Shown in pieces: positions 1 to 60,010 of a stretch of 60,010 nt of DNA. Position 1 is the first letter of the stretch, and the number at the start of each line of letters is the position of its first letter. A program made the translations under genes and the position numbers. The notes beneath the pieces were generated by a model, which was not told the DNA's origin, did no database searches, and was given only the letters and a program-made list of their open reading frames with translations. The stretch covers positions 1 to 60,010 of the forward strand of contig JANWVR010000149.1 of NCBI GenBank assembly GCA_025056735.1. Reading direction: 5' to 3'. The DNA comes from Saprospiraceae bacterium. GTDB taxonomy: Bacteria; Bacteroidota; Bacteroidia; Chitinophagales; Saprospiraceae.

Positions 1-68
1 GTGCAGGCGCTCCAGAGCGCCAAAACAACACAGGCAAAGATGAAACGAGGGAGAAGGGGTAGTGCCAT
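1..68 (-). CDS. N-terminus of a probable lipoprotein, partial
   Basis: On the minus strand an ATG at 68-66 opens a frame that stays open to the window edge (22 codons). It reads as a bacterial signal peptide: a short start, an Arg at residue 8, a hydrophobic run, and a Cys at residue 22 after Trp-Ser-Ala, which fits a loose lipobox. The gene is cut by the window start, so the mature protein is unseen and no function can be given. It would be divergent from the Nudix gene at 190. Confidence is limited by the short length. Confidence 0.45.
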   Translation of the reverse strand, partial: MALPLLPRFIFACVVLALWSAC

Positions 69-189
69 GTCCGCAGGATGTTCGTACAAAGGAGAGCGAC
101 CTTTTTGCCTTGAAACAGGCTATGTGGAAAACGGGTTCACAACAGATACCTGCGTTTTTAGTACCTTGCCCGCCTAAATAGCATCACTT

Positions 190-1104
190 ATGGCACAACC
201 TTCTGGCGCCGGGTTTTTCGTTGGCCGATTTCAGGTGTACGAACTGAATGCCGTACACGAAAAACTCATTGAGCAGATACAGAAAAAACACGAGCGCGTG
301 TACGCGGTCATTTGCACCAATCCTGCTCCGAGCCTGAGTAATCCGTTGGACGGGGAATTGCGCGAAGCTTTGTTCATGGAACGATATGGCGACACTATTC
401 AGACCCTTGAGATGCCCGATCTGCCCGATGACCGCATCTGGAGTCAGGAACTCGACCGGCGCATTCTGGAGTTGCGACCGCCCAAACCCATCGTGCTGTA
501 TGGAACGGAGGACCGTTTTGTATCCCGCTATTTAGGCCAGTTTCCTGCCAAGCCTTTAGAGGCTGTTCTGGAAGATGTGTTGGCGGCGATGCAGCCCGAA
601 GGGATAACCTCGCTGCGCGACTTTTGTGCCGGCGCCATTTACGGTGCTGTACGCCGTTACCCGACGGTGTACCCGACGGTAGATATCGCATTGTTTAGCG
701 CTGATTACCGCTGGGTGCTGCTGGCGCGCAAGGCAAACGAAACAGGTTGGCGCTTCCCAGGCGGCTTTGTGGATCCGGAAGACGAGAGCTATGAGGAGGC
801 AGCCCTGCGCGAGCTGGAAGAGGAATGCGGCGAAGTGAAGATAGACAATTTTATCTATTTAGGCTCATGCCGTATAGATGACTGGCGCTACCGCAACACG
901 CCCGATGCGGTCATGAGCCATCTGTATGCTTGTACCTTGCTGAGTGGTGAGGTTGAGGCCAATGACGACATTATCGAAGTCCAGTGGCACGATATGACGC
1001 GGCTCGACACCTCGCAATTGGTGGCGGAGCACATCCCGCTGTTCCACCTGTTGCTCCCATACTGGGAAGAGCAGGTAGAGGCCCTGGGTGGTTCAGCGCG
1101 TTAG
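190..1104 (+). CDS. NMN adenylyltransferase-like/Nudix two-domain protein
   Basis: The 304-residue protein has a nucleotidyltransferase-like N-terminal half (GRFQ at residues 12-15) and a C-terminal Nudix hydrolase domain with a Nudix box at about 191-214 (GGFVDP, then RELEEECG). This is the architecture of NadM-Nudix enzymes, which join NMN to ATP to make NAD and hydrolyse ADP-ribose in NAD recycling. The N-terminal active site looks degenerate: where the family has HxGH this protein has N-A-V-H (residues 20-23), and no clear SxTxxR signature follows. The Nudix half looks intact. The adenylyltransferase activity may therefore be lost, leaving a Nudix hydrolase; this is inferred from motifs only. 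The 3' end overlaps the convergent purA gene by 12 bases. Confidence 0.8.
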   Translation: MAQPSGAGFFVGRFQVYELNAVHEKLIEQIQKKHERVYAVICTNPAPSLSNPLDGELREALFMERYGDTIQTLEMPDLPDDRIWSQELDRRILELRPPKPIVLYGTEDRFVSRYLGQFPAKPLEAVLEDVLAAMQPEGITSLRDFCAGAIYGAVRRYPTVYPTVDIALFSADYRWVLLARKANETGWRFPGGFVDPEDESYEEAALRELEEECGEVKIDNFIYLGSCRIDDWRYRNTPDAVMSHLYACTLLSGEVEANDDIIEVQWHDMTRLDTSQLVAEHIPLFHLLLPYWEEQVEALGGSAR

Positions 1105-2361
1105 CAATTGCTCGCGGCCGGGCCCTACCGATACCATGCGGATGGGTATGCCGATGAGCGCTTCTACTTCCTCTACGTAAGCCTGGGCGGCAGCAGGAAG
1201 CTGGTCGAAGCGGCTGGCGCCGGAGAGGTTGCTTAGCCAGGAGGCGTATTTTTTCAGTGTCGGCTCTACAGCCACCTGGCAGAGGTCGTAGGGGAGCTGG
1301 TCGGTCTGCTGCCCGTGGTAGCGGTAGTGGGTTGCCACAGCGATTTCGGGCATCAAGCCCAACACGTCTAATTTGGTCATGCACAGTTCGGTAGCGCCAG
1401 TTAGCTGGATGGTATAGCGCAACTGGGGCACATCGAGCCAGCCGCAGCGGCGCGGGCGTCCCGTGGTGGAGCCAAATTCGCTGCCGGCCTGGCGCAATTG
1501 GTCGCCAAGGGTGTCGGTCAGTTCGGTGGGGAAGGGGCCGCTGCCCACGCGGGTGCAGTAGGCTTTAGAAATGCCGATGACCTGTCCGATGCGTTGTGGC
1601 GCCACGCCCAGCCCGGTGCAGACACCGGCGGTAACGGTGTTGGACGAGGTAACGAAGGGATAGGTGCCAAAATCTATGTCGAGCATGGCGCCCTGGGCGC
1701 CTTCGGCCAGCACGCGCTTGCCGTTGTTGAGGGCGTCGTTGAGGTAGTACTCGCCGTCCACGAAGGGCAGTGCGCGTAGCGCCTGAAGGCTGGCAAACCA
1801 CTCGGCTTCGGCAGCTTCGAGGTCGAAAGCGATAGGCGGGTAGAGGCGCAGCAGTTCTATGTGCTTCTGTTTGAGCATTTCATAGCGCTCGCGGAAGCCG
1901 GGCTGTTCTACATCGCCCAGGCGCAAGCCATTGCGGCCAGTTTTATCCATGTACGTAGGGCCGATGCCTTTAAGGGTGGAGCCGATTTTTGCCTGGCCCT
2001 TGTGGGCTTCGCTGGCCATATCCAACCAGCGATGCGTAGGCAGGATAAGGTGCGCTTTTCGGGCCAGCAGCAGGCGGTTTCGGTAGTCCACGCCACTGCG
2101 GTCCAACTGCTCCAGTTCACGGCGCAGTACGACGGGGTCGAGTACGACGCCGTTGCCGATGAGGTTGGTAATGTGCGGGCGAAAAATGCCGGAGGGGATG
2201 GTGTGCAGTACGTACTTCTGGCCGCCGAGGTGGAGGGTATGCCCGGCATTAGGGCCGCCCTGGAATCGGGCTACCACATCGTAGCGTTCGGCTAAGTAGT
2301 CTACGATTTTACCCTTGCCCTCGTCGCCCCATTGCAGGCCGAGGATGACGTCTATTTTCAT
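1093..2361 (-). CDS. purA: Adenylosuccinate synthetase
   Basis: PurA joins IMP and aspartate using GTP, the first committed step to AMP, in the cytoplasm. The protein is 422 residues when started at the ATG at 2361 (MKIDVILGLQWGDEGKGK), which places the family N-terminus correctly; a longer upstream frame exists but lacks family sequence. The GDEGKGK P-loop-like motif, GPTYMDKTGR and the C-terminal GPGREQ region are all visible, and the length is normal for the family. It is transcribed away from the DUF4271 gene; a candidate promoter box lies at 2435-2442. The last bases overlap the convergent Nudix gene. Confidence 0.96.
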   Translation of the reverse strand: MKIDVILGLQWGDEGKGKIVDYLAERYDVVARFQGGPNAGHTLHLGGQKYVLHTIPSGIFRPHITNLIGNGVVLDPVVLRRELEQLDRSGVDYRNRLLLARKAHLILPTHRWLDMASEAHKGQAKIGSTLKGIGPTYMDKTGRNGLRLGDVEQPGFRERYEMLKQKHIELLRLYPPIAFDLEAAEAEWFASLQALRALPFVDGEYYLNDALNNGKRVLAEGAQGAMLDIDFGTYPFVTSSNTVTAGVCTGLGVAPQRIGQVIGISKAYCTRVGSGPFPTELTDTLGDQLRQAGSEFGSTTGRPRRCGWLDVPQLRYTIQLTGATELCMTKLDVLGLMPEIAVATHYRYHGQQTDQLPYDLCQVAVEPTLKKYASWLSNLSGASRFDQLPAAAQAYVEEVEALIGIPIRMVSVGPGREQLLTR

Positions 2362-2434
2362 AAAAAAGTAATGAGAAAATGGGTATGTTGGCCCTGAAAA
2401 GGAAAGCGAAGCGACATAGGCGTCTTGAGCGGCC

Positions 2435-2442
2435 CAAAGGTA
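2435..2442 (-). promoter_or_regulatory. Bacteroidota -7 box for purA
   Basis: The minus strand reads TACCTTTG, a perfect match to the Bacteroidota -7 consensus TAnnTTTG, 74 bases before the purA start. A CAA (TTG on the minus strand) at 2465-2467 is a weak partner for the -33 element. The promoter is inferred from motif and position. Confidence 0.45.
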
Positions 2443-2467
2443 GGGCAAAGAAGTCGGGGTGGCGCAA

Positions 2468-2475
2468 TACCTTTG
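2468..2475 (+). promoter_or_regulatory. Possible -7 box directly before the DUF4271 gene
   Basis: TACCTTTG matches the TAnnTTTG consensus and ends four bases before the chosen ATG at 2480. If used, the transcript would be leaderless or nearly so. No clear -33 partner was found, so chance is possible. Confidence 0.3.
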
Positions 2476-2479
2476 CCGC

Positions 2480-3400
2480 ATGCAATGTCGGAGCTTGCTC
2501 GCGCTGTTGTTTGCTCACGTGCTGGTTGGGCTGCATGCTCAACGCGCTGCGTCCAATCCTTTCGACATAGAAGCACGCCTTCCGAAGCAGTCTGTGGGGG
2601 CTGCGCAATCAGCGCCCTCGCTCGCGCTTTCGGAGATAGCCGCCAATCCCTTTAATGTAGTGCCCCATCGGCGGGCAAACGCTGAAGCGCGCACGGAGCC
2701 GCCTACTGCTTTGCAACCGGTGCAGAAAATTGCCACCCGAAGCGCCTTTGGACCATCGCTTACAGAAGGCCAAATTTTCTGGCTGCTCGTGGGCTTACTG
2801 GCCTTTCTGGCTTTTGCCGTCGCTTCCAAGCGCGATATCGTTGTCAAGTCCTGGCGGGCATTTCTGAACGACAATGCACTTAACATCGCCCTACGCGAAG
2901 CCAGCGGCCTCATCGGAAGCACGCCGTACTACCTGCTCTACGCTAGCTTTCTGCTCAATGCCGGCATGTTTGTGTTCCTGATTGCGCGGCATTTCAATCC
3001 GGACACCTTCAACCGCATTGGCTTTCTCCTCTTGTGCCTATTGGGCGCCCCGCTGCTTTTCGTAGGTAAACATGCATTGGTCTATTTGGTGGGTATCCTC
3101 TTCCCGCTGCAGGCCGAAATGCGCCGATATAGTTTTCTTATCATGCTGTTCAACTGTGTGCTTGGCCTCTTTCTTATGCCCTTCAATTTCCTCCTGACCA
3201 GTCAGCGCCCTTACAGCGGTTTCTTAGTGTTCTGGTTGCTCGCCTTAGCCGGCATTTTTTACCTCTATCGCTACCTGCGGGCCAGCACCATCGCGGCCAA
3301 ATTTTTGCCCCAACATCTCTTCCATTTTTTGCTGTATCTTTGCAGCGTGGAATTCGCACCAGTGCTCATTTTGGTGAAACTGGTTTTCGGCGCTTCCTAA
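2480..3400 (+). CDS. DUF4271 family membrane protein
   Basis: A 306-residue protein of unknown function. The chosen start at 2480 gives a signal-like hydrophobic N-terminus ending near LHAQ; a start 21 bases upstream is possible. After a polar periplasmic stretch (about residues 20-95), hydrophobic segments begin near ILWLLVGLLAFLAF and continue to the end, about seven in all. The pattern and position match DUF4271, a Bacteroidota family that sits directly upstream of hemD. hemD starts 19 bases downstream, so the two are probably co-transcribed. A role near haem synthesis is suggested only by this linkage. Confidence 0.8.
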   Translation: MQCRSLLALLFAHVLVGLHAQRAASNPFDIEARLPKQSVGAAQSAPSLALSEIAANPFNVVPHRRANAEARTEPPTALQPVQKIATRSAFGPSLTEGQIFWLLVGLLAFLAFAVASKRDIVVKSWRAFLNDNALNIALREASGLIGSTPYYLLYASFLLNAGMFVFLIARHFNPDTFNRIGFLLLCLLGAPLLFVGKHALVYLVGILFPLQAEMRRYSFLIMLFNCVLGLFLMPFNFLLTSQRPYSGFLVFWLLALAGIFYLYRYLRASTIAAKFLPQHLFHFLLYLCSVEFAPVLILVKLVFGAS

Positions 3401-3419
3401 ACCGCTCGACACGTGCAAA

Positions 3420-4349
3420 ATGGCGTTTTTCAAGCAACTTCTTGACCTTAAATTTCCTACCCGAAAAACCCAGCCGACTCCCGCCTTAGCCGTTAATCCA
3501 AGAACTACTGAACCAGCATCTAAACACAGCTCCCAAATGTCTGCTCCAGCCGTTCCTGCCCAAGAAGAAACGCACAAGAGAGTTTATAACATCCTCATTT
3601 CTCAGGCCGCTCCGCCACCAGCACAGCGCCAGCCCTACGAAGAGTTGGAAAAGCGCTACGGCGTGCGCATAGACTTTGTGCCGTTCGTGCAGATAGAGGG
3701 CCTGACTGAAAAGGAGTTCCGAAAGAACCGCATTTACCCTTACGATTATACGGCCATTGTGTTCACCAGCCGCACCGCTGTGGACCATTTCTTTCGTCTG
3801 TGCAACGAACTGCGCATTAAAATGACGGACGAAACTCGCTATTTCTGCGCCAACGAGGGTATTGCGAATTACTTGCAGAAGTTCATCAACTTCCGCAAGC
3901 GCCGCGTCTTTAATGGAGAGCGCTCCGTTGCCGACATGCGCTCTTACATCCAGCGCCACAAGCACGAGCGCTTCTTCCTGCCCTGCAGCGACCAAGGCAA
4001 TCCGGAGGTAACGCAGTTGTTTGCCGAGATGAAAATCCCCATTCAGGAGGCCGTCATGTATCGCACGGTCAACAACGATCTGTCGCACCTGAAGGACATT
4101 AAATACGACATCATCGCCTTCTTCTCGGCGTTAGAAATCAAGTCCATGTTCGACCAGTTTCCCGACTTTAAGCAGGAAGACCGCCGCATCTGCGTCTTCG
4201 GCAAAGTCGCTCAAAAGGCGGTGGAGGAAAGCGGGCTAACGGTCAACATCTTAGCCGGCACGCCGGAAGCACCTTCCATTGCGGTGGCGTTAGAGAAGTA
4301 TCTGAAGATTTCCAACAGGGAGGTTGTTGCCAACGGCACTAAGGGCTAA
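3420..4349 (+). CDS. hemD: Uroporphyrinogen-III synthase
   Basis: HemD cyclises hydroxymethylbilane to uroporphyrinogen III in tetrapyrrole synthesis. The 309-residue protein has a low-complexity N-terminal extension of about 45 residues before the conserved core, which begins near VYNILISQ. HemD-typical segments include VFTSRTAVDHFF, the FFLPCSDQGNPEV stretch and ALEIKSMF. The start at 3420 follows the DUF4271 stop closely; an in-frame ATG at 3537 would remove the extension and give a more family-like length. A TATCTTTG box at 3335-3342, inside the upstream gene, could be an internal promoter. The stop codon overlaps the convergent glycosyltransferase remnant by four bases. Confidence 0.88.
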   Translation: MAFFKQLLDLKFPTRKTQPTPALAVNPRTTEPASKHSSQMSAPAVPAQEETHKRVYNILISQAAPPPAQRQPYEELEKRYGVRIDFVPFVQIEGLTEKEFRKNRIYPYDYTAIVFTSRTAVDHFFRLCNELRIKMTDETRYFCANEGIANYLQKFINFRKRRVFNGERSVADMRSYIQRHKHERFFLPCSDQGNPEVTQLFAEMKIPIQEAVMYRTVNNDLSHLKDIKYDIIAFFSALEIKSMFDQFPDFKQEDRRICVFGKVAQKAVEESGLTVNILAGTPEAPSIAVALEKYLKISNREVVANGTKG

Positions 4350-6048
4350 TTGCCCTGAGGTCGCTCATAGACCATGATGCGGTTTTGGTGCTGAGGCACG
4401 TAGTTGCGCAGCGCGTCGCCCTGCCGATACAGGGCACTCTGCTGAGGCGGCATTTCCACGAGCTGTACCAGATGATATTGTAGGCGATAGGTGTTGTACC
4501 AGTCGAAGATATGGTCGGGCGAGCCATCCTGCCGCAACCACGAAAGCGGCGAGTTGACGTACACCAAAAAGCGCGGTTTGGCGCGCTCAATTTCGGCTGC
4601 CATTTCGCGCTGCATGGCCTCGCTGTACGGCTGGTTTTCCATTAAAGGATAGGTATAAATCCGGTGGCGGGCAGCAGCCGGCTGTAAAAATACAACTGCG
4701 GTTCCGAGCCGATGACAGCCAGCCGGTCTCCCGGCTTCGCTCGAGCGCGCAGAAACTTGCCTACCTCGACCGTCTCAACAAATGGATTGCTGCGGCCATA
4801 AAGCCGATAGCAGACCATCTCCGGGCTTTCCTGAAAAAACACATTGCGGTGATAGCGAACGCCATAAATCGCCAAAGCCAGAAACAGCCCTACGGGCAAA
4901 AGTCCGGCCCAGCGCCCAAAGCGCCCCAATAGCCACTCGCCCCAACCCTGAACGGCCAGCCCGGTCAGCAGGGCCAGCGCTGGGAAGAAAGTGATGAAAT
5001 AATGCGAGCGGAAATAAAAACCCGGCAGCACACACAGCGCCGAAAGCACGGCAAACAGGAGCATCTGCACCCGCCAGGGCCGCAATGCCGACGATATCCA
5101 CAGCGCACTCACACCGCCCAATAGGCCCAACAGCCACAGCGGCACAACGCCCTTGGTGATGTTGGTCAGGTTAATGGTCAGGTTGTTCCAGATGCGCTCG
5201 GCATCTTTCGTGCCGGCATATTGGCGGGCATATTCTACCGTCCAGTGCCACAGGCGTTCAAAGGTGCCGTTCGCCATCGCCGACAGCAACACCAGCGCAT
5301 AGGGCAACAGCACGGCTAAGCCAAAAACAGCCAATCGCGCGCTTCCTGCAGCCCAACCGGCGCGCGGAGGCCGCCCCCACGCCGCCCAGACCAACGCCAA
5401 CGCGCCAAAAACCGGGAAGAATACCCCCTGTTGTTTGGCAATAAAAGCCAACCCAAAACACAACCCGCTATTGACAAGCAACGCCCAGCGGGGGCGCTCC
5501 AGATATTACAACAGCAGCTACCACCCCGCCAGCGCAAACAGCACATTGAAATGCGTGGCGTGCGCCATCAGGCCCAACACCGCCGGTATCAGGCACAGCA
5601 GGCCATACGTTGCCGCCGCCACTGCGCCTATTAATAGGCCGCCCATCCTGCGCCCGATGGCAAAGAGCAGGCCGATGCTGATGAGGTGCGCGACCAGTAG
5701 CCCTATCCGAATGCCTTCCGTCGTCTGGCCGAAAATGGCCATCAGCAGCGCATAGGCGTAGTATGTGCCGGGTAATTTCATGTTGTAGGCCATCTCGTAG
5801 GGCGGTATGCCCTGCAGGATGAGCTGGCCCATCAGCGCGTACTCGCCCTCGTCGCGCTCCAGCGGGACACTCAACAGGCGGACGCGCACTACGACTACCA
5901 GCAACACGGCCGCGGCTAGCAGGAGGTACGCCAGGGTGTTCAGGTTCAGCGTCGAGCGGCGCGCGGGCGTTGGCGTTTCTGCCGCCTTTTTGGGCACGAG
6001 TTTGGGTCGAGGTGGAGCGGCGGATAGGCGTTTGCGCGAAGATTTCAT
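4346..6048 (-). pseudogene. Glycosyltransferase (GT39/ArnT-like), broken in three places
   Basis: Three consecutive minus-strand pieces together form one membrane glycosyltransferase of the dolichyl-phosphate-mannose transferase/ArnT type. Piece 1 (6048-5518) has a charged N-tail, membrane segments and the luminal acidic motif RDEGEYALMG. It ends in TAG (5520-5518). The same frame meets TAA (5508-5506) four codons later and then continues as ERPRWALL and the membrane core. At 4642-4644 that frame ends in TAA just after ATGFIPIL, while a different frame continues with MENQPYSEAMQ to 4346. The junction looks like a small indel, for example loss of four bases, because homologues as I remember them read through here. 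Real decay and sequencing error both fit; three lesions in one gene favour decay. Confidence 0.8.
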
Positions 6049-6098
6049 TCCAAAAAAGACAGAATGGTGAGCTGGAAAGAGCAGGAGCAGGCCTGTTG

Positions 6099-7754
6099 TT
6101 AGCTTCCGATGAGTTCTCGAGCGGTGGCCAAGGCGGCCTCGCTGGGCGGGTCGCCGCTGAGCATAATGCCGATAGCGCGCACGCGCTCAGCGGGCGCTAA
6201 GGCACGCAGGCGCGTAACGGCCCGGCCGTTGTCCACTTCTTTGTATACAAAGTAATGGCGGTCGGCGCAGGCCGCTATTTGAGGCGTATGGGTGATGCTG
6301 ACCACCTGATGGCGATTGCTCAGCTCGCGCAGGATGGCGCCCATGCGGCGCGAGACTTCACCGCTGATTCCGGCGTCTATTTCGTCAAAAATCAGCGTGG
6401 GCAGCGGTATAGCGTCGGCCACTAAGCTTTTGGCGCACAGGGTAAGGCGCGAGAGTTCGCCGCCGGAGGCGACGTCTTTGATGGGCAGGAAGCGGCTGCC
6501 GGTGTTGGAAGCGAAAAGGAATTGCACGGCGTCGGCGCCCGTCGGGGTCAGCGTTTGGGCGGGCTGGATGTCCACCTTCAGGCGGGCATGCGGCATGGCT
6601 AACTGCGCCAGCAGGGCGTGCACTTTTTCCTCGAACGGGCCAGCCGCCTGTTGCCGGCGCTCGCTCAGGCGGTGGGCCAGCTGGCGCAGGCGCTGCTCTT
6701 GCTGCTGGATGCGTTGCTCCAATTCACCGATTTTGCCGCCCAAATCAGTGAATTCGCTCAGACGGCGCTGGAGGTCTTCCTGCAGGCGCAACAGGGCGCC
6801 GACATCTTGCACCCCGTGTTTCTTTTGCAGGCGATAGATGACGTTGAGGCGCTCCTGCACTTCGCTCATGCGCGCGGGGTCGTACTCGGTTTCTTCGCCG
6901 ATGCGCAGGCAGTCGCGGGCGATCTCTTGAAGTTCGGTCAGGGCGTTGTCCAAGCGTTCGCTAACGCTGTCGAGGGCGCCTGCCACGCGCCGCATTGGAT
7001 AAAGCGAGCGCACAATGGTCTGCAGCTGGCCAATGACGCTGTTTTCGGCTTCCGATAGGTAATGGCCTGCTGCGCCGTAGAGGCGTTTGATGTCTTCAGC
7101 GTTCGTCAGGCGGTTTAGCTCGGCTTCCAGGGCTTCTTGCTCGCCTTCCTGGAGGTTGGCCTGTTGCAGCTCTTCCCATTGGAACTGCAGAAAATCCATC
7201 TCCTGGGCCGAGCGTTGGCTGCGCTCGACAAGTTCCGCCAGCAGGCGGCGGTCGGCCTGGTATTGGCGATAGCCCTGCTGGTATTCGGCCAGCAGAGCGC
7301 TATTGTCGGCCAGCGCGTCGAGCATGCGCAGCTGGAAGTTGACCTCGTGAATATCTAAAGTGTCGAACTGTTGGTGCAAATCCACTAGCACTTCGGTTAG
7401 GCGGCGCAACACTGCGTTGTTGGCCGGAGTGTCGTTGACAAATGCGCGGCTCTTGCCCGAGGGCGACAGCTCGCGCCTGAGGACGACCTCGTCGTCGTAG
7501 TCCAGTTCGTTTTCCTCAAAAAAATCCTTCAAATCGTAGCGCGCTACATCGAACCACGCCTCGACGACGCACTTTTCGGCGTCGTTGTAAAAAATCTTGG
7601 TATCGGCGCGCTCGCCCATGACCAACCCTAAGGCGCCCAGCAGGATGGATTTACCTGCTCCCGTCTCGCCGGTGATGATGGTCAGGCGCTCGGAGAAGTC
7701 CAGCTCGGCGCGGTCAATCAGCGCATAGTTTCGGATGTGCAGGCGTTTCAACAT
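6099..7754 (-). CDS. recN: DNA repair protein RecN
   Basis: RecN is an SMC-like ATPase acting in double-strand-break repair. The 551-residue protein has an N-terminal Walker A (GETGAGKSILLG, about residues 30-41), a long glutamine- and glutamate-rich coiled-coil middle (about 155-375), and the C-terminal ABC signature VASGGELSRLTL followed by a Walker B region TLIFDEIDAGISG. Length and order fit the family. A TACTTTTG box at 7786-7779 lies 25 bases before the start. It is flanked by two damaged genes but itself looks intact. Confidence 0.96.
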   Translation of the reverse strand: MLKRLHIRNYALIDRAELDFSERLTIITGETGAGKSILLGALGLVMGERADTKIFYNDAEKCVVEAWFDVARYDLKDFFEENELDYDDEVVLRRELSPSGKSRAFVNDTPANNAVLRRLTEVLVDLHQQFDTLDIHEVNFQLRMLDALADNSALLAEYQQGYRQYQADRRLLAELVERSQRSAQEMDFLQFQWEELQQANLQEGEQEALEAELNRLTNAEDIKRLYGAAGHYLSEAENSVIGQLQTIVRSLYPMRRVAGALDSVSERLDNALTELQEIARDCLRIGEETEYDPARMSEVQERLNVIYRLQKKHGVQDVGALLRLQEDLQRRLSEFTDLGGKIGELEQRIQQQEQRLRQLAHRLSERRQQAAGPFEEKVHALLAQLAMPHARLKVDIQPAQTLTPTGADAVQFLFASNTGSRFLPIKDVASGGELSRLTLCAKSLVADAIPLPTLIFDEIDAGISGEVSRRMGAILRELSNRHQVVSITHTPQIAACADRHYFVYKEVDNGRAVTRLRALAPAERVRAIGIMLSGDPPSEAALATARELIGS

Positions 7755-7778
7755 GGCTTAGCCCGTGCATATGCAGGG

Positions 7779-7786
7779 CAAAAGTA
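7779..7786 (-). promoter_or_regulatory. Bacteroidota -7 box for recN
   Basis: The minus strand reads TACTTTTG, matching TAnnTTTG, 25 bases before the recN ATG, which would give a leader of roughly 18 bases. No convincing -33 element was found. Confidence 0.45.
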
Positions 7787-7915
7787 GCCCGACTGCGGCG
7801 GCTTCGGAGCGTTTTTTTGCCGCAGGCATGTGTCCCAGGTCTTCGGAAAAAGCAGTTCGGCGAAGGCTCCAGGGCAAGACTGCCACCCTGCAGGGTAGCG
7901 CCGCGTCCCTCAGAC

Positions 7916-8890
7916 TCAGCCATGTATCAGGTTGATGATTAGCCGGATCATGATTTCTTTTTCCTCCAGTGCGCTCTAGGCCACGGGCAGGGCTAAGGCG
8001 GTGAGGCCGTTGTCGTTGATCTTGACTTCGCCGTTTTTCTTGAAGCGGTGTTGGTTGCGCTCTAGAAACCACACGAACAGAAAAGCGCCAATGCGCTTGT
8101 TGCCGTCCACAAACGAGTGGTTTTTGATAACGAAATACAGCAGGTGTGCGGCCTGCTCCTCTACGCTGGAGTACAGGTACTGGCCGCCGAAGGTCTGCAC
8201 CACGCTCTGCAGCGAGCTGCGGAAGCTGTTGTCTTTTTCCCTGCCGAACAGGTCGGTGGCTTCCTTTTTGGCCATGAGAGACCGCTTTAGCTCGGCAATG
8301 GCAGCGATGGCCTCTTCGTATGTAATTTCATAGGTGATGGTCGTGTTCAGCTCCTCTACCGGCAGCGAGCGATTGTCGTACTGGTTGAGCAGCACAAAGC
8401 TACGGGTGTAGGCGCTCAGGATGTCCAGCAGGCCTCTGGCTTCTTGCAGCTGGAGCGTTTCGATGTTTGACGTTGCCTGAATGAGCGAGACAGCGCGCTC
8501 CAGTTGCTGCAGATTTGACGAAAGTTGCTTCAGCCGGCTCTCGTTGAGCGCGTAGCCTTTGACTAAATACTCCTTCAGCCTTTGGGTAGCCCATTGGCGA
8601 AACTGAACACCGCGCTTCGACTTCACTCGATAGCCTACGGATATGATAACATCGAGGTTGTAGAAGTTTACAGGTTTGTCCGAGTTTGCAATGTGCAAAA
8701 TTTGCACATTGCTTTTCTCGTCCAGTTCTCCTTCTGCGAATACGTTACGAATATGCTTGGTAATGACGCTGCGTTCCCTTTGGAAAAGCAGCGACATCTG
8801 TGCCTGCGTAAGCCAGACGGTATCTCCTTCCAGCCTCACTTCGAGCTCTGTTCGTCTATCCGGTGTTTGATAAATAATGATCTCGCTCAT
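7916..8890 (-). pseudogene. RhuM-Fic/DOC protein with a premature stop
   Basis: The frame opens with a RhuM-type DNA-binding-like domain (VWLTQAQMSLLFQRERSVIT, about residues 25-44; YRVKSKRGVQFRQWATQRL, 88-105) and ends in a Fic/DOC domain with the motif HSFVDGNKRIGAF (258-270). The GNKR form resembles Doc, which phosphorylates EF-Tu, rather than AMP-transferring Fic proteins (HPFxxGNGR). After residue 304 there is a TAG at 7978-7976, yet the same frame continues for 19 sense codons (SALEEKEIMIRLIINLIHG) to a TGA at 7918-7916. That tail is what I expect at the normal C-terminus, so a single GAG-to-TAG change is likely. The 304-residue product could still fold. Confidence 0.75.
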
Positions 8891-9141
8891 TTCTTCCTTT
8901 TTTTATCCGCGGCCTTATGCCACATCGAGGCATTTACTCGACGCTGTCGTAAAGGAAACACTTTTTCAACCTTTTTCGTCAGCCAGCAGAGCTATCGAAT
9001 GTTTCAAAAAGTTCGGCAGGCGCCCTCTCACGATGGTTAGAAAGACGGTAGAGGGTGAAGTCAGTCTTTTGACTCTCTTTTTTGCATCCACGGAGTAGTA
9101 GCCCCTGGTTTTTGCTTATTGTTCATTGGGCCGACAGCTAT
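8891..9141. other. Intergenic stretch with no recognisable gene
   Basis: These 251 bases separate the end of the ATPase gene from the RhuM-Fic start. Both strands were read; only short frames without family resemblance occur. The stretch is T-rich near both genes. I see no clear promoter box, hairpin or antitoxin gene. Confidence 0.5.
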
Positions 9142-10635
9142 TCAACGCAAGAGCAACAAGTGTTTAAGCGGCAAGGTTACTATACGTTCGTCAGTCGTTG
9201 GTACCTCGCCTTTCGTGATCAGGAGGCCAAAAGGGGCCTGATTATGGGGATTTTCCACGAATTGGAGGAGCCCATGATAGTCTTCGAGTTGTATCCGGTT
9301 TCGGTACTTTATTTCGATAGGGATGCGCTGGTCGCCTACAGTGAGGACGAAATCAATCTCAGGCGTTTGGCCGCGCGCAGGCTGATAGGCGACATCTAAG
9401 CCGCTGATGCTGCAGAACAGCGCGCCGACGATGCTTTCGGCGATGTGGCCAGCCATTTTAGCAAGGGTCTGGTTGGCCTCGTCGTCGGGTAGCTCTAAGG
9501 GTATAGGCTCTTGCAGCCAGCTGGCGCGGAGGCTGTGATCGGCTAAGCAGAGCTTGGGTGGGCTTTTTTGCCGTTTCAATCGGATTTCTAAAGGTCGAAT
9601 GAGTCGAATGAGCAGAGTGTCGTTCAAGAATTGCAGATATGCCCTGACGCGCTGATGGCCGATGTTGGCCTGCAACAGAGACTGTATTTCCTGGATTAAC
9701 TTGGGCAGGCCGGGCGCCTGACCCGCATAACGGCAGCACCACCGAAACATTTCCTCCAGCAGCAAAGGGTCTCGTTTGCGGCCCTTATCGCCCACGCGCA
9801 AATCGTGCTGGATTACGCGCTTGATGACAGTTTCGTTAAGTTGATCGGCCACCAACTCCCACGGCGCTTCAGCGCGCAGGTGTGCGATGGGGTATGCGCC
9901 GCGTTCCGCAAAGTAATGAAAGGCCGTTTGAACAAATGTGCTGTGTTGCCTGCCGTAGGCATCCAACGCTTTCCAGAAGGAGGCTTCCTTCATCTGCCTC
10001 AGGCCGTTATCGGATAAAAAGGGCTCAGGCGCATCGAGCCGGCGAATGCGGCCGATTTCTGTAAGAGAAAGCACGCCGGCTTCTATGGTGTTTACCCGGC
10101 CGGCCAGACTGTCGCGGCCTTGTTCGATGCGCAAAGCAGAACTCCCGGTTACCACCCCTAAGAAAGTATGGTGATCAGCCAAAAACTTCAGTTGAGTGCT
10201 CCAGTTATCCACGTTTTGCACCTCATCGAAGAACAAATAGGCCATCTGCCCCTGGGCCGCCGTCTCGTTGAGCGACATTTTCAAAATTTCCCGCTCATAC
10301 CACCCTACGAACCATAAAATAGGGTCTTTCCGCCGGATATTTAAGGACTCTATCTCGTCGAATTGAACGCGGAAAATGCGCTGAGGTGCTATGCCAGCCG
10401 CCAGCAGGTCGGAAATGACATGCAAGTAGGCGGTGGTCTTGCCTATTTGCCTGGAGCCCCGCACCACGGTGATACGCGCCAGCTGATATGCAAGCCGCCG
10501 TTTGATTTGTTCCACCAGATGCCGTCGGCTGGCGGGAAGATCCACAGTAGGCATACCTCGCCACCACGGGTTCATGCGGTAGAGGACGTCGGCGGTAGCG
10601 ACGTCGGTAGCGTAGTAAAGCTCGGAGCGCTTCAT
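9142..10635 (-). CDS. AAA ATPase with DUF4143 C-terminal domain
   Basis: A 497-residue P-loop ATPase of the ATP-binding/DUF4143 type. Walker A is GSRQIGKT (about 60-67), Walker B is AYLFFDEVQ, and a sensor-like TGSSALRI follows. The C-terminal third ends with an endonuclease-like segment (TPEIDFVLTVGDQRIPIEIKYRN), whose D and ExK resemble a PD-(D/E)xK core. The ATG at 10635 is preferred over a TTG one codon upstream. A TAATTTTG box lies at 10674-10667. The family is scattered and often horizontally acquired, with no settled function. Next to the RhuM-Fic gene it suggests a small accessory or defence-like island. Confidence 0.85.
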   Translation of the reverse strand: MKRSELYYATDVATADVLYRMNPWWRGMPTVDLPASRRHLVEQIKRRLAYQLARITVVRGSRQIGKTTAYLHVISDLLAAGIAPQRIFRVQFDEIESLNIRRKDPILWFVGWYEREILKMSLNETAAQGQMAYLFFDEVQNVDNWSTQLKFLADHHTFLGVVTGSSALRIEQGRDSLAGRVNTIEAGVLSLTEIGRIRRLDAPEPFLSDNGLRQMKEASFWKALDAYGRQHSTFVQTAFHYFAERGAYPIAHLRAEAPWELVADQLNETVIKRVIQHDLRVGDKGRKRDPLLLEEMFRWCCRYAGQAPGLPKLIQEIQSLLQANIGHQRVRAYLQFLNDTLLIRLIRPLEIRLKRQKSPPKLCLADHSLRASWLQEPIPLELPDDEANQTLAKMAGHIAESIVGALFCSISGLDVAYQPARGQTPEIDFVLTVGDQRIPIEIKYRNRIQLEDYHGLLQFVENPHNQAPFGLLITKGEVPTTDERIVTLPLKHLLLLR

Positions 10636-10666
10636 CAAAAGGGCGCGGATATTTGCTTGCGTTGCG

Positions 10667-10674
10667 CAAAATTA
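10667..10674 (-). promoter_or_regulatory. Bacteroidota -7 box for the DUF4143 ATPase
   Basis: The minus strand reads TAATTTTG (TAnnTTTG consensus), 31 bases before the ATG at 10635. The -33 partner is not clear. Confidence 0.4.
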
Positions 10675-10827
10675 GCTTTATCCTACCAGGTGTTTGCCTA
10701 AAACACCCTTGCCCGCTGCCTCTGTCGGCCCTTCTCGCACACAAACCTTCCGTCGAATTGCTGGTAATGCTGGATTTTTGCCCGCAACACCAGCGCCGCC
10801 CCGGCAGCTGTCACCTGACCCGAACGC

Positions 10828-13350
10828 ATGCGACAGATTTTATTGATCCTTTTTTTGCTCCTTGCCTACATGCCTGCCGAGACCCAAACCACTGCTGTGC
10901 CCCTGCGCCAACCGGTGCAAGCCGACTGGTCGTTCCGAAAGGCGCACACAGGCGAGTGGATGCCCGCAAAAGTGCCTGTCAGCGTCCATACCGCTCTGCT
11001 GGCCGCTGGCCAGATTGAAGACCCGTTCTACGGCGCCAACGAAGAAAAGCTGCAGTGGATCGAACGCGAAGACTGGGAGTTTCGATGCACCTTCGACGCC
11101 TCTCCCGACGTACTGGCGCGCAAGCACGTGGAAATGGTCTTCCGCGGCGTTGACACCTACGCGCTCATCTTCCTCAACGATACCCTTATTCTGGAAACGG
11201 AAAACATGTTCCGCACCTGGAAGGCCGATGTGAAGCGCCTGTTGAAGCCCACGGGCAACGAGTTGCACATTTATTTTGAAAGCCCCATCAAAAAGGCAGA
11301 ACCCGAATGGCAGGCGCTGGGCTACGAGCTGCCCGGTGGCATCCGCACGATGACGCGCAAGGCACAATTTCACTACGGCTGGGACTGGGGGCCGCGCTTT
11401 GTTGGTTGCGGCATTCTGAAAGAGCCGGAGCTGCTGGCCTGGGACGATTTTCTGTTGGAAAATGTTTTCATTACGGCCCAACAAATTACAAAAGAAGAGG
11501 CCAGGATGGTGGCTCGTTTCCGCTATCGGGCCGATGCCCCCATGCGGTTAGACGTTTCGCTCTTAGATGGCCGGCGCAAGAGCATCGAAACCCGCGACGT
11601 AGAGGCTGGCGTGTGGGAAGATTCCATCACCTTCAGCGTGCCCAACCCGCGCTTGTGGTGGTGCGCAGGCATGGGAGAGCCGTATTTGTACGATTTTACG
11701 CTGGACTTCAAACGCGGCTACCAGCTCATCGAGCAGCGCCGCGTGCGCACGGGCATCCGCGCCATTGAGCTCGTGGCTGAGCCAGACGGTCAGGGCCAGT
11801 CGTTCTATTTCCGTCTAAACGGCAAACCCGTCTTTGCCAAAGGCGCCAACTACATCCCGATGGACATCTTCCAGGACCGCGTCGGGCCGCAGCAGTACCA
11901 GCGCCTACTCGACGACGCCGTAGCGGCCAACATGAACATGCTGCGCGTGTGGGGCGGCGGCATCTACGAGGACGATGTCTTCTACGACCTGTGCGACGCT
12001 CGCGGCATCCTGGTCTGGCAGGATTTTATGTACGCCTGTGCCTTGTATCCAGGCAGCGGGCGGTTTTTGAAAAACGCTGCCGCCGAGGCGTTGGAACAAA
12101 TCGAGCGCCTCCGCCAGCATCCGTGCATCGCCCTGTGGTGCGGCAACAACGAGAACAACGAGGGCTGGCACCATTGGGGCTGGCAAATGGCCTTTACCGA
12201 AGCCCAGCGTAAACAGCTATGGCGCGATTACCAAATTTTATTCCAGGATCTGCTGCCCGTCTATGTAGCCAATTACGGTGGCGGCGTTCCTTATTGGGAA
12301 AGCTCGCCCAAATATGGCCGCAGCAACCCGAAATCGCTGCGCGAAGGCGATGCCCATTACTGGGGCGTTTGGCACGATGAGGAACCGTTCGACACCTTCA
12401 ACAAAAAGGTTCCGCGCTTTATGAGCGAGTTCGGTTTCCAGTCTTTCCCCGACTGGGCCACCATCGAGGCCTTTAGCCAGCCCGAAGACCGCGCATTAGA
12501 CAGCAAGGTCATGCTCAACCACCAGAAGCACCCGCGCGGCAATGCTCTCATTGCCGAGTATTTGCGGCGCGACTTCCGCGTGCCGCGCACCTTCGAGGAC
12601 TTCGTGTATGTCAGCCAGATTCTTCAAGCCGAAGGTATGCGCGTGGGCATCGAGGCCCACCGGCGCAATAAGCCCTATTGCATGGGCACGCTTTACTGGC
12701 AGCTCAACGATGTGTGGCCGGTGGCCTCGTGGTCGAGCATAGACTATTATGGCCGCTGGAAAGCCTTTCATTACTACGCCCGCGACGCTTTTCGGCCGGT
12801 AGTGGCCCTGCCCATCTTGGAAGACGGCATTCTCAAGGTCTTCGCCAGCGCCGATGTGCCCGACGACTCGGTGGTCGTTACGCTGCAGGTGCGCGCCCTC
12901 TCGCTGACGGGCAAGCGCCTCAGTGAGGTCGTCGTGCCCAACCTGACGCTGCGTCCTGACTCGGCGCGGATGCTCTGGCAAACCACCGTGCGCGCGCTGC
13001 TCGACCGCCACAAAGAGGAAGACGCTGTAGCAGACATTCGCCTGCTTTCGCCTGCAGGCGAGCTGCTGAGCCAGCGGCTGTTTTATTTTGTACCGCCGAA
13101 AAAACTCCTTCTGCCCGAAACCCGCGTCAGCGTGCGCGTCAGCCCCGTCAACGAGGGCTATCTGCTGGAATTGGAAAGCCCGGCCTTAGCCAAAAACGTG
13201 CGCCTGAGCACCGGAGCCCCCGGCCAGTTCTCAGACAACTACTTCGATTTACTGCCCGGCGAACGCCGCTCCGTGCTGTTTCGCACTGAGCGCATACTCG
13301 ATGCGCCCGAGCAGGCCTTCCGCGTGCGCCACCTGCAGCAAGCCCAGTAG
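10828..13350 (+). CDS. Beta-mannosidase, GH2 family, exported
   Basis: An 840-residue glycoside hydrolase of family 2 that removes terminal beta-mannose, probably in the periplasm: residues 1-20 form a signal peptide (ILLILFLLLAYMPAETQ). The order is a GH2 sugar-binding domain, an immunoglobulin-like domain, and the TIM barrel. The acid/base Glu is in CGNNENNEGW (about residue 442), the nucleophile Glu in FMSEFGFQSFP (about 534). The stretch LYWQLNDVWPVASWSSIDY is typical of beta-mannosidases. The length is normal. It is followed, after a palindrome array, by a sugar permease, suggesting a mannose-utilisation unit. Confidence 0.93.
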   Translation: MRQILLILFLLLAYMPAETQTTAVPLRQPVQADWSFRKAHTGEWMPAKVPVSVHTALLAAGQIEDPFYGANEEKLQWIEREDWEFRCTFDASPDVLARKHVEMVFRGVDTYALIFLNDTLILETENMFRTWKADVKRLLKPTGNELHIYFESPIKKAEPEWQALGYELPGGIRTMTRKAQFHYGWDWGPRFVGCGILKEPELLAWDDFLLENVFITAQQITKEEARMVARFRYRADAPMRLDVSLLDGRRKSIETRDVEAGVWEDSITFSVPNPRLWWCAGMGEPYLYDFTLDFKRGYQLIEQRRVRTGIRAIELVAEPDGQGQSFYFRLNGKPVFAKGANYIPMDIFQDRVGPQQYQRLLDDAVAANMNMLRVWGGGIYEDDVFYDLCDARGILVWQDFMYACALYPGSGRFLKNAAAEALEQIERLRQHPCIALWCGNNENNEGWHHWGWQMAFTEAQRKQLWRDYQILFQDLLPVYVANYGGGVPYWESSPKYGRSNPKSLREGDAHYWGVWHDEEPFDTFNKKVPRFMSEFGFQSFPDWATIEAFSQPEDRALDSKVMLNHQKHPRGNALIAEYLRRDFRVPRTFEDFVYVSQILQAEGMRVGIEAHRRNKPYCMGTLYWQLNDVWPVASWSSIDYYGRWKAFHYYARDAFRPVVALPILEDGILKVFASADVPDDSVVVTLQVRALSLTGKRLSEVVVPNLTLRPDSARMLWQTTVRALLDRHKEEDAVADIRLLSPAGELLSQRLFYFVPPKKLLLPETRVSVRVSPVNEGYLLELESPALAKNVRLSTGAPGQFSDNYFDLLPGERRSVLFRTERILDAPEQAFRVRHLQQAQ

Positions 13351-13351
13351 C

Positions 13352-13440
13352 GGCCAAACTTGTTTGGCCCCAGTAACGGCCAAACTTGTTTGGCCCACAG
13401 TAGCAGCCAAACTTGTTTGGCCCAGCAACAGCCAAACTTT
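13352..13440. repeat. Tandem 18-bp palindromes, 3.5 copies
   Basis: The 18-mer GGCCAAACTTGTTTGGCC, an inverted repeat with 8-base arms around TT, occurs at 13352-13369 and 13378-13395. A third copy (first G changed to A) is at 13405-13422, and a half copy (AGCCAAACTT) starts at 13430. The period is 25-27 bases. The array fills nearly the whole gap between the mannosidase stop and the permease start. It could be a cluster of operators for a dimeric regulator, REP-like elements, or RNA hairpins between co-transcribed genes. Confidence 0.9.
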
Positions 13441-13474
13441 GAACACCATTCTTTCACTTCAAAACAAAACACTC

Positions 13475-14818
13475 ATGACCCACCGCAACGCCTACTGGCT
13501 CCCCTTCGCCTTAGTGTGCAGCCTCTTCTTTTTGTGGGGCTTAGCCAACAGCCTGAACGGCTCGCTGATCCGGCATTTTCAGTTTGCCTTAGACCTGAAG
13601 CGCTGGCAGGCGGGCATTGTGGACTCGGCGTTTTATCTGGGCTACTTCGTCATGGCCATACCGGCGGGGCTTTTCATGCGGCGTTTTGGCTACAAGAGGG
13701 GCATCCTGGCCGGGTTGTTGCTGTATGCGGCAGGTGGGTTGTTGTTTGTGCCGGCGGCTGAGGTGCGGGTGTATGTTTTTTTCTTGTTTGCCCTGTTTAC
13801 TATTGCCTCTGGACTGGCTTTTTTGGAGACGGCGGCCAACCTGTACGTAACGGTTTTGGGCGATCCGGAGCGGGCGGAATGGCGCATCAACTTTGCGCAG
13901 TCGTTCAACGGCATTAGCATTATTCTGGGGCCGGTCATTGGCAGTCTGTTCATTTTTTCGCAGCAGGAGTACACGGCGGAGTTGCTGGCGACGATGACGC
14001 CTGCCCAGATTGAGGCGGCGCGTGTGGAGGAAGCGCTGTCGGTGCGCGGGCCGTATGCGGTTATTGCCGGCGTGGTGCTGTTGGTGGCGTTGCTCTTCTG
14101 GCTGACGCGCATGCCGGAAGTAGGTCGCGAAGCCGAGCAAGCCGAGGCGCAGGTAGGCGTGTGGACGTTGCTGCGTCGTTATCGCCACTTAGCGCTGGGG
14201 GTATTGGCGCAATTCGCGAATGTGGGCGCACAGGCGACGCTTTGGGGTTATTTTGTAGATTTTAAGATGGATTTTGCCGCGTCGAACCATCTGGCAGTCG
14301 TCGTGCCCTATGCCGAATTCTGGCACAGTGCCATTAAAAAGGCTGTAGAGGGCATGACGCTGGAGCAAATGGCGGGCTATCACGCCTCGTTTGCCTTAGT
14401 GCTTTTCATGTTGGGCCGTTTTGTGGGCACGTATCTGATGACGCGCACGGCGCCGCGCCGCGTGATGGTCGGGTACAGCGTTGCTGCTGTTTTTTTAGTG
14501 GCGCTGGCGTTGCTAACAGGCGGCCTGATAGCCGTTGCCTGCATTTCGTTGGTGTATTTCTGCCAGAGCATCATGTTTCCGACGGTTTTTGCGCTGGCGA
14601 CGAAAGAGATGGGGCCTTCGGAGCAGAAATTAGCCTCGTCGTTGGTGATTATGGCTATTGTAGGTGGCGCTGTGATGCCGCCTTTAGCGGGTTTGTTGTC
14701 GCAATGGGGAGGCATGCGCATGGCCTTGGTTGTTCCCTTAGTATGCTTTGCTTACGTGGCTTTTTATGCCATGTTGGGCTATCGGCCTCAACGGACAGGT
14801 GCTATTGTGCGTTTTTAG
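13475..14818 (+). CDS. MFS sugar permease, FucP-like
   Basis: A 447-residue inner-membrane transporter with about 12 hydrophobic segments. The start region (WLPFALVCSLFFLWGLANSLNGSLIRHFQ) is characteristic of the fucose/glucose-galactose:proton symporter family. The chosen ATG at 13475 removes a meaningless extension through the palindrome array. A central loop is at about residues 210-225. It lies 124 bases after the beta-mannosidase, so imported mannose or a related hexose is a fair guess. The specificity cannot be read from sequence. Confidence 0.88.
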   Translation: MTHRNAYWLPFALVCSLFFLWGLANSLNGSLIRHFQFALDLKRWQAGIVDSAFYLGYFVMAIPAGLFMRRFGYKRGILAGLLLYAAGGLLFVPAAEVRVYVFFLFALFTIASGLAFLETAANLYVTVLGDPERAEWRINFAQSFNGISIILGPVIGSLFIFSQQEYTAELLATMTPAQIEAARVEEALSVRGPYAVIAGVVLLVALLFWLTRMPEVGREAEQAEAQVGVWTLLRRYRHLALGVLAQFANVGAQATLWGYFVDFKMDFAASNHLAVVVPYAEFWHSAIKKAVEGMTLEQMAGYHASFALVLFMLGRFVGTYLMTRTAPRRVMVGYSVAAVFLVALALLTGGLIAVACISLVYFCQSIMFPTVFALATKEMGPSEQKLASSLVIMAIVGGAVMPPLAGLLSQWGGMRMALVVPLVCFAYVAFYAMLGYRPQRTGAIVRF

Positions 14819-14824
14819 GCAGCC

Positions 14825-15793
14825 ATGCTTGTAAGATGGAGGATGAGCGTGCTTTTGTCCGCGCTGTTGCTGACGGCGGCTGCGAGCTGTCGGAAGGACG
14901 CGCTGGTGTTGCCGGTTTTAGAGGAAGTTCGCACGCCCGTTTCGGAGGAGATTACGTCGGTGTGGTTTACGGATAGTTTGCGCGGTTTTGCTACGGCTGG
15001 GGCGGCCTGGGTGCGGGGGCATTTGCTTTCTACGCGGGATGGAGGGCGCACGTGGCGTTTGGACACTACGGTGGTCAACCGCCTGGAGTGTGTTCAGTTC
15101 GACAGCTTTGGGGTAGGGTATGCGGTTGGACTACACGGGTTGGCGCTCATCCGCTGGCCCGACGGCCCGCACTGGTATACCTTTCGCACCGATTACAACT
15201 GGCACCGCAGCGCCTTTTTCTGGAGCTATCGCCATGCGCTGTTGGTGTCGGGTGAGGGGTTTCAGGGAGGGCTCTTGCGCAAGCTTGGGCCAGAGGTCTG
15301 GTACATAGACACCATGCATGCGTTCGTCAACAGTCTGTACGACGTGTGGATGACCGACTCGCTCACGGGCTGTGCCGTAGGGATGGGCTGGGTGCTGCGT
15401 ACGGAGGACGGTGGGCGCTCGTGGCAGCGCCAACCGCCGCGCGGCGATATGTTTTGCTCCGTGCACTTCCCTTCGCCGCAGGTAGGCTACATTTGTGGAC
15501 GCAACGGCACCCTGCTCAAGACGACCGACGGCGGCCAATCCTGGCAGACGCTGCGCCAGGGCGGCAGCATGGGTCAGCGCCATCAGCCCTTCCGCGCCTT
15601 GTGGTTCGTGTCCGAACAGCACGGCTTCCTCGTGGGCGATGGCGGCCTGTTCTGGCGCACCAACGACGGCGGAAACACCTGGACGCCCCTACTCGGCCTG
15701 CCCCCTAATGCCAACGCTACCAGCGTATTCGCCCTCCAACACACAGGCTGGATAACCGCCGACGCCGGACGGATTTACCGCTTTGAATACTAA
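14825..15793 (+). CDS. YCF48-like beta-propeller lipoprotein
   Basis: A 322-residue probable lipoprotein: signal peptide with Cys at residue 22 (AAASC). The mature part has repeats ending in DGGxxW-type motifs (DGGRTW, DGGRSW, DGGQSW, DGGNTW), typical of YCF48/BNR-like propellers related to the photosystem II assembly factor but common in Bacteroidota as surface proteins. Function is unknown; the fold suggests a binding or scaffold role. It starts six bases after the permease stop, so it may be co-transcribed. An alternative start is at 14843. Confidence 0.82.
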   Translation: MLVRWRMSVLLSALLLTAAASCRKDALVLPVLEEVRTPVSEEITSVWFTDSLRGFATAGAAWVRGHLLSTRDGGRTWRLDTTVVNRLECVQFDSFGVGYAVGLHGLALIRWPDGPHWYTFRTDYNWHRSAFFWSYRHALLVSGEGFQGGLLRKLGPEVWYIDTMHAFVNSLYDVWMTDSLTGCAVGMGWVLRTEDGGRSWQRQPPRGDMFCSVHFPSPQVGYICGRNGTLLKTTDGGQSWQTLRQGGSMGQRHQPFRALWFVSEQHGFLVGDGGLFWRTNDGGNTWTPLLGLPPNANATSVFALQHTGWITADAGRIYRFEY

Positions 15794-15836
15794 AAAACCT
15801 CACCCTAATCCCGTCCGAACAAGAACCGAACAAACC

Positions 15837-15899
15837 CATTTTCCACTTCTCATTTTTCACTTTTCACTTCTCATTTTTCACTTTTCACTTTTCACTTTT
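15837..15899 (+). repeat. Heptanucleotide tandem array abutting a start codon
   Basis: Nine 7-base units of the CAYTTTT/CACTTCT type run without a break. Two perfect 21-base copies (three heptads each) lie at 15844-15864 and 15865-15885, then CACTTTT twice. One base (A) separates the array from the ATG at 15901. No ribosome-binding sequence is present. Copy-number change would move upstream signals by 7 bases per unit. Confidence 0.9.
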
Positions 15900-15900
15900 A

Positions 15901-16569
15901 ATGCTTTTTCCCTTCTGGAAAAAATGGCTCTCCTACCTCCATCCCATCACGCTGGAGCGCCTCTCTTCGCCCAAAAACCCGCAGCTGGCCGTCGTGCTTG
16001 ACCGCGGGCGCCTTCAGTTGCTCAGCGGAAATGCCATTTATTCCTGGGACGACCTTTACCACAACTTCACCATCGCCTTTGGCCAGCTCAACGTGGAGCG
16101 CCGTTCTATTGCCGACGTTTTGGTGCTTGGCTTGGGGTTGGGCAGCGTTCCTTTTATCTTAGAAAAAGTCTATAAATGCACCTGTTCTTACACTGCCGTC
16201 GAATGGGACGAGGCCGTCGTTCATCTCGCCTCAAAGTACACCCTGCCGCGGCTACAAAGCCGGGTGGACATTGTAGTGGCCGACGCCGGGCATTTTGTGC
16301 AGGTAACGAAGGCGCGCTTCGACCTTATCGCAGTGGATATCTTTGAAGACGACCATACGCCGGCGCCGTTTGAGTCTGCCGACTTTCTTCGCGCCTGTCG
16401 CCGACGCCTTCGGCCAGGAGGGTTGCTGCTGTACAATCGCCTGTACAACAGCGACGCCAATCGCCAGGCCTCGCAGGCATTTTATCGCGACACGTTTTGT
16501 CGGGTCTTCGAGCATGCGCGCGCCATTGAGACGAATGGCAACCTCATTTTAGTAGGCGAGGCGGAATAG
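15901..16569 (+). CDS. Spermidine-synthase-like methyltransferase-fold protein
   Basis: A 222-residue protein with a class I Rossmann methyltransferase fold: glycine-rich motif [15 protein letters not shown] (about residues 74-87), an acidic second strand [10 protein letters not shown], and [14 protein letters not shown] as motif IV. The pattern resembles the C-terminal domain of spermidine synthases without their usual N-terminal tetramer domain, so it may be a related methyltransferase. The gene stands alone. Its leader is the heptanucleotide array ending one base before the ATG, unusual for translation initiation. Confidence 0.75.
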
Positions 16570-16691
16570 GGCTTTTCAAACGCCAGATACGCAGGAGGCT
16601 CGAGGGCATTCTGGGCGACTTTCTATCCTTTTCCCTGCAAAATCGCCGAAGCGCCTATATTAGCCGCGTCAAGCAAACGCCATTTTTTTTC

Positions 16692-17444
16692 ATGGATTTA
16701 ATTTTGGGTATTGACGTCGGCGCTTCGGGCGTCAAGGGCGCTTTAGTGGATGTCCAGAGCGGTCGCTTGCAGGGCGAGCGCTATCGGGTGCCGACGCCGC
16801 AGCCGGCTACGCCGCAAGCGTTGAGCGCAGCTTTTGCCGAGGTGGTCGCTTTCTTCGATTACCGCGGGCCGGTCGGCTGTGGCTTTCCGGCTATTGTCAA
16901 GGATGGCGTGGCGCATTCGGCGGCCAACATTGACGCCGGTTGGATAGGCGACAACGTGGAAAGCCGCTTTAGCCAGGCATGCGGGGCGCCCGTTTATGCC
17001 ACCAACGATGCTGATGCGGCGGGCATGGCCGAAATGCGCTATGGCGCCGGTCGCGGCGAGCAAGGGTTGGTCATCCTCATCACCATCGGCACCGGCTTGG
17101 GCTCGGCGCTCTTCTACCGCGGCATGTTGGTACCCAACACCGAGCTGGGCCATCTTTTATGGAAAAAAAATAAGCCTGCAGAGGCGTTTTGCTCCTCTGC
17201 CGCCCGTGAGCGCGCCAAAATCAGCCGGGCTGCCTGGGCAAAGCGGTTCAACGACTATTTGCATCACTTAGAACGCCTTTTCTCACCCGACCTGTTCATC
17301 CTGGGCGGAGGCGAGAGCAAATACTTCGACCAATACGCCCAATATCTGACGCCCCGGGCCCGCGTTGTGCCGGCGCAACTGCTCAACAATGCCGGCATCA
17401 TTGGGGCGGCAGCGTATGCGGCCGAGCAGGCAAACGGTTTGTAG
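16692..17444 (+). CDS. ppgK: Polyphosphate glucokinase, ROK family
   Basis: PpgK phosphorylates glucose at O6 using inorganic polyphosphate, or ATP, in the cytoplasm. The 250-residue protein has the phosphate-binding motif [12 protein letters not shown] (6-17), the NDADAAG motif (about residue 100), and [11 protein letters not shown]. The combination and length match PPGK-type ROK kinases rather than ROK repressors: there is no N-terminal DNA-binding domain. It could serve hexoses brought in by the permease at 13475. Confidence 0.88.
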
Positions 17445-17501
17445 GGGCGCGCTAAATAGCATTGAATTTCATCGAGTAATAATCAAAAAAACCATATTCT
17501 C

Positions 17502-18881
17502 ATGCGTAGTCTTTGGTTTCGCCTTTGGATGGGTGTGCTGTTGGGCTGGGCGCACTTGGTGGCGGCGCAGGAATATTCGCTGCGTTTCTACGGACACGGC
17601 CCTAACGACATAGACCGGGTAAAAATCCCGATTGACAACCCGCATCGCCCGGTGGATGTCAGCCACAATTTTACCATTGAGTTCTGGATGCGCGCTTTGC
17701 CCGGCGAAAACACGGCCAACGTGTGCGCGGCCAACCAATGGTATTTTGCCAACATCATGATTGACCGCGACATTTTTGGCGACGGCGACTACGGCGACTA
17801 CGGCATTGCGCTGGGCAACCGGCGTATCGTGGTCGGTGTGCAGGTAGGGAATAACGCCACCACCGGCGTGTGCGGTAACACTATTGTGGACGACGGAGTC
17901 TGGCGACACATCGCTATCACGCGCAATGCCTCGAATGGCCAGGTGCGGCTGTTCGTCAATGGCGTGCAGGATGCCGTTGGCCCGACTGGGTCCAATACCG
18001 GCAATATTAGTTATCGCGACGGGCGCTCTACTTCGTATCCGAACAGCGACCCCTTCTTAGTGCTGGGAGCGGAAAAGCACGACTATCCTGGCTCGCTCTA
18101 CTACAGCGGCTGGTTGGACGAAATGCGCATTTCCAACATCATCCGCTACACGGCTAACTTCACGCCGCCGTCGGCGCCTTTCACCACCGATGCTAACACA
18201 GTGGGCCTGTACCACTTCAATGAAGGTTCGGGCACGACGCTGACGGATGTGTCCGGCGCTTCGGGCGGCCCTTCCAACGGCACGCTCATGGTGGGCGGCA
18301 ACCCGCCTGGACCCGCCTGGAGCACTTCGTCCCCCTTCTCGCCTCCGATGCCCGTAGAGCTGGATGCGCTCACGGCCTTCCGGATGCCCACGGGCGAAGT
18401 GCAATTGCAGTGGAAAACCTACACAGAGACCAACACGGCCCGTTTTGTGGTGCAGCGCAGCACCGATGGGCTGCAGCGCTGGGACGATATCGGACACATC
18501 CCCGCCAGAGGCCACAGCCGCCAGGTGCAGCGCTATACCTTTACCGACGCAGCGCCACCGGCGAGCCCGCGCCTACACTACCGCCTGCGCGTGGAGGATT
18601 TCGATGAAACGCTGCAGTTTTCGCCTGCTGTTGCCCTACACACCTTTGAAGAGGCACTCTATGTATTTCCCAACCCCTTTGCTGACCGTTTTCATGTGCG
18701 CACGGCGCTGGTCGGGCGCTGGCAGGCCACCCTCTTCGATGCCTTGGGGCGAGTTGTGCTCACGCATACCTCCGAGCAGGAGACCGATACGCTTTATCCC
18801 GATGCACTGCCGCCCGGGCTCTACACCTTAGTGGTCGAGCAAGGAGGGTTTCGCCGGGTACAACGCTTGAGTAAGCGCTGA
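17502..18881 (+). CDS. LamG-domain secreted protein with T9SS sorting domain
   Basis: A 459-residue exported protein. Residues 1-24 are a signal peptide ending near LVAAQ. A concanavalin-like LamG domain spans about 25-245 (FTIEFWMRAL, WRHIAITRN, GLYHFNEGSG). A short spacer and beta-domain follow. The last 80 residues carry the type IX secretion C-terminal domain (YVFPNPFADRF ... LPPGLYTLVVEQGG). It is probably displayed on or released from the cell surface, perhaps binding glycans. The end is three bases from the convergent gabD-like stop. Confidence 0.88.
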   Translation: MRSLWFRLWMGVLLGWAHLVAAQEYSLRFYGHGPNDIDRVKIPIDNPHRPVDVSHNFTIEFWMRALPGENTANVCAANQWYFANIMIDRDIFGDGDYGDYGIALGNRRIVVGVQVGNNATTGVCGNTIVDDGVWRHIAITRNASNGQVRLFVNGVQDAVGPTGSNTGNISYRDGRSTSYPNSDPFLVLGAEKHDYPGSLYYSGWLDEMRISNIIRYTANFTPPSAPFTTDANTVGLYHFNEGSGTTLTDVSGASGGPSNGTLMVGGNPPGPAWSTSSPFSPPMPVELDALTAFRMPTGEVQLQWKTYTETNTARFVVQRSTDGLQRWDDIGHIPARGHSRQVQRYTFTDAAPPASPRLHYRLRVEDFDETLQFSPAVALHTFEEALYVFPNPFADRFHVRTALVGRWQATLFDALGRVVLTHTSEQETDTLYPDALPPGLYTLVVEQGGFRRVQRLSKR

Positions 18882-18883
18882 CC

Positions 18884-20335
18884 TTACAACCCTGCCACGC
18901 AGACGTATTTGATTTCCAGAAACTCCTCCAACCCGTAGCGCGAGCCTTCGCGGCCAATGCCGCTTTGTTTCATGCCGCCAAAAGGCGCTACGGCCGTGCC
19001 CAGAATACCGGTGTTGACGCCTACCATGCCGTATTCCAGCGCATCGGCCACGCGGAAGATGCGCCCGACATCGCGCCCGTAGAAGTAGGCGGCTAAGCCG
19101 TAAACGGTGTCGTTGGCCATGCGGATAACTTCTTCCTCGGTGTCGAAACAGACCACGGGCGCCACGGGGCCGAAAATTTCCTCCTCTAAGAGGGCCATGC
19201 CTGGGCGCACGTCGCTGACGACGGTAGGCTCGAAAAAGGTGCCCTCGCGCCGCGACCCCCCAGTGAGCACGCAGGCGCCTTTCTGTACGGCATCGCTTAG
19301 CAGGCGCTCCACTTTCTGCACGGCGCGCTGGTTGATGAGCGGCCCAACCGTTACGCCCGGCTCCAGGCCAGAACCCATTTTCTGGCTGCGCACGGCCTGA
19401 GCAAATTTTTCCACAAATGGCTCATATACTGCGCGCTGCACGAAGAGCCGGTTGGCGCAGATGCACGTCTGGCCCGTGTTGCGAAACTTGGAGGCTATGG
19501 CGCCCTCCACTGCGGCGTCCACGTCGGCGTCGTCGAAGACAATGAACGGCGCGTTGCCGCCCAGTTCGAGCGAGAGTTTCTTGACCGTATCGGCGCAGCG
19601 GCGCATCAGCAACTTGCCCACGGCCGTGCTGCCCGTGAACGACAGCTTGCGCACCACAGGGCTTTGCGTCAGCACCTGTCCGATGGTGTCGGCATCCATG
19701 CCCGTAACGACGTTGAACACGCCTGCAGGGAAGCCCGCGCGCTCGGCCAGCTCGGCCAGCGCCAGCGCCGATAGGGGCGTCTCTTCAGAGGGCTTCACGA
19801 CGACCGTGCACCCTGCCGCCAGCGCCGGCGCTACCTTGCGCGTAATCATGGCGTTGGGAAAATTCCAGGGGGTAATGGCTGCCACCACGCCTACCGGCTC
19901 CTTAAACACAAACAGCCGCATGCGCGGGCCGTGCGGCGGAATGATATCGCCGTAAGCGCGGCGCGCCTCTTCGGCAAACCATTCCACGAAAGAGGCGCCG
20001 TAACGCACTTCGCCGCGCGCTTCGGCTAAGGGCTTGCCCTGCTCTAAGGTCATCAGCAGGGCTAAGTCTTCGGCGTGCTCCAGGATGAGCTCGTACCAGC
20101 GCCACAATAGGTTGGCGCGTTGGGTAGCCGTTTTGGCGCGCCAGGCGGGAAAGGCCGCTTCTGCCGCCGCAATGGCGCGCTCAGTGTCGGCAGCGCCACA
20201 GTCAGCCACTTCAGCCAACACTTCGCCTGTGGCCGGGTTGTAGACGGGAAACGACCGACCCGAAAGGGCATCTTCCCAACGGCCGCCGATGTAGGCCTGG
20301 GTGCGCAAGAGCGCAGGGTGGTTCAGGGTGAGCAT
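18884..20335 (-). CDS. gabD: Succinate-semialdehyde dehydrogenase, NAD(P)-dependent
   Basis: A 483-residue aldehyde dehydrogenase that would oxidise succinate semialdehyde to succinate. The start at 20335 (MLTLNHPALL) gives the GabD length; a longer start at 20356 exists. Catalytic residues are visible: the asparagine in TPWNFPNAM, Glu in LELGGNAPFI, Cys in NTGQTCICANR. The end GREGSRYGLEEFLEIKYVC is typical of GabD/YneI-like enzymes. The gap of about 105 bases to the nitrilase-like gene leaves open whether it belongs to the catabolic cluster. An aldehyde other than succinate semialdehyde is possible. Confidence 0.88.
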   Translation of the reverse strand: MLTLNHPALLRTQAYIGGRWEDALSGRSFPVYNPATGEVLAEVADCGAADTERAIAAAEAAFPAWRAKTATQRANLLWRWYELILEHAEDLALLMTLEQGKPLAEARGEVRYGASFVEWFAEEARRAYGDIIPPHGPRMRLFVFKEPVGVVAAITPWNFPNAMITRKVAPALAAGCTVVVKPSEETPLSALALAELAERAGFPAGVFNVVTGMDADTIGQVLTQSPVVRKLSFTGSTAVGKLLMRRCADTVKKLSLELGGNAPFIVFDDADVDAAVEGAIASKFRNTGQTCICANRLFVQRAVYEPFVEKFAQAVRSQKMGSGLEPGVTVGPLINQRAVQKVERLLSDAVQKGACVLTGGSRREGTFFEPTVVSDVRPGMALLEEEIFGPVAPVVCFDTEEEVIRMANDTVYGLAAYFYGRDVGRIFRVADALEYGMVGVNTGILGTAVAPFGGMKQSGIGREGSRYGLEEFLEIKYVCVAGL

Positions 20336-20440
20336 GGCGACAATTTTTGAGGGCAAAGTTCGGGATTAGAGGCCTTCAGGGCACAGCCCTGGGAATGGTT
20401 TTCGGCAACGCAGAGCCTCGCCGAAACTGGTTGCAAAAGC

Positions 20441-21448
20441 CTATTTACTCCAGCGGCTTGCTGCCTGGCGTATGTTCTCTAAAAAATCGGCTCGCTCTGG
20501 TTTCTTACTTAGGAAAGTGTTTGGCGGGTAGATGCTGTGGCGCGCATAGCTATCGGCAAAAAGTTCGAAGCGTTGGCGGGCTGCGTAGTTGGTCATACCG
20601 GGTCGTGTTCGGTAGGCGCGTAGAGCGTCAATATCGAGCGTAGCGTGGGCTACCATGCTTTCGCCAAAGCCGGCTTCGCTAAGCACGTATCCTTCATAGT
20701 GTATAATTTTAGAGCTACCATCGGCGCTGGCGAAAGGGATGTCTATGCCGGCGATGCCGGCCGAATTGGCCGATACTACATAAGCAATGTTTTCGATGGC
20801 ACGAGCCAGTTTGGCTACGTTCTTCGGGGTCAACTGCGGGCTGCCGATTTCAGAGGTAGAATGCAGAAATACTTCGGCGCCGCGCATCAGGAGGCAACGC
20901 GCAATTTCAGGGTATAGGATTTCTTCGCTGGCAATGCAGGCTAAACGGCCGATGGGTGTATCGGCTACAGGGAAGACGGCTTCTAATCCGTAAATTTCCA
21001 GGTACCTGTCCCATACATCGTGTGGGGTTGGAGCAAACATGCTGTTCACGCGGCGGTAGTTGAGGATGCGCTCGCCTGTAGGCGAAAAGATAAAGCTGCT
21101 CTGGAAATACAGGTCAGGGAAGTGTTCGTCCAGTTCGTAGGCATTGCCCGACAGGAAGATATGGTGGCGTTGAGCTATTTGGCCCAGCGTTGTCCACATG
21201 GGGTCGTCAGGACGTAGGCAGGCTTTTTGCTGCCATTCGGCAATGCTTTCATTCATAGGGAATCCGGTCAGGAAGTACTCGGGCAGCACAACGAGCAACA
21301 CATCTGGACCGATAAAGCGTTTAGAAGCCTGAATTTGCCGTTCGATACGCTCGGCGGTGCGTTGCATCTGTTCGCGGGCGTCCTGTGGTGTAGCTACTGC
21401 ATTGACGGCGAGGCACGTGGTCTGTAGCGCAAGAGCCTTGTAACGCAT
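20441..21448 (-). CDS. Nitrilase-fold carbon-nitrogen hydrolase homologue, active site altered
   Basis: A 335-residue protein of the carbon-nitrogen hydrolase superfamily, which normally cleaves amides or nitriles with a Glu-Lys-Cys triad. The Glu is present in LPEYF (E57). The Lys position, in NYRRVNS (residues 130-136), appears to be Arg133. The Cys position, in IASEEILYPE, appears to be Ser174; a Cys lies three residues earlier (C171). It is therefore either a non-classical enzyme or a binding protein. It forms the outer end of the leftward train, 10 bases after the alpha/beta hydrolase gene, and could act on an amide produced by the ring-opening enzymes of the cluster. Confidence 0.82.
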   Translation of the reverse strand: MRYKALALQTTCLAVNAVATPQDAREQMQRTAERIERQIQASKRFIGPDVLLVVLPEYFLTGFPMNESIAEWQQKACLRPDDPMWTTLGQIAQRHHIFLSGNAYELDEHFPDLYFQSSFIFSPTGERILNYRRVNSMFAPTPHDVWDRYLEIYGLEAVFPVADTPIGRLACIASEEILYPEIARCLLMRGAEVFLHSTSEIGSPQLTPKNVAKLARAIENIAYVVSANSAGIAGIDIPFASADGSSKIIHYEGYVLSEAGFGESMVAHATLDIDALRAYRTRPGMTNYAARQRFELFADSYARHSIYPPNTFLSKKPERADFLENIRQAASRWSK

Positions 21449-21458
21449 GACAGTTGGG

Positions 21459-22340
21459 TCACTGTTTTTTCTCCAGGAAGCGCAGCACAGCTAAGTTGAA
21501 GCGCCTGGGTTGGTCTAGATTGCTCAGGTGGCCGGCTTCAGCCAGAAGAAGTCGCTGAGCATCAGGTGCTTTTTGAACGATAGCATCGGTGATGCGTCGA
21601 ATGCTTTCTTCGTCCTTTTCTCCGACGATGACCAGTAGGGGCGTCTTGAGGTCTCCTAAACGCTCTAAAGTGGGTGGTTGGCCGTATTGCGGTGCAGCAG
21701 CGGGACTCGTAAATTGTGTACCGTCATAGGAGCGCACCATTTTTTCGATCAGCGATTGATATTGGGCTTGAGGCGTTTGCAAGCGCAGCAATGGCACATT
21801 GAGCCAGAGGTTCTGTGTGTTTTCATTCCAACCATCTTGGGCGACAGCGCCAAAAACCTGACCGAAAGCCGCGAAGAGTTCAGGAGTATAATTGGTGAAC
21901 CCGTCTATGTTTGGAGCAGCAGCCACAACTTTGAGTACGCGATCCGGATAGCGCACGGCAAAGTTGAGCGCGATATTAGCGCCCATAGAGAGGCCCACCA
22001 GATGCGCTCGATCTATCTTGAGATGGTCAAGCAAAGCCAGTAGGTCGGCCGCAGGATCGTGAGGCCCCTTTGCTTTAGCAGAACGCCCAAAACCGCGTAC
22101 ATCATAGCGCACTATGCGGAAGCGTTTGCCAAAAGCTTTCCACTGTGGGGCCCACATGCGGGCATCTAATGTGAAGCCGTGAATGAGCACCACGGCTTCA
22201 CCCTTGCTTCTGCCACCGACCTCATAGTACAGATAGGCATCCTTTACCGTCAGTATTTCGCCCTTCCCATCCAAAATGGGTTGCGCCAAAACTGTTTTTG
22301 TTGTGAGAAGAAATGCGAGGGAAAAAAGTATGTATTTCAT
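21459..22340 (-). CDS. Secreted alpha/beta hydrolase
   Basis: A 293-residue serine hydrolase with a signal peptide (residues 1-20, ending VLAQ), so periplasmic or surface-located. The alpha/beta fold motifs are an HGF oxyanion region (54-56), nucleophile elbow GLSMG with Ser118, Asp243 in VGEKDEES and His271 in EAGHLS. It resembles ester or lactone hydrolases; the substrate is unknown. It starts 14 bases after marR ends. Being exported next to a TonB receptor cluster suggests early processing of the imported compound. Confidence 0.87.
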   Translation of the reverse strand: MKYILFSLAFLLTTKTVLAQPILDGKGEILTVKDAYLYYEVGGRSKGEAVVLIHGFTLDARMWAPQWKAFGKRFRIVRYDVRGFGRSAKAKGPHDPAADLLALLDHLKIDRAHLVGLSMGANIALNFAVRYPDRVLKVVAAAPNIDGFTNYTPELFAAFGQVFGAVAQDGWNENTQNLWLNVPLLRLQTPQAQYQSLIEKMVRSYDGTQFTSPAAAPQYGQPPTLERLGDLKTPLLVIVGEKDEESIRRITDAIVQKAPDAQRLLLAEAGHLSNLDQPRRFNLAVLRFLEKKQ

Positions 22341-22354
22341 GTTTGAAAGAAATT

Positions 22355-22828
22355 TTAGAATTCGTCCAACCGTGAGAGGCAGTTATCCAGAAACCGCAAG
22401 ACCGTTTGCATTTCCTGGCGGTCAAAGCTCTCGAACAGCTGCTCGTTGAGCTGAAGGCGCATAGGTTGTAACGACTCCACCAACAAATGCCCCGTGGCCG
22501 ACAGTTCGATACGTTTGCGGCGTTGGTCGTTGCGGTCTTTGACCTGCTCGATAAGGCCCTTTTCCATTAACACGTTAAGCAGTTTCGTTACATTGGGACG
22601 AGAAACATCCAAACTACGTGCAATTTCGGAAGCCAGCATGGGTTTGCGATGCTTTTCCTTCGTAAAAAAAGCCAGATTAGGGTCTTTGGCCAGGTGCAAT
22701 AAAATGAGCCATTGCTGGGCCGAGATCCCTAACTCCTGGCAAATTTTATCGCGGCGGCGTTTGAGCGCTTCGCCTACAGCAATCAGCCGTAGGATGAGCG
22801 ACTCCTCCAAGCGTTTTTCAATGTTCAT
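22355..22828 (-). CDS. MarR-family transcriptional regulator
   Basis: A 157-residue winged-helix protein. The recognition region is MLASEIARSLDVSRPNVTKLLNVLMEKGLIEQ (split here only for description; about 84-115), followed by a wing RNDQRRKRIELSATGHLL. MarR proteins usually repress nearby catabolic or efflux genes and release DNA on binding a small, often phenolic, ligand. Its start overlaps the end of the upstream transporter gene by 11 bases, so it is translated within the leftward train and is the best candidate for local control of the cluster. It is the only classical regulator gene seen between 20 and 54 kb. Confidence 0.9.
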   Translation of the reverse strand: MNIEKRLEESLILRLIAVGEALKRRRDKICQELGISAQQWLILLHLAKDPNLAFFTKEKHRKPMLASEIARSLDVSRPNVTKLLNVLMEKGLIEQVKDRNDQRRKRIELSATGHLLVESLQPMRLQLNEQLFESFDRQEMQTVLRFLDNCLSRLDEF

Positions 22829-24059
22829 CAGCAGCGAAAGTCGTTTTGCGAATAAACGGAATGCAAATCGCCGCTAATGTGCATAAAATCACCATTACCA
22901 GAAAACCTTGTTGGTAAGAGCCACTACTGGAGCGTATGAAGCCCAGGAAACTGATGCCCCCTACCCCTGCCAGCGTGTCTATCATAGTGTACAAGCCCAG
23001 AGTCTTGCCGTAGTGAGGACCACCGTAGTAGTCTGCGATGAGCACCTGAATGATGGTGAACGTCCCACTGAAGCCAATGCCAAATACGACAGCATAGGCC
23101 CAGGTAAGCACCTGAGGATTTCGGTCTGACAGATACAGCAGGAGCGAACCAATCACCATATTTATGGTCGCTAATTGCATGATATACTTTTTCTCAAAGC
23201 GGTCGCTAAGCCAGCCAAAGAAGACCTTGCCGACGAGGCTACAGGCAAAGAATAAACCCAGGATAGAGCCGGCGGGCAGCTGGCCACCCAGGTCTTTTAG
23301 ATACAAGGCCTGATGCTGCACTACGGCCAGTATGGTAAACCACATAGCTGCTGTGGCCACCAGAATGAGGTAGAACGTCGGCGTGCGCACGATTTGGGGT
23401 AAGGTAGGGCCGCTCCAAGAAGAGGTTGACTTCTTAAGGTTGGCAGACGCTTGAGACAGAGCGCCGTCCGGCAGCAAGCCCATTTCTTGGGGAGTGTTGC
23501 GAACGAAGGAGAACAACGGAAGCACCAACACCAACAGCGCAATACCCGCCAGGGTGGTGGCAGCCGAACGCCAGCCCATACTCTGGATGAAATAGGCTGC
23601 CAACGGGTTGAAAATGGCGCCGCCTAAGCTAGAGCCTAGTAAAAAAACGCCTACAGCAATACCCCGATAACGCACAAACCAACGCGTAAGCAGGTGCATG
23701 CTCGAAATGATCCCACATAGCACCAGGCTGATGGAAAAAAGCAGATAAATAGCGCTCATGGCCATCAAGGTGCTGATATGTGCGAAGGCAAAAATGCCCA
23801 GCGTCATAAGCACTGCCCCAATCAATATGACACGGCGCGCGCTAAAGCGGTCCAGCACTGCCCCGACTAAAGGCGACATCAGCGCTACCAATAGAAAGAG
23901 CAATTGAGCCGGGCGTGTTACTTCGCTTTGGTTCCAGCCAAATTCGCGCACCAATTCCGGATAAAAAATAGGCAACGAATTGAGCACTAAACCATTTGTA
24001 ACGGTGTAAGCCAGTGTCAGAGATGCAAGCAGATACCAGCCAAAGAAAGGTTTCTTCAT
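22818..24059 (-). CDS. MFS transporter, OFA/monocarboxylate-like
   Basis: A 413-residue inner-membrane carrier with about 12 hydrophobic segments. The N-terminus FFGWYLLASLTLAYTVTNGL and the loop FSARRVILIG fit the oxalate/formate-monocarboxylate-like branch of the major facilitator superfamily. The ATG at 24059 is chosen because upstream sequence is out-of-frame leuC DNA. It lies between the first aconitase-family pair and marR, so uptake of a carboxylate product or substrate is plausible. Specificity cannot be determined. Confidence 0.88.
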   Translation of the reverse strand: MKKPFFGWYLLASLTLAYTVTNGLVLNSLPIFYPELVREFGWNQSEVTRPAQLLFLLVALMSPLVGAVLDRFSARRVILIGAVLMTLGIFAFAHISTLMAMSAIYLLFSISLVLCGIISSMHLLTRWFVRYRGIAVGVFLLGSSLGGAIFNPLAAYFIQSMGWRSAATTLAGIALLVLVLPLFSFVRNTPQEMGLLPDGALSQASANLKKSTSSWSGPTLPQIVRTPTFYLILVATAAMWFTILAVVQHQALYLKDLGGQLPAGSILGLFFACSLVGKVFFGWLSDRFEKKYIMQLATINMVIGSLLLYLSDRNPQVLTWAYAVVFGIGFSGTFTIIQVLIADYYGGPHYGKTLGLYTMIDTLAGVGGISFLGFIRSSSGSYQQGFLVMVILCTLAAICIPFIRKTTFAADEH

Positions 24060-24093
24060 ATTAAAAGAGAGGTCTGTTTTTGTCACATCTGGC

Positions 24094-25332
24094 CTATTGG
24101 TCACCTGGCGGAGGTAGTGTGATGTGTCCGGCCAATACGGAAGCGGCCACAGTGGCGGGCGAGGCCAGGAAGATTTGGGCACGCGGGTTACCCATGCGCC
24201 CGCGGAAGTTTCGGTTAGCAGCGGAGATGACGGTTTCGCCGTCGGCAGGCACGCCTTCGTGGCTGCCCACGCAAGGGCCACAGCCTGGCGTGATGAGGGT
24301 GGCGCCGGCTTCAACCAGGGCATGAGCAGTACCATCGAGCATGGCATCGAGCAGTACCGAGCGCGAGGCGGGCGCAACCACTAAGCGCACTCCCTTGGGC
24401 AATCGCTTGCCACGTAAGATACGCGCCGCCACCTGCAAGTCCTCTAAACGGCCATTGCCGCAGGTGCCGATAAAGCCATAATGCACAGGCGTACCGATGT
24501 AGCGGTCAATGGGATACACGTTATCGGGTGACTCTGGAGCGGCTACCTGAGGCGGAAGTTCGCCAATGTCAACTTCAATTGTCTGGACATATTCGGCGTC
24601 AGGGTCGGGCTCTATAGGTTCAAAAAAATAAGGCAATTTAAGCCCGCGCGGGTGCACAAAGCCCGTCTTAGCGCCCATTTCGGCCGTCATATTGGCCACA
24701 CATAGCCGACTGGCCAGCGACATGGTTTCAAAAGCCTCACCTTCAAACTCTACCGACATGTAGGTGGCGCCGGAGATGCCTACCTTGCCCGTCAGGTACA
24801 GGATAAGGTCTTTGGCACTGGCTTCAGGGCGCAGCTGGCCATGGCAGCGTATGCGCAGGGTAGCTGGCGTTTTCAGCCAGATTTTGCCCGTTAGCATCAC
24901 GGCAGCCAGGTCGGTAGAGCCTACACCGCAGGCAAAAGCATTAAGTGCTCCGTAGGTAGGCGTATGGCTATCGGCACCGGTGAACAAATAACCCGGCCGT
25001 ACATAACCTTGCTCCACCATCACCTGATGGCAGATGCCTTCGCCAATCTCAAACAGGCGGATGCCTTGCTGGCGGGCAAACTCGCGCATGAACCGGTGTA
25101 GGTTGGCAATGCGCTCGTTGGGTGCTGGCGCGGCATGGTCTATGACGAAGGCACACCTTTCAGGCGCCCACACATGCCGGCCTCCCATCTTTTCAAAAGC
25201 CCTGATGGCGCCTGGCGCTGTCGTGTCAGTAGCCATCAGGCCATCCACAGGCGCTATAACGATGTCGCCTGGCCGAACCCGCTGGCCTGTTTTCTGAAAC
25301 AGTATCTTCTCGACAGTGGTCATTCCTCTCAT
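24094..25332 (-). CDS. Aconitase-family hydratase, large subunit (LeuC-like), copy 1
   Basis: A 412-residue iron-sulfur hydro-lyase subunit of the isopropylmalate isomerase/homoaconitase group. The 4Fe-4S cysteines are C291 (GTCGNG), C351 and C354 (GCGPC); the substrate loop GADSHTPTYGAL is at 119-130. Such enzymes add water to, or remove it from, substituted malates or maleates. It is 10 bases from the matching small subunit at 25342. The neighbours are catabolic and no leuA or leuB is present, so leucine synthesis is unlikely. Dimethylmaleate- or citraconate-type hydration is a better guess. A second Met at 25323 is an alternative start. Confidence 0.88.
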   Translation of the reverse strand: MRGMTTVEKILFQKTGQRVRPGDIVIAPVDGLMATDTTAPGAIRAFEKMGGRHVWAPERCAFVIDHAAPAPNERIANLHRFMREFARQQGIRLFEIGEGICHQVMVEQGYVRPGYLFTGADSHTPTYGALNAFACGVGSTDLAAVMLTGKIWLKTPATLRIRCHGQLRPEASAKDLILYLTGKVGISGATYMSVEFEGEAFETMSLASRLCVANMTAEMGAKTGFVHPRGLKLPYFFEPIEPDPDAEYVQTIEVDIGELPPQVAAPESPDNVYPIDRYIGTPVHYGFIGTCGNGRLEDLQVAARILRGKRLPKGVRLVVAPASRSVLLDAMLDGTAHALVEAGATLITPGCGPCVGSHEGVPADGETVISAANRNFRGRMGNPRAQIFLASPATVAASVLAGHITLPPPGDQ

Positions 25333-25341
25333 AGCCCAGGC

Positions 25342-25836
25342 TTAGAAAGTTTTGTGTTCACGCAAGTAATTCACTAATCCACCCGCCTGCAAGATGCGCA
25401 GCATCACTTCGGGTAAGGGTTTTGCTTGATAAACCTTGCCCGTCGTGTGATTATACACCTTTCCATCGGCTAGGTCGGCTTCCAGCTCATCGCCCTGAGC
25501 GATATCGTGCTCTGGAATTTCGAGCACGGGTAGGCCAATGTTGATGGCATTTCGGAAAAAAATGCGGGCGAAATAGCGTGCAATAACTGCTGACACGCCA
25601 GCCGTTTGCAGGGCTAGAGGCGCCTGTTCTCGTGAAGAGCCACAGCCAAAATTGTTACCTGCCACCACAAAGTCGCCAGGGCGCATGCGGCTTCGGAATT
25701 CCGGGTCTAAGTCTTCCAGTACGTGCTCGGCCAGCGATTGAGCGTCAAGCGTCTTCGTGTACTTGCCCGGAATGATGCGGTCAGTATCAATGTTGTCACC
25801 ATACACGTGGGCGTGTCCGCGCAAAACTTTGCTCAT
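25342..25836 (-). CDS. Aconitase-family hydratase, small subunit (LeuD-like), copy 1
   Basis: A 164-residue swivel-domain subunit partnering copy 1 of the large subunit. Both family motifs are intact: DNIDTDRIIPG (14-24) and NNFGCGSSREQAP (61-73), with the active-site Ser-Arg in GSSR. It is the first gene of a leftward transcript, with a TAGCTTTG box at 25943-25936 about 100 bases upstream. Compared with copy 2 (36389-36922) this one keeps the classical residues and is probably an active hydratase with its large subunit. Confidence 0.9.
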   Translation of the reverse strand: MSKVLRGHAHVYGDNIDTDRIIPGKYTKTLDAQSLAEHVLEDLDPEFRSRMRPGDFVVAGNNFGCGSSREQAPLALQTAGVSAVIARYFARIFFRNAINIGLPVLEIPEHDIAQGDELEADLADGKVYNHTTGKVYQAKPLPEVMLRILQAGGLVNYLREHKTF

Positions 25837-26061
25837 CTTCAGATTTGCTTTTCATATTGTAATTACTCACTTCTCCAAACTAATTGAATTTCAATGATTT
25901 AGAAGGATTTTTAAAGAAAAATTTACCCGAAATTGCAAAGCTATAAAAATCAGTGCTTTATAAGTATCTCGATCTTTTCTTAAAATATTAGTCAATTTTA
26001 CAAACAATTGGTTTTCGGTTCTTTTGTTGCCTAAACAGTTGTTTTGTGCTAAAAAATAGGC
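25837..26061. other. AT-rich leader region
   Basis: These 225 bases between the leuD-like gene and the amine oxidase gene are much more AT-rich than their surroundings and contain no convincing frame. They hold the candidate promoter box at 25936-25943 and probably divide the leftward train into two transcripts. Confidence 0.6.
25936..25943 (-). promoter_or_regulatory. Bacteroidota -7 box before the leuD-like gene
   Basis: The minus strand reads TAGCTTTG (TAnnTTTG consensus) within the AT-rich gap, 99 bases before the ATG. No clear -33 partner was found. Confidence 0.45.
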
Positions 26062-27465
26062 TCATTGAGGTGCTATTTGCTCTACAACAGCTGCTGCACT
26101 TTCGCAGGCGGCTTCGATGCCGTTGTTTTTTAGGCCTAAATGCTCGCCAGCAAAGTAGACTCGCCCTACTGGCTGGCACAGCATCGGGAAGAAGCGATAG
26201 ACCTGCCCAGGCGCCAGGTGAAAGTAAGCGCCTCTAGCCCAGGGGTTTTTGCTCCACGAGTTGATGTGGAGTACATCCAGCTGGCCTTCAGATGCTGGAC
26301 GCAGCATTTGCATTTCGCGCAAGAAGGCAGTGGCTACTTCTGCTTCGGTGAGCTGGTCTAAAGCCTCAGCCTGACTACCGTTGACCCAGCTAATGAGGCC
26401 TTGTTGGCCATTTTGGCCCCGATTGAGGAAGATTCGCCCGAATGGTCCGTCGGTCCACATGTTGACGGGCAAGCCATCATCTTCCCAGAAGGGACGGCGG
26501 GAGGCCACATGCAGCTGCGTGATGCGCGTATATGGCAGATGTTGGATGGCCTCTCGATGCAGGGGCGTCAGGCCTCGAGTGAACTGGATATCAGCCAGCA
26601 CCGACATGGGCACGGTGACGATGACGCAGCGGGCCTGATACTCAGAGCCGTCGGCGCACCGTACGCTGACACGTCGTCCTCGGTCGTGAATACGCACGAC
26701 TTGCTTGCTCAACTCTACCCGCCCGCGCAGGTGCGAGGCCACAGCCTCGGGCAAACGCTGGCTGCCACCCTGAATACGCAAGACCTTGCGGCTACCGCCC
26801 TTTTGGCGAAAGGTCAAAGCCCGAAAAAAATGTAGCGCCGAAGTAGTTGCCAGATCATTCGTATTGGCATTCGCTCCAATGAGGCGTATAGCTTCCTCCG
26901 AAACATGATGCTGCCGCAATAAATCTGATGTCGCCGTATCGAAAGCCGAAAAGCGCGCATTATACCAGTCCTCCGTTGTCTGCAGCGGATTGAGGGAGCC
27001 GAGCAGAGCCGCTTCCAGAGCCGCAGGAACATACTTCTTTTCACTTTCGTACAAGTGGTTGTGTGGCGAAGTAGGCCACTCCTTGTCTAACACTTTTTGC
27101 CCGCGCACGACGTAAAGCATGGGCGTACGGCGTGGGTCTTCTCCTGTCGGTTCCACAACGCGAATACCTATCTTCTCAGCTAGCCCCAAAAGCAGCCGAT
27201 AGCCGTCACCAATTTCTGTACCGCCAGTTTCAGGTTTCCAGGGCAGGGCGTCCAGCGTGTATAAGCGCCCACCCACGCGCGCCGATGCCTCCAGCACGCG
27301 CACCGTCAGGCCGCGCTCCTCTAACGCATAGGCAGCATACAGACCCGAAATACCAGCGCCAACCACTAACACGTCGGTCGTCGCTTCGCTTACGAAGGCA
27401 AAACGCCCTACCAGCAACGAACCGCATGCAAAGGATGTCTGCTTCAAAAAAGTGCGTCGTTCCAT
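26062..27465 (-). CDS. FAD-dependent amine oxidase, Tat-exported
   Basis: A 467-residue flavoprotein. With the ATG at 27465 the N-terminus is a twin-arginine signal (MERRTFLKQTSFACGSLLVG), so it should be exported folded to the periplasm. A dinucleotide-binding motif VVGAGISGLYAAYALEERG follows, then EASARVGGRLYT. The C-terminal FAD motif is YFAGEHLG ... GIEAACESA. This is the monoamine oxidase/flavin amine oxidase fold, which oxidises amines or desaturates C-C bonds (as in phytoene and protoporphyrinogen enzymes). It ends the inner part of the leftward train, 7 bases after the transporter gene. Confidence 0.9.
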   Translation of the reverse strand: MERRTFLKQTSFACGSLLVGRFAFVSEATTDVLVVGAGISGLYAAYALEERGLTVRVLEASARVGGRLYTLDALPWKPETGGTEIGDGYRLLLGLAEKIGIRVVEPTGEDPRRTPMLYVVRGQKVLDKEWPTSPHNHLYESEKKYVPAALEAALLGSLNPLQTTEDWYNARFSAFDTATSDLLRQHHVSEEAIRLIGANANTNDLATTSALHFFRALTFRQKGGSRKVLRIQGGSQRLPEAVASHLRGRVELSKQVVRIHDRGRRVSVRCADGSEYQARCVIVTVPMSVLADIQFTRGLTPLHREAIQHLPYTRITQLHVASRRPFWEDDGLPVNMWTDGPFGRIFLNRGQNGQQGLISWVNGSQAEALDQLTEAEVATAFLREMQMLRPASEGQLDVLHINSWSKNPWARGAYFHLAPGQVYRFFPMLCQPVGRVYFAGEHLGLKNNGIEAACESAAAVVEQIAPQ

Positions 27466-27472
27466 GGCAGTA

Positions 27473-28687
27473 CTAGTCCAAGAAATCCAGATTTTTATGA
27501 AATGTCTCTTCCAACTGATTAAAGGCCCAAAAAGCCAATCCAAGCGAGCATACTCCCGTAATGGCCGCAGCTGCAGCCGCCCCGACAGCGGGCGTAAGAG
27601 CGCTGAAAAACAGCGACTGCGGGATCACCGACGCCCGCAGTAAGTTAAGGGCTGAGGTAGTCACCGTCGAGCGAATATTGGTGCCGAACATCTCTGCTGC
27701 GTTCGTCAGCAGCACAATAGTGTAGCCCACACTGACGCCCATGAGTAAGAAAAGAGCGTAATAGACCTGCAAAGACAGCCGACCTACAGCAAAGTAGGCC
27801 ACTGTCAATAACGAAAAAACCGATAAATAGAGCAGAATAGCCTGTTTTCGGCTTTGTAGCCACTGGCTTACTAAGCCACACGAAAAATCGCCGAAAGTGA
27901 AACCCAAAAAGAACATGGTGAATACCGTGGCCACCGATGGCACCGGGCTCATGCCCATACTTTGAGCAATTTCGGGCGTGAACGTCATCACAATGCCGTT
28001 GACAAACCATCCCGGAAAACCCATCAAAATGACGGCTAAGTAACGCCGCCGATGGTGGGGGTGGCCGAAGAGAATCGCCAGATTCCCCCGCATGGAAGCC
28101 TGCTGCGTCTTCTTTATGGCTTCAAACAGGCCGCTTTCCAGCACGCTCAGGCGTAGCAACAGCAATGCAAAACCCATCAGGCCACCCAGCTGATAGGTAA
28201 ACTGCCATGAATAGCGCCCGCCCACCCACGCACCCATTAAGGCGCCTAACATCCCGCATGAGCCGATGATAGCCGGCCCAAGCCCTCGCTTCTGCTGCGG
28301 CATCTGCTCACTGACTAAGGTAATGCCCGCGCCCAGTTCGCCAGCCAAGCCGATGCCAGCAAGAAAGCGCAGCGCTAAAAACATCGCATAGTTCGGTGCA
28401 TATGCTGTAGCCAAGGTGGTGATAGAATACAAAAAGATAGAACCGAACAGCACTGAAAGCCGCCCGCGCTTGTCGCCCAAAATGCCCCAGAAAAAGCCGC
28501 CTATGAGCATGCCCAGCATCTGTGCATTGAGCAGCAACACGCCTTTAGAAAGTAGTTCGCTTTCCGGTACACCAACGCCCAGTAAGCTGCTCCGGCGCAC
28601 GACGCTGACGATGATGATGTCGTACAGGTCCACAAAAAAGCCCAACGAGGCAGCGACGATGCCCGGAATGTAGCCGTGTTGCTTCAT
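27473..28687 (-). CDS. MFS transporter, aromatic-acid/metabolite symporter-like
   Basis: A 404-residue 12-segment carrier. GDKRGRLSVLFGS between segments 2 and 3 and a long central loop are typical of the sugar/aromatic-acid:proton branch; RFLAGIGLAGELGAGITLVSE is the fourth-segment signature. Its start overlaps the HMG-CoA-lyase-like gene end by four bases (ATGA), so the two are coupled. It is the second inner-membrane carrier of the cluster and may take the compound delivered by the TonB receptor across the inner membrane. Confidence 0.88.
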   Translation of the reverse strand: MKQHGYIPGIVAASLGFFVDLYDIIIVSVVRRSSLLGVGVPESELLSKGVLLLNAQMLGMLIGGFFWGILGDKRGRLSVLFGSIFLYSITTLATAYAPNYAMFLALRFLAGIGLAGELGAGITLVSEQMPQQKRGLGPAIIGSCGMLGALMGAWVGGRYSWQFTYQLGGLMGFALLLLRLSVLESGLFEAIKKTQQASMRGNLAILFGHPHHRRRYLAVILMGFPGWFVNGIVMTFTPEIAQSMGMSPVPSVATVFTMFFLGFTFGDFSCGLVSQWLQSRKQAILLYLSVFSLLTVAYFAVGRLSLQVYYALFLLMGVSVGYTIVLLTNAAEMFGTNIRSTVTTSALNLLRASVIPQSLFFSALTPAVGAAAAAAITGVCSLGLAFWAFNQLEETFHKNLDFLD

Positions 28688-29589
28688 AACATGGGGGCTT
28701 GTGCAGATAGTTTATACAAAGCGCCCGAAAGGTGGGCGTTCGTAAGGGCTTCCACCTCACGGCTGATGGCTGCCACTTTTTCGAGGTCAATACCGGTTTC
28801 TACGCCCATCTGGCGGAAGAAGTGCACTGTGTCCTCGGTAGCGATATTGCCCGTAGCGTCGGGAATGAAGGGGCAGCCGCCCAGCCCGCCAAAGGCAGTG
28901 TCGAATTGGCGCACTCCCATTTCATAAGCGGCGAAAAGATTGGCCAATCCTTTGTTTTCGGTGTTGTGCAGATGCAAAGCCAACGGCACGGCGCCGCACA
29001 ATTCCAGTGCGTGCGCCACTAAAGAGCGTATCTGTACAGGATGGGCCATGCCCGTCGAGTCCGCTAAGGCTATTTCATCGGCGCCTGCATCTAAGTGGTG
29101 TCGGATGAGGTCTAACACGCGCTCGGCCGGGATGGCGCCCTCATAACGGCAGCCAAAAGCGCACTGAATGCCCGCACGGACGCGAATGCCGTGAGATCGA
29201 GCTAACCGCATGTTTTGGCGGAAATCGGCTTTGGCTTCTTCCAGTCTCATACGTGTATTCTTCTGGCTGTGGGTATCGCTGGCCGAAACGGAGATGGCTA
29301 AGTGCTCCGCGCCGGCCGCAATAGCGCGCTCCACGCCTTTACGATTGAGCACCAAGGCTGAATATACTACGCCCTCGCGCTTATGCAGCTGCTGAAACAG
29401 GGCTTCTGCATCCGCCATTTGAGGTACCAAGCCCGGATGCACAAACGAGGTTACCTGAAGACGCCGCAGGCCAGCCCCCACCAGGCGGTCTATCCATTCC
29501 AATTTTTTTTCCGTTGGAATGATAATCTTAAGTGTTTGCAGGCCGTCGCGCAGGCCTTGCTCCTCCAAAATGACTTCGGGTGTGGTCAT
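28684..29589 (-). CDS. Hydroxymethylglutaryl-CoA lyase family enzyme
   Basis: A 301-residue TIM-barrel lyase. HMG-CoA lyase cleaves 3-hydroxy-3-methylglutaryl-CoA to acetyl-CoA and acetoacetate. Visible motifs are EQGLRDGLQ near the N-terminus (metal and catalytic Arg/Asp), LHLHNTENKG (metal His pair), and the signature GGLGGCPFIPDATGN containing the loop Cys. The length fits. With a class III CoA-transferase in the same cluster it could cleave a branched hydroxyacyl-CoA made from the degraded compound. It overlaps both neighbours by four bases. Confidence 0.88.
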   Translation of the reverse strand: MTTPEVILEEQGLRDGLQTLKIIIPTEKKLEWIDRLVGAGLRRLQVTSFVHPGLVPQMADAEALFQQLHKREGVVYSALVLNRKGVERAIAAGAEHLAISVSASDTHSQKNTRMRLEEAKADFRQNMRLARSHGIRVRAGIQCAFGCRYEGAIPAERVLDLIRHHLDAGADEIALADSTGMAHPVQIRSLVAHALELCGAVPLALHLHNTENKGLANLFAAYEMGVRQFDTAFGGLGGCPFIPDATGNIATEDTVHFFRQMGVETGIDLEKVAAISREVEALTNAHLSGALYKLSAQAPML

Positions 29590-30707
29590 CGAACATTTTT
29601 TTGAAAAACCTCCACAGGAAAGCCGTTGGGTGCGAGTAGCGTCATTGCCTCAATTGGGCCCAAAGTAGGGTTTTTCAGGCGCACACGTGCGTGCAGGATA
29701 GGAGTATTTGCTGCTTTTGCGCGCCGTTCTACTTCGGCGATATCTCGGGTTTCAAAGCTCCACATACCGATGCCGCGATAGGGGAGGCGCGGCGGGTAGG
29801 CAGAGGGCTTTTCGCGCGCATCATCGAAGTCCAGAAACAATATCTGGCCGGTGCGCGCTCCTTGCGGATAGACGATGGCAAATCGGAAAGGTATGCCTTC
29901 AGGGATGCCCAGCGCTGAGCCTGGCGATGAGCGCCATTGGCGGTCAGAGCGCAGTTCAAGACCCAGTACACCAGTGTAAAAAGCCAGCACCTCGTCGGAG
30001 CGGTGGACTACCTGAGCCGAATAGCCTGGACCGCCATAACCAGTGACTGAGTCCACAGGAGCTAATTGGCGCATGCCGTCGCCTCGGGTGATGCCGACGC
30101 AGTGTGTGAAGTCTGGCGCGTTGAAGATGGTTTCGTAGATGGTGTAAGGTCGCCCGTCAGGGCGTTTAACCTGGCTGGCCTCTAAGCGGGCCAGTGCGCC
30201 AAAGCCTAAGCGGCGGATGTGGCTGTCCAGTTTCACCTGGTCTAAGTTCGGAAATCCGATAGACAGCGGCCCCAGTTCCAGTGGGTCATAGCTGGCGTGA
30301 ATAGCCGGTACGGGCTGGTCGAAGACCAACAGGCGTATTTCGATTTCGCCTGTGATTTCAGGGCGATGCAAGCGATAGTGGCGCCACGTCAGGGTGTCGG
30401 GTATGCCCCATAGCCGACGCAACGTGCGTCGGGTTTTGCGCCCTACTTTAAAGGGGCCTGCCAGCGTCATGCCCATGCCTTGCACGTAAAATAGACGGAT
30501 ACTGTCCAAATGATTCGTGGATAGCGAGATTTCGGCCAGTCGCAGCGTGAGCGCCTCTTCAGATTTGGAGCGTGGAGCGAGCCAGTCCTGCTCTATCCAA
30601 CGCGGGTCATCGGGCGGAATCTCCTGCCCTCGCAACACCGAAAGGCCGAAGACCGTCAGTGCGATACCGGAAAGAATATGATATACAGCTCCAGGCATTC
30701 CGTTCAC
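29586..30707 (-). CDS. VOC (glyoxalase-fold) exported protein
   Basis: A 373-residue protein with an N-terminal hydrophobic signal (about residues 8-27, ending LRGQE). The C-terminal half is a vicinal-oxygen-chelate domain (SAQVVHRSDEVLAFYTGVLGLELRS, and FETRDIAEVERRAKAANTPIL), and the N-terminal half looks like a diverged copy (LRLAEISLSTNHLDSIRLFYVQGMGM). VOC proteins include dioxygenases, isomerases and lyases; the reaction is not evident. ATGA overlaps on both sides place it firmly in the operon. Confidence 0.75.
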   Translation of the reverse strand: MNGMPGAVYHILSGIALTVFGLSVLRGQEIPPDDPRWIEQDWLAPRSKSEEALTLRLAEISLSTNHLDSIRLFYVQGMGMTLAGPFKVGRKTRRTLRRLWGIPDTLTWRHYRLHRPEITGEIEIRLLVFDQPVPAIHASYDPLELGPLSIGFPNLDQVKLDSHIRRLGFGALARLEASQVKRPDGRPYTIYETIFNAPDFTHCVGITRGDGMRQLAPVDSVTGYGGPGYSAQVVHRSDEVLAFYTGVLGLELRSDRQWRSSPGSALGIPEGIPFRFAIVYPQGARTGQILFLDFDDAREKPSAYPPRLPYRGIGMWSFETRDIAEVERRAKAANTPILHARVRLKNPTLGPIEAMTLLAPNGFPVEVFQKNVR

Positions 30708-31597
30708 TGCTTCTTGCTTTTGATCTTTCTGAAGTACGTCCAGCTGGTTTCATTGGGCGTTTCAAAGGTGTCGGGCGCATGTGCAAATTCAGGGTGGTGT
30801 TTCATGACGTAATCGCGCATTTGTTCGGGGATCTTTTCCCAGGCCTTTGGGCCTGTGATTTTATAGCCTCGGCACTGATATACTAGATTTCCGGGGCGCT
30901 GTCCCATGCGCATCCAGGGCAGGTATGGCCCAATGCGCGTCCAGGACACTTCCACAGGTATACTCGTCAGAGCGGGGTTGTTCAGGTCCTTTTTAGAAAA
31001 GAAAAATTGGAATAGCTCGGCTGCCTCATACATGTCGGAGGCAGAGTTTTCGGGAAATTCGGCCACCTTAAGAGGCGACGGATAGTGCAAAAAAATATCG
31101 GAGTACATAGCGATGCGGTCTTCGTGCTCCCGAAACGGCATACTCCACAAGCCCCTGTCGGATTTGAGCATAAACTTCTGATTGACTGGGTCATTCCATA
31201 CTTGAATGACTTCACACGTGTCTTTTATCCAAGGGTTGTACCATTGCTCTAAAATCTGCCCGGTTTTGAGGTCCTTGTAGAAGCCTACTTCGCGCGTAAG
31301 CAGGTGGTAGCCACCATCTACTTTTTTCATTTTGCCGACATTATACATCTCGAAACCCATGAGCGGCACATCGCGTTCGCCCGGGATAAAGGAGTAGATA
31401 GTGCCAGCAGCGTAGAAAAAGATTTCTTCGGTTTCACTGGTAGAGCCGCGCACCTTAACGAAAGCGGCCAGGTTGTCCTCGGGTTTCGAGAGGTCGAGCA
31501 TAGACGATCTGGCGCCTGCAGCGGTAGATTGTCGGGTACTCCCGCAGGCCATAGCAGAGAGAACCCATAAGAGAAAAAGGACTGGTTTGATTGGCAT
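30704..31597 (-). CDS. DUF1838-like lipoprotein
   Basis: A 297-residue protein with a lipoprotein signal (LWVLSAMAC, Cys at about residue 18). The body resembles DUF1838: SKPEDNLAAFVKVRGSTS, a FPxLMGFEMYNV-like strand, GQILEQWYNPWI and the C-terminal YVMKHHPEFAHAPDTFETPNETSWTYF. Function is unknown. It is tied to the downstream VOC gene by an ATGA overlap and lies next to the TonB receptor, so a periplasmic role on the same substrate is likely. The family name is from recall. Confidence 0.7.
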   Translation of the reverse strand: MPIKPVLFLLWVLSAMACGSTRQSTAAGARSSMLDLSKPEDNLAAFVKVRGSTSETEEIFFYAAGTIYSFIPGERDVPLMGFEMYNVGKMKKVDGGYHLLTREVGFYKDLKTGQILEQWYNPWIKDTCEVIQVWNDPVNQKFMLKSDRGLWSMPFREHEDRIAMYSDIFLHYPSPLKVAEFPENSASDMYEAAELFQFFFSKKDLNNPALTSIPVEVSWTRIGPYLPWMRMGQRPGNLVYQCRGYKITGPKAWEKIPEQMRDYVMKHHPEFAHAPDTFETPNETSWTYFRKIKSKKQ

Positions 31598-31621
31598 GGC
31601 AAAAGGGTGGGTTTTTCACTT

Positions 31622-31659
31622 GAAAGAAAAAGAGTCGGCAGGGACTTTTCCCTGCCGAC
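31622..31659 (-). terminator. Rho-independent terminator after the TonB receptor gene
   Basis: A perfect 11-base stem (GTCGGCAGGGA/TCCCTGCCGAC, arms 31634-31644 and 31649-31659) with a four-base loop. On the minus strand it is followed by CTCTTTTTCTTT. It lies 17 bases beyond the receptor stop, so receptor transcripts may be partly separated from the genes downstream. Confidence 0.85.
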
Positions 31660-31675
31660 AGCTACTCAGAATGTT

Positions 31676-34348
31676 TCAGAAACGATATTCTAAATTGAAC
31701 AGGAAGCGACGCGGTTGGGCAGGGATACCCGTGAAGAAGGTATTGTTCGGATCTACGATGCCGGCATCTACGCGCTGGCGCAGCACCAGTGCATTGTCAT
31801 TATCCAACAAATACAGAGCGCGGAGAGCCTCCTGGCGATTGAGCAGATTTTTGCCCAAAACACCAACACGGAAGGAGCCGGCGCCTTTAATAGGCAGCTT
31901 GAACATTACGCCGGCATTCACCAGGATAAAGTCCTCCATACGGAAGACGTTTGTGGCGTCGGCATAAATGTTGCCGTTCCAGGTGCCATTCAGGTTGATG
32001 TTGAAGAACTTGTAATCATAGTTGGCCGTAAAGTTGAAGATGTGGGCGGGCACGGTGGGCAGTTGTTTACCCTTTAAGTCAATGGAATAGATTTTGACCG
32101 TATCGTTTTGGATGCCCTCTAAGTTTACTTTATTGCCGTAGAGCGGGCCGTCCACATTGAGGTTGGGTTTCCGAGCTGCATTCAGGGTAACGGGGATTTT
32201 GAAATCCACAAAAGTACCTTTTTGATAGGTGTAAGAAGCCTGCAGGAGCAGTCCTCTGATGGCGCGTGGCGCGTAAGTGAGGCTAAGTTCAGTACCGATG
32301 ATTTGGTTAGTACCCAATGGCCGCACGGTAGCGATAGCACCTTCGTAAATGGTAGCTAAGCGGTTATTAATACGCGTGTGGAAGAGGGCCAGGTCGGCGC
32401 TCAGGTCGCCGATGCCCGTGCGATAGCCGGCCTCGAAGTTATACACGATTTCGTTTTTCTCGATGCGCGGGTTGGTGTTTAGCGAGTTGGAACGCGCAGG
32501 CGAGTAGGCGTCGTAGTCGGGCATGCGATAGGCACGCACTATGCTGCCGTAGAGGGCTGAGCGGCTCGAGAGCAGGTAATTGGCGCCCAGCGAAGCGCTC
32601 CAGTCGGAGTGCTTCTCGTCGCGGTTAATGTTTTGTGTAGGCGGGTTGGTGGTGTAGAAGCCTTTAATATTCATGTCAATCTGATCATAACGGACGCCAG
32701 CATTGACGGTCAGGCGCTCGCCAAACTTCATTTCATCACCAAAGAAGGCAGCCAGCACGGTTACATCGTATTCGTCAATGCGTGCCTGGCTACCTGTAGA
32801 GGGCGCGGGCAAGGTCGGTGAAGGGCCGAAACGGCGGAAGGTTAGACCGCTTCTATTGGCATTGCTCCATCCGGCCAGGCTATACGTCGTAGGCGTGTAG
32901 AGTCCATGTGTGTAGAAGCCACCTAAGGTCAGCCGGTGGCGCATTTGATCGCCCTCAAAGGTCTTCATTATGCGTAGTTCGTTCATCGTTTCCGTGTCAT
33001 TGCCGTCGCCGTCCACCAGTACACGTGTCTGGCCAAACGGTACATCGCGGTAAGTAGTAGATACGCCCAGGTTGAATTTGGTGCCGTGATCGTAGTTCTG
33101 ATAGCGGAAATGGTTTACAATAGCCCAGCCATTGCCGAATTCCAGGTTGACTTCCGCACCGACGTTACCCCCCCGAGCGTAATTGCCCTCTTCATGCGAC
33201 TTTCGGATGCTACGTGTTTCGGGTTGCCCTTGTTTGTTGATTACCGTGTACTTGATGGTATCCAAAGCCTGGTGGTAATAGGAGTCTGTGATTTTCCAGC
33301 CTTCTTTAGGTAGGTGGTCGCTGACACGGAAGGGGATGTCAATATTGTTCTGAATGGTGATGTCCATTTTTTGTCCATATATGCGGACTCGCCCTAAGCG
33401 CTTGGGCAGGAAATAGTCGAAGTTGGCCCGGAACTGATAGCCTTTATCGGGGGCGCCCAGGTCGCGAAAGCCATTGTCCCTCAGGTAAAAGCCGCCGACA
33501 TTGAAGCGCAGATTTTTCGCTTTGCCGATAGGGCCATTCAGATTGACTTCTGTCTTAAAGTCCTGCCCGCGCTGAGCAGGGGTGTTGTCGTTGTAAAACG
33601 TCTGCCGCAAAGTGCCGCTTAGTTTCGTGCCGCCCGTTCGGGTGATAATGTTCACCACACCTGCTGCAGCGGCGCGTCCGAAGAGGGTGGCGGCATTGCC
33701 ACGCACAATCTCGATGCGCTCCACGTTAGGGTCCATGCCAAAGGCAAAATCTGGCGGGCGCGAGGTAGAAGCCAGCGCTGGGAGGCCATCCAGCATAATG
33801 GAGGTGTACACCAGTCCATTACCTGTGCCATCTGGAAAACCTCTGGTAAAGATGCCTCCGCGGAAGCGCCCTTGAGCAAACGACGAGTACATACCCGGCG
33901 TGCCAAACACCGCTTCTGCTACACCTTCTGGCCGGTTCGCTTCCAGCTGTCGCGGCCCTAAGGTAGTAATGGCAGTGATGGTCTCAATCTTCCGCACCGG
34001 CACACGCGTGGTCGAGACTACCACATCGGAAAGTGAGCTGAGGTCTTCCTCTAACGCAATCTGCATCGGTCCGCCCACGGTAACCGCCACCTCCTGGCGA
34101 ATAAAACCCGTGTACGAAACCACTAACACAGCACCACTGCCGCTTACCGAAAGCGAAAACTCGCCATTTGCGTTGGTAATCGTTCCGTTTCGGGTGCCTT
34201 TCTCTTGAATACTGGCTCCAGGCAACGGTGTACCATCTGCTGCCGAAACAATCGAGCCGTTTACCGTAACTTGTGCGCTCAATAATCCGCTGAACAGCAG
34301 CAAGGCGCACAGCAGGAACATGCGTTGAGTAAAGATAGAGTTGGCCAT
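31676..34348 (-). CDS. TonB-dependent outer-membrane receptor
   Basis: An 890-residue receptor for energised uptake across the outer membrane. Order: signal peptide (1-25), carboxypeptidase-like beta-sandwich (VNGSIVSAADGTPLPGASI, about 28-110), plug (IETITAITTLGPRQLEANRPEGV onward, about 118-235, with RIEIVRGNAATLFGRAAAAGVVNIIT), and a 22-strand barrel ending LFNLEYRF with a terminal aromatic. No SusD partner gene is nearby, so it is more like a siderophore/FecA- or CirA-type receptor than a glycan SusCD system. It is the first gene of the leftward train and probably brings in the cluster's substrate. Confidence 0.93.
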   Translation of the reverse strand: MANSIFTQRMFLLCALLLFSGLLSAQVTVNGSIVSAADGTPLPGASIQEKGTRNGTITNANGEFSLSVSGSGAVLVVSYTGFIRQEVAVTVGGPMQIALEEDLSSLSDVVVSTTRVPVRKIETITAITTLGPRQLEANRPEGVAEAVFGTPGMYSSFAQGRFRGGIFTRGFPDGTGNGLVYTSIMLDGLPALASTSRPPDFAFGMDPNVERIEIVRGNAATLFGRAAAAGVVNIITRTGGTKLSGTLRQTFYNDNTPAQRGQDFKTEVNLNGPIGKAKNLRFNVGGFYLRDNGFRDLGAPDKGYQFRANFDYFLPKRLGRVRIYGQKMDITIQNNIDIPFRVSDHLPKEGWKITDSYYHQALDTIKYTVINKQGQPETRSIRKSHEEGNYARGGNVGAEVNLEFGNGWAIVNHFRYQNYDHGTKFNLGVSTTYRDVPFGQTRVLVDGDGNDTETMNELRIMKTFEGDQMRHRLTLGGFYTHGLYTPTTYSLAGWSNANRSGLTFRRFGPSPTLPAPSTGSQARIDEYDVTVLAAFFGDEMKFGERLTVNAGVRYDQIDMNIKGFYTTNPPTQNINRDEKHSDWSASLGANYLLSSRSALYGSIVRAYRMPDYDAYSPARSNSLNTNPRIEKNEIVYNFEAGYRTGIGDLSADLALFHTRINNRLATIYEGAIATVRPLGTNQIIGTELSLTYAPRAIRGLLLQASYTYQKGTFVDFKIPVTLNAARKPNLNVDGPLYGNKVNLEGIQNDTVKIYSIDLKGKQLPTVPAHIFNFTANYDYKFFNINLNGTWNGNIYADATNVFRMEDFILVNAGVMFKLPIKGAGSFRVGVLGKNLLNRQEALRALYLLDNDNALVLRQRVDAGIVDPNNTFFTGIPAQPRRFLFNLEYRF

Positions 34349-34531
34349 AGCTGTACGTTTTTTTGTTAAAAAAGAATAGGTTTGTTTTTTAAAATATAAT
34401 TCCGATTGTGCCTATAAGAAGTTGTCTTTAGGCGAATAAATTCGGCCAAATGCCGACTCATGTATTTTTTTGCGAAGGTAGTTTGGTTAACTGAGTTAAT
34501 TGTATTTTTGCCTCGAAAAAATTTTCACACC
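34349..34531. promoter_or_regulatory. Divergent control region of the catabolic cluster
   Basis: These 183 bases separate the leftward receptor gene from the rightward train. They are AT-rich compared with their surroundings. A rightward promoter is visible at 34482-34510. No clear TAnnTTTG box was found for the leftward gene, and no obvious long palindrome that would mark a MarR operator was spotted. Confidence 0.6.
34482..34510 (+). promoter_or_regulatory. Bacteroidota -33/-7 promoter of the rightward train
   Basis: TTTG at 34482-34485 and TATTTTTG at 34503-34510 are separated by 17 bases, close to the TTTG-19-TAnnTTTG consensus. The ATG follows 21 bases after the -7 box. Confidence 0.6.
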
Positions 34532-35038
34532 ATGCATCTAAGACTTTTTCCAAAGCACACAGGTATCTGGGAAGGCACCTACATTCGCATTGATGCTCAG
34601 GGCAAAATGACCGATCGCTGGAAGAGCCGGCTCACCATTCGCCTTTTTGACGGCAATAAGTATCACCAGGTCAACCAATATTTCTGGGACGATGGGCACG
34701 CCGAATGCCACGACTTTGGCGTGTGCCAGTTTAATGACGAAGGTTTGCTCATCTTCGATACTCCGCGTATTAAAGGACACGCCTGGGAAACTCGTGACTC
34801 GGTTTGTCTCATTTGGACATACCTCAACCGCCCAGCCTCTAAACTCTTCGAGATGATTGACCTCATTGGCGACGGCACCCACCGTATCCGCAACTGGCGC
34901 TGGTCGGAGGGCGACGAGTTTCAGGGCATCACCATGATCGAAGAACGCCGCATAGCCACTCAAGACGAAATTGACCCCGCATTCTGGGCAAAACTTCCCC
35001 AACTGCGTACCACGGGCCCTTCCCGGAGCGACCATTAA
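34532..35038 (+). CDS. Small lipocalin-like protein, possibly DUF3598-related
   Basis: A 168-residue soluble protein without a signal peptide. It reads as a beta-rich barrel: GIWEGTYIRIDAQGKMTDRW, RLTIRLFDGNKYHQVNQYFW, LIFDTPRIKGHAW, then FQGITMIEERRI. The opening W-E-G-T-Y-x-R-x-D-x-x-G resembles DUF3598 and other calycin-like proteins; this assignment is tentative. The ATG at 34532 is preferred over one 72 bases upstream because the promoter lies between them. It is the first gene of the rightward train and may bind the substrate or an intermediate. Confidence 0.6.
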   Translation: MHLRLFPKHTGIWEGTYIRIDAQGKMTDRWKSRLTIRLFDGNKYHQVNQYFWDDGHAECHDFGVCQFNDEGLLIFDTPRIKGHAWETRDSVCLIWTYLNRPASKLFEMIDLIGDGTHRIRNWRWSEGDEFQGITMIEERRIATQDEIDPAFWAKLPQLRTTGPSRSDH

Positions 35039-35099
35039 AACACCTTGAGTCTGCTTTTTAGTAGCCTATCTGCCCACGTATCAAAACAAGCGCTCAGCC

Positions 35100-36371
35100 A
35101 TGCCTGGAATGACTATTACTGAAAAGATCATTGCCCGCCATAGCGGCCGAAAGCGCGTCGTACCTGGAGAGCTGGTTTGGGTCAACATTCACACTGTCAT
35201 GACGATGGACTATCTGGGGGCTCAGACATTTGCTAAGCTGCATGAGTTGGGCGTGCAAGACGTCTTCGACCGCGACCGTGTTATCTGTGTGTCGGATCAC
35301 CTTGTGCCGCCGCCTAACGAAAAGTTCGCCACCATGCTTAACGAGTGGCGGCGCGTAGTGCGCGAGCACCACATCACTCATTTCTATGACCTGGGCAACC
35401 AGGGCATCGCCCACCAGATTATGGTAGAAAAGGGTCATGTCTTACCCGGTACCATCAGCATTGGCACCGATAGCCATGCCAACACCTACGGCGCCGTGGG
35501 TGCACTGGGCAATGCCGTGGGCGTTACAGATGCTGCCGTGGCTATGGCCATCGGCAAATGCTGGCTGCGCGTACCCGAAAGCGTCAAGTTCATCGTCCGG
35601 GGCCATTGGCACCCCTACGTCATGGCTAAAGACCTGAGCCTGTACGTCATGGGCATGATGCACTGGAATGGACACCTTATTTACAAAGCCATCGAATACA
35701 CAGGTGAGGCCATTTCTCAATTGGGAATGGCCGGACGCATGACGCTGTGCAACATGACAGTGGACTTAGGAGCCAAAAATGGCATCATTGCCCCGGATGC
35801 CGTCACGCGCAAATACTTGCGCAGCCGCACAAAAGAGAAGTACGTCAGCCTACAAAGCGATCCTGACGCTCAATATGAGCAGGTTTATGAAATTGACCTC
35901 AACAAAGTAGGACCCACCGTAGCACGCCCACACCGATTGGACGACGTCGTGCCGGTGGAAGAAGTGGAAGGAACACCCTTTAACAAGGCTTTTGTAGGTA
36001 CCTGTACCAATGGGCGTGTGGAAGACCTGGAAATCATGGCCCGCATTCTAAAAGGCAGACGCATTCATCCCGACGTAAATATGCTTATTGTGCCTGCCAG
36101 CCAGACCGTTTATCTGGAAGCGATGAAAAAGGGCTATCTGGCCACGCTGATAGAAGCCGGAGCGGCTATTGACACCCCCTCCTGTGCTGCTTGCGCCGGC
36201 ATTCACACCGGCGTGGCCGGCGACGGCGACATCATCCTGAGTGCCGGTAACCGCAACATGCAAGGCCGCATGGGTAGCAAAAAGGCCGAAATCTATCTGA
36301 CCAGCCCAGCTGTCGTAGCGGCCAGTGCGCTTTACGGCAAAATCACCGACCCGCGTAAACTCTCCTCCTGA
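35100..36371 (+). CDS. Aconitase-family hydratase, large subunit (LeuC-like), copy 2
   Basis: A 423-residue iron-sulfur subunit, clearly related to copy 1 (both open M-x-GMT-x-x-EKI). Cluster cysteines C302 (GTCTNG), C362 and C365 (SCAAC) are kept, as is the loop GTDSHANTYGAV (122-133). The region after the third Cys reads AGIHTG, against VGSHEG in copy 1. It is followed after 17 bases by an unusual small subunit. Likely reaction: hydration or dehydration of a substituted malate/maleate, feeding the aldolase two genes on. Confidence 0.87.
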   Translation: MPGMTITEKIIARHSGRKRVVPGELVWVNIHTVMTMDYLGAQTFAKLHELGVQDVFDRDRVICVSDHLVPPPNEKFATMLNEWRRVVREHHITHFYDLGNQGIAHQIMVEKGHVLPGTISIGTDSHANTYGAVGALGNAVGVTDAAVAMAIGKCWLRVPESVKFIVRGHWHPYVMAKDLSLYVMGMMHWNGHLIYKAIEYTGEAISQLGMAGRMTLCNMTVDLGAKNGIIAPDAVTRKYLRSRTKEKYVSLQSDPDAQYEQVYEIDLNKVGPTVARPHRLDDVVPVEEVEGTPFNKAFVGTCTNGRVEDLEIMARILKGRRIHPDVNMLIVPASQTVYLEAMKKGYLATLIEAGAAIDTPSCAACAGIHTGVAGDGDIILSAGNRNMQGRMGSKKAEIYLTSPAVVAASALYGKITDPRKLSS

Positions 36372-36388
36372 CTTCAACTTGTGCACGT

Positions 36389-36922
36389 ATGAAAATCACT
36401 GGAAAATGCTGGGTAGCCCCCGGCTACGTGATGGCCTACAATATTATTACGCAACCCTTCTGGACGTCGCCTATTGACCCTAAAGAGAATGCTCGCTGGG
36501 TTATGGCAGGCGTAGCGGAGGAGTTCAATCGCGAAAACGGTTTTGCCAGCCAGGGATACACCTTCATCGTGGCTGGCCACAACTTCGCCGGCGGCGGTAA
36601 AAGCATTGAGCACGTAATTACCGGCCTCATGGGCGCAGGTATCCGCGCTGTCTTTGCCGATAGCTTCTCACGCCTGCAATTCCGAAATGCCATTAACTAC
36701 GGCCTACCATTTATTACCTGTAAGGACATGGCCAAAGGTTGCCAGACCGGTGACCTGTTAGAATGGGATACTGATACCGGCCTCATCCACAACCTTACCA
36801 ATGGAAACACCTTCCAGTCCGTCCCTGTAGCGCCTTTTGTGGCCGAAGTGGCTAAGGCGGGAGGCTTGATGAACTTTATCAAGAAGCGCATCGCTGAAGG
36901 CACTATCGGCGATCTGCGCTGA
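36389..36922 (+). CDS. Aconitase-family small subunit (LeuD-like), divergent copy 2
   Basis: A 177-residue swivel-domain protein. The classical motifs are replaced: the DxxDTDxIxP region is PGYVMAYNIITQPFW (11-25) and NFGxGSSREHA has become NFAGGGKSIEHV (65-76), so the active-site Arg position appears to be Ile. The fold core is kept (GAGIRAVFADSFSRLQFRNAINYGLPFI). It partners the large subunit 17 bases upstream and lies 16 bases before the aldolase gene. A changed substrate or reaction is inferred. Loss of function seems less likely because the frame and spacing are intact. Confidence 0.85.
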   Translation: MKITGKCWVAPGYVMAYNIITQPFWTSPIDPKENARWVMAGVAEEFNRENGFASQGYTFIVAGHNFAGGGKSIEHVITGLMGAGIRAVFADSFSRLQFRNAINYGLPFITCKDMAKGCQTGDLLEWDTDTGLIHNLTNGNTFQSVPVAPFVAEVAKAGGLMNFIKKRIAEGTIGDLR

Positions 36923-36938
36923 TGACACAATAGAACGC

Positions 36939-37691
36939 ATGAAAGAAAACGCGCTAAAAAAACGCTTGACTCAGCACCAGCCCTGTTATGGTGTCATCTC
37001 ACCCACAACCGACCCTGTCGTTTGCGAATACGTCGGTCTTTCAGGGCTGCACTTCTACGTCATAGACGCCGAGCATGGCTTCCCCAACCCTTCCGATGTA
37101 CAACACATGGTGCGCGCACTGGAAGGGGTCGGTTGCACGCCACTGGCGCGCGTGGGCGACCTAAACGAAAAGCTATTGCTTCAATACCTTGACACTGGCG
37201 TCATGGGTATTATGATGCCCGGCTGTTCTACTGCCGACGATTTGCACCGCTTAGTAACTGCCGTAAAATATCCACCTGTGGGGCAACGCGGCTTGGGCCC
37301 TGTTCGAGCCGCTGACTATATGATGAAGATGCCTCAAGCGGAATATGTGCGTTTCGCCAACGAGCAAACCCTTGTGCTGCCCCAAATTGAAGACCTCCAG
37401 GCCATCGAAAACCTGGATGCTATGCTTGCCATCGAGGACGTAGATGGCTTCATCGTCGGCCCACGTGACTTGGCTATGGCCATGGGCTTTTACGACGGCC
37501 CTACCCATCCTGAAGTGCAAAGCGTCATAGAGCGCGTCTTTGAAAAAATCTTGGCCGCAGGCAAAATCGCCGGCACCGTCGCCGCCACCGCTGAACAGGC
37601 TCAAAAGCTCGCCCAACGAGGCGTGCATCTTATTCTCAATTCGGTACAGGGCCTCATCGCCGCCGGCACACGTGCCTTCATGGCCCCATAA
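36939..37691 (+). CDS. HpcH/HpaI family aldolase
   Basis: A 250-residue metal-dependent class II aldolase. Motifs: FYVIDAEHGF (Asp-x-Glu-His, about residues 37-42), PLARVG (substrate Arg), QIEDLQAIENL (metal Glu) and VGPRDLAMAMG (metal Asp). Such enzymes split 4-hydroxy-2-oxo acids or malate-like compounds into pyruvate or a similar oxo-acid and an aldehyde. Directly after the hydratase pair, it would fit retro-aldol cleavage of the hydrated product. Confidence 0.9.
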   Translation: MKENALKKRLTQHQPCYGVISPTTDPVVCEYVGLSGLHFYVIDAEHGFPNPSDVQHMVRALEGVGCTPLARVGDLNEKLLLQYLDTGVMGIMMPGCSTADDLHRLVTAVKYPPVGQRGLGPVRAADYMMKMPQAEYVRFANEQTLVLPQIEDLQAIENLDAMLAIEDVDGFIVGPRDLAMAMGFYDGPTHPEVQSVIERVFEKILAAGKIAGTVAATAEQAQKLAQRGVHLILNSVQGLIAAGTRAFMAP

Positions 37692-37745
37692 AATTACGCG
37701 ATGATACACCGAAACCTTCACCTGCTCAATACTCAAACAACGACT

Positions 37746-38060
37746 ATGCCTACCCTTATCGTCTTATTCAATCTGAAGAACAAAAACACTGCCATACAGC
37801 AGTACGAAGAGTGGGCCACAACAGTGGATGTGCCCACTGTCAAACGCCTTGCCTCTGTGGATGACTTCCGCCTATTTCGATGCGGCAACCTACTGGGCAC
37901 CCAAACACCAGCACCCTATCAGTACTGTGAGGTCATTGAGGTTAACAATCTGGATGGCCTTTTTGCCGACATTGCCACTGAAACGATGCAGCGTGTAGCC
38001 GCGCAGTTTCAAGAATTTGCTGACAACCCTACCTTCATCGTAGCCGAACAAATCGCTTGA
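37746..38060 (+). CDS. RedY/HapK-like protein
   Basis: A 104-residue soluble protein, started at 37746 (MPTLIVLFNLKNK); a start at 37701 adds 15 residues without clear family sequence. Recognisable stretches are YEEWATTVDVPTVKRLASVDDF, PYQYCEVIEVNNLDG and AQFQEFADNPTFIVAEQ. From memory this matches the RedY-like HapK family, linked to prodiginine-type pyrrolic pigment genes and of unsettled function, with a ferredoxin-like alpha/beta fold. Here it sits among catabolic genes. Confidence 0.7.
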   Translation: MPTLIVLFNLKNKNTAIQQYEEWATTVDVPTVKRLASVDDFRLFRCGNLLGTQTPAPYQYCEVIEVNNLDGLFADIATETMQRVAAQFQEFADNPTFIVAEQIA

Positions 38061-38081
38061 ACCCAGCCTAAACGCACTGCT

Positions 38082-38915
38082 ATGTACCACCTACAAGGAA
38101 AAGTAGCCATCGTTACCGGCAGCGGTCGCCACAAAGGCATTGGCGAAGCCATTGTGCTGCGCCTGGCTGCCGAAGGTTGCCGCGTGGTTGTTTCTGACCT
38201 GGGCAAGCCACAAGGAGAGGAATTTTCGGAAGAGCACATCGGAACCACTGCCGAAATGGAGGAGATTGCCGAGGCAGCCCAGAAACTGGGGGCCCAGGCC
38301 ATCACTGTGGCTTGCGACGTACGCAGTGAAACCCAGGTTGAGAGTCTCATCGCCCGCACCATCGAGGCCTTTGGCGCTGTAGACATCCTGGTCAACAACG
38401 CCGGCGTGGGTTACCTGATGGAGCCTTTCACCGAGTTTAAAGAAAGCAGCTGGGACGCTGTGCTCGATGTGAACCTCAAGGGAGCCTTTTTATGCTCCAA
38501 ACACGCCGCCCGTCAGATGATCCGCCAGGGCACAGGAGGTGTTATCATCAACATTGCCAGCCAAGCTGCCAAATCGGGCTTCCCATACGCTGCTGCCTAT
38601 ACTGCCTCCAAACATGGCTTAGTGGGTTTGACGCGCTCCAACGCCGTCGAGCTGGGCAAGTACCGTATCCGCGTCAACGCTGTTTGCCCCAATCACATCA
38701 CCACCGGCTTAGGGCACTGGCAAAACCAGTTCTTCAGCGAGAAATTCGGCCTCGACTACGAAACTTATCTACAAGGTATCCGCGACCGCAATCCCTTAGG
38801 TCGCACGGGCATGGTCGAAGACATCGCCAATGCCGTAGCCTTTCTGGCCTCCGACCAAGCCAGCTATATCACCGGTGAAGCCATGAACGTCAGCGGCGGC
38901 GAAGAATATCATTAA
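38082..38915 (+). CDS. SDR-family oxidoreductase
   Basis: A 277-residue short-chain dehydrogenase. Cofactor motif VTGSGRHKGIGEAI (8-21; note the two-residue insertion in TGxxxGIG), NNAGVG, Ser in INIASQAAKSG, and catalytic YTASK. The end ITGEAMNVSGGEEYH is typical. It would interconvert a hydroxyl and a ketone with NAD(P). Spacing to neighbours is under 25 bases on both sides, so it is in the rightward operon. Confidence 0.9.
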   Translation: MYHLQGKVAIVTGSGRHKGIGEAIVLRLAAEGCRVVVSDLGKPQGEEFSEEHIGTTAEMEEIAEAAQKLGAQAITVACDVRSETQVESLIARTIEAFGAVDILVNNAGVGYLMEPFTEFKESSWDAVLDVNLKGAFLCSKHAARQMIRQGTGGVIINIASQAAKSGFPYAAAYTASKHGLVGLTRSNAVELGKYRIRVNAVCPNHITTGLGHWQNQFFSEKFGLDYETYLQGIRDRNPLGRTGMVEDIANAVAFLASDQASYITGEAMNVSGGEEYH

Positions 38916-38933
38916 ACCCGACAGCGTCCGCGC

Positions 38934-41015
38934 ATGAAATTAGGCATTGACATTGGCGGCACCTTCACAGACCTCGTCCTGCTGGACGAAGATAGCGGCC
39001 GCATGGTGTTGGGTAAAACGCTTACGACCTACCCCGACCCCCTTTTGGGTATCTTGAATGGTGTGAAGCAAATCACACGCGACAGCGGCGTGCCTCTACC
39101 CAGCATAGGCGTAGTTGTGCACGGTACCACCTTAATAACCAACGCCGTCATCGAGCGAAAAGGTGCTCGTACCGCGTTACTCACAACCGCAGGCTTTGAA
39201 GATGTGCTCGAAATCGGGCGCGAAATGCGCTACGACATCTATGACCTGTTCCTGACCATGCCTAAGCCGCTGATACCGCGTTCGCTGCGTATCGGCATCC
39301 GCCAGCGTATGAATAAAGACGGGCAGGTACTGACGCCCTTAGACCTGGCCGAGGTGGAGCACGCCGCAGAGCGCCTGATCCGCCGTGGCGTGCAAAGCAT
39401 GGCTGTGTCGTTCTTACATGCCTTTGCCAATCCCGAGCACGAGCAAGCTGTGGGCGACCTGTTGCGCCGCAAGTACCCGCACCTGTCCGTTTCACTCAGC
39501 TCAGAAGTGTTGCCCGAAATTCGAGAATACGAGCGCACGTCGGCCACGGTAATGAATGCCTATACACAACCGCTGATACAGGACTATTTGCGCCGCCTCA
39601 AACAGGCGCTGGTCGAACGCGGCTTCCAAGGTGAAATCTTCATTATGAACTCAGCAGGCCGCCTCACCACGCTGGACGGCGCCCAGCGCTTTCCTATTCA
39701 GCTGTTGGAAAGTGGACCGGCCGGTGGCACGATGGCCAGCGTCTTTTTCCAACGGCAACTGGTGGCAGCCGGTAATGACATTCCCCAACTATTGGCCTTC
39801 GATATGGGTGGCACCACTGCCAAAGCTTCCATGGTGCGTCGTGGCCAGCCCGAAATTACACACCACTTCGAGGCTGCACGCGAACGGCGTTTCAAAAAAG
39901 GCAGTGGATTGCCTGTGCGCATTCCCGTCATTGATATGATTGAAATTGGCGCCGGTGGCGGTAGCATCGCCCGCCTCGACGCTTTAGGGCTGCTCACGGT
40001 AGGCCCTGATAGCGCCGCCTCGCAGCCCGGCCCTGCCTGCTACGGTCGCGGTGGCCAATGGCCTACCGTCACTGATGCCGACTTGGTGCTGGGTTTCCTC
40101 AACGAACACTATTTCCTCGGCGGTACTATGCCTTTGCGGCGCGACCTGGCCGAGAAGGCCATTGAAAAACATATCGCCCGCCCCTTGGGCATCCGGGTAG
40201 AAGAGGCTGCCTGGGGCATCCACCGCATCGTCAACGAAAACATGGCTAATGCTGCGCGCGTCCACATCCTAGAAAAGGGCTTCGACCCGAGGTCTTTTAC
40301 TATGATGGCCTTTGGTGGCGCTGGCCCCGTGCACGCCTTTGCCGTCGCACGCCTGCTAGGCTTGTCGCGTCTTATAATACCTGGCGGAGCGGGTGTCTTG
40401 AGTGCACTGGGCTTCCTTGTTAGCCCTGTAGCCACAGAGGCTATCTTCAGCCACGTCTCGCGGCTCGACCGCATGGAATGGACCACCATCAACACCCGCC
40501 TGGCCGATATGGAACGCAGTGGCCGCACTTTCCTGCAAGAGACTGGCCTGTCCGCCGACCAAATCCAGGTAAGTCGTATGGCTGAAATGCGCTACGCCGG
40601 ACAGGGGCACGAAATCACCGTTCCACTGCCGGTCGGCACCTTGTCAGCCGAGTCGTTGCCTGCCATCATGCGCAACTTCGGCGAAGAGTACGCCCTGCGC
40701 TACGGACGGACATTGCCCCATATGCCCATCGAGTCCGTTACCTGGCGTACCGTTGTCAGCGGCCCACCTCCACAAATATCTTTATACCAGCAAGTAAAAG
40801 GCGCCGTGAGCCAGCAGGCCCAAAAGGATACTCGCCCAGCCTTCTTCGGCAAAACATGGATTGAAGTGCCTGTGCTCGACCGCTACACTATGCCTACTGA
40901 ACAACGCTTCAGTGGCCCATGTATCATCGAAGAATTTGAAAGCACTACCGTCGTCGGACCTGATGCTGCCGTCTGGCGCGACGACTTCGGCAATCTCATT
41001 ATTGAAATGTTCTGA
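38934..41015 (+). CDS. hyuA: Hydantoinase/oxoprolinase subunit A
   Basis: A 693-residue ATP-dependent amidohydrolase subunit of the HyuA/acetone-carboxylase-beta/5-oxoprolinase type. The N-terminus has the ASKHA phosphate loop (LGIDIGGTFTDLVLLD); a second is at AFDMGGTTAKAS, and GAGGGSIARLD and the TVTDADLVLG stretch are family signatures. With HyuB it opens cyclic amides (hydantoins, 5-oxoproline, lactams) using ATP. The B subunit gene follows after an inserted VOC lipoprotein gene. Confidence 0.92.
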   Translation: MKLGIDIGGTFTDLVLLDEDSGRMVLGKTLTTYPDPLLGILNGVKQITRDSGVPLPSIGVVVHGTTLITNAVIERKGARTALLTTAGFEDVLEIGREMRYDIYDLFLTMPKPLIPRSLRIGIRQRMNKDGQVLTPLDLAEVEHAAERLIRRGVQSMAVSFLHAFANPEHEQAVGDLLRRKYPHLSVSLSSEVLPEIREYERTSATVMNAYTQPLIQDYLRRLKQALVERGFQGEIFIMNSAGRLTTLDGAQRFPIQLLESGPAGGTMASVFFQRQLVAAGNDIPQLLAFDMGGTTAKASMVRRGQPEITHHFEAARERRFKKGSGLPVRIPVIDMIEIGAGGGSIARLDALGLLTVGPDSAASQPGPACYGRGGQWPTVTDADLVLGFLNEHYFLGGTMPLRRDLAEKAIEKHIARPLGIRVEEAAWGIHRIVNENMANAARVHILEKGFDPRSFTMMAFGGAGPVHAFAVARLLGLSRLIIPGGAGVLSALGFLVSPVATEAIFSHVSRLDRMEWTTINTRLADMERSGRTFLQETGLSADQIQVSRMAEMRYAGQGHEITVPLPVGTLSAESLPAIMRNFGEEYALRYGRTLPHMPIESVTWRTVVSGPPPQISLYQQVKGAVSQQAQKDTRPAFFGKTWIEVPVLDRYTMPTEQRFSGPCIIEEFESTTVVGPDAAVWRDDFGNLIIEMF

Positions 41016-41024
41016 AGAGAAACC

Positions 41025-41606
41025 ATGAACTGCCTCACATACACTCTTAAGTTTATCACAGTAGAGGTGGGCTGGCGTCTTGCGCTGACAACGGCGCTAT
41101 CCCTTTCGCTACTGGCTTGCCGAACGGCTGAACGCCGCCCTGCAGCAGCCCTGCCCGCCGATGATAATACCCTCCTCTTCAAACGAACCACCCTCGTGGT
41201 ATCCAACATCGAGCGCTCGCTGGGCATCTACCGCGACATCTTAGGTTTTACCCTGAACGCCCCCGTCTCCGAGTCTTCGGCCGAGTCCTATTCTTACCCC
41301 GTCTTTCGCATTCCTAAGGAGGCCAAAATCCGATTCGTAACGTTGGATACCAAAACCCAGGAGCGCACCCTGGCTCTGACAGAAGTAACCGGCGTGCCCT
41401 TGCCCAAACCTGATCAACCGATCATGAGCGCCCTGGTCATCCGTGTGCCCGACATTGCTGCCACCATACAGAAAATAAAAGCTCTGGGCTTAGAAACCAC
41501 CGAACCTAAGACGGCTCGCTCGGCAAACGGCAAATTCGCCTTTATTGAACAAGCCTTCGTGGACTACGATGGCCATCTCATTGTGCTTTATCAAATGCTC
41601 AAATAA
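41025..41606 (+). CDS. VOC-domain lipoprotein
   Basis: A 193-residue protein with a lipoprotein signal (LTTALSLSLLAC, Cys near residue 32) followed by one glyoxalase-like domain (RTTLVVSNIERSLGIYRDILGFTLN ... FVDYDGHLIVLYQ). It would sit in the periplasm or outer membrane, so it cannot be a physical part of the cytoplasmic HyuAB enzyme although its gene lies between hyuA and hyuB. It is the second VOC protein of the cluster. Confidence 0.8.
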   Translation: MNCLTYTLKFITVEVGWRLALTTALSLSLLACRTAERRPAAALPADDNTLLFKRTTLVVSNIERSLGIYRDILGFTLNAPVSESSAESYSYPVFRIPKEAKIRFVTLDTKTQERTLALTEVTGVPLPKPDQPIMSALVIRVPDIAATIQKIKALGLETTEPKTARSANGKFAFIEQAFVDYDGHLIVLYQMLK

Positions 41607-41631
41607 GCATCAACGGCCCGACCACCTGACT

Positions 41632-43266
41632 ATGACTGCTATCCCACCCACCACATCACCCATGTCGCGCACCTTCGATGCCATAGACCTATCCATCCTG
41701 TGGTCGCGGCTCATCTCTATCGTGGACGAAGCTGGCACGACCCTCCAGCGTACAGCTTTTTCGTCGGTAACACGCGAAAGCGCCGACTTCGCTGTCGTAC
41801 TCATGGACACCCAAGGACAGTCGTTGGCCCAAAGCTCCGTGAGTGTTCCCTCGTTCCTGGGCGTGTTGCCGTTCTTAGTCAAAGCCTTGCTGCGCGACCA
41901 TTTCCCACCAGAGCAATGGCAACCGGGCGATGTAGTCATCACCAACGACCCCTGGTTGTGTGCTGGCCATAAGCCTGATATCGGTATCGTATCGCCCATT
42001 TTTTATGGGCAAACGCCCGAAGGCCGCCCCCGTCTCATCGGCTTCATCGGTTGCATCGCACACAGCCCCGATATTGGTGGCACGCTTTGGGGAGCCAATG
42101 CACGCGACTTCTACGAGGAGGGCCTTTACATTCCACCCATGAAACTGTTAGAAGCCGGACACCCTAACGAGACTCTCTTCCGCCTCATTGAAACGAATGT
42201 GCGCGCTCCCCAACAAACCTTGGGCGATATCCTGGCCCAAGTAGCTGCCAACGATCAGGGCATTCGTTCGCTTCATCTCTTAATGCACGAGTACGGATTA
42301 ACGGAAATAGATACCCTTGGTGCCCAAATCATCGCTGCCTCTGAAAGAGCCATGCGCGATGCTATTCGGCAAGCTCCCGACGGCACTTATCATGCGGAGT
42401 ACAAAGCCGACGGCGACGGTTTGAACCACCCCGTGCGACTCAAATGTGCCCTCACCATTCGTGGCGACGAAATCTGGGTGGATTATACCGGTACTTCACC
42501 AGTGCACCCGCTGGCCATCAATGCAGTTTTAAATTACGTGTTTGCTTACACAGCCTATCCCATCAAATGCGTCTTCAGCCCAGAGGTACCCAATAATGAA
42601 GGCAGCTTCCGGCCCATCCATGTGTGGGCGCCTGAGGGCTGCTTGCTCAATGCCCAGAAGCCCGCCCCGTTAGGAGCGCGTAATGTAACGGGTAATCTGT
42701 TGTACGCTCCCATCATGTTGGCCCTGAGCCAAGCTGTGCCCGATCGCGTGCAGGCGGACTGCGGCGCAGCAGTATGGGTAATGGTCCTCAGCGGCCGCCA
42801 CGATGACGGCCGCGAATTTGTGGAGTATCTCTTCTTGGCGGGTGGCTATGGTGGTCGCAAAGGATTACGAGGCGAACCTACGCTGTGCTACCCTACTAAT
42901 GTGGCCAACGTGCCGGTAGAGGTGTTTGAAAACGATGCCCCTGTCCTCGTTTTGGAGAAAAAACTTATCCGCGGCAGCGGCGGTGCTGGCCAGTACCCGG
43001 GCGGCGAAGGGCAGCGCTTCGCCTATCGAAACATTGGCCAGCATCCTATCCATATCAGCAACGTAACAGAAAAAATCCGCCATCAGGCCTATGGTCTCTT
43101 TGGCGGCAAACCTGGCCGTCGAGGTCGTCTTTACGTGCTGACGCCTGAAGGTAAGCGGCGATTTACGCCACCCAAGGGACACGATACCCTACTGCCTGGC
43201 GAAACGCTCGTTATGGAACTGCCTGGCGGTGGTGCTTATGGTGCTCCACTGGCGAAACACCTATAA
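41632..43266 (+). CDS. hyuB: Hydantoinase/oxoprolinase subunit B
   Basis: A 544-residue B subunit partnering HyuA. Family stretches: STTLQRTAFSSVTRESADFAVVL-like opening after SRTFDAIDLSILWSRLISI, GDVVITNDPWLCAGHKPD, FIGCIAHSPDIGG, and a glycine-rich C-terminus (RGGSGGAGQYPGGEGQR-like, GGGAYGAPLAK). The ATG at 41632 is preferred; 41662 (MSRTF) is also possible. It completes an ATP-dependent ring-opening amidohydrolase acting on a lactam, imide or hydantoin. Confidence 0.91.
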   Translation: MTAIPPTTSPMSRTFDAIDLSILWSRLISIVDEAGTTLQRTAFSSVTRESADFAVVLMDTQGQSLAQSSVSVPSFLGVLPFLVKALLRDHFPPEQWQPGDVVITNDPWLCAGHKPDIGIVSPIFYGQTPEGRPRLIGFIGCIAHSPDIGGTLWGANARDFYEEGLYIPPMKLLEAGHPNETLFRLIETNVRAPQQTLGDILAQVAANDQGIRSLHLLMHEYGLTEIDTLGAQIIAASERAMRDAIRQAPDGTYHAEYKADGDGLNHPVRLKCALTIRGDEIWVDYTGTSPVHPLAINAVLNYVFAYTAYPIKCVFSPEVPNNEGSFRPIHVWAPEGCLLNAQKPAPLGARNVTGNLLYAPIMLALSQAVPDRVQADCGAAVWVMVLSGRHDDGREFVEYLFLAGGYGGRKGLRGEPTLCYPTNVANVPVEVFENDAPVLVLEKKLIRGSGGAGQYPGGEGQRFAYRNIGQHPIHISNVTEKIRHQAYGLFGGKPGRRGRLYVLTPEGKRRFTPPKGHDTLLPGETLVMELPGGGAYGAPLAKHL

Positions 43267-43313
43267 ACAAAATATCACTTTTACCTCCGTTCATCCCTGA
43301 CTCATTCGTCAAC

Positions 43314-44309
43314 ATGGCCGAAAACAAGCGTATCCTGTTAGCTTCGCGTCCGGTGGGTATGCCCGCAGCCGACAATTTTCGGCTGGAAATCGCTCCCGTA
43401 CCTCGGCCGGCCGAGGGCGAGGTGTTGGTGCGGATAGAAATGATTTCCCTCGACCCTGCCATGCGTGGGTGGATGAACGAAGGCACTACTTACATCCGCG
43501 GTGTGGCTTTGGGCGAGGTCATGCGCGCTTTTGCTGCTGGGCGCGTCATACAGTCGCGACACCCCGCTTTTGCCGACGGCGATTACGTCAGCGGCTTGCT
43601 CGGAGCCCAGTCTTATGCAGCTGTGCCGGCACGGCTGCTAACCCGGCTCGACCTGTCGCTCGGCCCCTTAGAATGGCACCTGGGCGTGCTCGGCATGCCT
43701 GGCATGACAGCCTACTTTGGCCTGCTGGAACGCGGTAAACCCCAGCCCGGCGAAACGGTCTTTATCTCTGGGGCCGCCGGCATCATCGGCTCTACCGTGG
43801 GTCAAATAGCCAGAATCAAAGGCTGCCGCGCTGTGGGTACCGCCGGCTCCGATGAAAAATGCCGTTACCTCATCGAAGAATGTGGCTTCGACGGCGCCAT
43901 CAACTACAAAACGGAGGACGTAGAAGCGCGTATTCGAGAACTATGCCCTAAAGGCATAAACATCCTTTATGACAACGTCGGCGGCGACATCCTGGATATA
44001 GGTCTGGCCCACTTGGCCCGTGGCGCCCGTGTGGTCATCTGTGGTGCCATCTCACAATACAACGAACCCACCGTGCGCGGGCCGCGCAACTACATGAAAA
44101 TCGTAACCGCGCGCGCAACTCTCACAGGTATCATCGTTTTTGACTTTCAAGAGCGATACCCAGAAGCGGTAGAACAACTCTCGAAGTGGCTCAAAAACGG
44201 CCAGCTGCACACGCGAACGGACTTTGTGGAAGGCATCGAAAACTTTTATTCAGCATTGATGAAGCTATATGCGGGGGCAAACTTTGGGAAGATGATACTA
44301 AAAGTATAG
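43314..44309 (+). CDS. NADP-dependent zinc-less alcohol dehydrogenase/ene-reductase
   Basis: A 331-residue MDR-family protein of the leukotriene-B4/prostaglandin reductase (CurA-like) type, which reduces alpha,beta-unsaturated carbonyls. Seen: SLDPAMRGWMNE (the family SxDPxxRGW motif), the cofactor motif VFISGAAGIIGSTVGQIA, and CGAISQYN. Zinc ligands are absent. It may reduce a conjugated double bond in an intermediate. It ends just before the solitary palindrome at 44318. Confidence 0.9.
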   Translation: MAENKRILLASRPVGMPAADNFRLEIAPVPRPAEGEVLVRIEMISLDPAMRGWMNEGTTYIRGVALGEVMRAFAAGRVIQSRHPAFADGDYVSGLLGAQSYAAVPARLLTRLDLSLGPLEWHLGVLGMPGMTAYFGLLERGKPQPGETVFISGAAGIIGSTVGQIARIKGCRAVGTAGSDEKCRYLIEECGFDGAINYKTEDVEARIRELCPKGINILYDNVGGDILDIGLAHLARGARVVICGAISQYNEPTVRGPRNYMKIVTARATLTGIIVFDFQERYPEAVEQLSKWLKNGQLHTRTDFVEGIENFYSALMKLYAGANFGKMILKV

Positions 44310-44317
44310 TGAATTTT

Positions 44318-44335
44318 GGCCAAACAAGGTTGGCC
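44318..44335. repeat. Solitary copy of the GGCCAAAC palindrome
   Basis: GGCCAAACAAGGTTGGCC pairs at 7 of 8 arm positions and is close to the array unit at 13352-13440, about 31 kb away. It lies between the ene-reductase stop and the alpha/beta hydrolase start (44343). Confidence 0.75.
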
Positions 44336-44342
44336 GTTACTT

Positions 44343-45179
44343 ATGGAAAAACGATTTCTGCGGTTGAAAACGGGCGAAGTATTTTATCGCCACTTTGGGC
44401 GCTCCACAGGGCAGGCGCCGGTGGTGCTCTTGCATCCGTCGCCTTTATCGTCCGTGTTTTTGGAGCGGCTGGGCCATTTCCTGTCCGACGCCCTGGAAGT
44501 GTATGCTCCCGATTTGCCAGGGTATGGGCTATCGGCGCCGTTGGCGCAAGTGCTGCCTCGGCAGATGTCAGATTATGTGCCGTTTTTACTGAATTTTTTA
44601 AAAAAGAAACGGCTGAAGCACGTGCGTCTTTATGGTACGGCGACGGGATGCCAGCTGGCTATTGCCTTTGCACTGGCTTTTCCAGAGAAAGTCGAACGGC
44701 TGGTAGGCGAAAACGCCTGCCATTTTGAAGAGACCGAGCGGGCGGAGTTGTTCCGCACATACTTTCCCGATTTGAGGCCTCAGGCCGATGGCAGCCACCT
44801 GCTGCGGGCATGGGAGATGTGCTACAAAACATGTATTGGTTTTCCGTGGACACAGGTGCCTGCTAATGCGCCCTTGCCGGCAGGTATCCCTTTAGCGCAG
44901 GTGCAGGCCATGGCAGTTGATACTTTGTTGGCGGGTGAACATTACGATGCTGCCTATCGCGCCGCGTTTGAACATGAACGAGCTGAGTATGTCCAGTCCT
45001 TGCGCGTACCAGCGACGTTTATCCTCTGGCAACAGAGCATCCTGTGGCCATACATGGAGCGATTGGCTTCGTTTCCCATGCCACCCAACGTGCGCTTTTT
45101 ACGCTGCGAAGGCGACCTCAGCAAGCGTTACGAGCTCATCAAAACGGCATTGCTTTCACCACAACCCTCAGGTGCATGA
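44343..45179 (+). CDS. Alpha/beta hydrolase, cytoplasmic
   Basis: A 278-residue alpha/beta-fold protein without a signal peptide; the ATG at 44343 (MEKRFLRLKTGEVFYRHFG) follows the palindrome. The oxyanion region is LLHPSPLSS. The nucleophile elbow is not classical: RLYGTATGCQLA aligns at the GxSxG position and has Thr/Ala rather than a clear Ser, so the catalytic residue is uncertain. The stop overlaps the next gene's ATG (ATGA). It is possibly a lactone or ester hydrolase or C-C hydrolase; substrate unknown. Confidence 0.78.
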   Translation: MEKRFLRLKTGEVFYRHFGRSTGQAPVVLLHPSPLSSVFLERLGHFLSDALEVYAPDLPGYGLSAPLAQVLPRQMSDYVPFLLNFLKKKRLKHVRLYGTATGCQLAIAFALAFPEKVERLVGENACHFEETERAELFRTYFPDLRPQADGSHLLRAWEMCYKTCIGFPWTQVPANAPLPAGIPLAQVQAMAVDTLLAGEHYDAAYRAAFEHERAEYVQSLRVPATFILWQQSILWPYMERLASFPMPPNVRFLRCEGDLSKRYELIKTALLSPQPSGA

Positions 45180-46627
45180 AAGAGACGTGGGATGTTATTG
45201 TCATTGGAGCCGGAGCTGCCGGCATGAGCTGTGCCATCGAGGCTGGCCAGCGTGGCCTCAAAGTGTTGGTAATAGAGCGTTCCGAGCGCGCCGGTGGTGC
45301 TTTGCATTGGTCGGGCGGCCATATGAGTGCCGCCGGCTGCAGAAGACAGCAGCAGATAGGTATCGAAGACTCGCCTCAGCAACACTTGCAGGAAATTCTG
45401 GAAATCAATGGCCACACAGGCGACCTTGATCTCATCCGATTAGCTGTAGAAGAGGCTCCTAAGACGATAGACTGGCTGGAAGAGGGCGGTTTTGAATTCG
45501 CGCCCGAATGCCCGCGCATCGTTTACGGCCATGTGCCTTATCGCGTGCCGCGCACGGTGTATGGGCCTCGAAAAGGGATGTCAGTGTATGAGGTACTTCG
45601 GCGTCGTTGGGAGTCTGCAGTCCGTGAAGGCCAGCTAACGGCTCTTTTCTCCACACAGGCGTTGGACGTGCTGGCATCTCAAGGTAAGCGTTTCGATACG
45701 ATAGTTATAGACTCCATAGCCGGCAGCTACAGGCAATGCCTCTCGGCCAGGCATATTGTGTTTGCTACAGGAGGGTATGGGGCTTCGCATCGTTTTTTTG
45801 CCCAAAAGCATCCGGGCGTTCCCCTGGTGAGTGCTGCCTATCCTACGGCTGACGGCAATGGTATAACGCTGTTGGAACGTAAAGGCGCTGCTTTTCGCTT
45901 CGCAGAATACCATCTGCCCAGCCTTGGAGGCTTGGAGACGCCGCCAAAAAGTGGTCTTACCGACTTCAACCACGCTTGGGCCATGATACTAACCAGTGTC
46001 TATCGGCCACCGCGTGAGGTTTATCTCAATGCGCACGGGAATCGCTTTATGCCTGAAGACGAGCCAAACCCTGATACACGCGAGCGCCGGGTAATGCAAC
46101 AACCGGGTTGTTTCTTCTGGGCCATATTCGATCAGGCGGCCTTCGATGAGCGTGCTCCTGACGGCTCGGAAAGCCCATTACTCATCGGTTGGTCGCGCGA
46201 GCAATTCCTGCAACGTGCTCGAGAGGGCCAAGGGGTGCACATCGCTGCTACTTTAGCTGACCTGGCCGATGCCTGTCATCTGCCTGCTGAAGCAGTAGCA
46301 AAAGAGGTGGCGGCTTTCAACCAGGCCGTCGCTCGAGGCATAGATGAAAAATTTGGCCGTAAATACCTGAAAAATGCTGTCTTGCAGCCACCCTTCTATG
46401 CCGTGAAAATCTGTGCAGCCGTGCTCGTTACCTTCGGTGGCATCCGGGTAAATACAAACTTTGAAGTACTCGACACCAGCGGAGAACCACTATCCGGCCT
46501 GTACGCTATCGGCGAAATACTCGGGCTGGGCGCCACCAGCGGCAGCGCCTTCTGCAGCGGTATGGCCCTCACACCAGCTATCAGCTTCGGACGTCTCCTG
46601 GGCCAGCGCCTCCCTCCTTCACCTTAA
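45176..46627 (+). CDS. FAD-binding oxidoreductase, fumarate reductase/ketosteroid-dehydrogenase-like
   Basis: A 483-residue flavoprotein. The FAD motif VIVIGAGAAGMSCAIEAGQRG and ERSERAGGALHWSGGHM are at the N-terminus; GGIRVNTNFEVL and LYAIGEILGLGATSGSAFCSGMALTPAISFGR close the FAD domain. This is the FAD_binding_2 family, whose members reduce or introduce C=C bonds (fumarate reductase, urocanate reductase, 3-ketosteroid dehydrogenase). It starts within the previous stop (ATGA), so translation is coupled. Confidence 0.88.
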   Translation: MKETWDVIVIGAGAAGMSCAIEAGQRGLKVLVIERSERAGGALHWSGGHMSAAGCRRQQQIGIEDSPQQHLQEILEINGHTGDLDLIRLAVEEAPKTIDWLEEGGFEFAPECPRIVYGHVPYRVPRTVYGPRKGMSVYEVLRRRWESAVREGQLTALFSTQALDVLASQGKRFDTIVIDSIAGSYRQCLSARHIVFATGGYGASHRFFAQKHPGVPLVSAAYPTADGNGITLLERKGAAFRFAEYHLPSLGGLETPPKSGLTDFNHAWAMILTSVYRPPREVYLNAHGNRFMPEDEPNPDTRERRVMQQPGCFFWAIFDQAAFDERAPDGSESPLLIGWSREQFLQRAREGQGVHIAATLADLADACHLPAEAVAKEVAAFNQAVARGIDEKFGRKYLKNAVLQPPFYAVKICAAVLVTFGGIRVNTNFEVLDTSGEPLSGLYAIGEILGLGATSGSAFCSGMALTPAISFGRLLGQRLPPSP

Positions 46628-46651
46628 AAAAACCATTTCAAACATGCCGTT

Positions 46652-47776
46652 ATGAATGTCTTGAGCGATATCTTAGTATTGGATTGCACCCACGCCGTCA
46701 TGGGCCCTACCACCAGCCTCCTGCTGGCTGATATGGGCGCCGAGGTCATCCATATTGAGCCGCCCGACGGCGACCCTACACGTCGCCTTAAAGGTTTCGG
46801 CACCGGCTACTTCACCTTCTTTAACCGCAACAAGAAAAGCCTGACCCTCAACCTGAAGTCAGAAGAAGGTAAAAGCACTTTTCTGCGACTGGCCCAAAAG
46901 GCCGATGTAGTAGTGGAAAACTTCGGGCCAGGCACGATGGAGCGGTTGGGGCTGGGCCATGAAGCCCTTTTAGCCCTGAATCCGCGGCTCATCTATTGCT
47001 CGCTCAAGGGTTTCCTGCCTGGCCCCTACGAAAAGCGACACGCCATGGACGAAGTCGTCCAGATGATGGGGGGGCTGGCCTATATGACGGGTCGCCCGGG
47101 TGACCCTCTGCGTGCTGGGAGTTCCATCGTGGACATTACTGGCGGCATGTTTGGTCTCATCGGTATCTTGCTGGCTCTGTTAGAGCGCCAGAAGACCGGC
47201 CAGGGTAAATTCGTGCAAGCCTCGCTCTTCGAGACTACCGCCTTTCTTATGGGCCAACACATGGCCTATGGTGCTATCAGTCAGGAGCCAGTGCCGCCCA
47301 TGCCTGCACGCGTCAGCGCCTGGAGCATTTATTCCATCTTTGAAACAGCGGATGGTGAGAGCGTCTTTATAGGAGTAATTAGTGAAAAACATTGGGAGAG
47401 ATTATGTCAGACCTTTGACTGGGCAGACTGGCTTCACGACCCACGCTTATCTACTAATAATCAGCGCATTGCTGAGCGCGAATGGTTCCAACCGGCTCTG
47501 CGCGAACGCTTCGCCCAATTCACTAAAGTGCAGATTATTGAAAAATGTGAAGCCGCCGGCATTCCCTTCGCCCCTATCGCCCGACCTGAAGACCTCTTCG
47601 ACGATCCGCATCTGCGCCAGGGCCAGAACCTGCTCGACGTTCGCCTGCCCGACGGACGCACCGCTCCGCTGCCCAATCTGCCACTGCTCTATGGCAACCA
47701 ACGCGCGCAAAAACGCCTCGACCCGCCCAATATCGGCGAACATAATGAAGAAATTCTCAAACTCTTGAACGCCTGA
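46652..47776 (+). CDS. Class III CoA-transferase (CaiB/BaiF family)
   Basis: A 374-residue protein that transfers CoA between acids. Opening DILVLDCTHAVMGPTTSLLLADMGAEVIHIEPP is the family signature; the catalytic Asp is D133 in RHAMDEVVQMMGG. RHNKKSLTLNL-type sequence (NRNKKSLTLNLKS) is also present. It would activate a carboxylic acid intermediate, perhaps the diacid from ring opening, before a lyase such as the HMG-CoA-lyase-like enzyme. Length is normal. Confidence 0.92.
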   Translation: MNVLSDILVLDCTHAVMGPTTSLLLADMGAEVIHIEPPDGDPTRRLKGFGTGYFTFFNRNKKSLTLNLKSEEGKSTFLRLAQKADVVVENFGPGTMERLGLGHEALLALNPRLIYCSLKGFLPGPYEKRHAMDEVVQMMGGLAYMTGRPGDPLRAGSSIVDITGGMFGLIGILLALLERQKTGQGKFVQASLFETTAFLMGQHMAYGAISQEPVPPMPARVSAWSIYSIFETADGESVFIGVISEKHWERLCQTFDWADWLHDPRLSTNNQRIAEREWFQPALRERFAQFTKVQIIEKCEAAGIPFAPIARPEDLFDDPHLRQGQNLLDVRLPDGRTAPLPNLPLLYGNQRAQKRLDPPNIGEHNEEILKLLNA

Positions 47777-47838
47777 TAACTCTAACGCTAAATATCAATC
47801 GGTATATCTTACCAGCAAAAAAGAAAAAGAAGCACAAA

Positions 47839-49311
47839 ATGACTCACGAGAGCACTCACCTTATCATCAAAAACGCACGTGTTGTCCGCCCGAACACGCC
47901 TGAGGTAGAACAAAAGGACATCCGCATTCTCGAAGGTAAAATCGTAGAGGTGGAGCCTCGACTACCCGTCTCAGACGACGCACAGGTTTTCGATGCTAGA
48001 GGATTATTGGCTTTCCCGGGCCTCACCGACGCCCATATGCACACAGGCATTTACAGCCCGCTCGATCAGGATGCCCGTACTGAAAGCCGCGCCGCTGCTA
48101 TGGGAGGCGTTACCAGCAGCCTCAATTATATCCGTACGGGCCGCTATTACCTCAACAAAGGTGGCCCCTACCGCGACTTCATGCCCGAAGTGCTGAGTCT
48201 TTCCCGAGGTAACTTCTATGTGGACTACGGCTATCATATTGCGCCTATTCAGTATAGCCACATCGAGGAAATAGAGCCGCTTATCGAATTCTTCGGAGTT
48301 ACTTCTTTTAAAATTTTCATGTTTTACGGCTCGCACGGCTTGCACGGTAAAGCCACTAAAAGTAGCCAGAATGAGTTTCTGATGACCCCCGAAGGTGAAC
48401 ATTACGATATTGCCCACTTCGAGTTTATTATGCGCGGCATTCGTCGGGCAATGGATGCCTTTCCGGACAGGAGCGATATCATTAGCTTGAGCCTGCATTG
48501 CGAAACGGCTGAAATCATGCGTGCTTACACAGAGATTGTGGAGCGCGAGGGCAAACTCAAGGGGCTACGCGCCTATTCGGCCAGCCGACCGCCGCATTCG
48601 GAAGGTCTAGCCATTTTCATCGCCTCCTATCTGGCTCACGAGACAGACTGCATGAACATCAATCTGTTGCATTTAACCTCACGCAAAGCAGTGGAAGCCG
48701 CACTGATGATGGAGCAAGTGTTCCCACACATCAACTTTCGCCGTGAAGTAACCATCGGGCACCTGCTACTCGACTATGACTCGCCCGCCGGCGGCTACGC
48801 TAAGGTGAACCCGCCCATCCGCTCGCGCGAAGATGTAGAGTACCTGTGGCAGTGCTTGTTGGAGGGCAAAATTGACTGGGTCGTCAGCGACCACGCCTGT
48901 TGCTCGCACGAGTTCAAGCTGGATAAAAATGACCCCTCTAACATCTTTTTGGCCAAATCAGGTTTTGGCGGCACCGAATATTTGCTCTCCGGCCTGTTTT
49001 CGGAGGGCAGCAAACGCGGTATGAGCTATCAGCATATGGCACAATTAGTGTGCTGGAACCCCGCCCAACGCTACGGCCTGCGCCAAAAAGGCGACATCGC
49101 TCCGGGCTACGACGGCGACATCGTGCTGCTCGACCCCAACGAAACTTTTACCGTGCGCGCCGCAGAGTCTGAGAGCGCCCAGGGTTATACGCCCTTTGAG
49201 GGTATGACACTCACTGGGCGCGTCAAGCACACCTTCCTGCGCGGCAGGCACATCTACAATAATGGGGCCATCCAGGGCGAACCCCAGGGCCAATATCTGT
49301 GGCGCCATTAA
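47839..49311 (+). CDS. Dihydropyrimidinase/cyclic-imide-hydrolase-like amidohydrolase
   Basis: A 490-residue metal-dependent amidohydrolase. Metal-site residues can all be placed: H66 and H68 (TDAHMHTG), the Lys expected to be carboxylated, K158 (VTSFKIF), H220 (SLHCETAE), H278 (LLHLTSR) and D351 (VVSDHACCSHE). The family opens cyclic amides: dihydropyrimidines, hydantoins, imides, allantoin. The substrate is not decided by sequence. With HyuAB it gives the cluster two independent ring-opening systems. Confidence 0.9.
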   Translation: MTHESTHLIIKNARVVRPNTPEVEQKDIRILEGKIVEVEPRLPVSDDAQVFDARGLLAFPGLTDAHMHTGIYSPLDQDARTESRAAAMGGVTSSLNYIRTGRYYLNKGGPYRDFMPEVLSLSRGNFYVDYGYHIAPIQYSHIEEIEPLIEFFGVTSFKIFMFYGSHGLHGKATKSSQNEFLMTPEGEHYDIAHFEFIMRGIRRAMDAFPDRSDIISLSLHCETAEIMRAYTEIVEREGKLKGLRAYSASRPPHSEGLAIFIASYLAHETDCMNINLLHLTSRKAVEAALMMEQVFPHINFRREVTIGHLLLDYDSPAGGYAKVNPPIRSREDVEYLWQCLLEGKIDWVVSDHACCSHEFKLDKNDPSNIFLAKSGFGGTEYLLSGLFSEGSKRGMSYQHMAQLVCWNPAQRYGLRQKGDIAPGYDGDIVLLDPNETFTVRAAESESAQGYTPFEGMTLTGRVKHTFLRGRHIYNNGAIQGEPQGQYLWRH

Positions 49312-49403
49312 TACCATTTAGAGGCAAAATGAAAACCTGCTGCGGCATTCAGCCGCGTATCTCTTCTAAAAAAAACAATATTTCATCAAAAACACTTCCT
49401 GCC

Positions 49404-49763
49404 ATGAAACTCAACGACATCGTAATGGCCAGTGACAAATCAAAAGGCGCACGGCCCTATTTCTTCGATGACCCTATGGCCGAGCGCGTGATGAACATCG
49501 CGATGGCAGTAGCCACAGAGGTAGCCGTTATTCGCGAACGGATAGACACTATTGAGCGCCTTCTGGAAGCCAAAGGCATACTTACGCAGGAGGAAATTGA
49601 GGACTTTGTCCCCACCGACGAGCAAGCCGAAGAACGCCAACTGTGGCACGCCCGCTATACAGCGCGTATCCTGCGCATTGTCAAACAGGAGCTGGACGCT
49701 GTCGCCAATCCAGAGGACAATAAACCTATGCATCAGATTGCCGATGAAATCAACGAGATGTAG
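49404..49763 (+). CDS. Small helical protein of unknown function
   Basis: A 119-residue soluble protein I do not recognise. It is strongly helical, with a probable coiled coil at about residues 30-57 (heptad-like EVAVIRERIDTIERLLEAKG) and a second acidic helix region (EEIEDFVPTDEQAEERQLW). The ATG at 49404 is preferred because upstream in-frame codons overlap the amidohydrolase end. It could be a subunit or oligomerisation partner of the amidohydrolase just upstream; this is a guess from position. Confidence 0.65.
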   Translation: MKLNDIVMASDKSKGARPYFFDDPMAERVMNIAMAVATEVAVIRERIDTIERLLEAKGILTQEEIEDFVPTDEQAEERQLWHARYTARILRIVKQELDAVANPEDNKPMHQIADEINEM

Positions 49764-49768
49764 GCGCC

Positions 49769-50467
49769 ATGATGAAGCAAACTCTTTTCGACAGGGTTGG
49801 CGCTCTCGCCACTGATGCTCGAGCCGTTTTGCGGACTCTTTCTCTCTTACCTATGGTAGTTGCCCTTGTCTCATGTAGGTCACTCACGCCCCCAGAAGTG
49901 TCGCCGCCAGCTATTCATGTGTTCAAAAGCTATATCACTGGCGACTTTGACAACCGCCAGCAGGTGGAAGCCGAGCGTGCAGCAGGAAAACAGGTGCACC
50001 CACTGGCCCGTCACGTCAACCGCGTTGCCGACCACCGCATCCGGAACGCGCCTCAACGGGCGGGATTCTGGCTCATCGAAGAAAGCTATTACGATATGCC
50101 CGACGGCACGCACAAAATTAATCACCACCTGTTCTTCTTCGAAGCTGTAGATGCGCGCACGGTGCGCCTGTATGCCTACCAGCTGCCCGACTATTTACCC
50201 ATGGAACAGCTGACCAACGATAACCCAAATCTAAGCATAGATTACCACGACCTGCGCATCAGCCCGCGCTTTAAACCCGCCGAATACGCCTTCGACGGCA
50301 AAGACACCTTTACCATCCACGCTCCTAATGATTGGGGCAATGGCATGCAATTTACGCTCATCGAAAAATTCACCCCGGGCCGCCTGGAGGTAATGGAACT
50401 CCTAGAAAAAAACGGGCAACGGCTAACGCCATATGATACGCCGATTATTTACTTGAAAACCCAATAG
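49769..50467 (+). CDS. CpcT/CpeT-like (bilin-lyase fold) lipoprotein, copy 1
   Basis: A 232-residue protein with a lipoprotein signal (LLPMVVALVSC, Cys near residue 36). The mature part resembles CpcT/CpeT chromophore lyases: a FKSYITGDFDNRQQ opening, then FWLIEESYYDMPDGTHKINHHLFFFEAVD and VRLYAYQLPDYLPMEQ. In cyanobacteria such calycin-barrel proteins attach bilins to phycobiliproteins; none exist here, so binding of a bilin-like or other hydrophobic ligand in the periplasm is more likely. It starts five bases after the small helical protein gene. Confidence 0.75.
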   Translation: MMKQTLFDRVGALATDARAVLRTLSLLPMVVALVSCRSLTPPEVSPPAIHVFKSYITGDFDNRQQVEAERAAGKQVHPLARHVNRVADHRIRNAPQRAGFWLIEESYYDMPDGTHKINHHLFFFEAVDARTVRLYAYQLPDYLPMEQLTNDNPNLSIDYHDLRISPRFKPAEYAFDGKDTFTIHAPNDWGNGMQFTLIEKFTPGRLEVMELLEKNGQRLTPYDTPIIYLKTQ

Positions 50468-50516
50468 ACTACCGAAAGCAGCAATTAGGATTTCACATAC
50501 TTAAAAACAAGAAAAT

Positions 50517-51734
50517 ATGGGAGACAACAGGCAAAATTCAATAGGCTATTCGCTTCCGCCGGTATGGACGAAGCTGAAGCAACACGCGGTATTTCCGCAC
50601 TTCACGCACGATGAACGCGCTCGCTATAACTTTCTATCCAACCTGAACCGGTATTTGTCCACGGTTGTCGCTCCGGGGGTCCAGGTAGCGTATGAGCGGC
50701 GCGTGGAGCCTGCTTTTAAAGCCGAGCACGACCGTACGTTTGAAAACCGCCACGAACTGCGCGAGGCGATCAGCCGCGACGCCTATTACCAACTATGGGC
50801 TGCCTTGCGCCGCTGCACTATGGAAATGCGCCAGCAGAATGGTCGAGCGGCGGTATTGCGTCAGGCCGAAGAGCTGGCCCAGCGCGTGCAAGAAACGCTG
50901 AAAGGACATGAAGATATCCTTCGCCTGAAGCCAGGTTTTAAAGTGCCGGCCTACCTGCGTCACGTGGATAACCATCTGATGCCGGGGAGCTACCACACTG
51001 AGTACTTCGAGGGGGATGTAGCCAATGCCGCCAATTACGATAGCGGCTTGTTCGTTACCAGTGGCGGTATGCTGGGCAGCCTCACCGATGGCGGTGGCCG
51101 TGCCATCGCAAAATGGGTGCGCGAAAACTATCCTAACTTCAAACCCAAACGCATCTTAGACATCGGCTGCGGGCTAGGCCACAACACGCTGCCCATTGCT
51201 GAGAGCTTCCCGGATGCTGAAGTCTGGGCCATTGACGCGGGCGCCCCCATGCTGCGCTACGGCGCTGCACGTGCTATTGCCCTGGGTATCACGAACGTGC
51301 GCTTTGTCCAAATGGACGCCGAAGACATGAGCGAATTTCCAGACGGCTATTTCGACTGGGTGCAAACAACGATGTTCTTACACGAAACGGGCGGTAAAGC
51401 CATTCATAAAATCTTCCGAGAAATCGGTCGTGTGCTGGCTCCCGGTGGGCTGACGCTACACATCGAACAGCCGCAATACACACCGGAAATGTCTTACTTT
51501 GAGCAATTTATGCGCGACTGGGACGCCTACTATAACGCCGAACCGTACTGGGGCCACATGCACGACCTGCAGCCTGAAGACCTCATAGAAGAAGCTGGCA
51601 TCCCACGGGCCAACTTCCTGCAAGTGGGTGTGCGAGCCGTCAATGACTTAGACAAACCCAACGGCACCCAGGTGCGCGAAGACTATGGACGCTCGCCTAT
51701 CTGGAATGTGTTTGGTGGCTGGAAACCAAAATAA
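50517..51734 (+). CDS. Class I SAM-dependent methyltransferase
   Basis: A 405-residue methyltransferase with an extra N-terminal domain of about 190 residues. Motif I is RILDIGCGLGHNTLP, followed by AEVWAIDAGAPML (acidic loop), VQMDAEDMSEF and a LAPGGLTLHIEQP stretch. It probably methylates a small molecule; the unusual N-terminal region is not recognised. It lies between two CpcT-like genes and may modify a shared ligand. The leader before the ATG is AT-rich (AAAACAAGAAAAT). Confidence 0.87.
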   Translation: MGDNRQNSIGYSLPPVWTKLKQHAVFPHFTHDERARYNFLSNLNRYLSTVVAPGVQVAYERRVEPAFKAEHDRTFENRHELREAISRDAYYQLWAALRRCTMEMRQQNGRAAVLRQAEELAQRVQETLKGHEDILRLKPGFKVPAYLRHVDNHLMPGSYHTEYFEGDVANAANYDSGLFVTSGGMLGSLTDGGGRAIAKWVRENYPNFKPKRILDIGCGLGHNTLPIAESFPDAEVWAIDAGAPMLRYGAARAIALGITNVRFVQMDAEDMSEFPDGYFDWVQTTMFLHETGGKAIHKIFREIGRVLAPGGLTLHIEQPQYTPEMSYFEQFMRDWDAYYNAEPYWGHMHDLQPEDLIEEAGIPRANFLQVGVRAVNDLDKPNGTQVREDYGRSPIWNVFGGWKPK

Positions 51735-51742
51735 ACATTCGT

Positions 51743-52183
51743 ATGACCGCTGTGCAAAGCGTGGTGGAAACCATTGCCGAACATTATCAGGCCATCGTGG
51801 ACAAAAACCTACCCGGCATCTTAGATAAATACGTGCCTTCGGAAGAGACCTACGTCATTCTGGAAGGTCCTCGCTTAACAACGATAGGCTTTGAAAAAAT
51901 TAGAAAAGGTTGGATGGATTTCTGCCAATCGGCTATCGAGTTACAGGGCATTGAATGGCTGGAAGGCCCGTTTCATCAACAAACAGACAGCATGGCCTGG
52001 GTGGCTGGCATCATCCGGCTATGCGTGAGTGTATCAGGACGCGCCTTCGAGAACATATTTCGGGCTACCTTCGTGCTGGTGCCCGATGCTGCCTCTGGCC
52101 AATGGCGTATCCGACACGAACACGTATCAGGGGCATTGCCCAACCCCTACGGCATCGGCGATTGGTCGAGAAAACAAGATTAA
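51743..52183 (+). CDS. SnoaL/NTF2-like protein
   Basis: A 146-residue cone-shaped NTF2-fold protein (SVVETIAEHYQAIVDKNLPGILDKYVPSEETYVILEGP; later GRAFENIFRATFVLV). Family members include ketosteroid isomerase, polyketide cyclases and plain binding proteins. No specific catalytic pair can be assigned with confidence. It lies eight bases after the methyltransferase gene. Confidence 0.82.
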   Translation: MTAVQSVVETIAEHYQAIVDKNLPGILDKYVPSEETYVILEGPRLTTIGFEKIRKGWMDFCQSAIELQGIEWLEGPFHQQTDSMAWVAGIIRLCVSVSGRAFENIFRATFVLVPDAASGQWRIRHEHVSGALPNPYGIGDWSRKQD

Positions 52184-52186
52184 GGA

Positions 52187-53116
52187 ATGCAATGCGCTTT
52201 TGATAAAAAAGGTCTGGCCACGTCCTGGAAAGGCTGCTCTAAAAAGGCCGGCAGGGCATTCTCACGCCACAAGTTGGTGGTGATAATGCTGTTAGGCGGG
52301 CTCTTCATGGCAAACTTGCGAGCACAGACTCCTGTAGACGTATTCGCCCACTACCTCAGCGGCGAATGGGACAACTTTCAGCAATGCTGGACGGAAAATA
52401 CAGAGACGGAAAGCCACCGCGTGCCAACGGCTCACCCTCATCGGCATATACACAGCGTATTCGAGCGCGACACAGCGGCAGGCCTTTGGGTATGGCGTGT
52501 GGAACATTACGAGGGCAACCGGCGGCAATTGCTGGCACAGTATACTATGCGCCTTCGAGAGTTGCCAGATGGGCAATGGCAAACCGACTTTTCTCCGATG
52601 CGTGCTGAGGGCCAACCCGTACCCCTTCCAACGCCCATCCGATGGCGATTGGCCGAAAACGCTTTCATCGGCCAAACCCTGGACGGCCTTTCCTCTTTCG
52701 TCCTTAAAAAGGATACTTTCTGGCTGCTCGACACAGGCCTTTTTGCCCGGCCCGACCAGGAACCGTACCGCTTCCTAAAATGCCGCTTCTTTCGCGGCTG
52801 GATACAGTACCCCATGGAGCACGTGCGCCCTGATAGCATCTATTTTTATGCCGGTCTGACACTGCACGACCAGGGCGATGCCGTCCAATTGCGTTTCCCC
52901 GACGGCTCTAATGGCGAGTATACTGTGGAATTAACGCAACTAGTCCATAGCCGCCGCACACCCATTATGAAATTAGCCATTTACACCGAGCCCCCTGAGC
53001 GATTACACTGGAACAGTCGCGCTATAGCCTATACCTGGGCTGACCCGGCTGCACGCCGTATCGGCATCAACATCCGAAAAGTAGTCTCCGGCTGGACCCT
53101 CATTAGCGACCCATGA
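52187..53116 (+). CDS. CpcT/CpeT-like exported protein, copy 2
   Basis: A 309-residue protein with a signal segment at about residues 28-47 (LVVIMLLGGLFMANLRAQ) after a basic N-tail. The mature start VFAHYLSGEWDNFQQCWTE aligns with the FKSYITGDFDNRQQVEAE stretch of copy 1, and HIHSVFERDTAAGLWVWRVEHY parallels its W-L-I-E-E-S-Y region. It is longer, with about 80 additional C-terminal residues. Its stop overlaps the aldehyde dehydrogenase start by four bases. Ligand binding is presumed; no enzyme residues were recognised. Confidence 0.68.
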   Translation: MQCAFDKKGLATSWKGCSKKAGRAFSRHKLVVIMLLGGLFMANLRAQTPVDVFAHYLSGEWDNFQQCWTENTETESHRVPTAHPHRHIHSVFERDTAAGLWVWRVEHYEGNRRQLLAQYTMRLRELPDGQWQTDFSPMRAEGQPVPLPTPIRWRLAENAFIGQTLDGLSSFVLKKDTFWLLDTGLFARPDQEPYRFLKCRFFRGWIQYPMEHVRPDSIYFYAGLTLHDQGDAVQLRFPDGSNGEYTVELTQLVHSRRTPIMKLAIYTEPPERLHWNSRAIAYTWADPAARRIGINIRKVVSGWTLISDP

Positions 53117-54531
53117 GTATTGCGAAATACCCCGTCCGAAACCCGCGCACTGGAGAGGTAGACTACCATTTCGACCTCCCTGACCACGAACACCTGTGCC
53201 ACGTTGTGGCCCACCTGCGTCAGCATCAACCGCCATGGGCCCTCTTACCTGTTCATGAGCGCATGGCTGCCTTGCAAGCCTGGAAATCAGCATTAAATCG
53301 GCACTTACCTGCCCTCGTCGAGGCCCTCACTGCCGACACAGGTCGTCGCCACGAAAGCGTGCTGGAAGCCCAACTCATTGGCCAGAGCATTGATCGCTGG
53401 TGTCAGGCAAGTGAAACCTTCTTTCAGGAAACTCCTGACCGCGTCAGTACTATCCCATTCATCCATATCCGCCAGGATGTGCAACCCATCCCGGTAGTGG
53501 GTGTTATCAGCCCTTGGAACTTCCCACTCCTGCTGGGCCTAATTGATACGCTTCCTGCCCTGTTAGCCGGGTGTAGCGTAGTGGTGAAGCCCAGCGAAAT
53601 TACTCCGCGCTTTATTGAGCCGCTTATGGCCTCGATACGTGAAACGCCCTTACTGCGCGACGTGCTTCTCTTCATCGCCGGCGATGGTACTACTGGCGCA
53701 CAACTGATTGAGTTAGTCGACCTGGTATGTTTTACCGGTAGCGTTGCCACGGGCCGAAAGGTGTATGCCGCCTGTGCGGAGCGCTTCATCCCGTGCTTTC
53801 TGGAATTAGGGGGTAAAGACCCGGCTATCGTGCTCGAAGGCGCTAACCTGGAACATGCCGCCGCTTCCATTCTTTGGGGGAGCACCGTCAATTGTGGTCA
53901 ATCGTGCCTATCCATCGAGCGAGTGTATGTGCAAGAGAGTGTTCTGGAGGAATTCTTAGAAAAACTAAAGCAACGCGCCGAAAATGTCCGACTGGCTTAT
54001 CCTTCGCCCGAAGATGGCCAGATTGGCCCGGTCATTTCCGAAAGACAGGTGCACATCCTCAACGAACACCTGCGCGACGCAATAGAAAAGGGGGCTCGGG
54101 TGCTCACCGGCAGTACGCAGTGCGAAAACTTAGGCGGGGGCTGGTACTGCCGGCCCACCGTGCTGGCGGGTGTCAACCATTCGATGAAGGTGATGACGGA
54201 AGAGACGTTTGGTCCTATCATTCCAGTAATGCCGTTTCGTAGCGTTGAGGAGGCAATCCAGCTGGCTAATGGTACTATTTATGGCCTGAGCGCAGCGGTA
54301 TTTGCCGGCGACTGGCACACTGCCTGGCGTATCGGGCAGCGCCTGGAAGCTGGCGCTGTCTCCATTAACGAATGCGCTTTGACAGCCTTGGTGCACGAAG
54401 GCGAAAAACAATCCTTCAAAATGTCGGGCATCGGCGGTACACGCATGGGGCCAGCAGCACTGAAGCGATTTGTACGTCAGCGCGCCTTTCTCATCAAAAA
54501 AGAGCCACTGGCATCGCCATGGTGGTTCTGA
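53113..54531 (+). CDS. Aldehyde dehydrogenase
   Basis: A 472-residue NAD(P)-dependent aldehyde dehydrogenase. The proton-relay Asn is in SPWNFPLLLG, catalytic Glu in FLELGGKDPAI and Cys in VNCGQSCLSIERV. It would oxidise the aldehyde released by the aldolase or another cleavage step. It is the last clear member of the rightward train, coupled by an ATGA overlap to the CpcT-like gene. It is not a close copy of the dehydrogenase at 18884. Confidence 0.92.
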   Translation: MSIAKYPVRNPRTGEVDYHFDLPDHEHLCHVVAHLRQHQPPWALLPVHERMAALQAWKSALNRHLPALVEALTADTGRRHESVLEAQLIGQSIDRWCQASETFFQETPDRVSTIPFIHIRQDVQPIPVVGVISPWNFPLLLGLIDTLPALLAGCSVVVKPSEITPRFIEPLMASIRETPLLRDVLLFIAGDGTTGAQLIELVDLVCFTGSVATGRKVYAACAERFIPCFLELGGKDPAIVLEGANLEHAAASILWGSTVNCGQSCLSIERVYVQESVLEEFLEKLKQRAENVRLAYPSPEDGQIGPVISERQVHILNEHLRDAIEKGARVLTGSTQCENLGGGWYCRPTVLAGVNHSMKVMTEETFGPIIPVMPFRSVEEAIQLANGTIYGLSAAVFAGDWHTAWRIGQRLEAGAVSINECALTALVHEGEKQSFKMSGIGGTRMGPAALKRFVRQRAFLIKKEPLASPWWF

Positions 54532-54630
54532 GCGGTCGAGCAATGCGAGAACTACATGTTTTCATGCCTTACCCTTCTTCTTCACTATCGTCGGCGCTCG
54601 CGCCAACAGACATGACTTATTTCTTAAATA

Positions 54631-55416
54631 ATGGAACTTTCGCTTTTGCATAAAAATGCCTTTGTCGGCGGCTCGAGTGCCGGTATTGGCCGGGCGGTAG
54701 CCATAGAACTTGCCGCTTTGGGCGCCAATGTGGTGTTGGTGGCGCGCACCGAGAGCGCTTTGCTGGAGACGCTTCAGCGCTTAGATACTTCCCAAGGGCA
54801 GCAGCACGGTTACATAGTGGCTGATTTTAGCGACAGTGAGGGGCTGATGGCGCAGGTCGGGGCGCTGCTCGAACGCCAGCCTGTGCATGTTTTGGTGAAC
54901 AACACCGGTGGGCCGCCGGGCGGGCCTATTGCGCAGGCGCGGCCAGAGGAGTTTTTGAAGGCCTACCACAACCACTTGATTTGCAATCATCTGCTGGCGC
55001 AGGCCATGTTGCCGGGCATGAAGGCAGCGGGTTACGGACGCATCATCAACATCATCAGCACGTCGGTGAAGGAGCCCATCGAAAATCTGGGCGTCTCGAA
55101 CACAACGCGCTGGGCCGTGGCCGCCTGGGCCAAGACGTTGGCTGGCGAGGTCGGCCCGTGGGGCATCACGGTCAATAACGTGTTGCCGGGCTTCACGCGC
55201 ACGGGTCGGCTGTACGACCTCATCGAGAAACGAGCCGCCTCGGCAGGCGTATTGGTGGCGGAGATGGAAGAGCAGTTCCGCCGCCAGGTGCCAGTAGGGC
55301 GCTTTGCTGAGCCGGAAGAAGTCGCGGCGGCTGTGGCCTTTTTGGCCAGCCCGGCAGCGGCTTACATCAACGGCATCAATCTACCCGTAGATGGCGGGCG
55401 CACCAAAAGCCTGTAG
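54631..55416 (+). CDS. SDR-family protein lacking the usual YxxxK pair
   Basis: A 261-residue short-chain dehydrogenase-like protein. The cofactor motif GGSSAGIGRAV, NNTGGPPGG and the end AYINGINLPVDGG are clear. Where SDRs have YxxxK the sequence reads LGVSNTTRWAVAAWAK, so Tyr and Lys appear replaced (Ser/Val and Arg). I recall this form from other Bacteroidota SDRs annotated as 3-oxoacyl-ACP reductases. Separated by about 100 bases from the catabolic train, it is probably independent. Confidence 0.85.
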   Translation: MELSLLHKNAFVGGSSAGIGRAVAIELAALGANVVLVARTESALLETLQRLDTSQGQQHGYIVADFSDSEGLMAQVGALLERQPVHVLVNNTGGPPGGPIAQARPEEFLKAYHNHLICNHLLAQAMLPGMKAAGYGRIINIISTSVKEPIENLGVSNTTRWAVAAWAKTLAGEVGPWGITVNNVLPGFTRTGRLYDLIEKRAASAGVLVAEMEEQFRRQVPVGRFAEPEEVAAAVAFLASPAAAYINGINLPVDGGRTKSL

Positions 55417-55618
55417 GAGGCCTTTTGGGTTGATGCGTTGCCTCGTTTTTCGACAAAAAAGCAAGAAAGACGGCTCTGCAGTTGCTTTCGTTGGACTTTG
55501 GCATCTTTTTTTGATAAGTATTAACACTAACAAGAGGGCTTTGGCAGTTTCCTTGCTTACATCCCTTCGTATCAATACCGAGTTTGACACCACACCCTTT
55601 CAATCTTGTTCAACTGCT

Positions 55619-56008
55619 ATGAAAAATCTGCTTTTGGTGCTGTTCTTGTTCCCTATGACCATGATGGCCGCTCAGAGCAATCCGGTACTCGAGGCGGTCT
55701 CGCGCGCCTTAAGCGCCGGCGACGTGGACGCTTTAGCGCGCCATCTGGCCGATAATGTGGATTTGTCTATCTTAGAAAACGAGCAAACGTGCTCGAAAGC
55801 AAAGGCTACCGAGCTCTTGCGCGGCTTTTTCAATAACAACCGCCCGCGTTCCTTCAACCAGGTGCACCAGGGCGCCAGCCGCGGCAGCAACGACCAGTAC
55901 TGCATCGGCAACTTAGTTACGGCCAATGGCGCTTTTCGCGTGTACATCTACCTAAAGGTAACGGGCGCCAGCGCTGTGGTGCAAGAGCTGCGCTTCGACC
56001 GCGATTGA
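55619..56008 (+). CDS. DUF4783 family exported protein
   Basis: A 129-residue protein with a signal peptide (LLLVLFLFPMTMMAAQ) and an NTF2-like body (VLEAVSRALSAGDVDALARHLADNVDLSIL ... QYCIGNLVTANGAFRVYIYLK). This matches DUF4783, a Bacteroidota periplasmic family of unknown function. The ATG at 55619 is chosen because it begins the signal peptide. The preceding 202-base gap is T-rich with no clear promoter. A terminator hairpin follows at 56073. Confidence 0.85.
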   Translation: MKNLLLVLFLFPMTMMAAQSNPVLEAVSRALSAGDVDALARHLADNVDLSILENEQTCSKAKATELLRGFFNNNRPRSFNQVHQGASRGSNDQYCIGNLVTANGAFRVYIYLKVTGASAVVQELRFDRD

Positions 56009-56062
56009 TCCAAGGCTACTTGCCTTCGCGAAAGACAGCAGGGCGTTTCTAAAGTTTAAGCC

Positions 56063-56070
56063 TAATTTTG
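56063..56070 (+). promoter_or_regulatory. -7 box just upstream of a terminator hairpin
   Basis: TAATTTTG matches TAnnTTTG. Initiation a few bases downstream would fall in or beside the 5' arm of the hairpin at 56073-56107, so transcripts from here might not form the complete terminator. Confidence 0.45.
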
Positions 56071-56072
56071 CC

Positions 56073-56113
56073 GCGTTTCCGGGCTTCCCTCTGGCGCCCG
56101 GAAACGCTTTTTT
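56073..56113 (+). terminator. Rho-independent terminator abutting a start codon
   Basis: A perfect 12-base stem (GCGTTTCCGGGC, 56073-56084, with GCCCGGAAACGC, 56096-56107), an 11-base loop and six T residues (56108-56113) run straight into the ATG at 56114. It probably ends DUF4783 transcription; its overlap with the next gene's leader could also be regulatory. Confidence 0.88.
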
Positions 56114-56968
56114 ATGACGAGTTTTCTCCGTCTGACTGTTTTTGCGTGCCTGACGCTGTGGTTGTGGAACTGCGCCTCTCCGGATACCGACGACCGGAAA
56201 GGGGACGTGCTGCTGGCCCAGGTCTACAACAAAAGCCTTTACCTCTCGGAATTAGAAGGCATTGTGCCGCCCGGTACCTCGCCCGACGATAGCATCCTGC
56301 TGGTGCGAGCACACGTGCAGCGCTGGGTACGCGACCAGCTGCTCATGTACGAGGCCGAGCGCAACATTCCTAAAGACCTCAACATTGACAAATTGGTGCG
56401 CGATTACCGGGCCAGCTTAGTGCGTTTCAACTTTGAAGAGCAACTGATTGCCGAGCAATTGGATAGCGTGGTATCGGAAGAGGAACTGCGCGACTTTTAT
56501 GAGCACAATAAGGATCAATTCCAGTTGGAAAGTACTATCCTAAAGTGCCAGCTGATTGTCATCCCCTACAAAGCGCCGCAAAACGAATTCAACCGGCTGT
56601 GGTACAGCAAAAGTCCCGCCGATGCGGAGCGCCTGCGCACTCTCTCGAAGCAGTGGGCAAAGGCGGCGCTGCTCGACCCGGAGCGCTGGCATCGGCTGGA
56701 AGAAGTCTCGGCGCTCTTGCCGCGTGGCGCCCTTACCTCCGAAAACGTGGCCCCGCGCCGCGAAGGCACTCTCGGCGACGGCGAGTTTCGCTATTACTAT
56801 CGCGTGCTCGAGGTCATTCGCGGCAAAGAGACTGCTCCCTTCGAGTACGCCCGCGAACAGGCCAAAGCCATCCTGCTGCACAAACGAAAACAAGACCTCG
56901 TCGAACGCTGGAAAGAAGACCTCTACCAAAAAGAACTGCGCCGCCAAAACATCCGCATCTACCAATGA
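56114..56968 (+). CDS. SurA/parvulin-related periplasmic lipoprotein
   Basis: A 284-residue protein with a lipoprotein signal (LTLWLWNC, Cys near residue 18). The middle is a SurA-like helical chaperone region (VQRWVRDQLLMYEAERN, SVVSEEELRDFYEHNKDQF); the C-terminal part resembles a degenerate parvulin fold (FRYYYRVLEVIRGKETAPFEYAREQAKAIL). Directly upstream of a SurA-like isomerase and BamA, it probably helps outer-membrane proteins cross the periplasm. The ATG immediately follows a T-tract, leaving no room for a ribosome-binding sequence outside the hairpin. Confidence 0.82.
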   Translation: MTSFLRLTVFACLTLWLWNCASPDTDDRKGDVLLAQVYNKSLYLSELEGIVPPGTSPDDSILLVRAHVQRWVRDQLLMYEAERNIPKDLNIDKLVRDYRASLVRFNFEEQLIAEQLDSVVSEEELRDFYEHNKDQFQLESTILKCQLIVIPYKAPQNEFNRLWYSKSPADAERLRTLSKQWAKAALLDPERWHRLEEVSALLPRGALTSENVAPRREGTLGDGEFRYYYRVLEVIRGKETAPFEYAREQAKAILLHKRKQDLVERWKEDLYQKELRRQNIRIYQ

Positions 56969-57085
56969 ATACGGCGGTTTTCAAGGGCATCGCCAAAATT
57001 TGCCCAACACCAGACAACCCGATGCTACCCGTAAACACCCAGGCATAGCGCCTTTGCACGCCTGATAACTGTGAATTAACCACCC

Positions 57086-58474
57086 ATGCTAACGTTTCCT
57101 TTCTTGCGCCCGTCCCTTCTCTTTGCCATAGCCTATTGTCTTGCCTGTGCTCTGCCTTTAATGGCCCAAAACGACCGTCTGCTCATTGACAAAGTCGTCG
57201 CTACCGTAGGCGGAGAGATGATCCTGCTCAGCGAGGTGCAAGAGCAAATCGCCTACGCCCGTCAGCAAAACCCGAAAATCGGCGCTGACTATGGCTGCAT
57301 TGTCCTCCAGAACCTGTTGGTGCAAAAACTACTGGTGCACCAGGCTAAGATAGACTCCGTGCTCGTCAAGGACGAAGAGGTGGAAAACCAACTCGATGCG
57401 CGCATCGAACGCCTGCGCTCTTACTTCAACCAGGACGACAAAGCCATTGAAGAGTATTACGGTCAAACGGTGGCCCAGATTAAGGACCAGATGCGCAACG
57501 ACATGCGCAACCAGATGCTGGCCGAACGCATGCAGCAGGAAATCACCAAAAAAATCACCATCACGCCCGCAGAGGTGCAGATTTTTTTCAATGAAATACC
57601 CGCCGACTCGCTGCCCTTCTTCAACGCCGAAGTCGAAATCCGCGAACTGGTGTACAAGCCTCCCGTGAATGACGGGGAAAAGGCTAAAGCCCGCGCACAA
57701 ATCGAACAGCTGCGCCAGCGCATCGTAGAAAAGGGCGAAAGCTTTGCCGAATTGGCCAAAAAGTACAGCGACGACCCCGGCAGTGGCGCCCAGGGCGGCG
57801 ACCTGGGCTGGCAAAAACGCGGCGTCTTCGTGCCCGAGTTTGAGGCCGCCGTCTATAAACTGGAACCCGGACAAATCAGCCCCGTCGTCGAGACGGAGTT
57901 TGGCTTCCACGTCATCCAGCTTATCGAACGGCGCGGCAACCTCGTTCATGCACGGCATATCCTCATCAAACCCGAAATCACAGAGGAAGACTTGGAAAAA
58001 GCAGCGGCTAAGCTGGACTCCATCCGAAACCTCATCGTTTCAGGCCGACTGACGTTCAGCGATGCCGTCAAGATTTACGGCGATAAAAACACCGCCAGCT
58101 ACAACAACGACGGCCGCGTCGCCAACCCGCGCACGGGCAATACCTTCTTCGAGGTGGGCGACTTAGACACCAACATCTTTTTTGCCATTGACGACCTGAA
58201 AGTAGGCGAAATCTCCAAACCCACGCCCTTCCGCACTCCCGACGGCGCGCGTTACTACCGCCTCATTTTATTGGAAAGCCGCAGCAAACCACACAAAGCC
58301 AATCTCCGTCAGGACTACAACAAGATACAGGCAGCGGCTTTAGAGCAAAAAAAGAACGACTACATCGAGCAATGGATGCTCAGCCGGCTGCGCAAAACCC
58401 ATCTGGCGATTGATCCGCTTTTTCAGCAGTGCCCCAATCTGGCGGAAATTCTCTCCTTAGCCCACAAACCTTAA
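57086..58474 (+). CDS. surA: Peptidyl-prolyl isomerase, SurA-like
   Basis: A 462-residue periplasmic foldase. It has a signal peptide (about 1-28, ending PLMAQ), a SurA N-terminal chaperone domain (VVATVGGEMILLSEVQEQI), and two parvulin units: an evident one around 180-285 (ESFAELAKKYSDDPGSGAQGGDLGW ... GQISPVVETEFGFHVIQLI) and a weaker one after HARHILIKPEI. It delivers outer-membrane proteins to BamA, encoded 51 bases downstream. Length and order fit Bacteroidota SurA. Confidence 0.92.
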   Translation: MLTFPFLRPSLLFAIAYCLACALPLMAQNDRLLIDKVVATVGGEMILLSEVQEQIAYARQQNPKIGADYGCIVLQNLLVQKLLVHQAKIDSVLVKDEEVENQLDARIERLRSYFNQDDKAIEEYYGQTVAQIKDQMRNDMRNQMLAERMQQEITKKITITPAEVQIFFNEIPADSLPFFNAEVEIRELVYKPPVNDGEKAKARAQIEQLRQRIVEKGESFAELAKKYSDDPGSGAQGGDLGWQKRGVFVPEFEAAVYKLEPGQISPVVETEFGFHVIQLIERRGNLVHARHILIKPEITEEDLEKAAAKLDSIRNLIVSGRLTFSDAVKIYGDKNTASYNNDGRVANPRTGNTFFEVGDLDTNIFFAIDDLKVGEISKPTPFRTPDGARYYRLILLESRSKPHKANLRQDYNKIQAAALEQKKNDYIEQWMLSRLRKTHLAIDPLFQQCPNLAEILSLAHKP

Positions 58475-58525
58475 TCCATGCGCCTGCGAACAACACCTAT
58501 CCACGCGCTTACACCTATCGTATCC

Positions 58526-60010
58526 ATGAAACTGCCCATTCTCGGCCTGTTTTTGCTGATGCTTAGCGGCCTGACGGCTCAAACGGCTATCTCCACCGAC
58601 ACGGCTCGGCTCCCGCTGTTTCCCTACGAAAAAGCCCAGGAATACAAGATCGGCGGCGTGCGCGTCAGCGGCGCTCAATACACCGACGCTCAGGCGCTTA
58701 TTGCCATTTCAGGGCTGCGCGTGGGCGAACAAATTCGCATCCCCGGCCCGCTCATCACTCGCGCTGTACAATCGCTGTGGAACCTGCGCCTTTTCACCGA
58801 CGTGCAGATCGTCCAAGAGCGCCAACAGGGCGATGAGGTCTTTTTGGAAATCGTCGTCAAGGAGCTGCCCCGCTACACCCGCCATTCGTTTTCGGGCGTC
58901 CGCAAGAGCAAGCACGAAGACCTGAACAACGTCATCAATCGCTACCTGCAGCGTGGCGCCATCCTGACCGACAACGCCCGCATTTCGGTCATCAACGGCA
59001 TCAAAAACTACTACGCCGACAAGGGCTACCTCGACGCCAGCGTCAACATCAAAACGACGCCCGACGAACGCTCTACCAACGGCGTGAAAATGGAAGTGGT
59101 CATCAACCCGGGCAAGCGCGTCAAGATCCAGGACATCCGTTTCGTCGGCGTCAAACAGGCAAAAGTCTCCAAACTGCGCCGCAAAATGAAAAACACGGCG
59201 CGCAAAAGCCGCATCTTCAAAAAGTCCAAACTCGTCGAGAAAGACTTTGAAGAGGATAAGCGCGCCATTGAGGCCTACTACAACACGCTGGGCTTTCGCG
59301 ATGCCCGCATCGTGCGCGACTCTGTGTGGCGCACGCCCAAGGGCGACCTGATAATCGAACTGACGGTAAACGAAGGCCGGCGCTACTACTTCCGCAATAT
59401 CACCTGGAAAGGGAACACCATCTACGAAACGCGCGTCATCCAGCAGGTACTCGGCATTTCCAAAGGCGATGTCTATAACCAGGAACTGCTGAACAACCGC
59501 CTGAGTTTCAGCCAGGACGGGCGCGACGTCTCCTCGCTTTACTTGGACAATGGCTACCTGTTCTTTCGAGCCGACCCGATTGAAACGGCCATCGAAAACG
59601 ATTCCGTTGACTTAGAAATCCGCATCTTCGAGGGGCCGCAGGCCACCATTGACCGCGTGGTTATCAAGGGCAATGACCGCACGCACGAGCATGTCATCCG
59701 GCGCGAGCTCTTCACCCGGCCGGGTGATAAGTTCAGCCGCTCCGACATCATCCGCTCGCAGCGCGAGATCGTCAACCTCGGCTACTTCAACCCTGAAGCG
59801 CTGGGCATCAACACGCCAGTAAACCCCGACCGAGGTACTGTGGACATCGAGTACACGGTGGAGGAAAAACCCTCCGACCAGCTCGAACTCAGCGCCGGCT
59901 ATCAGCCGCGCACGGCCTTTGGTCTGGGCGGCGTCATCGGTACGCTGGGCGTTACGTTCAACAACTTCTCGCTGCGCAACATCCGCAACCGCGAGGCCTG
60001 GAACCCGCTG
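58526..60010 (+). CDS. bamA: Outer-membrane protein assembly factor BamA, partial
   Basis: The frame stays open to the window end (495 codons seen). The ATG at 58526 begins a signal peptide (MKLPILGLFLLMLSGLTAQ); an ATG at 58478 is in frame but less suitable. POTRA domains follow: YKIGGVRVSGAQYTDAQALIAISGL, VKIQDIRFVGVKQ, YYFRNITWKGNTIYETRVIQQ, ATIDRVVIKGNDRTHEHVIRREL. The barrel begins near LELSAGYQPRTAFGLGG at the window edge. The repeated KSxxxKK-rich stretch in POTRA 2 (RRKMKNTARKSRIFKKSK) resembles Bacteroidota BamA. It inserts barrel proteins into the outer membrane. Confidence 0.93.
   Translation, partial: MKLPILGLFLLMLSGLTAQTAISTDTARLPLFPYEKAQEYKIGGVRVSGAQYTDAQALIAISGLRVGEQIRIPGPLITRAVQSLWNLRLFTDVQIVQERQQGDEVFLEIVVKELPRYTRHSFSGVRKSKHEDLNNVINRYLQRGAILTDNARISVINGIKNYYADKGYLDASVNIKTTPDERSTNGVKMEVVINPGKRVKIQDIRFVGVKQAKVSKLRRKMKNTARKSRIFKKSKLVEKDFEEDKRAIEAYYNTLGFRDARIVRDSVWRTPKGDLIIELTVNEGRRYYFRNITWKGNTIYETRVIQQVLGISKGDVYNQELLNNRLSFSQDGRDVSSLYLDNGYLFFRADPIETAIENDSVDLEIRIFEGPQATIDRVVIKGNDRTHEHVIRRELFTRPGDKFSRSDIIRSQREIVNLGYFNPEALGINTPVNPDRGTVDIEYTVEEKPSDQLELSAGYQPRTAFGLGGVIGTLGVTFNNFSLRNIRNREAWNPL

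Follow-up and report, generated by a model that had tools for sequence, protein, structure and literature searches.

The question raised by this locus is which compound its genes are equipped to break down. The window (the whole 60,010-nucleotide stretch of Saprospiraceae DNA analysed) holds a cluster of 32 close-packed genes, approximately 34 kb long, arranged in two arms that run outward from about 34.4 kb: a left arm of 12 genes on the minus strand (20441–34348) and a right arm of 20 genes on the plus strand (34532–54531, counted from the DUF3598 gene, whose start was corrected). With starts corrected, the distance between neighbouring genes is mostly shorter than 100 bp, the exceptions measuring 225, 183 and 102 bp, and five gene pairs overlap by 4 bases (mfs2/hmgl, hmgl/voc1, voc1/duf1838, abh2/fadox and cpeT2/aldh2). 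The first-pass annotation had described two outward gene trains with ATGA overlaps, and its gene content, strands and end points are all confirmed, with every named gene present (Table 1).

Table 1 Features of the cluster and its border, with the match or trait on which each assignment rests (positions in the window)
Feature	Position	Strand	Basis
aldh1, SSADH-like aldehyde dehydrogenase	18884..20356	-	TIGR01780 707.6 bits vs cut-off 646.35
nit, nitrilase-superfamily protein; putative half-amide hydrolase	20441..21448	-	PF00795 1.1e-24
abh1, exported-looking alpha/beta hydrolase	21459..22340	-	PF00561 4.8e-27; hydrophobic N-terminus
MarR regulator	22355..22828	-	PF12802 3.5e-13
mfs1, MFS carrier	22818..24059	-	PF07690 8.8e-41; start corrected
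hydL1, LeuC/DmdA-type hydratase large subunit	24094..25332	-	PF00330 1.3e-93; TIGR02086 501.6 vs cut-off 410.15
hydS1, LeuD/DmdB-type small subunit	25342..25836	-	TIGR02087 204.2 vs cut-off 108.95
mao, flavin amine-oxidase-like enzyme, RR-type export signal	26062..27465	-	PF01593 2.5e-59; MERRTFLKQ start
mfs2, MFS carrier	27473..28687	-	PF07690 1.4e-27
hmgl, HMG-CoA-lyase-like enzyme	28684..29589	-	PRK05692 299, over cut-off 246
voc1, VOC (glyoxalase/dioxygenase-fold) protein, hydrophobic N-terminus	29586..30707	-	PF00903 2.5e-5
DUF1838 lipoprotein-like protein	30704..31597	-	PF08894 3.3e-74; N-terminus
TonB-dependent receptor	31676..34348	-	PF00593 1.8e-40, PF07715 2.7e-14
Divergent intergenic region between arms	34349..34531	.	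183 bp, AT-rich, imperfect inverted repeats
DUF3598-N protein	34532..35038	+	PF12204 1.5e-6
hydL2, second LeuC-type hydratase large subunit	35100..36371	+	TIGR02086 481.7 vs cut-off 410.15
hydS2, divergent LeuD-type small subunit	36389..36922	+	PF00694 3e-6; TIGR02087 94.7, below 108.95
HpcH/HpaI-like aldolase	36939..37691	+	PF03328 3.4e-27
HapK/RedY-like protein	37746..38060	+	PF11639 7.4e-10
sdr1, SDR dehydrogenase	38082..38915	+	PF13561 3.4e-63
hyuA, ATP-dependent lactamase-type subunit (caprolactamase/oxoprolinase-like)	38934..41015	+	PF01968 2e-85
voc2, VOC lipoprotein-like protein	41025..41606	+	PF00903 8.8e-11; N-terminus
hyuB	41632..43266	+	PF02538 5.2e-147
mdr, zinc-type oxidoreductase	43314..44309	+	PF16884 5.7e-34
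abh2, alpha/beta hydrolase	44343..45179	+	PF00561 4.8e-7
fadox, FAD_binding_2 reductase/dehydrogenase	45176..46627	+	PF00890 1.2e-56
Class III CoA-transferase	46652..47776	+	PF02515 2.2e-114
dhp, cyclic amidohydrolase; putative imide ring opener	47839..49311	+	PF07969/PF01979
Small protein, 119 aa, methyltransferase companion	49404..49763	+	in 79/80 methyltransferase loci
cpeT1, exported-looking CpeT/CRL-like protein, weaker case	49769..50467	+	profile A3 vs 6LIX
mtase, SAM methyltransferase-fold protein, 405 aa, core marker	50517..51734	+	PF13649 5.8e-21
SnoaL-like protein	51743..52183	+	PF13474 2.9e-7
cpeT2, exported-looking T-type bilin-lyase-fold protein (predicted)	52286..53116	+	predicted model vs 5HI8
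aldh2, aldehyde dehydrogenase	53113..54531	+	PF00171 2e-110

All 32 genes recur in identical order in a second species (genome G011), at 69–92% identity over the main alignments, and the genes flanking the cluster in the window are not beside it there in the 4.2 and 1.9 kb of flank examined. The arms are both present in another genome, G002, where they occupy two contigs, and the methyltransferase occurs in 3 of the 25 species of the genus examined, the window included. The aldh1 gene, 57% identical to the SSADH of two sphingomonad plasmid clusters (pJE1 and pTomTYG65b), lies outside the originally noted span of 20441–54531; it abuts the cluster in the window and in G002, has no homologue adjoining the cluster within the same G011 flanks and is probably an optional member. 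The first-pass annotation had made its proposal depend on the genes being conserved together elsewhere, as they are in G011 and, for a core, on sphingomonad plasmids, which supports the view that the cluster is one catabolic unit.

The core common to the window and the sphingomonad plasmids consists of the SDR dehydrogenase (52–58% identity, encoded beside HapK in six sphingomonad loci), the HapK-like protein (30–47%), the methyltransferase (approximately 51%) and the small protein (49–55%). The methyltransferase, which has an N-terminal part of approximately 190 residues besides its methyltransferase fold, is 50–51% identical over its full length to five plasmid copies; the small protein showed no Pfam family over cut-off and no meaningful PDB match. 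Plasmids pJE1 and pTomTYG65b have in matching slots two LeuCD pairs, an HMG-CoA lyase, a CoA-transferase and HyuAB, as well as two polysaccharide-deacetylase-family proteins, an isochorismatase-family protein and a PEP-mutase/ICL protein. In other Bacteroidota the gene after the methyltransferase module is an mfs2 homologue.

Gene content was compared across 80 methyltransferase loci (28 Bacteroidota-type and 52 others, with up to 10 kb of DNA on each side). The DUF3598-N gene is present in 16 of the 28 Bacteroidota-type loci versus 7 of the 52 others, LeuC-like genes within 10 kb in 13 and 7, respectively, and dhp within 10 kb in 4 and 0; isochorismatase-family genes occur in 6 of the 52 non-Bacteroidota loci. 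The deacetylase-type family, found by clustering in 34 of 91 loci, is nearest to the PuuE allantoinase (the protein of locus L086 matches 3CL6 at 1.4e-57), and among full-length loci 14 of 17 and 20 of 28 carry a dhp-, PuuE- or HyuA-like gene. Several pathway steps are filled by different, unrelated enzyme families in the two phyla. Soil or root bacteria are among the carriers, and others are of cyanobacteria-associated origin. For one of them, Aquidulcibacter paucihalophilus (L098), an excerpt of PMC5712168 gives cyanobacterial aggregates as the source.

Ring opening of an imide or lactam to a diacid, followed by hydration and cleavage, had been proposed at first pass; it is largely supported and stands as the best common denominator for the fully read clusters of the two phyla, with the individual enzyme activities predicted. 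The dhp product matches allantoinase and hydantoinase structures and contains HxH, Lys, His, His and Asp motifs starting at residues 65, 157, 219, 276 and 350, which we take to be the metal ligands of cyclic amidohydrolases; its scores fall below the equivalog cut-offs for allantoinase (235.7 versus 357.85) and dihydropyrimidinase (184.7 versus 393.25). An excerpt of PMC4437985 counts imidase among the cyclic amidohydrolases, the family of dhp. HyuA and HyuB have Pfam domains of the hydantoinase/oxoprolinase superfamily over cut-off, and among curated models HyuA fits caprolactamase best. In both hydratase large subunits, GTCxNGR and CxxC motifs supply three cysteines, presumably the Fe–S cluster ligands. 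The catalytic triad of nitrilase-superfamily amidases is Glu-Lys-Cys; in nit the Glu and Cys motifs are present, and by eye an Arg appears to occupy the usual Lys position. Among curated models the CoA-transferase scores highest with succinate–glutarate transferase, followed closely by succinyl-CoA:mesaconate transferase, all below their cut-offs, and the TonB receptor likewise falls below those for SusC (106.6 versus 368.25) and for siderophore and heme receptors.

The clue to a specific substrate comes from the CpeT-type proteins. cpeT2 has no Pfam match over cut-off, PF06206 included, and its predicted model (pLDDT 85.3) matches the phage T-type lyase CpeT (5HI8) with a Foldseek E of 3.3e-4 and probability 1.00 (TM 0.74 by target, 0.39 by query), the sole hit below 1e-3; 5HI8 is also the only PDB match of its sequence profile, at E 0.081. 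The model thus predicts a T-type lyase β-barrel fold for cpeT2. In the cpeT2 alignment (A2), three of eight members match PF06206 (best 3.5e-37), and the L080 protein matches at 5.3e-10. A search of 50,697 phage records with a cluster homologue, from L066, gave 35 matches with E values of 10 or less, of which 33 are cyanophages by name, with a Synechococcus host in all 32 that state one; seven of the ten rows listed carry the annotation chromophore lyase or CpeT-like antenna protein, and the best match has an E of 2e-5. The case for cpeT1 as a CpeT/CRL-like protein is weak: its own PF06206 score is 13.3 (cut-off 21), it gave no Foldseek hit below 1e-3 and is not assigned the T-type lyase fold, and the match of its mixed profile A3 to the chromophore lyase CRL (6LIX, 3.7e-9), like that between A2 and A3, may stem from six alphaproteobacterial-type CpeT proteins included in A3.

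CpeT-like genes lie in 20 of the 80 methyltransferase loci, which were not chosen for CpeT (6 of 28 Bacteroidota-type, 14 of 52 other), and were not found within up to 10 kb on each side in the remaining 60; by comparison, CpeT occurs in 3 of 288 other alphaproteobacterial whole genomes (centre left out). Among 30 cluster genomes, PF06206 was found in 19 (39 hits); 12 hits, from 9 genomes, lie no more than 5 kb from the methyltransferase and 18 no more than 22 kb from it, figures that lean upward because the genomes were hand-picked and included five of the seven loci in which clustering had placed an alphaproteobacterial CpeT-like gene. A CpeT-like gene had been shown earlier in five of those nine genomes and not in the other four. 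The 11 genomes without PF06206 include the Novosphingobium, Niveispirillum and Nitrospirillum tested, and four of the 11 (those of the window, G011, L043 and L051) have divergent homologues below the threshold. In an even sample of Bacteroidota, CpeT is present in 4 of 4 methyltransferase genomes versus 18 of 291 others (Fisher 2.4e-5), the four, with our own genome left out, representing two genera and three of them a single genus; in an even alphaproteobacterial sample it is present in 1 of 5 methyltransferase genomes (p 0.05). A TonB-receptor-like hit lies alongside in 8 of 13 cpeT2-type contexts. Most sampled Bacteroidota CpeT genes have no connection with the cluster: the methyltransferase is missing from 18 of the 22 genomes with CpeT, and the cluster is not seen in 9 of the 12 contexts read; the family by itself is therefore no proof of a bilin substrate.

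Bilins, one of several candidates named at first pass, are favoured by the CpeT fold and co-localization. Counting against them are the loci and cluster genomes without CpeT, the CpeT genes found apart from the cluster, the soil and root carriers, the Arg of nit, the sub-cut-off score of hydS2, the limited spread of LeuC-like and dhp genes across the loci and the lack of a recognized bilin-cleaving enzyme. We suggest, at close to even probability, that the cluster catabolizes linear tetrapyrroles, either phycobilins or bilins derived from heme or chlorophyll, together with the mono- and dipyrroles formed from them, via dialkylmaleimides, the substrate and every reaction being predictions. It is rather unlikely that the substrate is instead another cyclic imide or lactam, such as a pyrrole, hydantoin or alkaloid of plants, algae or cyanobacteria, with the CpeT-fold proteins binding hydrophobic ligands in general. 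The ring would be opened and the product hydrated and cleaved in the same way, and the ring openers and hydratases that such a compound needs are the best-supported part of the cluster; most loci show no CpeT, CpeT genes occur without the cluster, and a Rhodococcus plasmid cluster, in which neither the methyltransferase nor HapK gave a match, encodes a 60% identical cyclic hydrolase together with HyuAB, CoA-transferases, CoA ester lyases and MmgE/PrpD. Against this stand the presence of CpeT-like genes in a quarter of the loci, although the family is rare across Alphaproteobacteria, and the fold match of cpeT2 specifically to a phage CpeT lyase.

A non-nitrogenous natural product (terpenoid, steroid or polyphenol), degraded in sphingomonad style with HyuAB as an ATP-dependent carboxylase and with dhp and the nitrilase in side jobs, is improbable. 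Clusters of that style often contain SDR, VOC, SnoaL, FAD and CoA-transferase genes, and this one has such a set; acetophenone and acetone carboxylases also match HyuA, but caprolactamase matches it best, and a nitrogen-free substrate is hard to reconcile with different cyclic-amide-hydrolase families in two phyla and the isochorismatase-family genes. Biosynthesis of a prodiginine-like pigment, suggested by the HapK/RedY family match (7.4e-10) and the methyltransferase, amine oxidase and SDR, is highly improbable and already disfavoured by gene content, since none of the 32 genes encodes a synthase, carrier protein or condensing enzyme, and lyases, hydratases, hydrolases, a CoA-transferase and an importer-type receptor are present instead.

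In the bilin route, the TonB receptor and the exported-looking CpeT-fold proteins would catch the pigment, and candidates for cutting its carbon bridges are the exported or flavin enzymes (amine-oxidase-like, VOC and fadox) with the HapK/SDR/methyltransferase/small-protein core. No bilin-cleaving enzyme was recognized, and no heme oxygenase family match was found in the genome. Cleavage would yield lactams together with dialkylmaleimides, for example methylvinylmaleimide and hematinic acid; an excerpt of PMC7318184 describes maleimides and hematinic acid as breakdown products of heme and chlorophyll, in leaves and lake sediments. The imides would be opened by dhp and the lactams by HyuAB, the nitrilase-like enzyme would release ammonia, and the two LeuCD-type hydratases may act on two kinds of dialkylmaleate. 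The resulting hydroxy acids would be cleaved by the HpcH/HpaI-like enzyme and, after CoA transfer, by the HMG-CoA-lyase-like enzyme, with the aldehyde dehydrogenases completing the route.

In blooms and mats much nitrogen is bound in phycobilins, heme and chlorophyll, and for the return of bilins to carbon and ammonia by aerobic bacteria the cluster offers concrete enzymes and cultured carriers. If the proposal is true, CpeT-type proteins gain a catabolic role outside cyanobacteria, and the 119-residue partner protein and 405-residue methyltransferase their first context. A search of open-access full text found no published bilin catabolic gene cluster, in line with the initial statement that no described pathway has this gene set. 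This could possibly, with the balance somewhat against it, be the first recognized gene set for complete bilin catabolism, shared by Bacteroidota and Alphaproteobacteria, many of them cyanobacteria-associated, with exported CpeT-fold catchers, a new methyltransferase/small-protein/HapK/SDR core and parallel imide–diacid routes using different enzymes.

Among known systems, SusCD-type polysaccharide utilization loci are likewise Bacteroidota operons with a TonB receptor, whereas no SusD or glycoside hydrolase is among the Pfam matches of the cluster. CpeT/CpcT lyases and the plant CRL (PF06206; 5HI8 and 6LIX) resemble cpeT2 in predicted fold and its homologues in sequence; unlike these lyases, cpeT2 looks exported and lies in the catabolic operon of a heterotroph, with bilin binding predicted, and it is longer than the phage CpeT (269 versus 136 residues). 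By structures and curated models alike, HyuA comes closest to caprolactamase, 5-oxoprolinase and N-methylhydantoinase (HyuAB), although HyuA and HyuB score far below the caprolactamase equivalog cut-offs (CapA 550.8 and CapB 189 bits, cut-off 1000 each). Cyclic imide degradation uses an imidase and a half-amidase, to which dhp here, the PuuE-like proteins in Alphaproteobacteria and the amidase-family genes of the fully read clusters correspond, but dhp reaches no equivalog cut-off and sits within a far longer pathway. The dimethylmaleate pathway of nicotinate fermentation, comprising the DmdAB hydratase and dimethylmalate lyase, similarly combines a LeuCD-type hydratase with a C–C lyase on an alkylated maleate (the presumed substrate here), and a PEP-mutase/ICL-family protein is also found in the plasmid clusters; the window cluster differs in having two hydratases together with HpcH/HpaI- and HMG-CoA-lyase-like enzymes.

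The first-pass annotation had described two divergent gene trains, and this was confirmed: the block consists of 32 close-packed genes, 12 on the minus strand and 20 on the plus strand, diverging from a shared gap. Once the starts of long open reading frames (ORFs) were corrected, gaps between genes were mostly shorter than 100 bp, with five 4-base overlaps. A search for the sigma-70 consensus, which is not informative for Bacteroidota, gave no match. Judged by eye from their N-termini, eight products appear exported, lipid-anchored or outer-membrane-located: those of abh1, cpeT1 and cpeT2, the amine-oxidase-like flavoprotein, both VOC proteins, the DUF1838 protein and the TonB receptor. The nitrilase-superfamily protein seemingly carries arginine at the usual catalytic lysine position (YRRVN) and may not be a standard amidase. 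Two accessory genes upstream of the cluster are probably unrelated to it.

Coordinates of the gene block and of features within and beside it
Feature	Coordinates	Description
RhuM/Fic	7976-8890	RhuM/Fic-domain protein, upstream
ATPase	9142-10638	AAA/DUF4143 ATPase, upstream
aldh1	18884-20356	SSADH-like gene beside the cluster
Cluster	20441-54531	32 genes
Nitrilase type	20441-21448	nitrilase-superfamily protein
Divergent gap	34349-34531	183 bp, AT-rich
Small protein	49404-49763	119 residues
cpeT1	49769-50467	CpeT-like protein
Methyltransferase	50517-51734	
cpeT2	52286-53116	CpeT-like protein

Within its genus the block has a patchy distribution and behaves as a single unit, the methyltransferase being found in 3 of the 25 species looked at, window included. 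The proposal that the genes are conserved together elsewhere held in two related species. In G011, the genome of one of these, all 32 genes are present in the same order, with 69–92% identity over the main alignments; the window's neighbouring genes were not found beside that cluster, within the 4.2 and 1.9 kb of flank in the DNA compared. The other genome, G002, carries the left arm with the adjoining aldh1 on one contig and the right arm on another (locus L025), which has its right flank in common with the window. Loss of the right arm of G002, suggested when the hydratase gene hydL2 was not found, was rejected because the methyltransferase lies on the other contig, at the coordinates of L025; hydL2 most likely falls in the assembly gap between the contigs. 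The genome around the window measures 3.74 Mb, and its nearest cluster carriers among the best 80 of 211 methyltransferase relatives, L025 and L026, are titled Saprospiraceae.

A core of the cluster extends to a second phylum. Relatives of the methyltransferase with approximately 51% identity are encoded on sphingomonad plasmids; on pJE1 (Sphingomonas sp. JE1) and pTomTYG65b (Sphingobium sp. TomTYG65) they are accompanied by relatives of HapK (43% identical to that of the window), the SDR (52–53%) and the small protein (51%). Both plasmid clusters also encode HyuA (37%), HyuB (27%), the CoA-transferase (51–52%), the HMG-CoA lyase (41%) and an SSADH 57% like aldh1, together with FAD enzymes, two LeuCD pairs, a TonB receptor and MFS carriers. 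A genome-collection scan with a seven-sequence alignment confirmed 211 methyltransferase relatives, and the tblastn locus counts given here rest on the best 80. These were divided by methyltransferase similarity into 28 loci of Bacteroidota type and 52 others, the latter including one titled Acidobacteria and one titled Gammaproteobacteria. Presence was counted by tblastn, as greedy ORF calling in GC-rich loci gave antisense ORFs and missed genes. Although 10 kb per side were requested, many loci were shorter, with 17 of the 28 and 28 of the 52 exceeding 20 kb; clusters extend past the 10 kb sampled, and absence from the locus DNA is not proof of gene absence.

The small protein was present in 79 of these 80 loci, directly following the methyltransferase wherever both were called as ORFs, and had no meaningful match in Pfam or the PDB. 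The right arm recurs in many Bacteroidota loci (DUF3598, hydL2, hydS2, hpcH, hapK, sdr, hyuA, hyuB, methyltransferase, small protein, SnoaL and mfs2); the DUF3598 protein matched no solved structure. The methyltransferase, small protein, HapK, HyuA and HyuB were found in none of 13 control loci, 9 of them picked for a CpeT gene, in which sdr1 occurred in 7 and a LeuC-like gene in 1. Genomes of Novosphingobium, Niveispirillum and Nitrospirillum contain more distant methyltransferase paralogues (34–43%), one of which, in locus L018, is flanked by its own small-protein relative. Two loci of the Bacteroidota-type group, L042 and L048, are titled Cyanobacteria bacterium; at 59–61% methyltransferase identity to the window they resemble Bacteroidota loci and are probably misbinned bacteria that accompany cyanobacteria.

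The predicted fold of cpeT2 gives a clue to the substrate, pointing to bilins (open-chain tetrapyrroles). The sequence has no Pfam match over cut-off, and its AlphaFold model, built from eight sequences (pLDDT 85.3), had a single Foldseek match in the PDB below 1e-3, 5HI8 (E 3.3e-4, probability 1.00; TM 0.74 by target length, 0.39 by query), which is CpeT, a phycobiliprotein lyase of the T type from a Prochlorococcus phage. The same structure was the only PDB match of the cpeT2 sequence profile, with a non-significant E of 0.081, and 3 of the 8 aligned members match PF06206 (best 3.5e-37). One member of this alignment, from another locus (L066), gave 35 matches at E up to 10 among 50,697 phage records (best 2e-5), 33 of them cyanophages by name (20 titles begin with Synechococcus, 11 with Cyanophage and 2 with Prochlorococcus; the remaining two begin with Marine and Bacteriophage); among the 10 rows listed, 7 carry the annotation chromophore lyase or CpeT-like antenna protein. 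The assignment is weaker for cpeT1, which scores 13.3 bits against PF06206 (cut-off 21) and whose model had no Foldseek match below 1e-3. Its profile matches the chromophore lyase CRL (6LIX, 3.7e-9) and the cpeT2 profile (6e-8), matches that may be carried by its six CpeT-like members from the other phylum.

CpeT-like genes recur in methyltransferase loci. They were found in 20 of the best 80 of 211 loci, which were not chosen for CpeT (6 of 28 Bacteroidota-type, 14 of 52 others), against a background of PF06206 anywhere in 3 of 288 other alphaproteobacterial genomes. In an even Bacteroidota sample, PF06206 was matched in 22 of 296 genomes and the methyltransferase in 5, own genome included; the other 4 methyltransferase genomes, from two genera with 3 in one genus, all have CpeT (Fisher P = 2.4e-5, own genome left out). 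The corresponding alphaproteobacterial sample gave CpeT in 1 of 5 methyltransferase genomes versus 2 of 283 others (P = 0.05). The Fisher tables exclude the window's genome and the centre genome, and as the genomes are related the P values are indicative only. Thirty genomes carrying the cluster (those of 28 of the 80 loci and of the window, plus G011), our own choice and made partly with CpeT known beforehand, all contain the methyltransferase, and 19 of them match PF06206 (39 matches); 13 of 14 control genomes had no match. In this selected set, 12 matches, from 9 genomes, are no more than 5 kb away from the methyltransferase, 5 of the 9 already known to show a CpeT-like gene when chosen, and 18 matches in 12 genomes lie within 22 kb. 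Matches away from the methyltransferase can adjoin a TonB-receptor-like match and further pathway genes, as in L162 and L166. The methyltransferase is absent from 18 of the 22 CpeT genomes of the even Bacteroidota sample, and 9 of 12 CpeT contexts read were unrelated to the cluster, which argues that a second, shorter CpeT group (L178–L185, L189) has another role. ORFs of this group span 204–272 residues, versus 328–345 for the cluster type, are scattered through Bacteroidota and, in nine contexts read, stand without the cluster. A CpeT-like gene on a Clostridioides plasmid was dropped as a lead because it stands alone.

Bilins, one of several substrates first suggested, are thus a plausible and testable candidate through the cpeT2 fold and CpeT co-occurrence, from which we infer the substrate; we prefer this reading, tentatively. 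Several of the 80 carriers (among them UKL13-1, BBD, HLUCCA04 and SupBloom) probably stem from blooms, mats or cultures of cyanobacteria, in part judging by their titles. Aquidulcibacter paucihalophilus TH1-2 is reported from cyanobacterial aggregates (PMC5712168). For other carriers, title or name indicates isolation from soil or roots, and carrier habitats are support for a bilin substrate and not a test of it. Some other imide or lactam is a less probable substrate, raised by the partial choice of the 30 genomes with CpeT known and by the single genus behind 3 of the 4 Bacteroidota co-occurrences. A non-nitrogenous compound is improbable, and a biosynthetic role for the cluster hardly credible. 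Heme as the starting substrate was rejected, the genome having no heme oxygenase family match. The open-access literature on the breakdown of bilins, maleimides, dimethylmaleate or hematinic acid, on HapK clusters, on hydantoinase clusters in Novosphingobium and on CpeT with TonB gave no account of such a cluster among the matches listed.

If a bilin is degraded, the first candidates for cutting its bridges would be the methyltransferase, small protein, HapK and SDR, as these are best conserved between the two phyla. HyuAB, whose best curated relative is caprolactamase (below cut-off), would open lactams. Methylvinylmaleimide, methylethylmaleimide and hematinic acid arise when heme- and chlorophyll-type pigments are oxidized. 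Leaves and lake sediments are reported to contain both maleimides and hematinic acid (PMC7318184). With two types of imide, a pair of dialkylmaleate hydratases would be required, and two LeuCD-type hydratases are present in the cluster. The CoA-transferase, nearest to succinate–glutarate and mesaconate transferases (below cut-offs), and the HMG-CoA-lyase-like enzyme would fit alkylated diacids.

The best argument for the proposed opening of an imide or lactam, hydration, and C–C cleavage of a diacid is that different families appear to fill these steps around one core in the two phyla, and this general chemistry is supported at the level of sequence. Polysaccharide-deacetylase-family proteins, closest to PuuE allantoinase (38 of the 52 non-Bacteroidota loci by tblastn; clustering of proteins gave 34 of 91 loci), and isochorismatase-family proteins (6 of 52) seem to stand where the window has dhp, a cyclic amidohydrolase, and the nitrilase-type protein. 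PuuE-like proteins include imidases, and maleamate is hydrolysed by isochorismatase-family enzymes. Literature on imidase with polysaccharide deacetylase gave no PuuE-type imidase among the matches listed; imidase is counted among cyclic amidohydrolases (PMC4437985). Likewise, the HpcH/HpaI and HMGL lyases appear to be replaced by PEP-mutase/ICL proteins in 4 of the 52 loci or by lyases of the CitE type in 20, with acyl-CoA dehydrogenase and MaoC hydratase in 21 of 52 each. LeuC-like genes occur in 13 of 28 Bacteroidota-type and 7 of 52 other loci, the proteins only approximately 30% identical between phyla. When only loci above 20 kb are counted, 14 of 17 Bacteroidota-type and 20 of 28 others contain a dhp-, PuuE- or HyuA-like gene; for LeuC-, MaoC- or MmgE-like genes the figures are 11 of 17 and 21 of 28.

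DUF1838 and LeuC were rejected as cluster anchors, with plasmid contexts in Streptomyces SGAir0924 and Novosphingobium P6W (DUF1838) and the best match, in Skermanella (LeuC), unrelated. Cyclic hydrolases 60% identical to that of the window occur on a Streptomyces plasmid (L013), with no further cluster matches, and on Rhodococcus gordoniae plasmid pDND3A, in a separate catabolic cluster with HyuAB, two CoA ester lyases, two MmgE/PrpD proteins and CoA-transferases. Among known pathways, the scheme of ring opening, hydration and cleavage is likened to the dimethylmaleate route.
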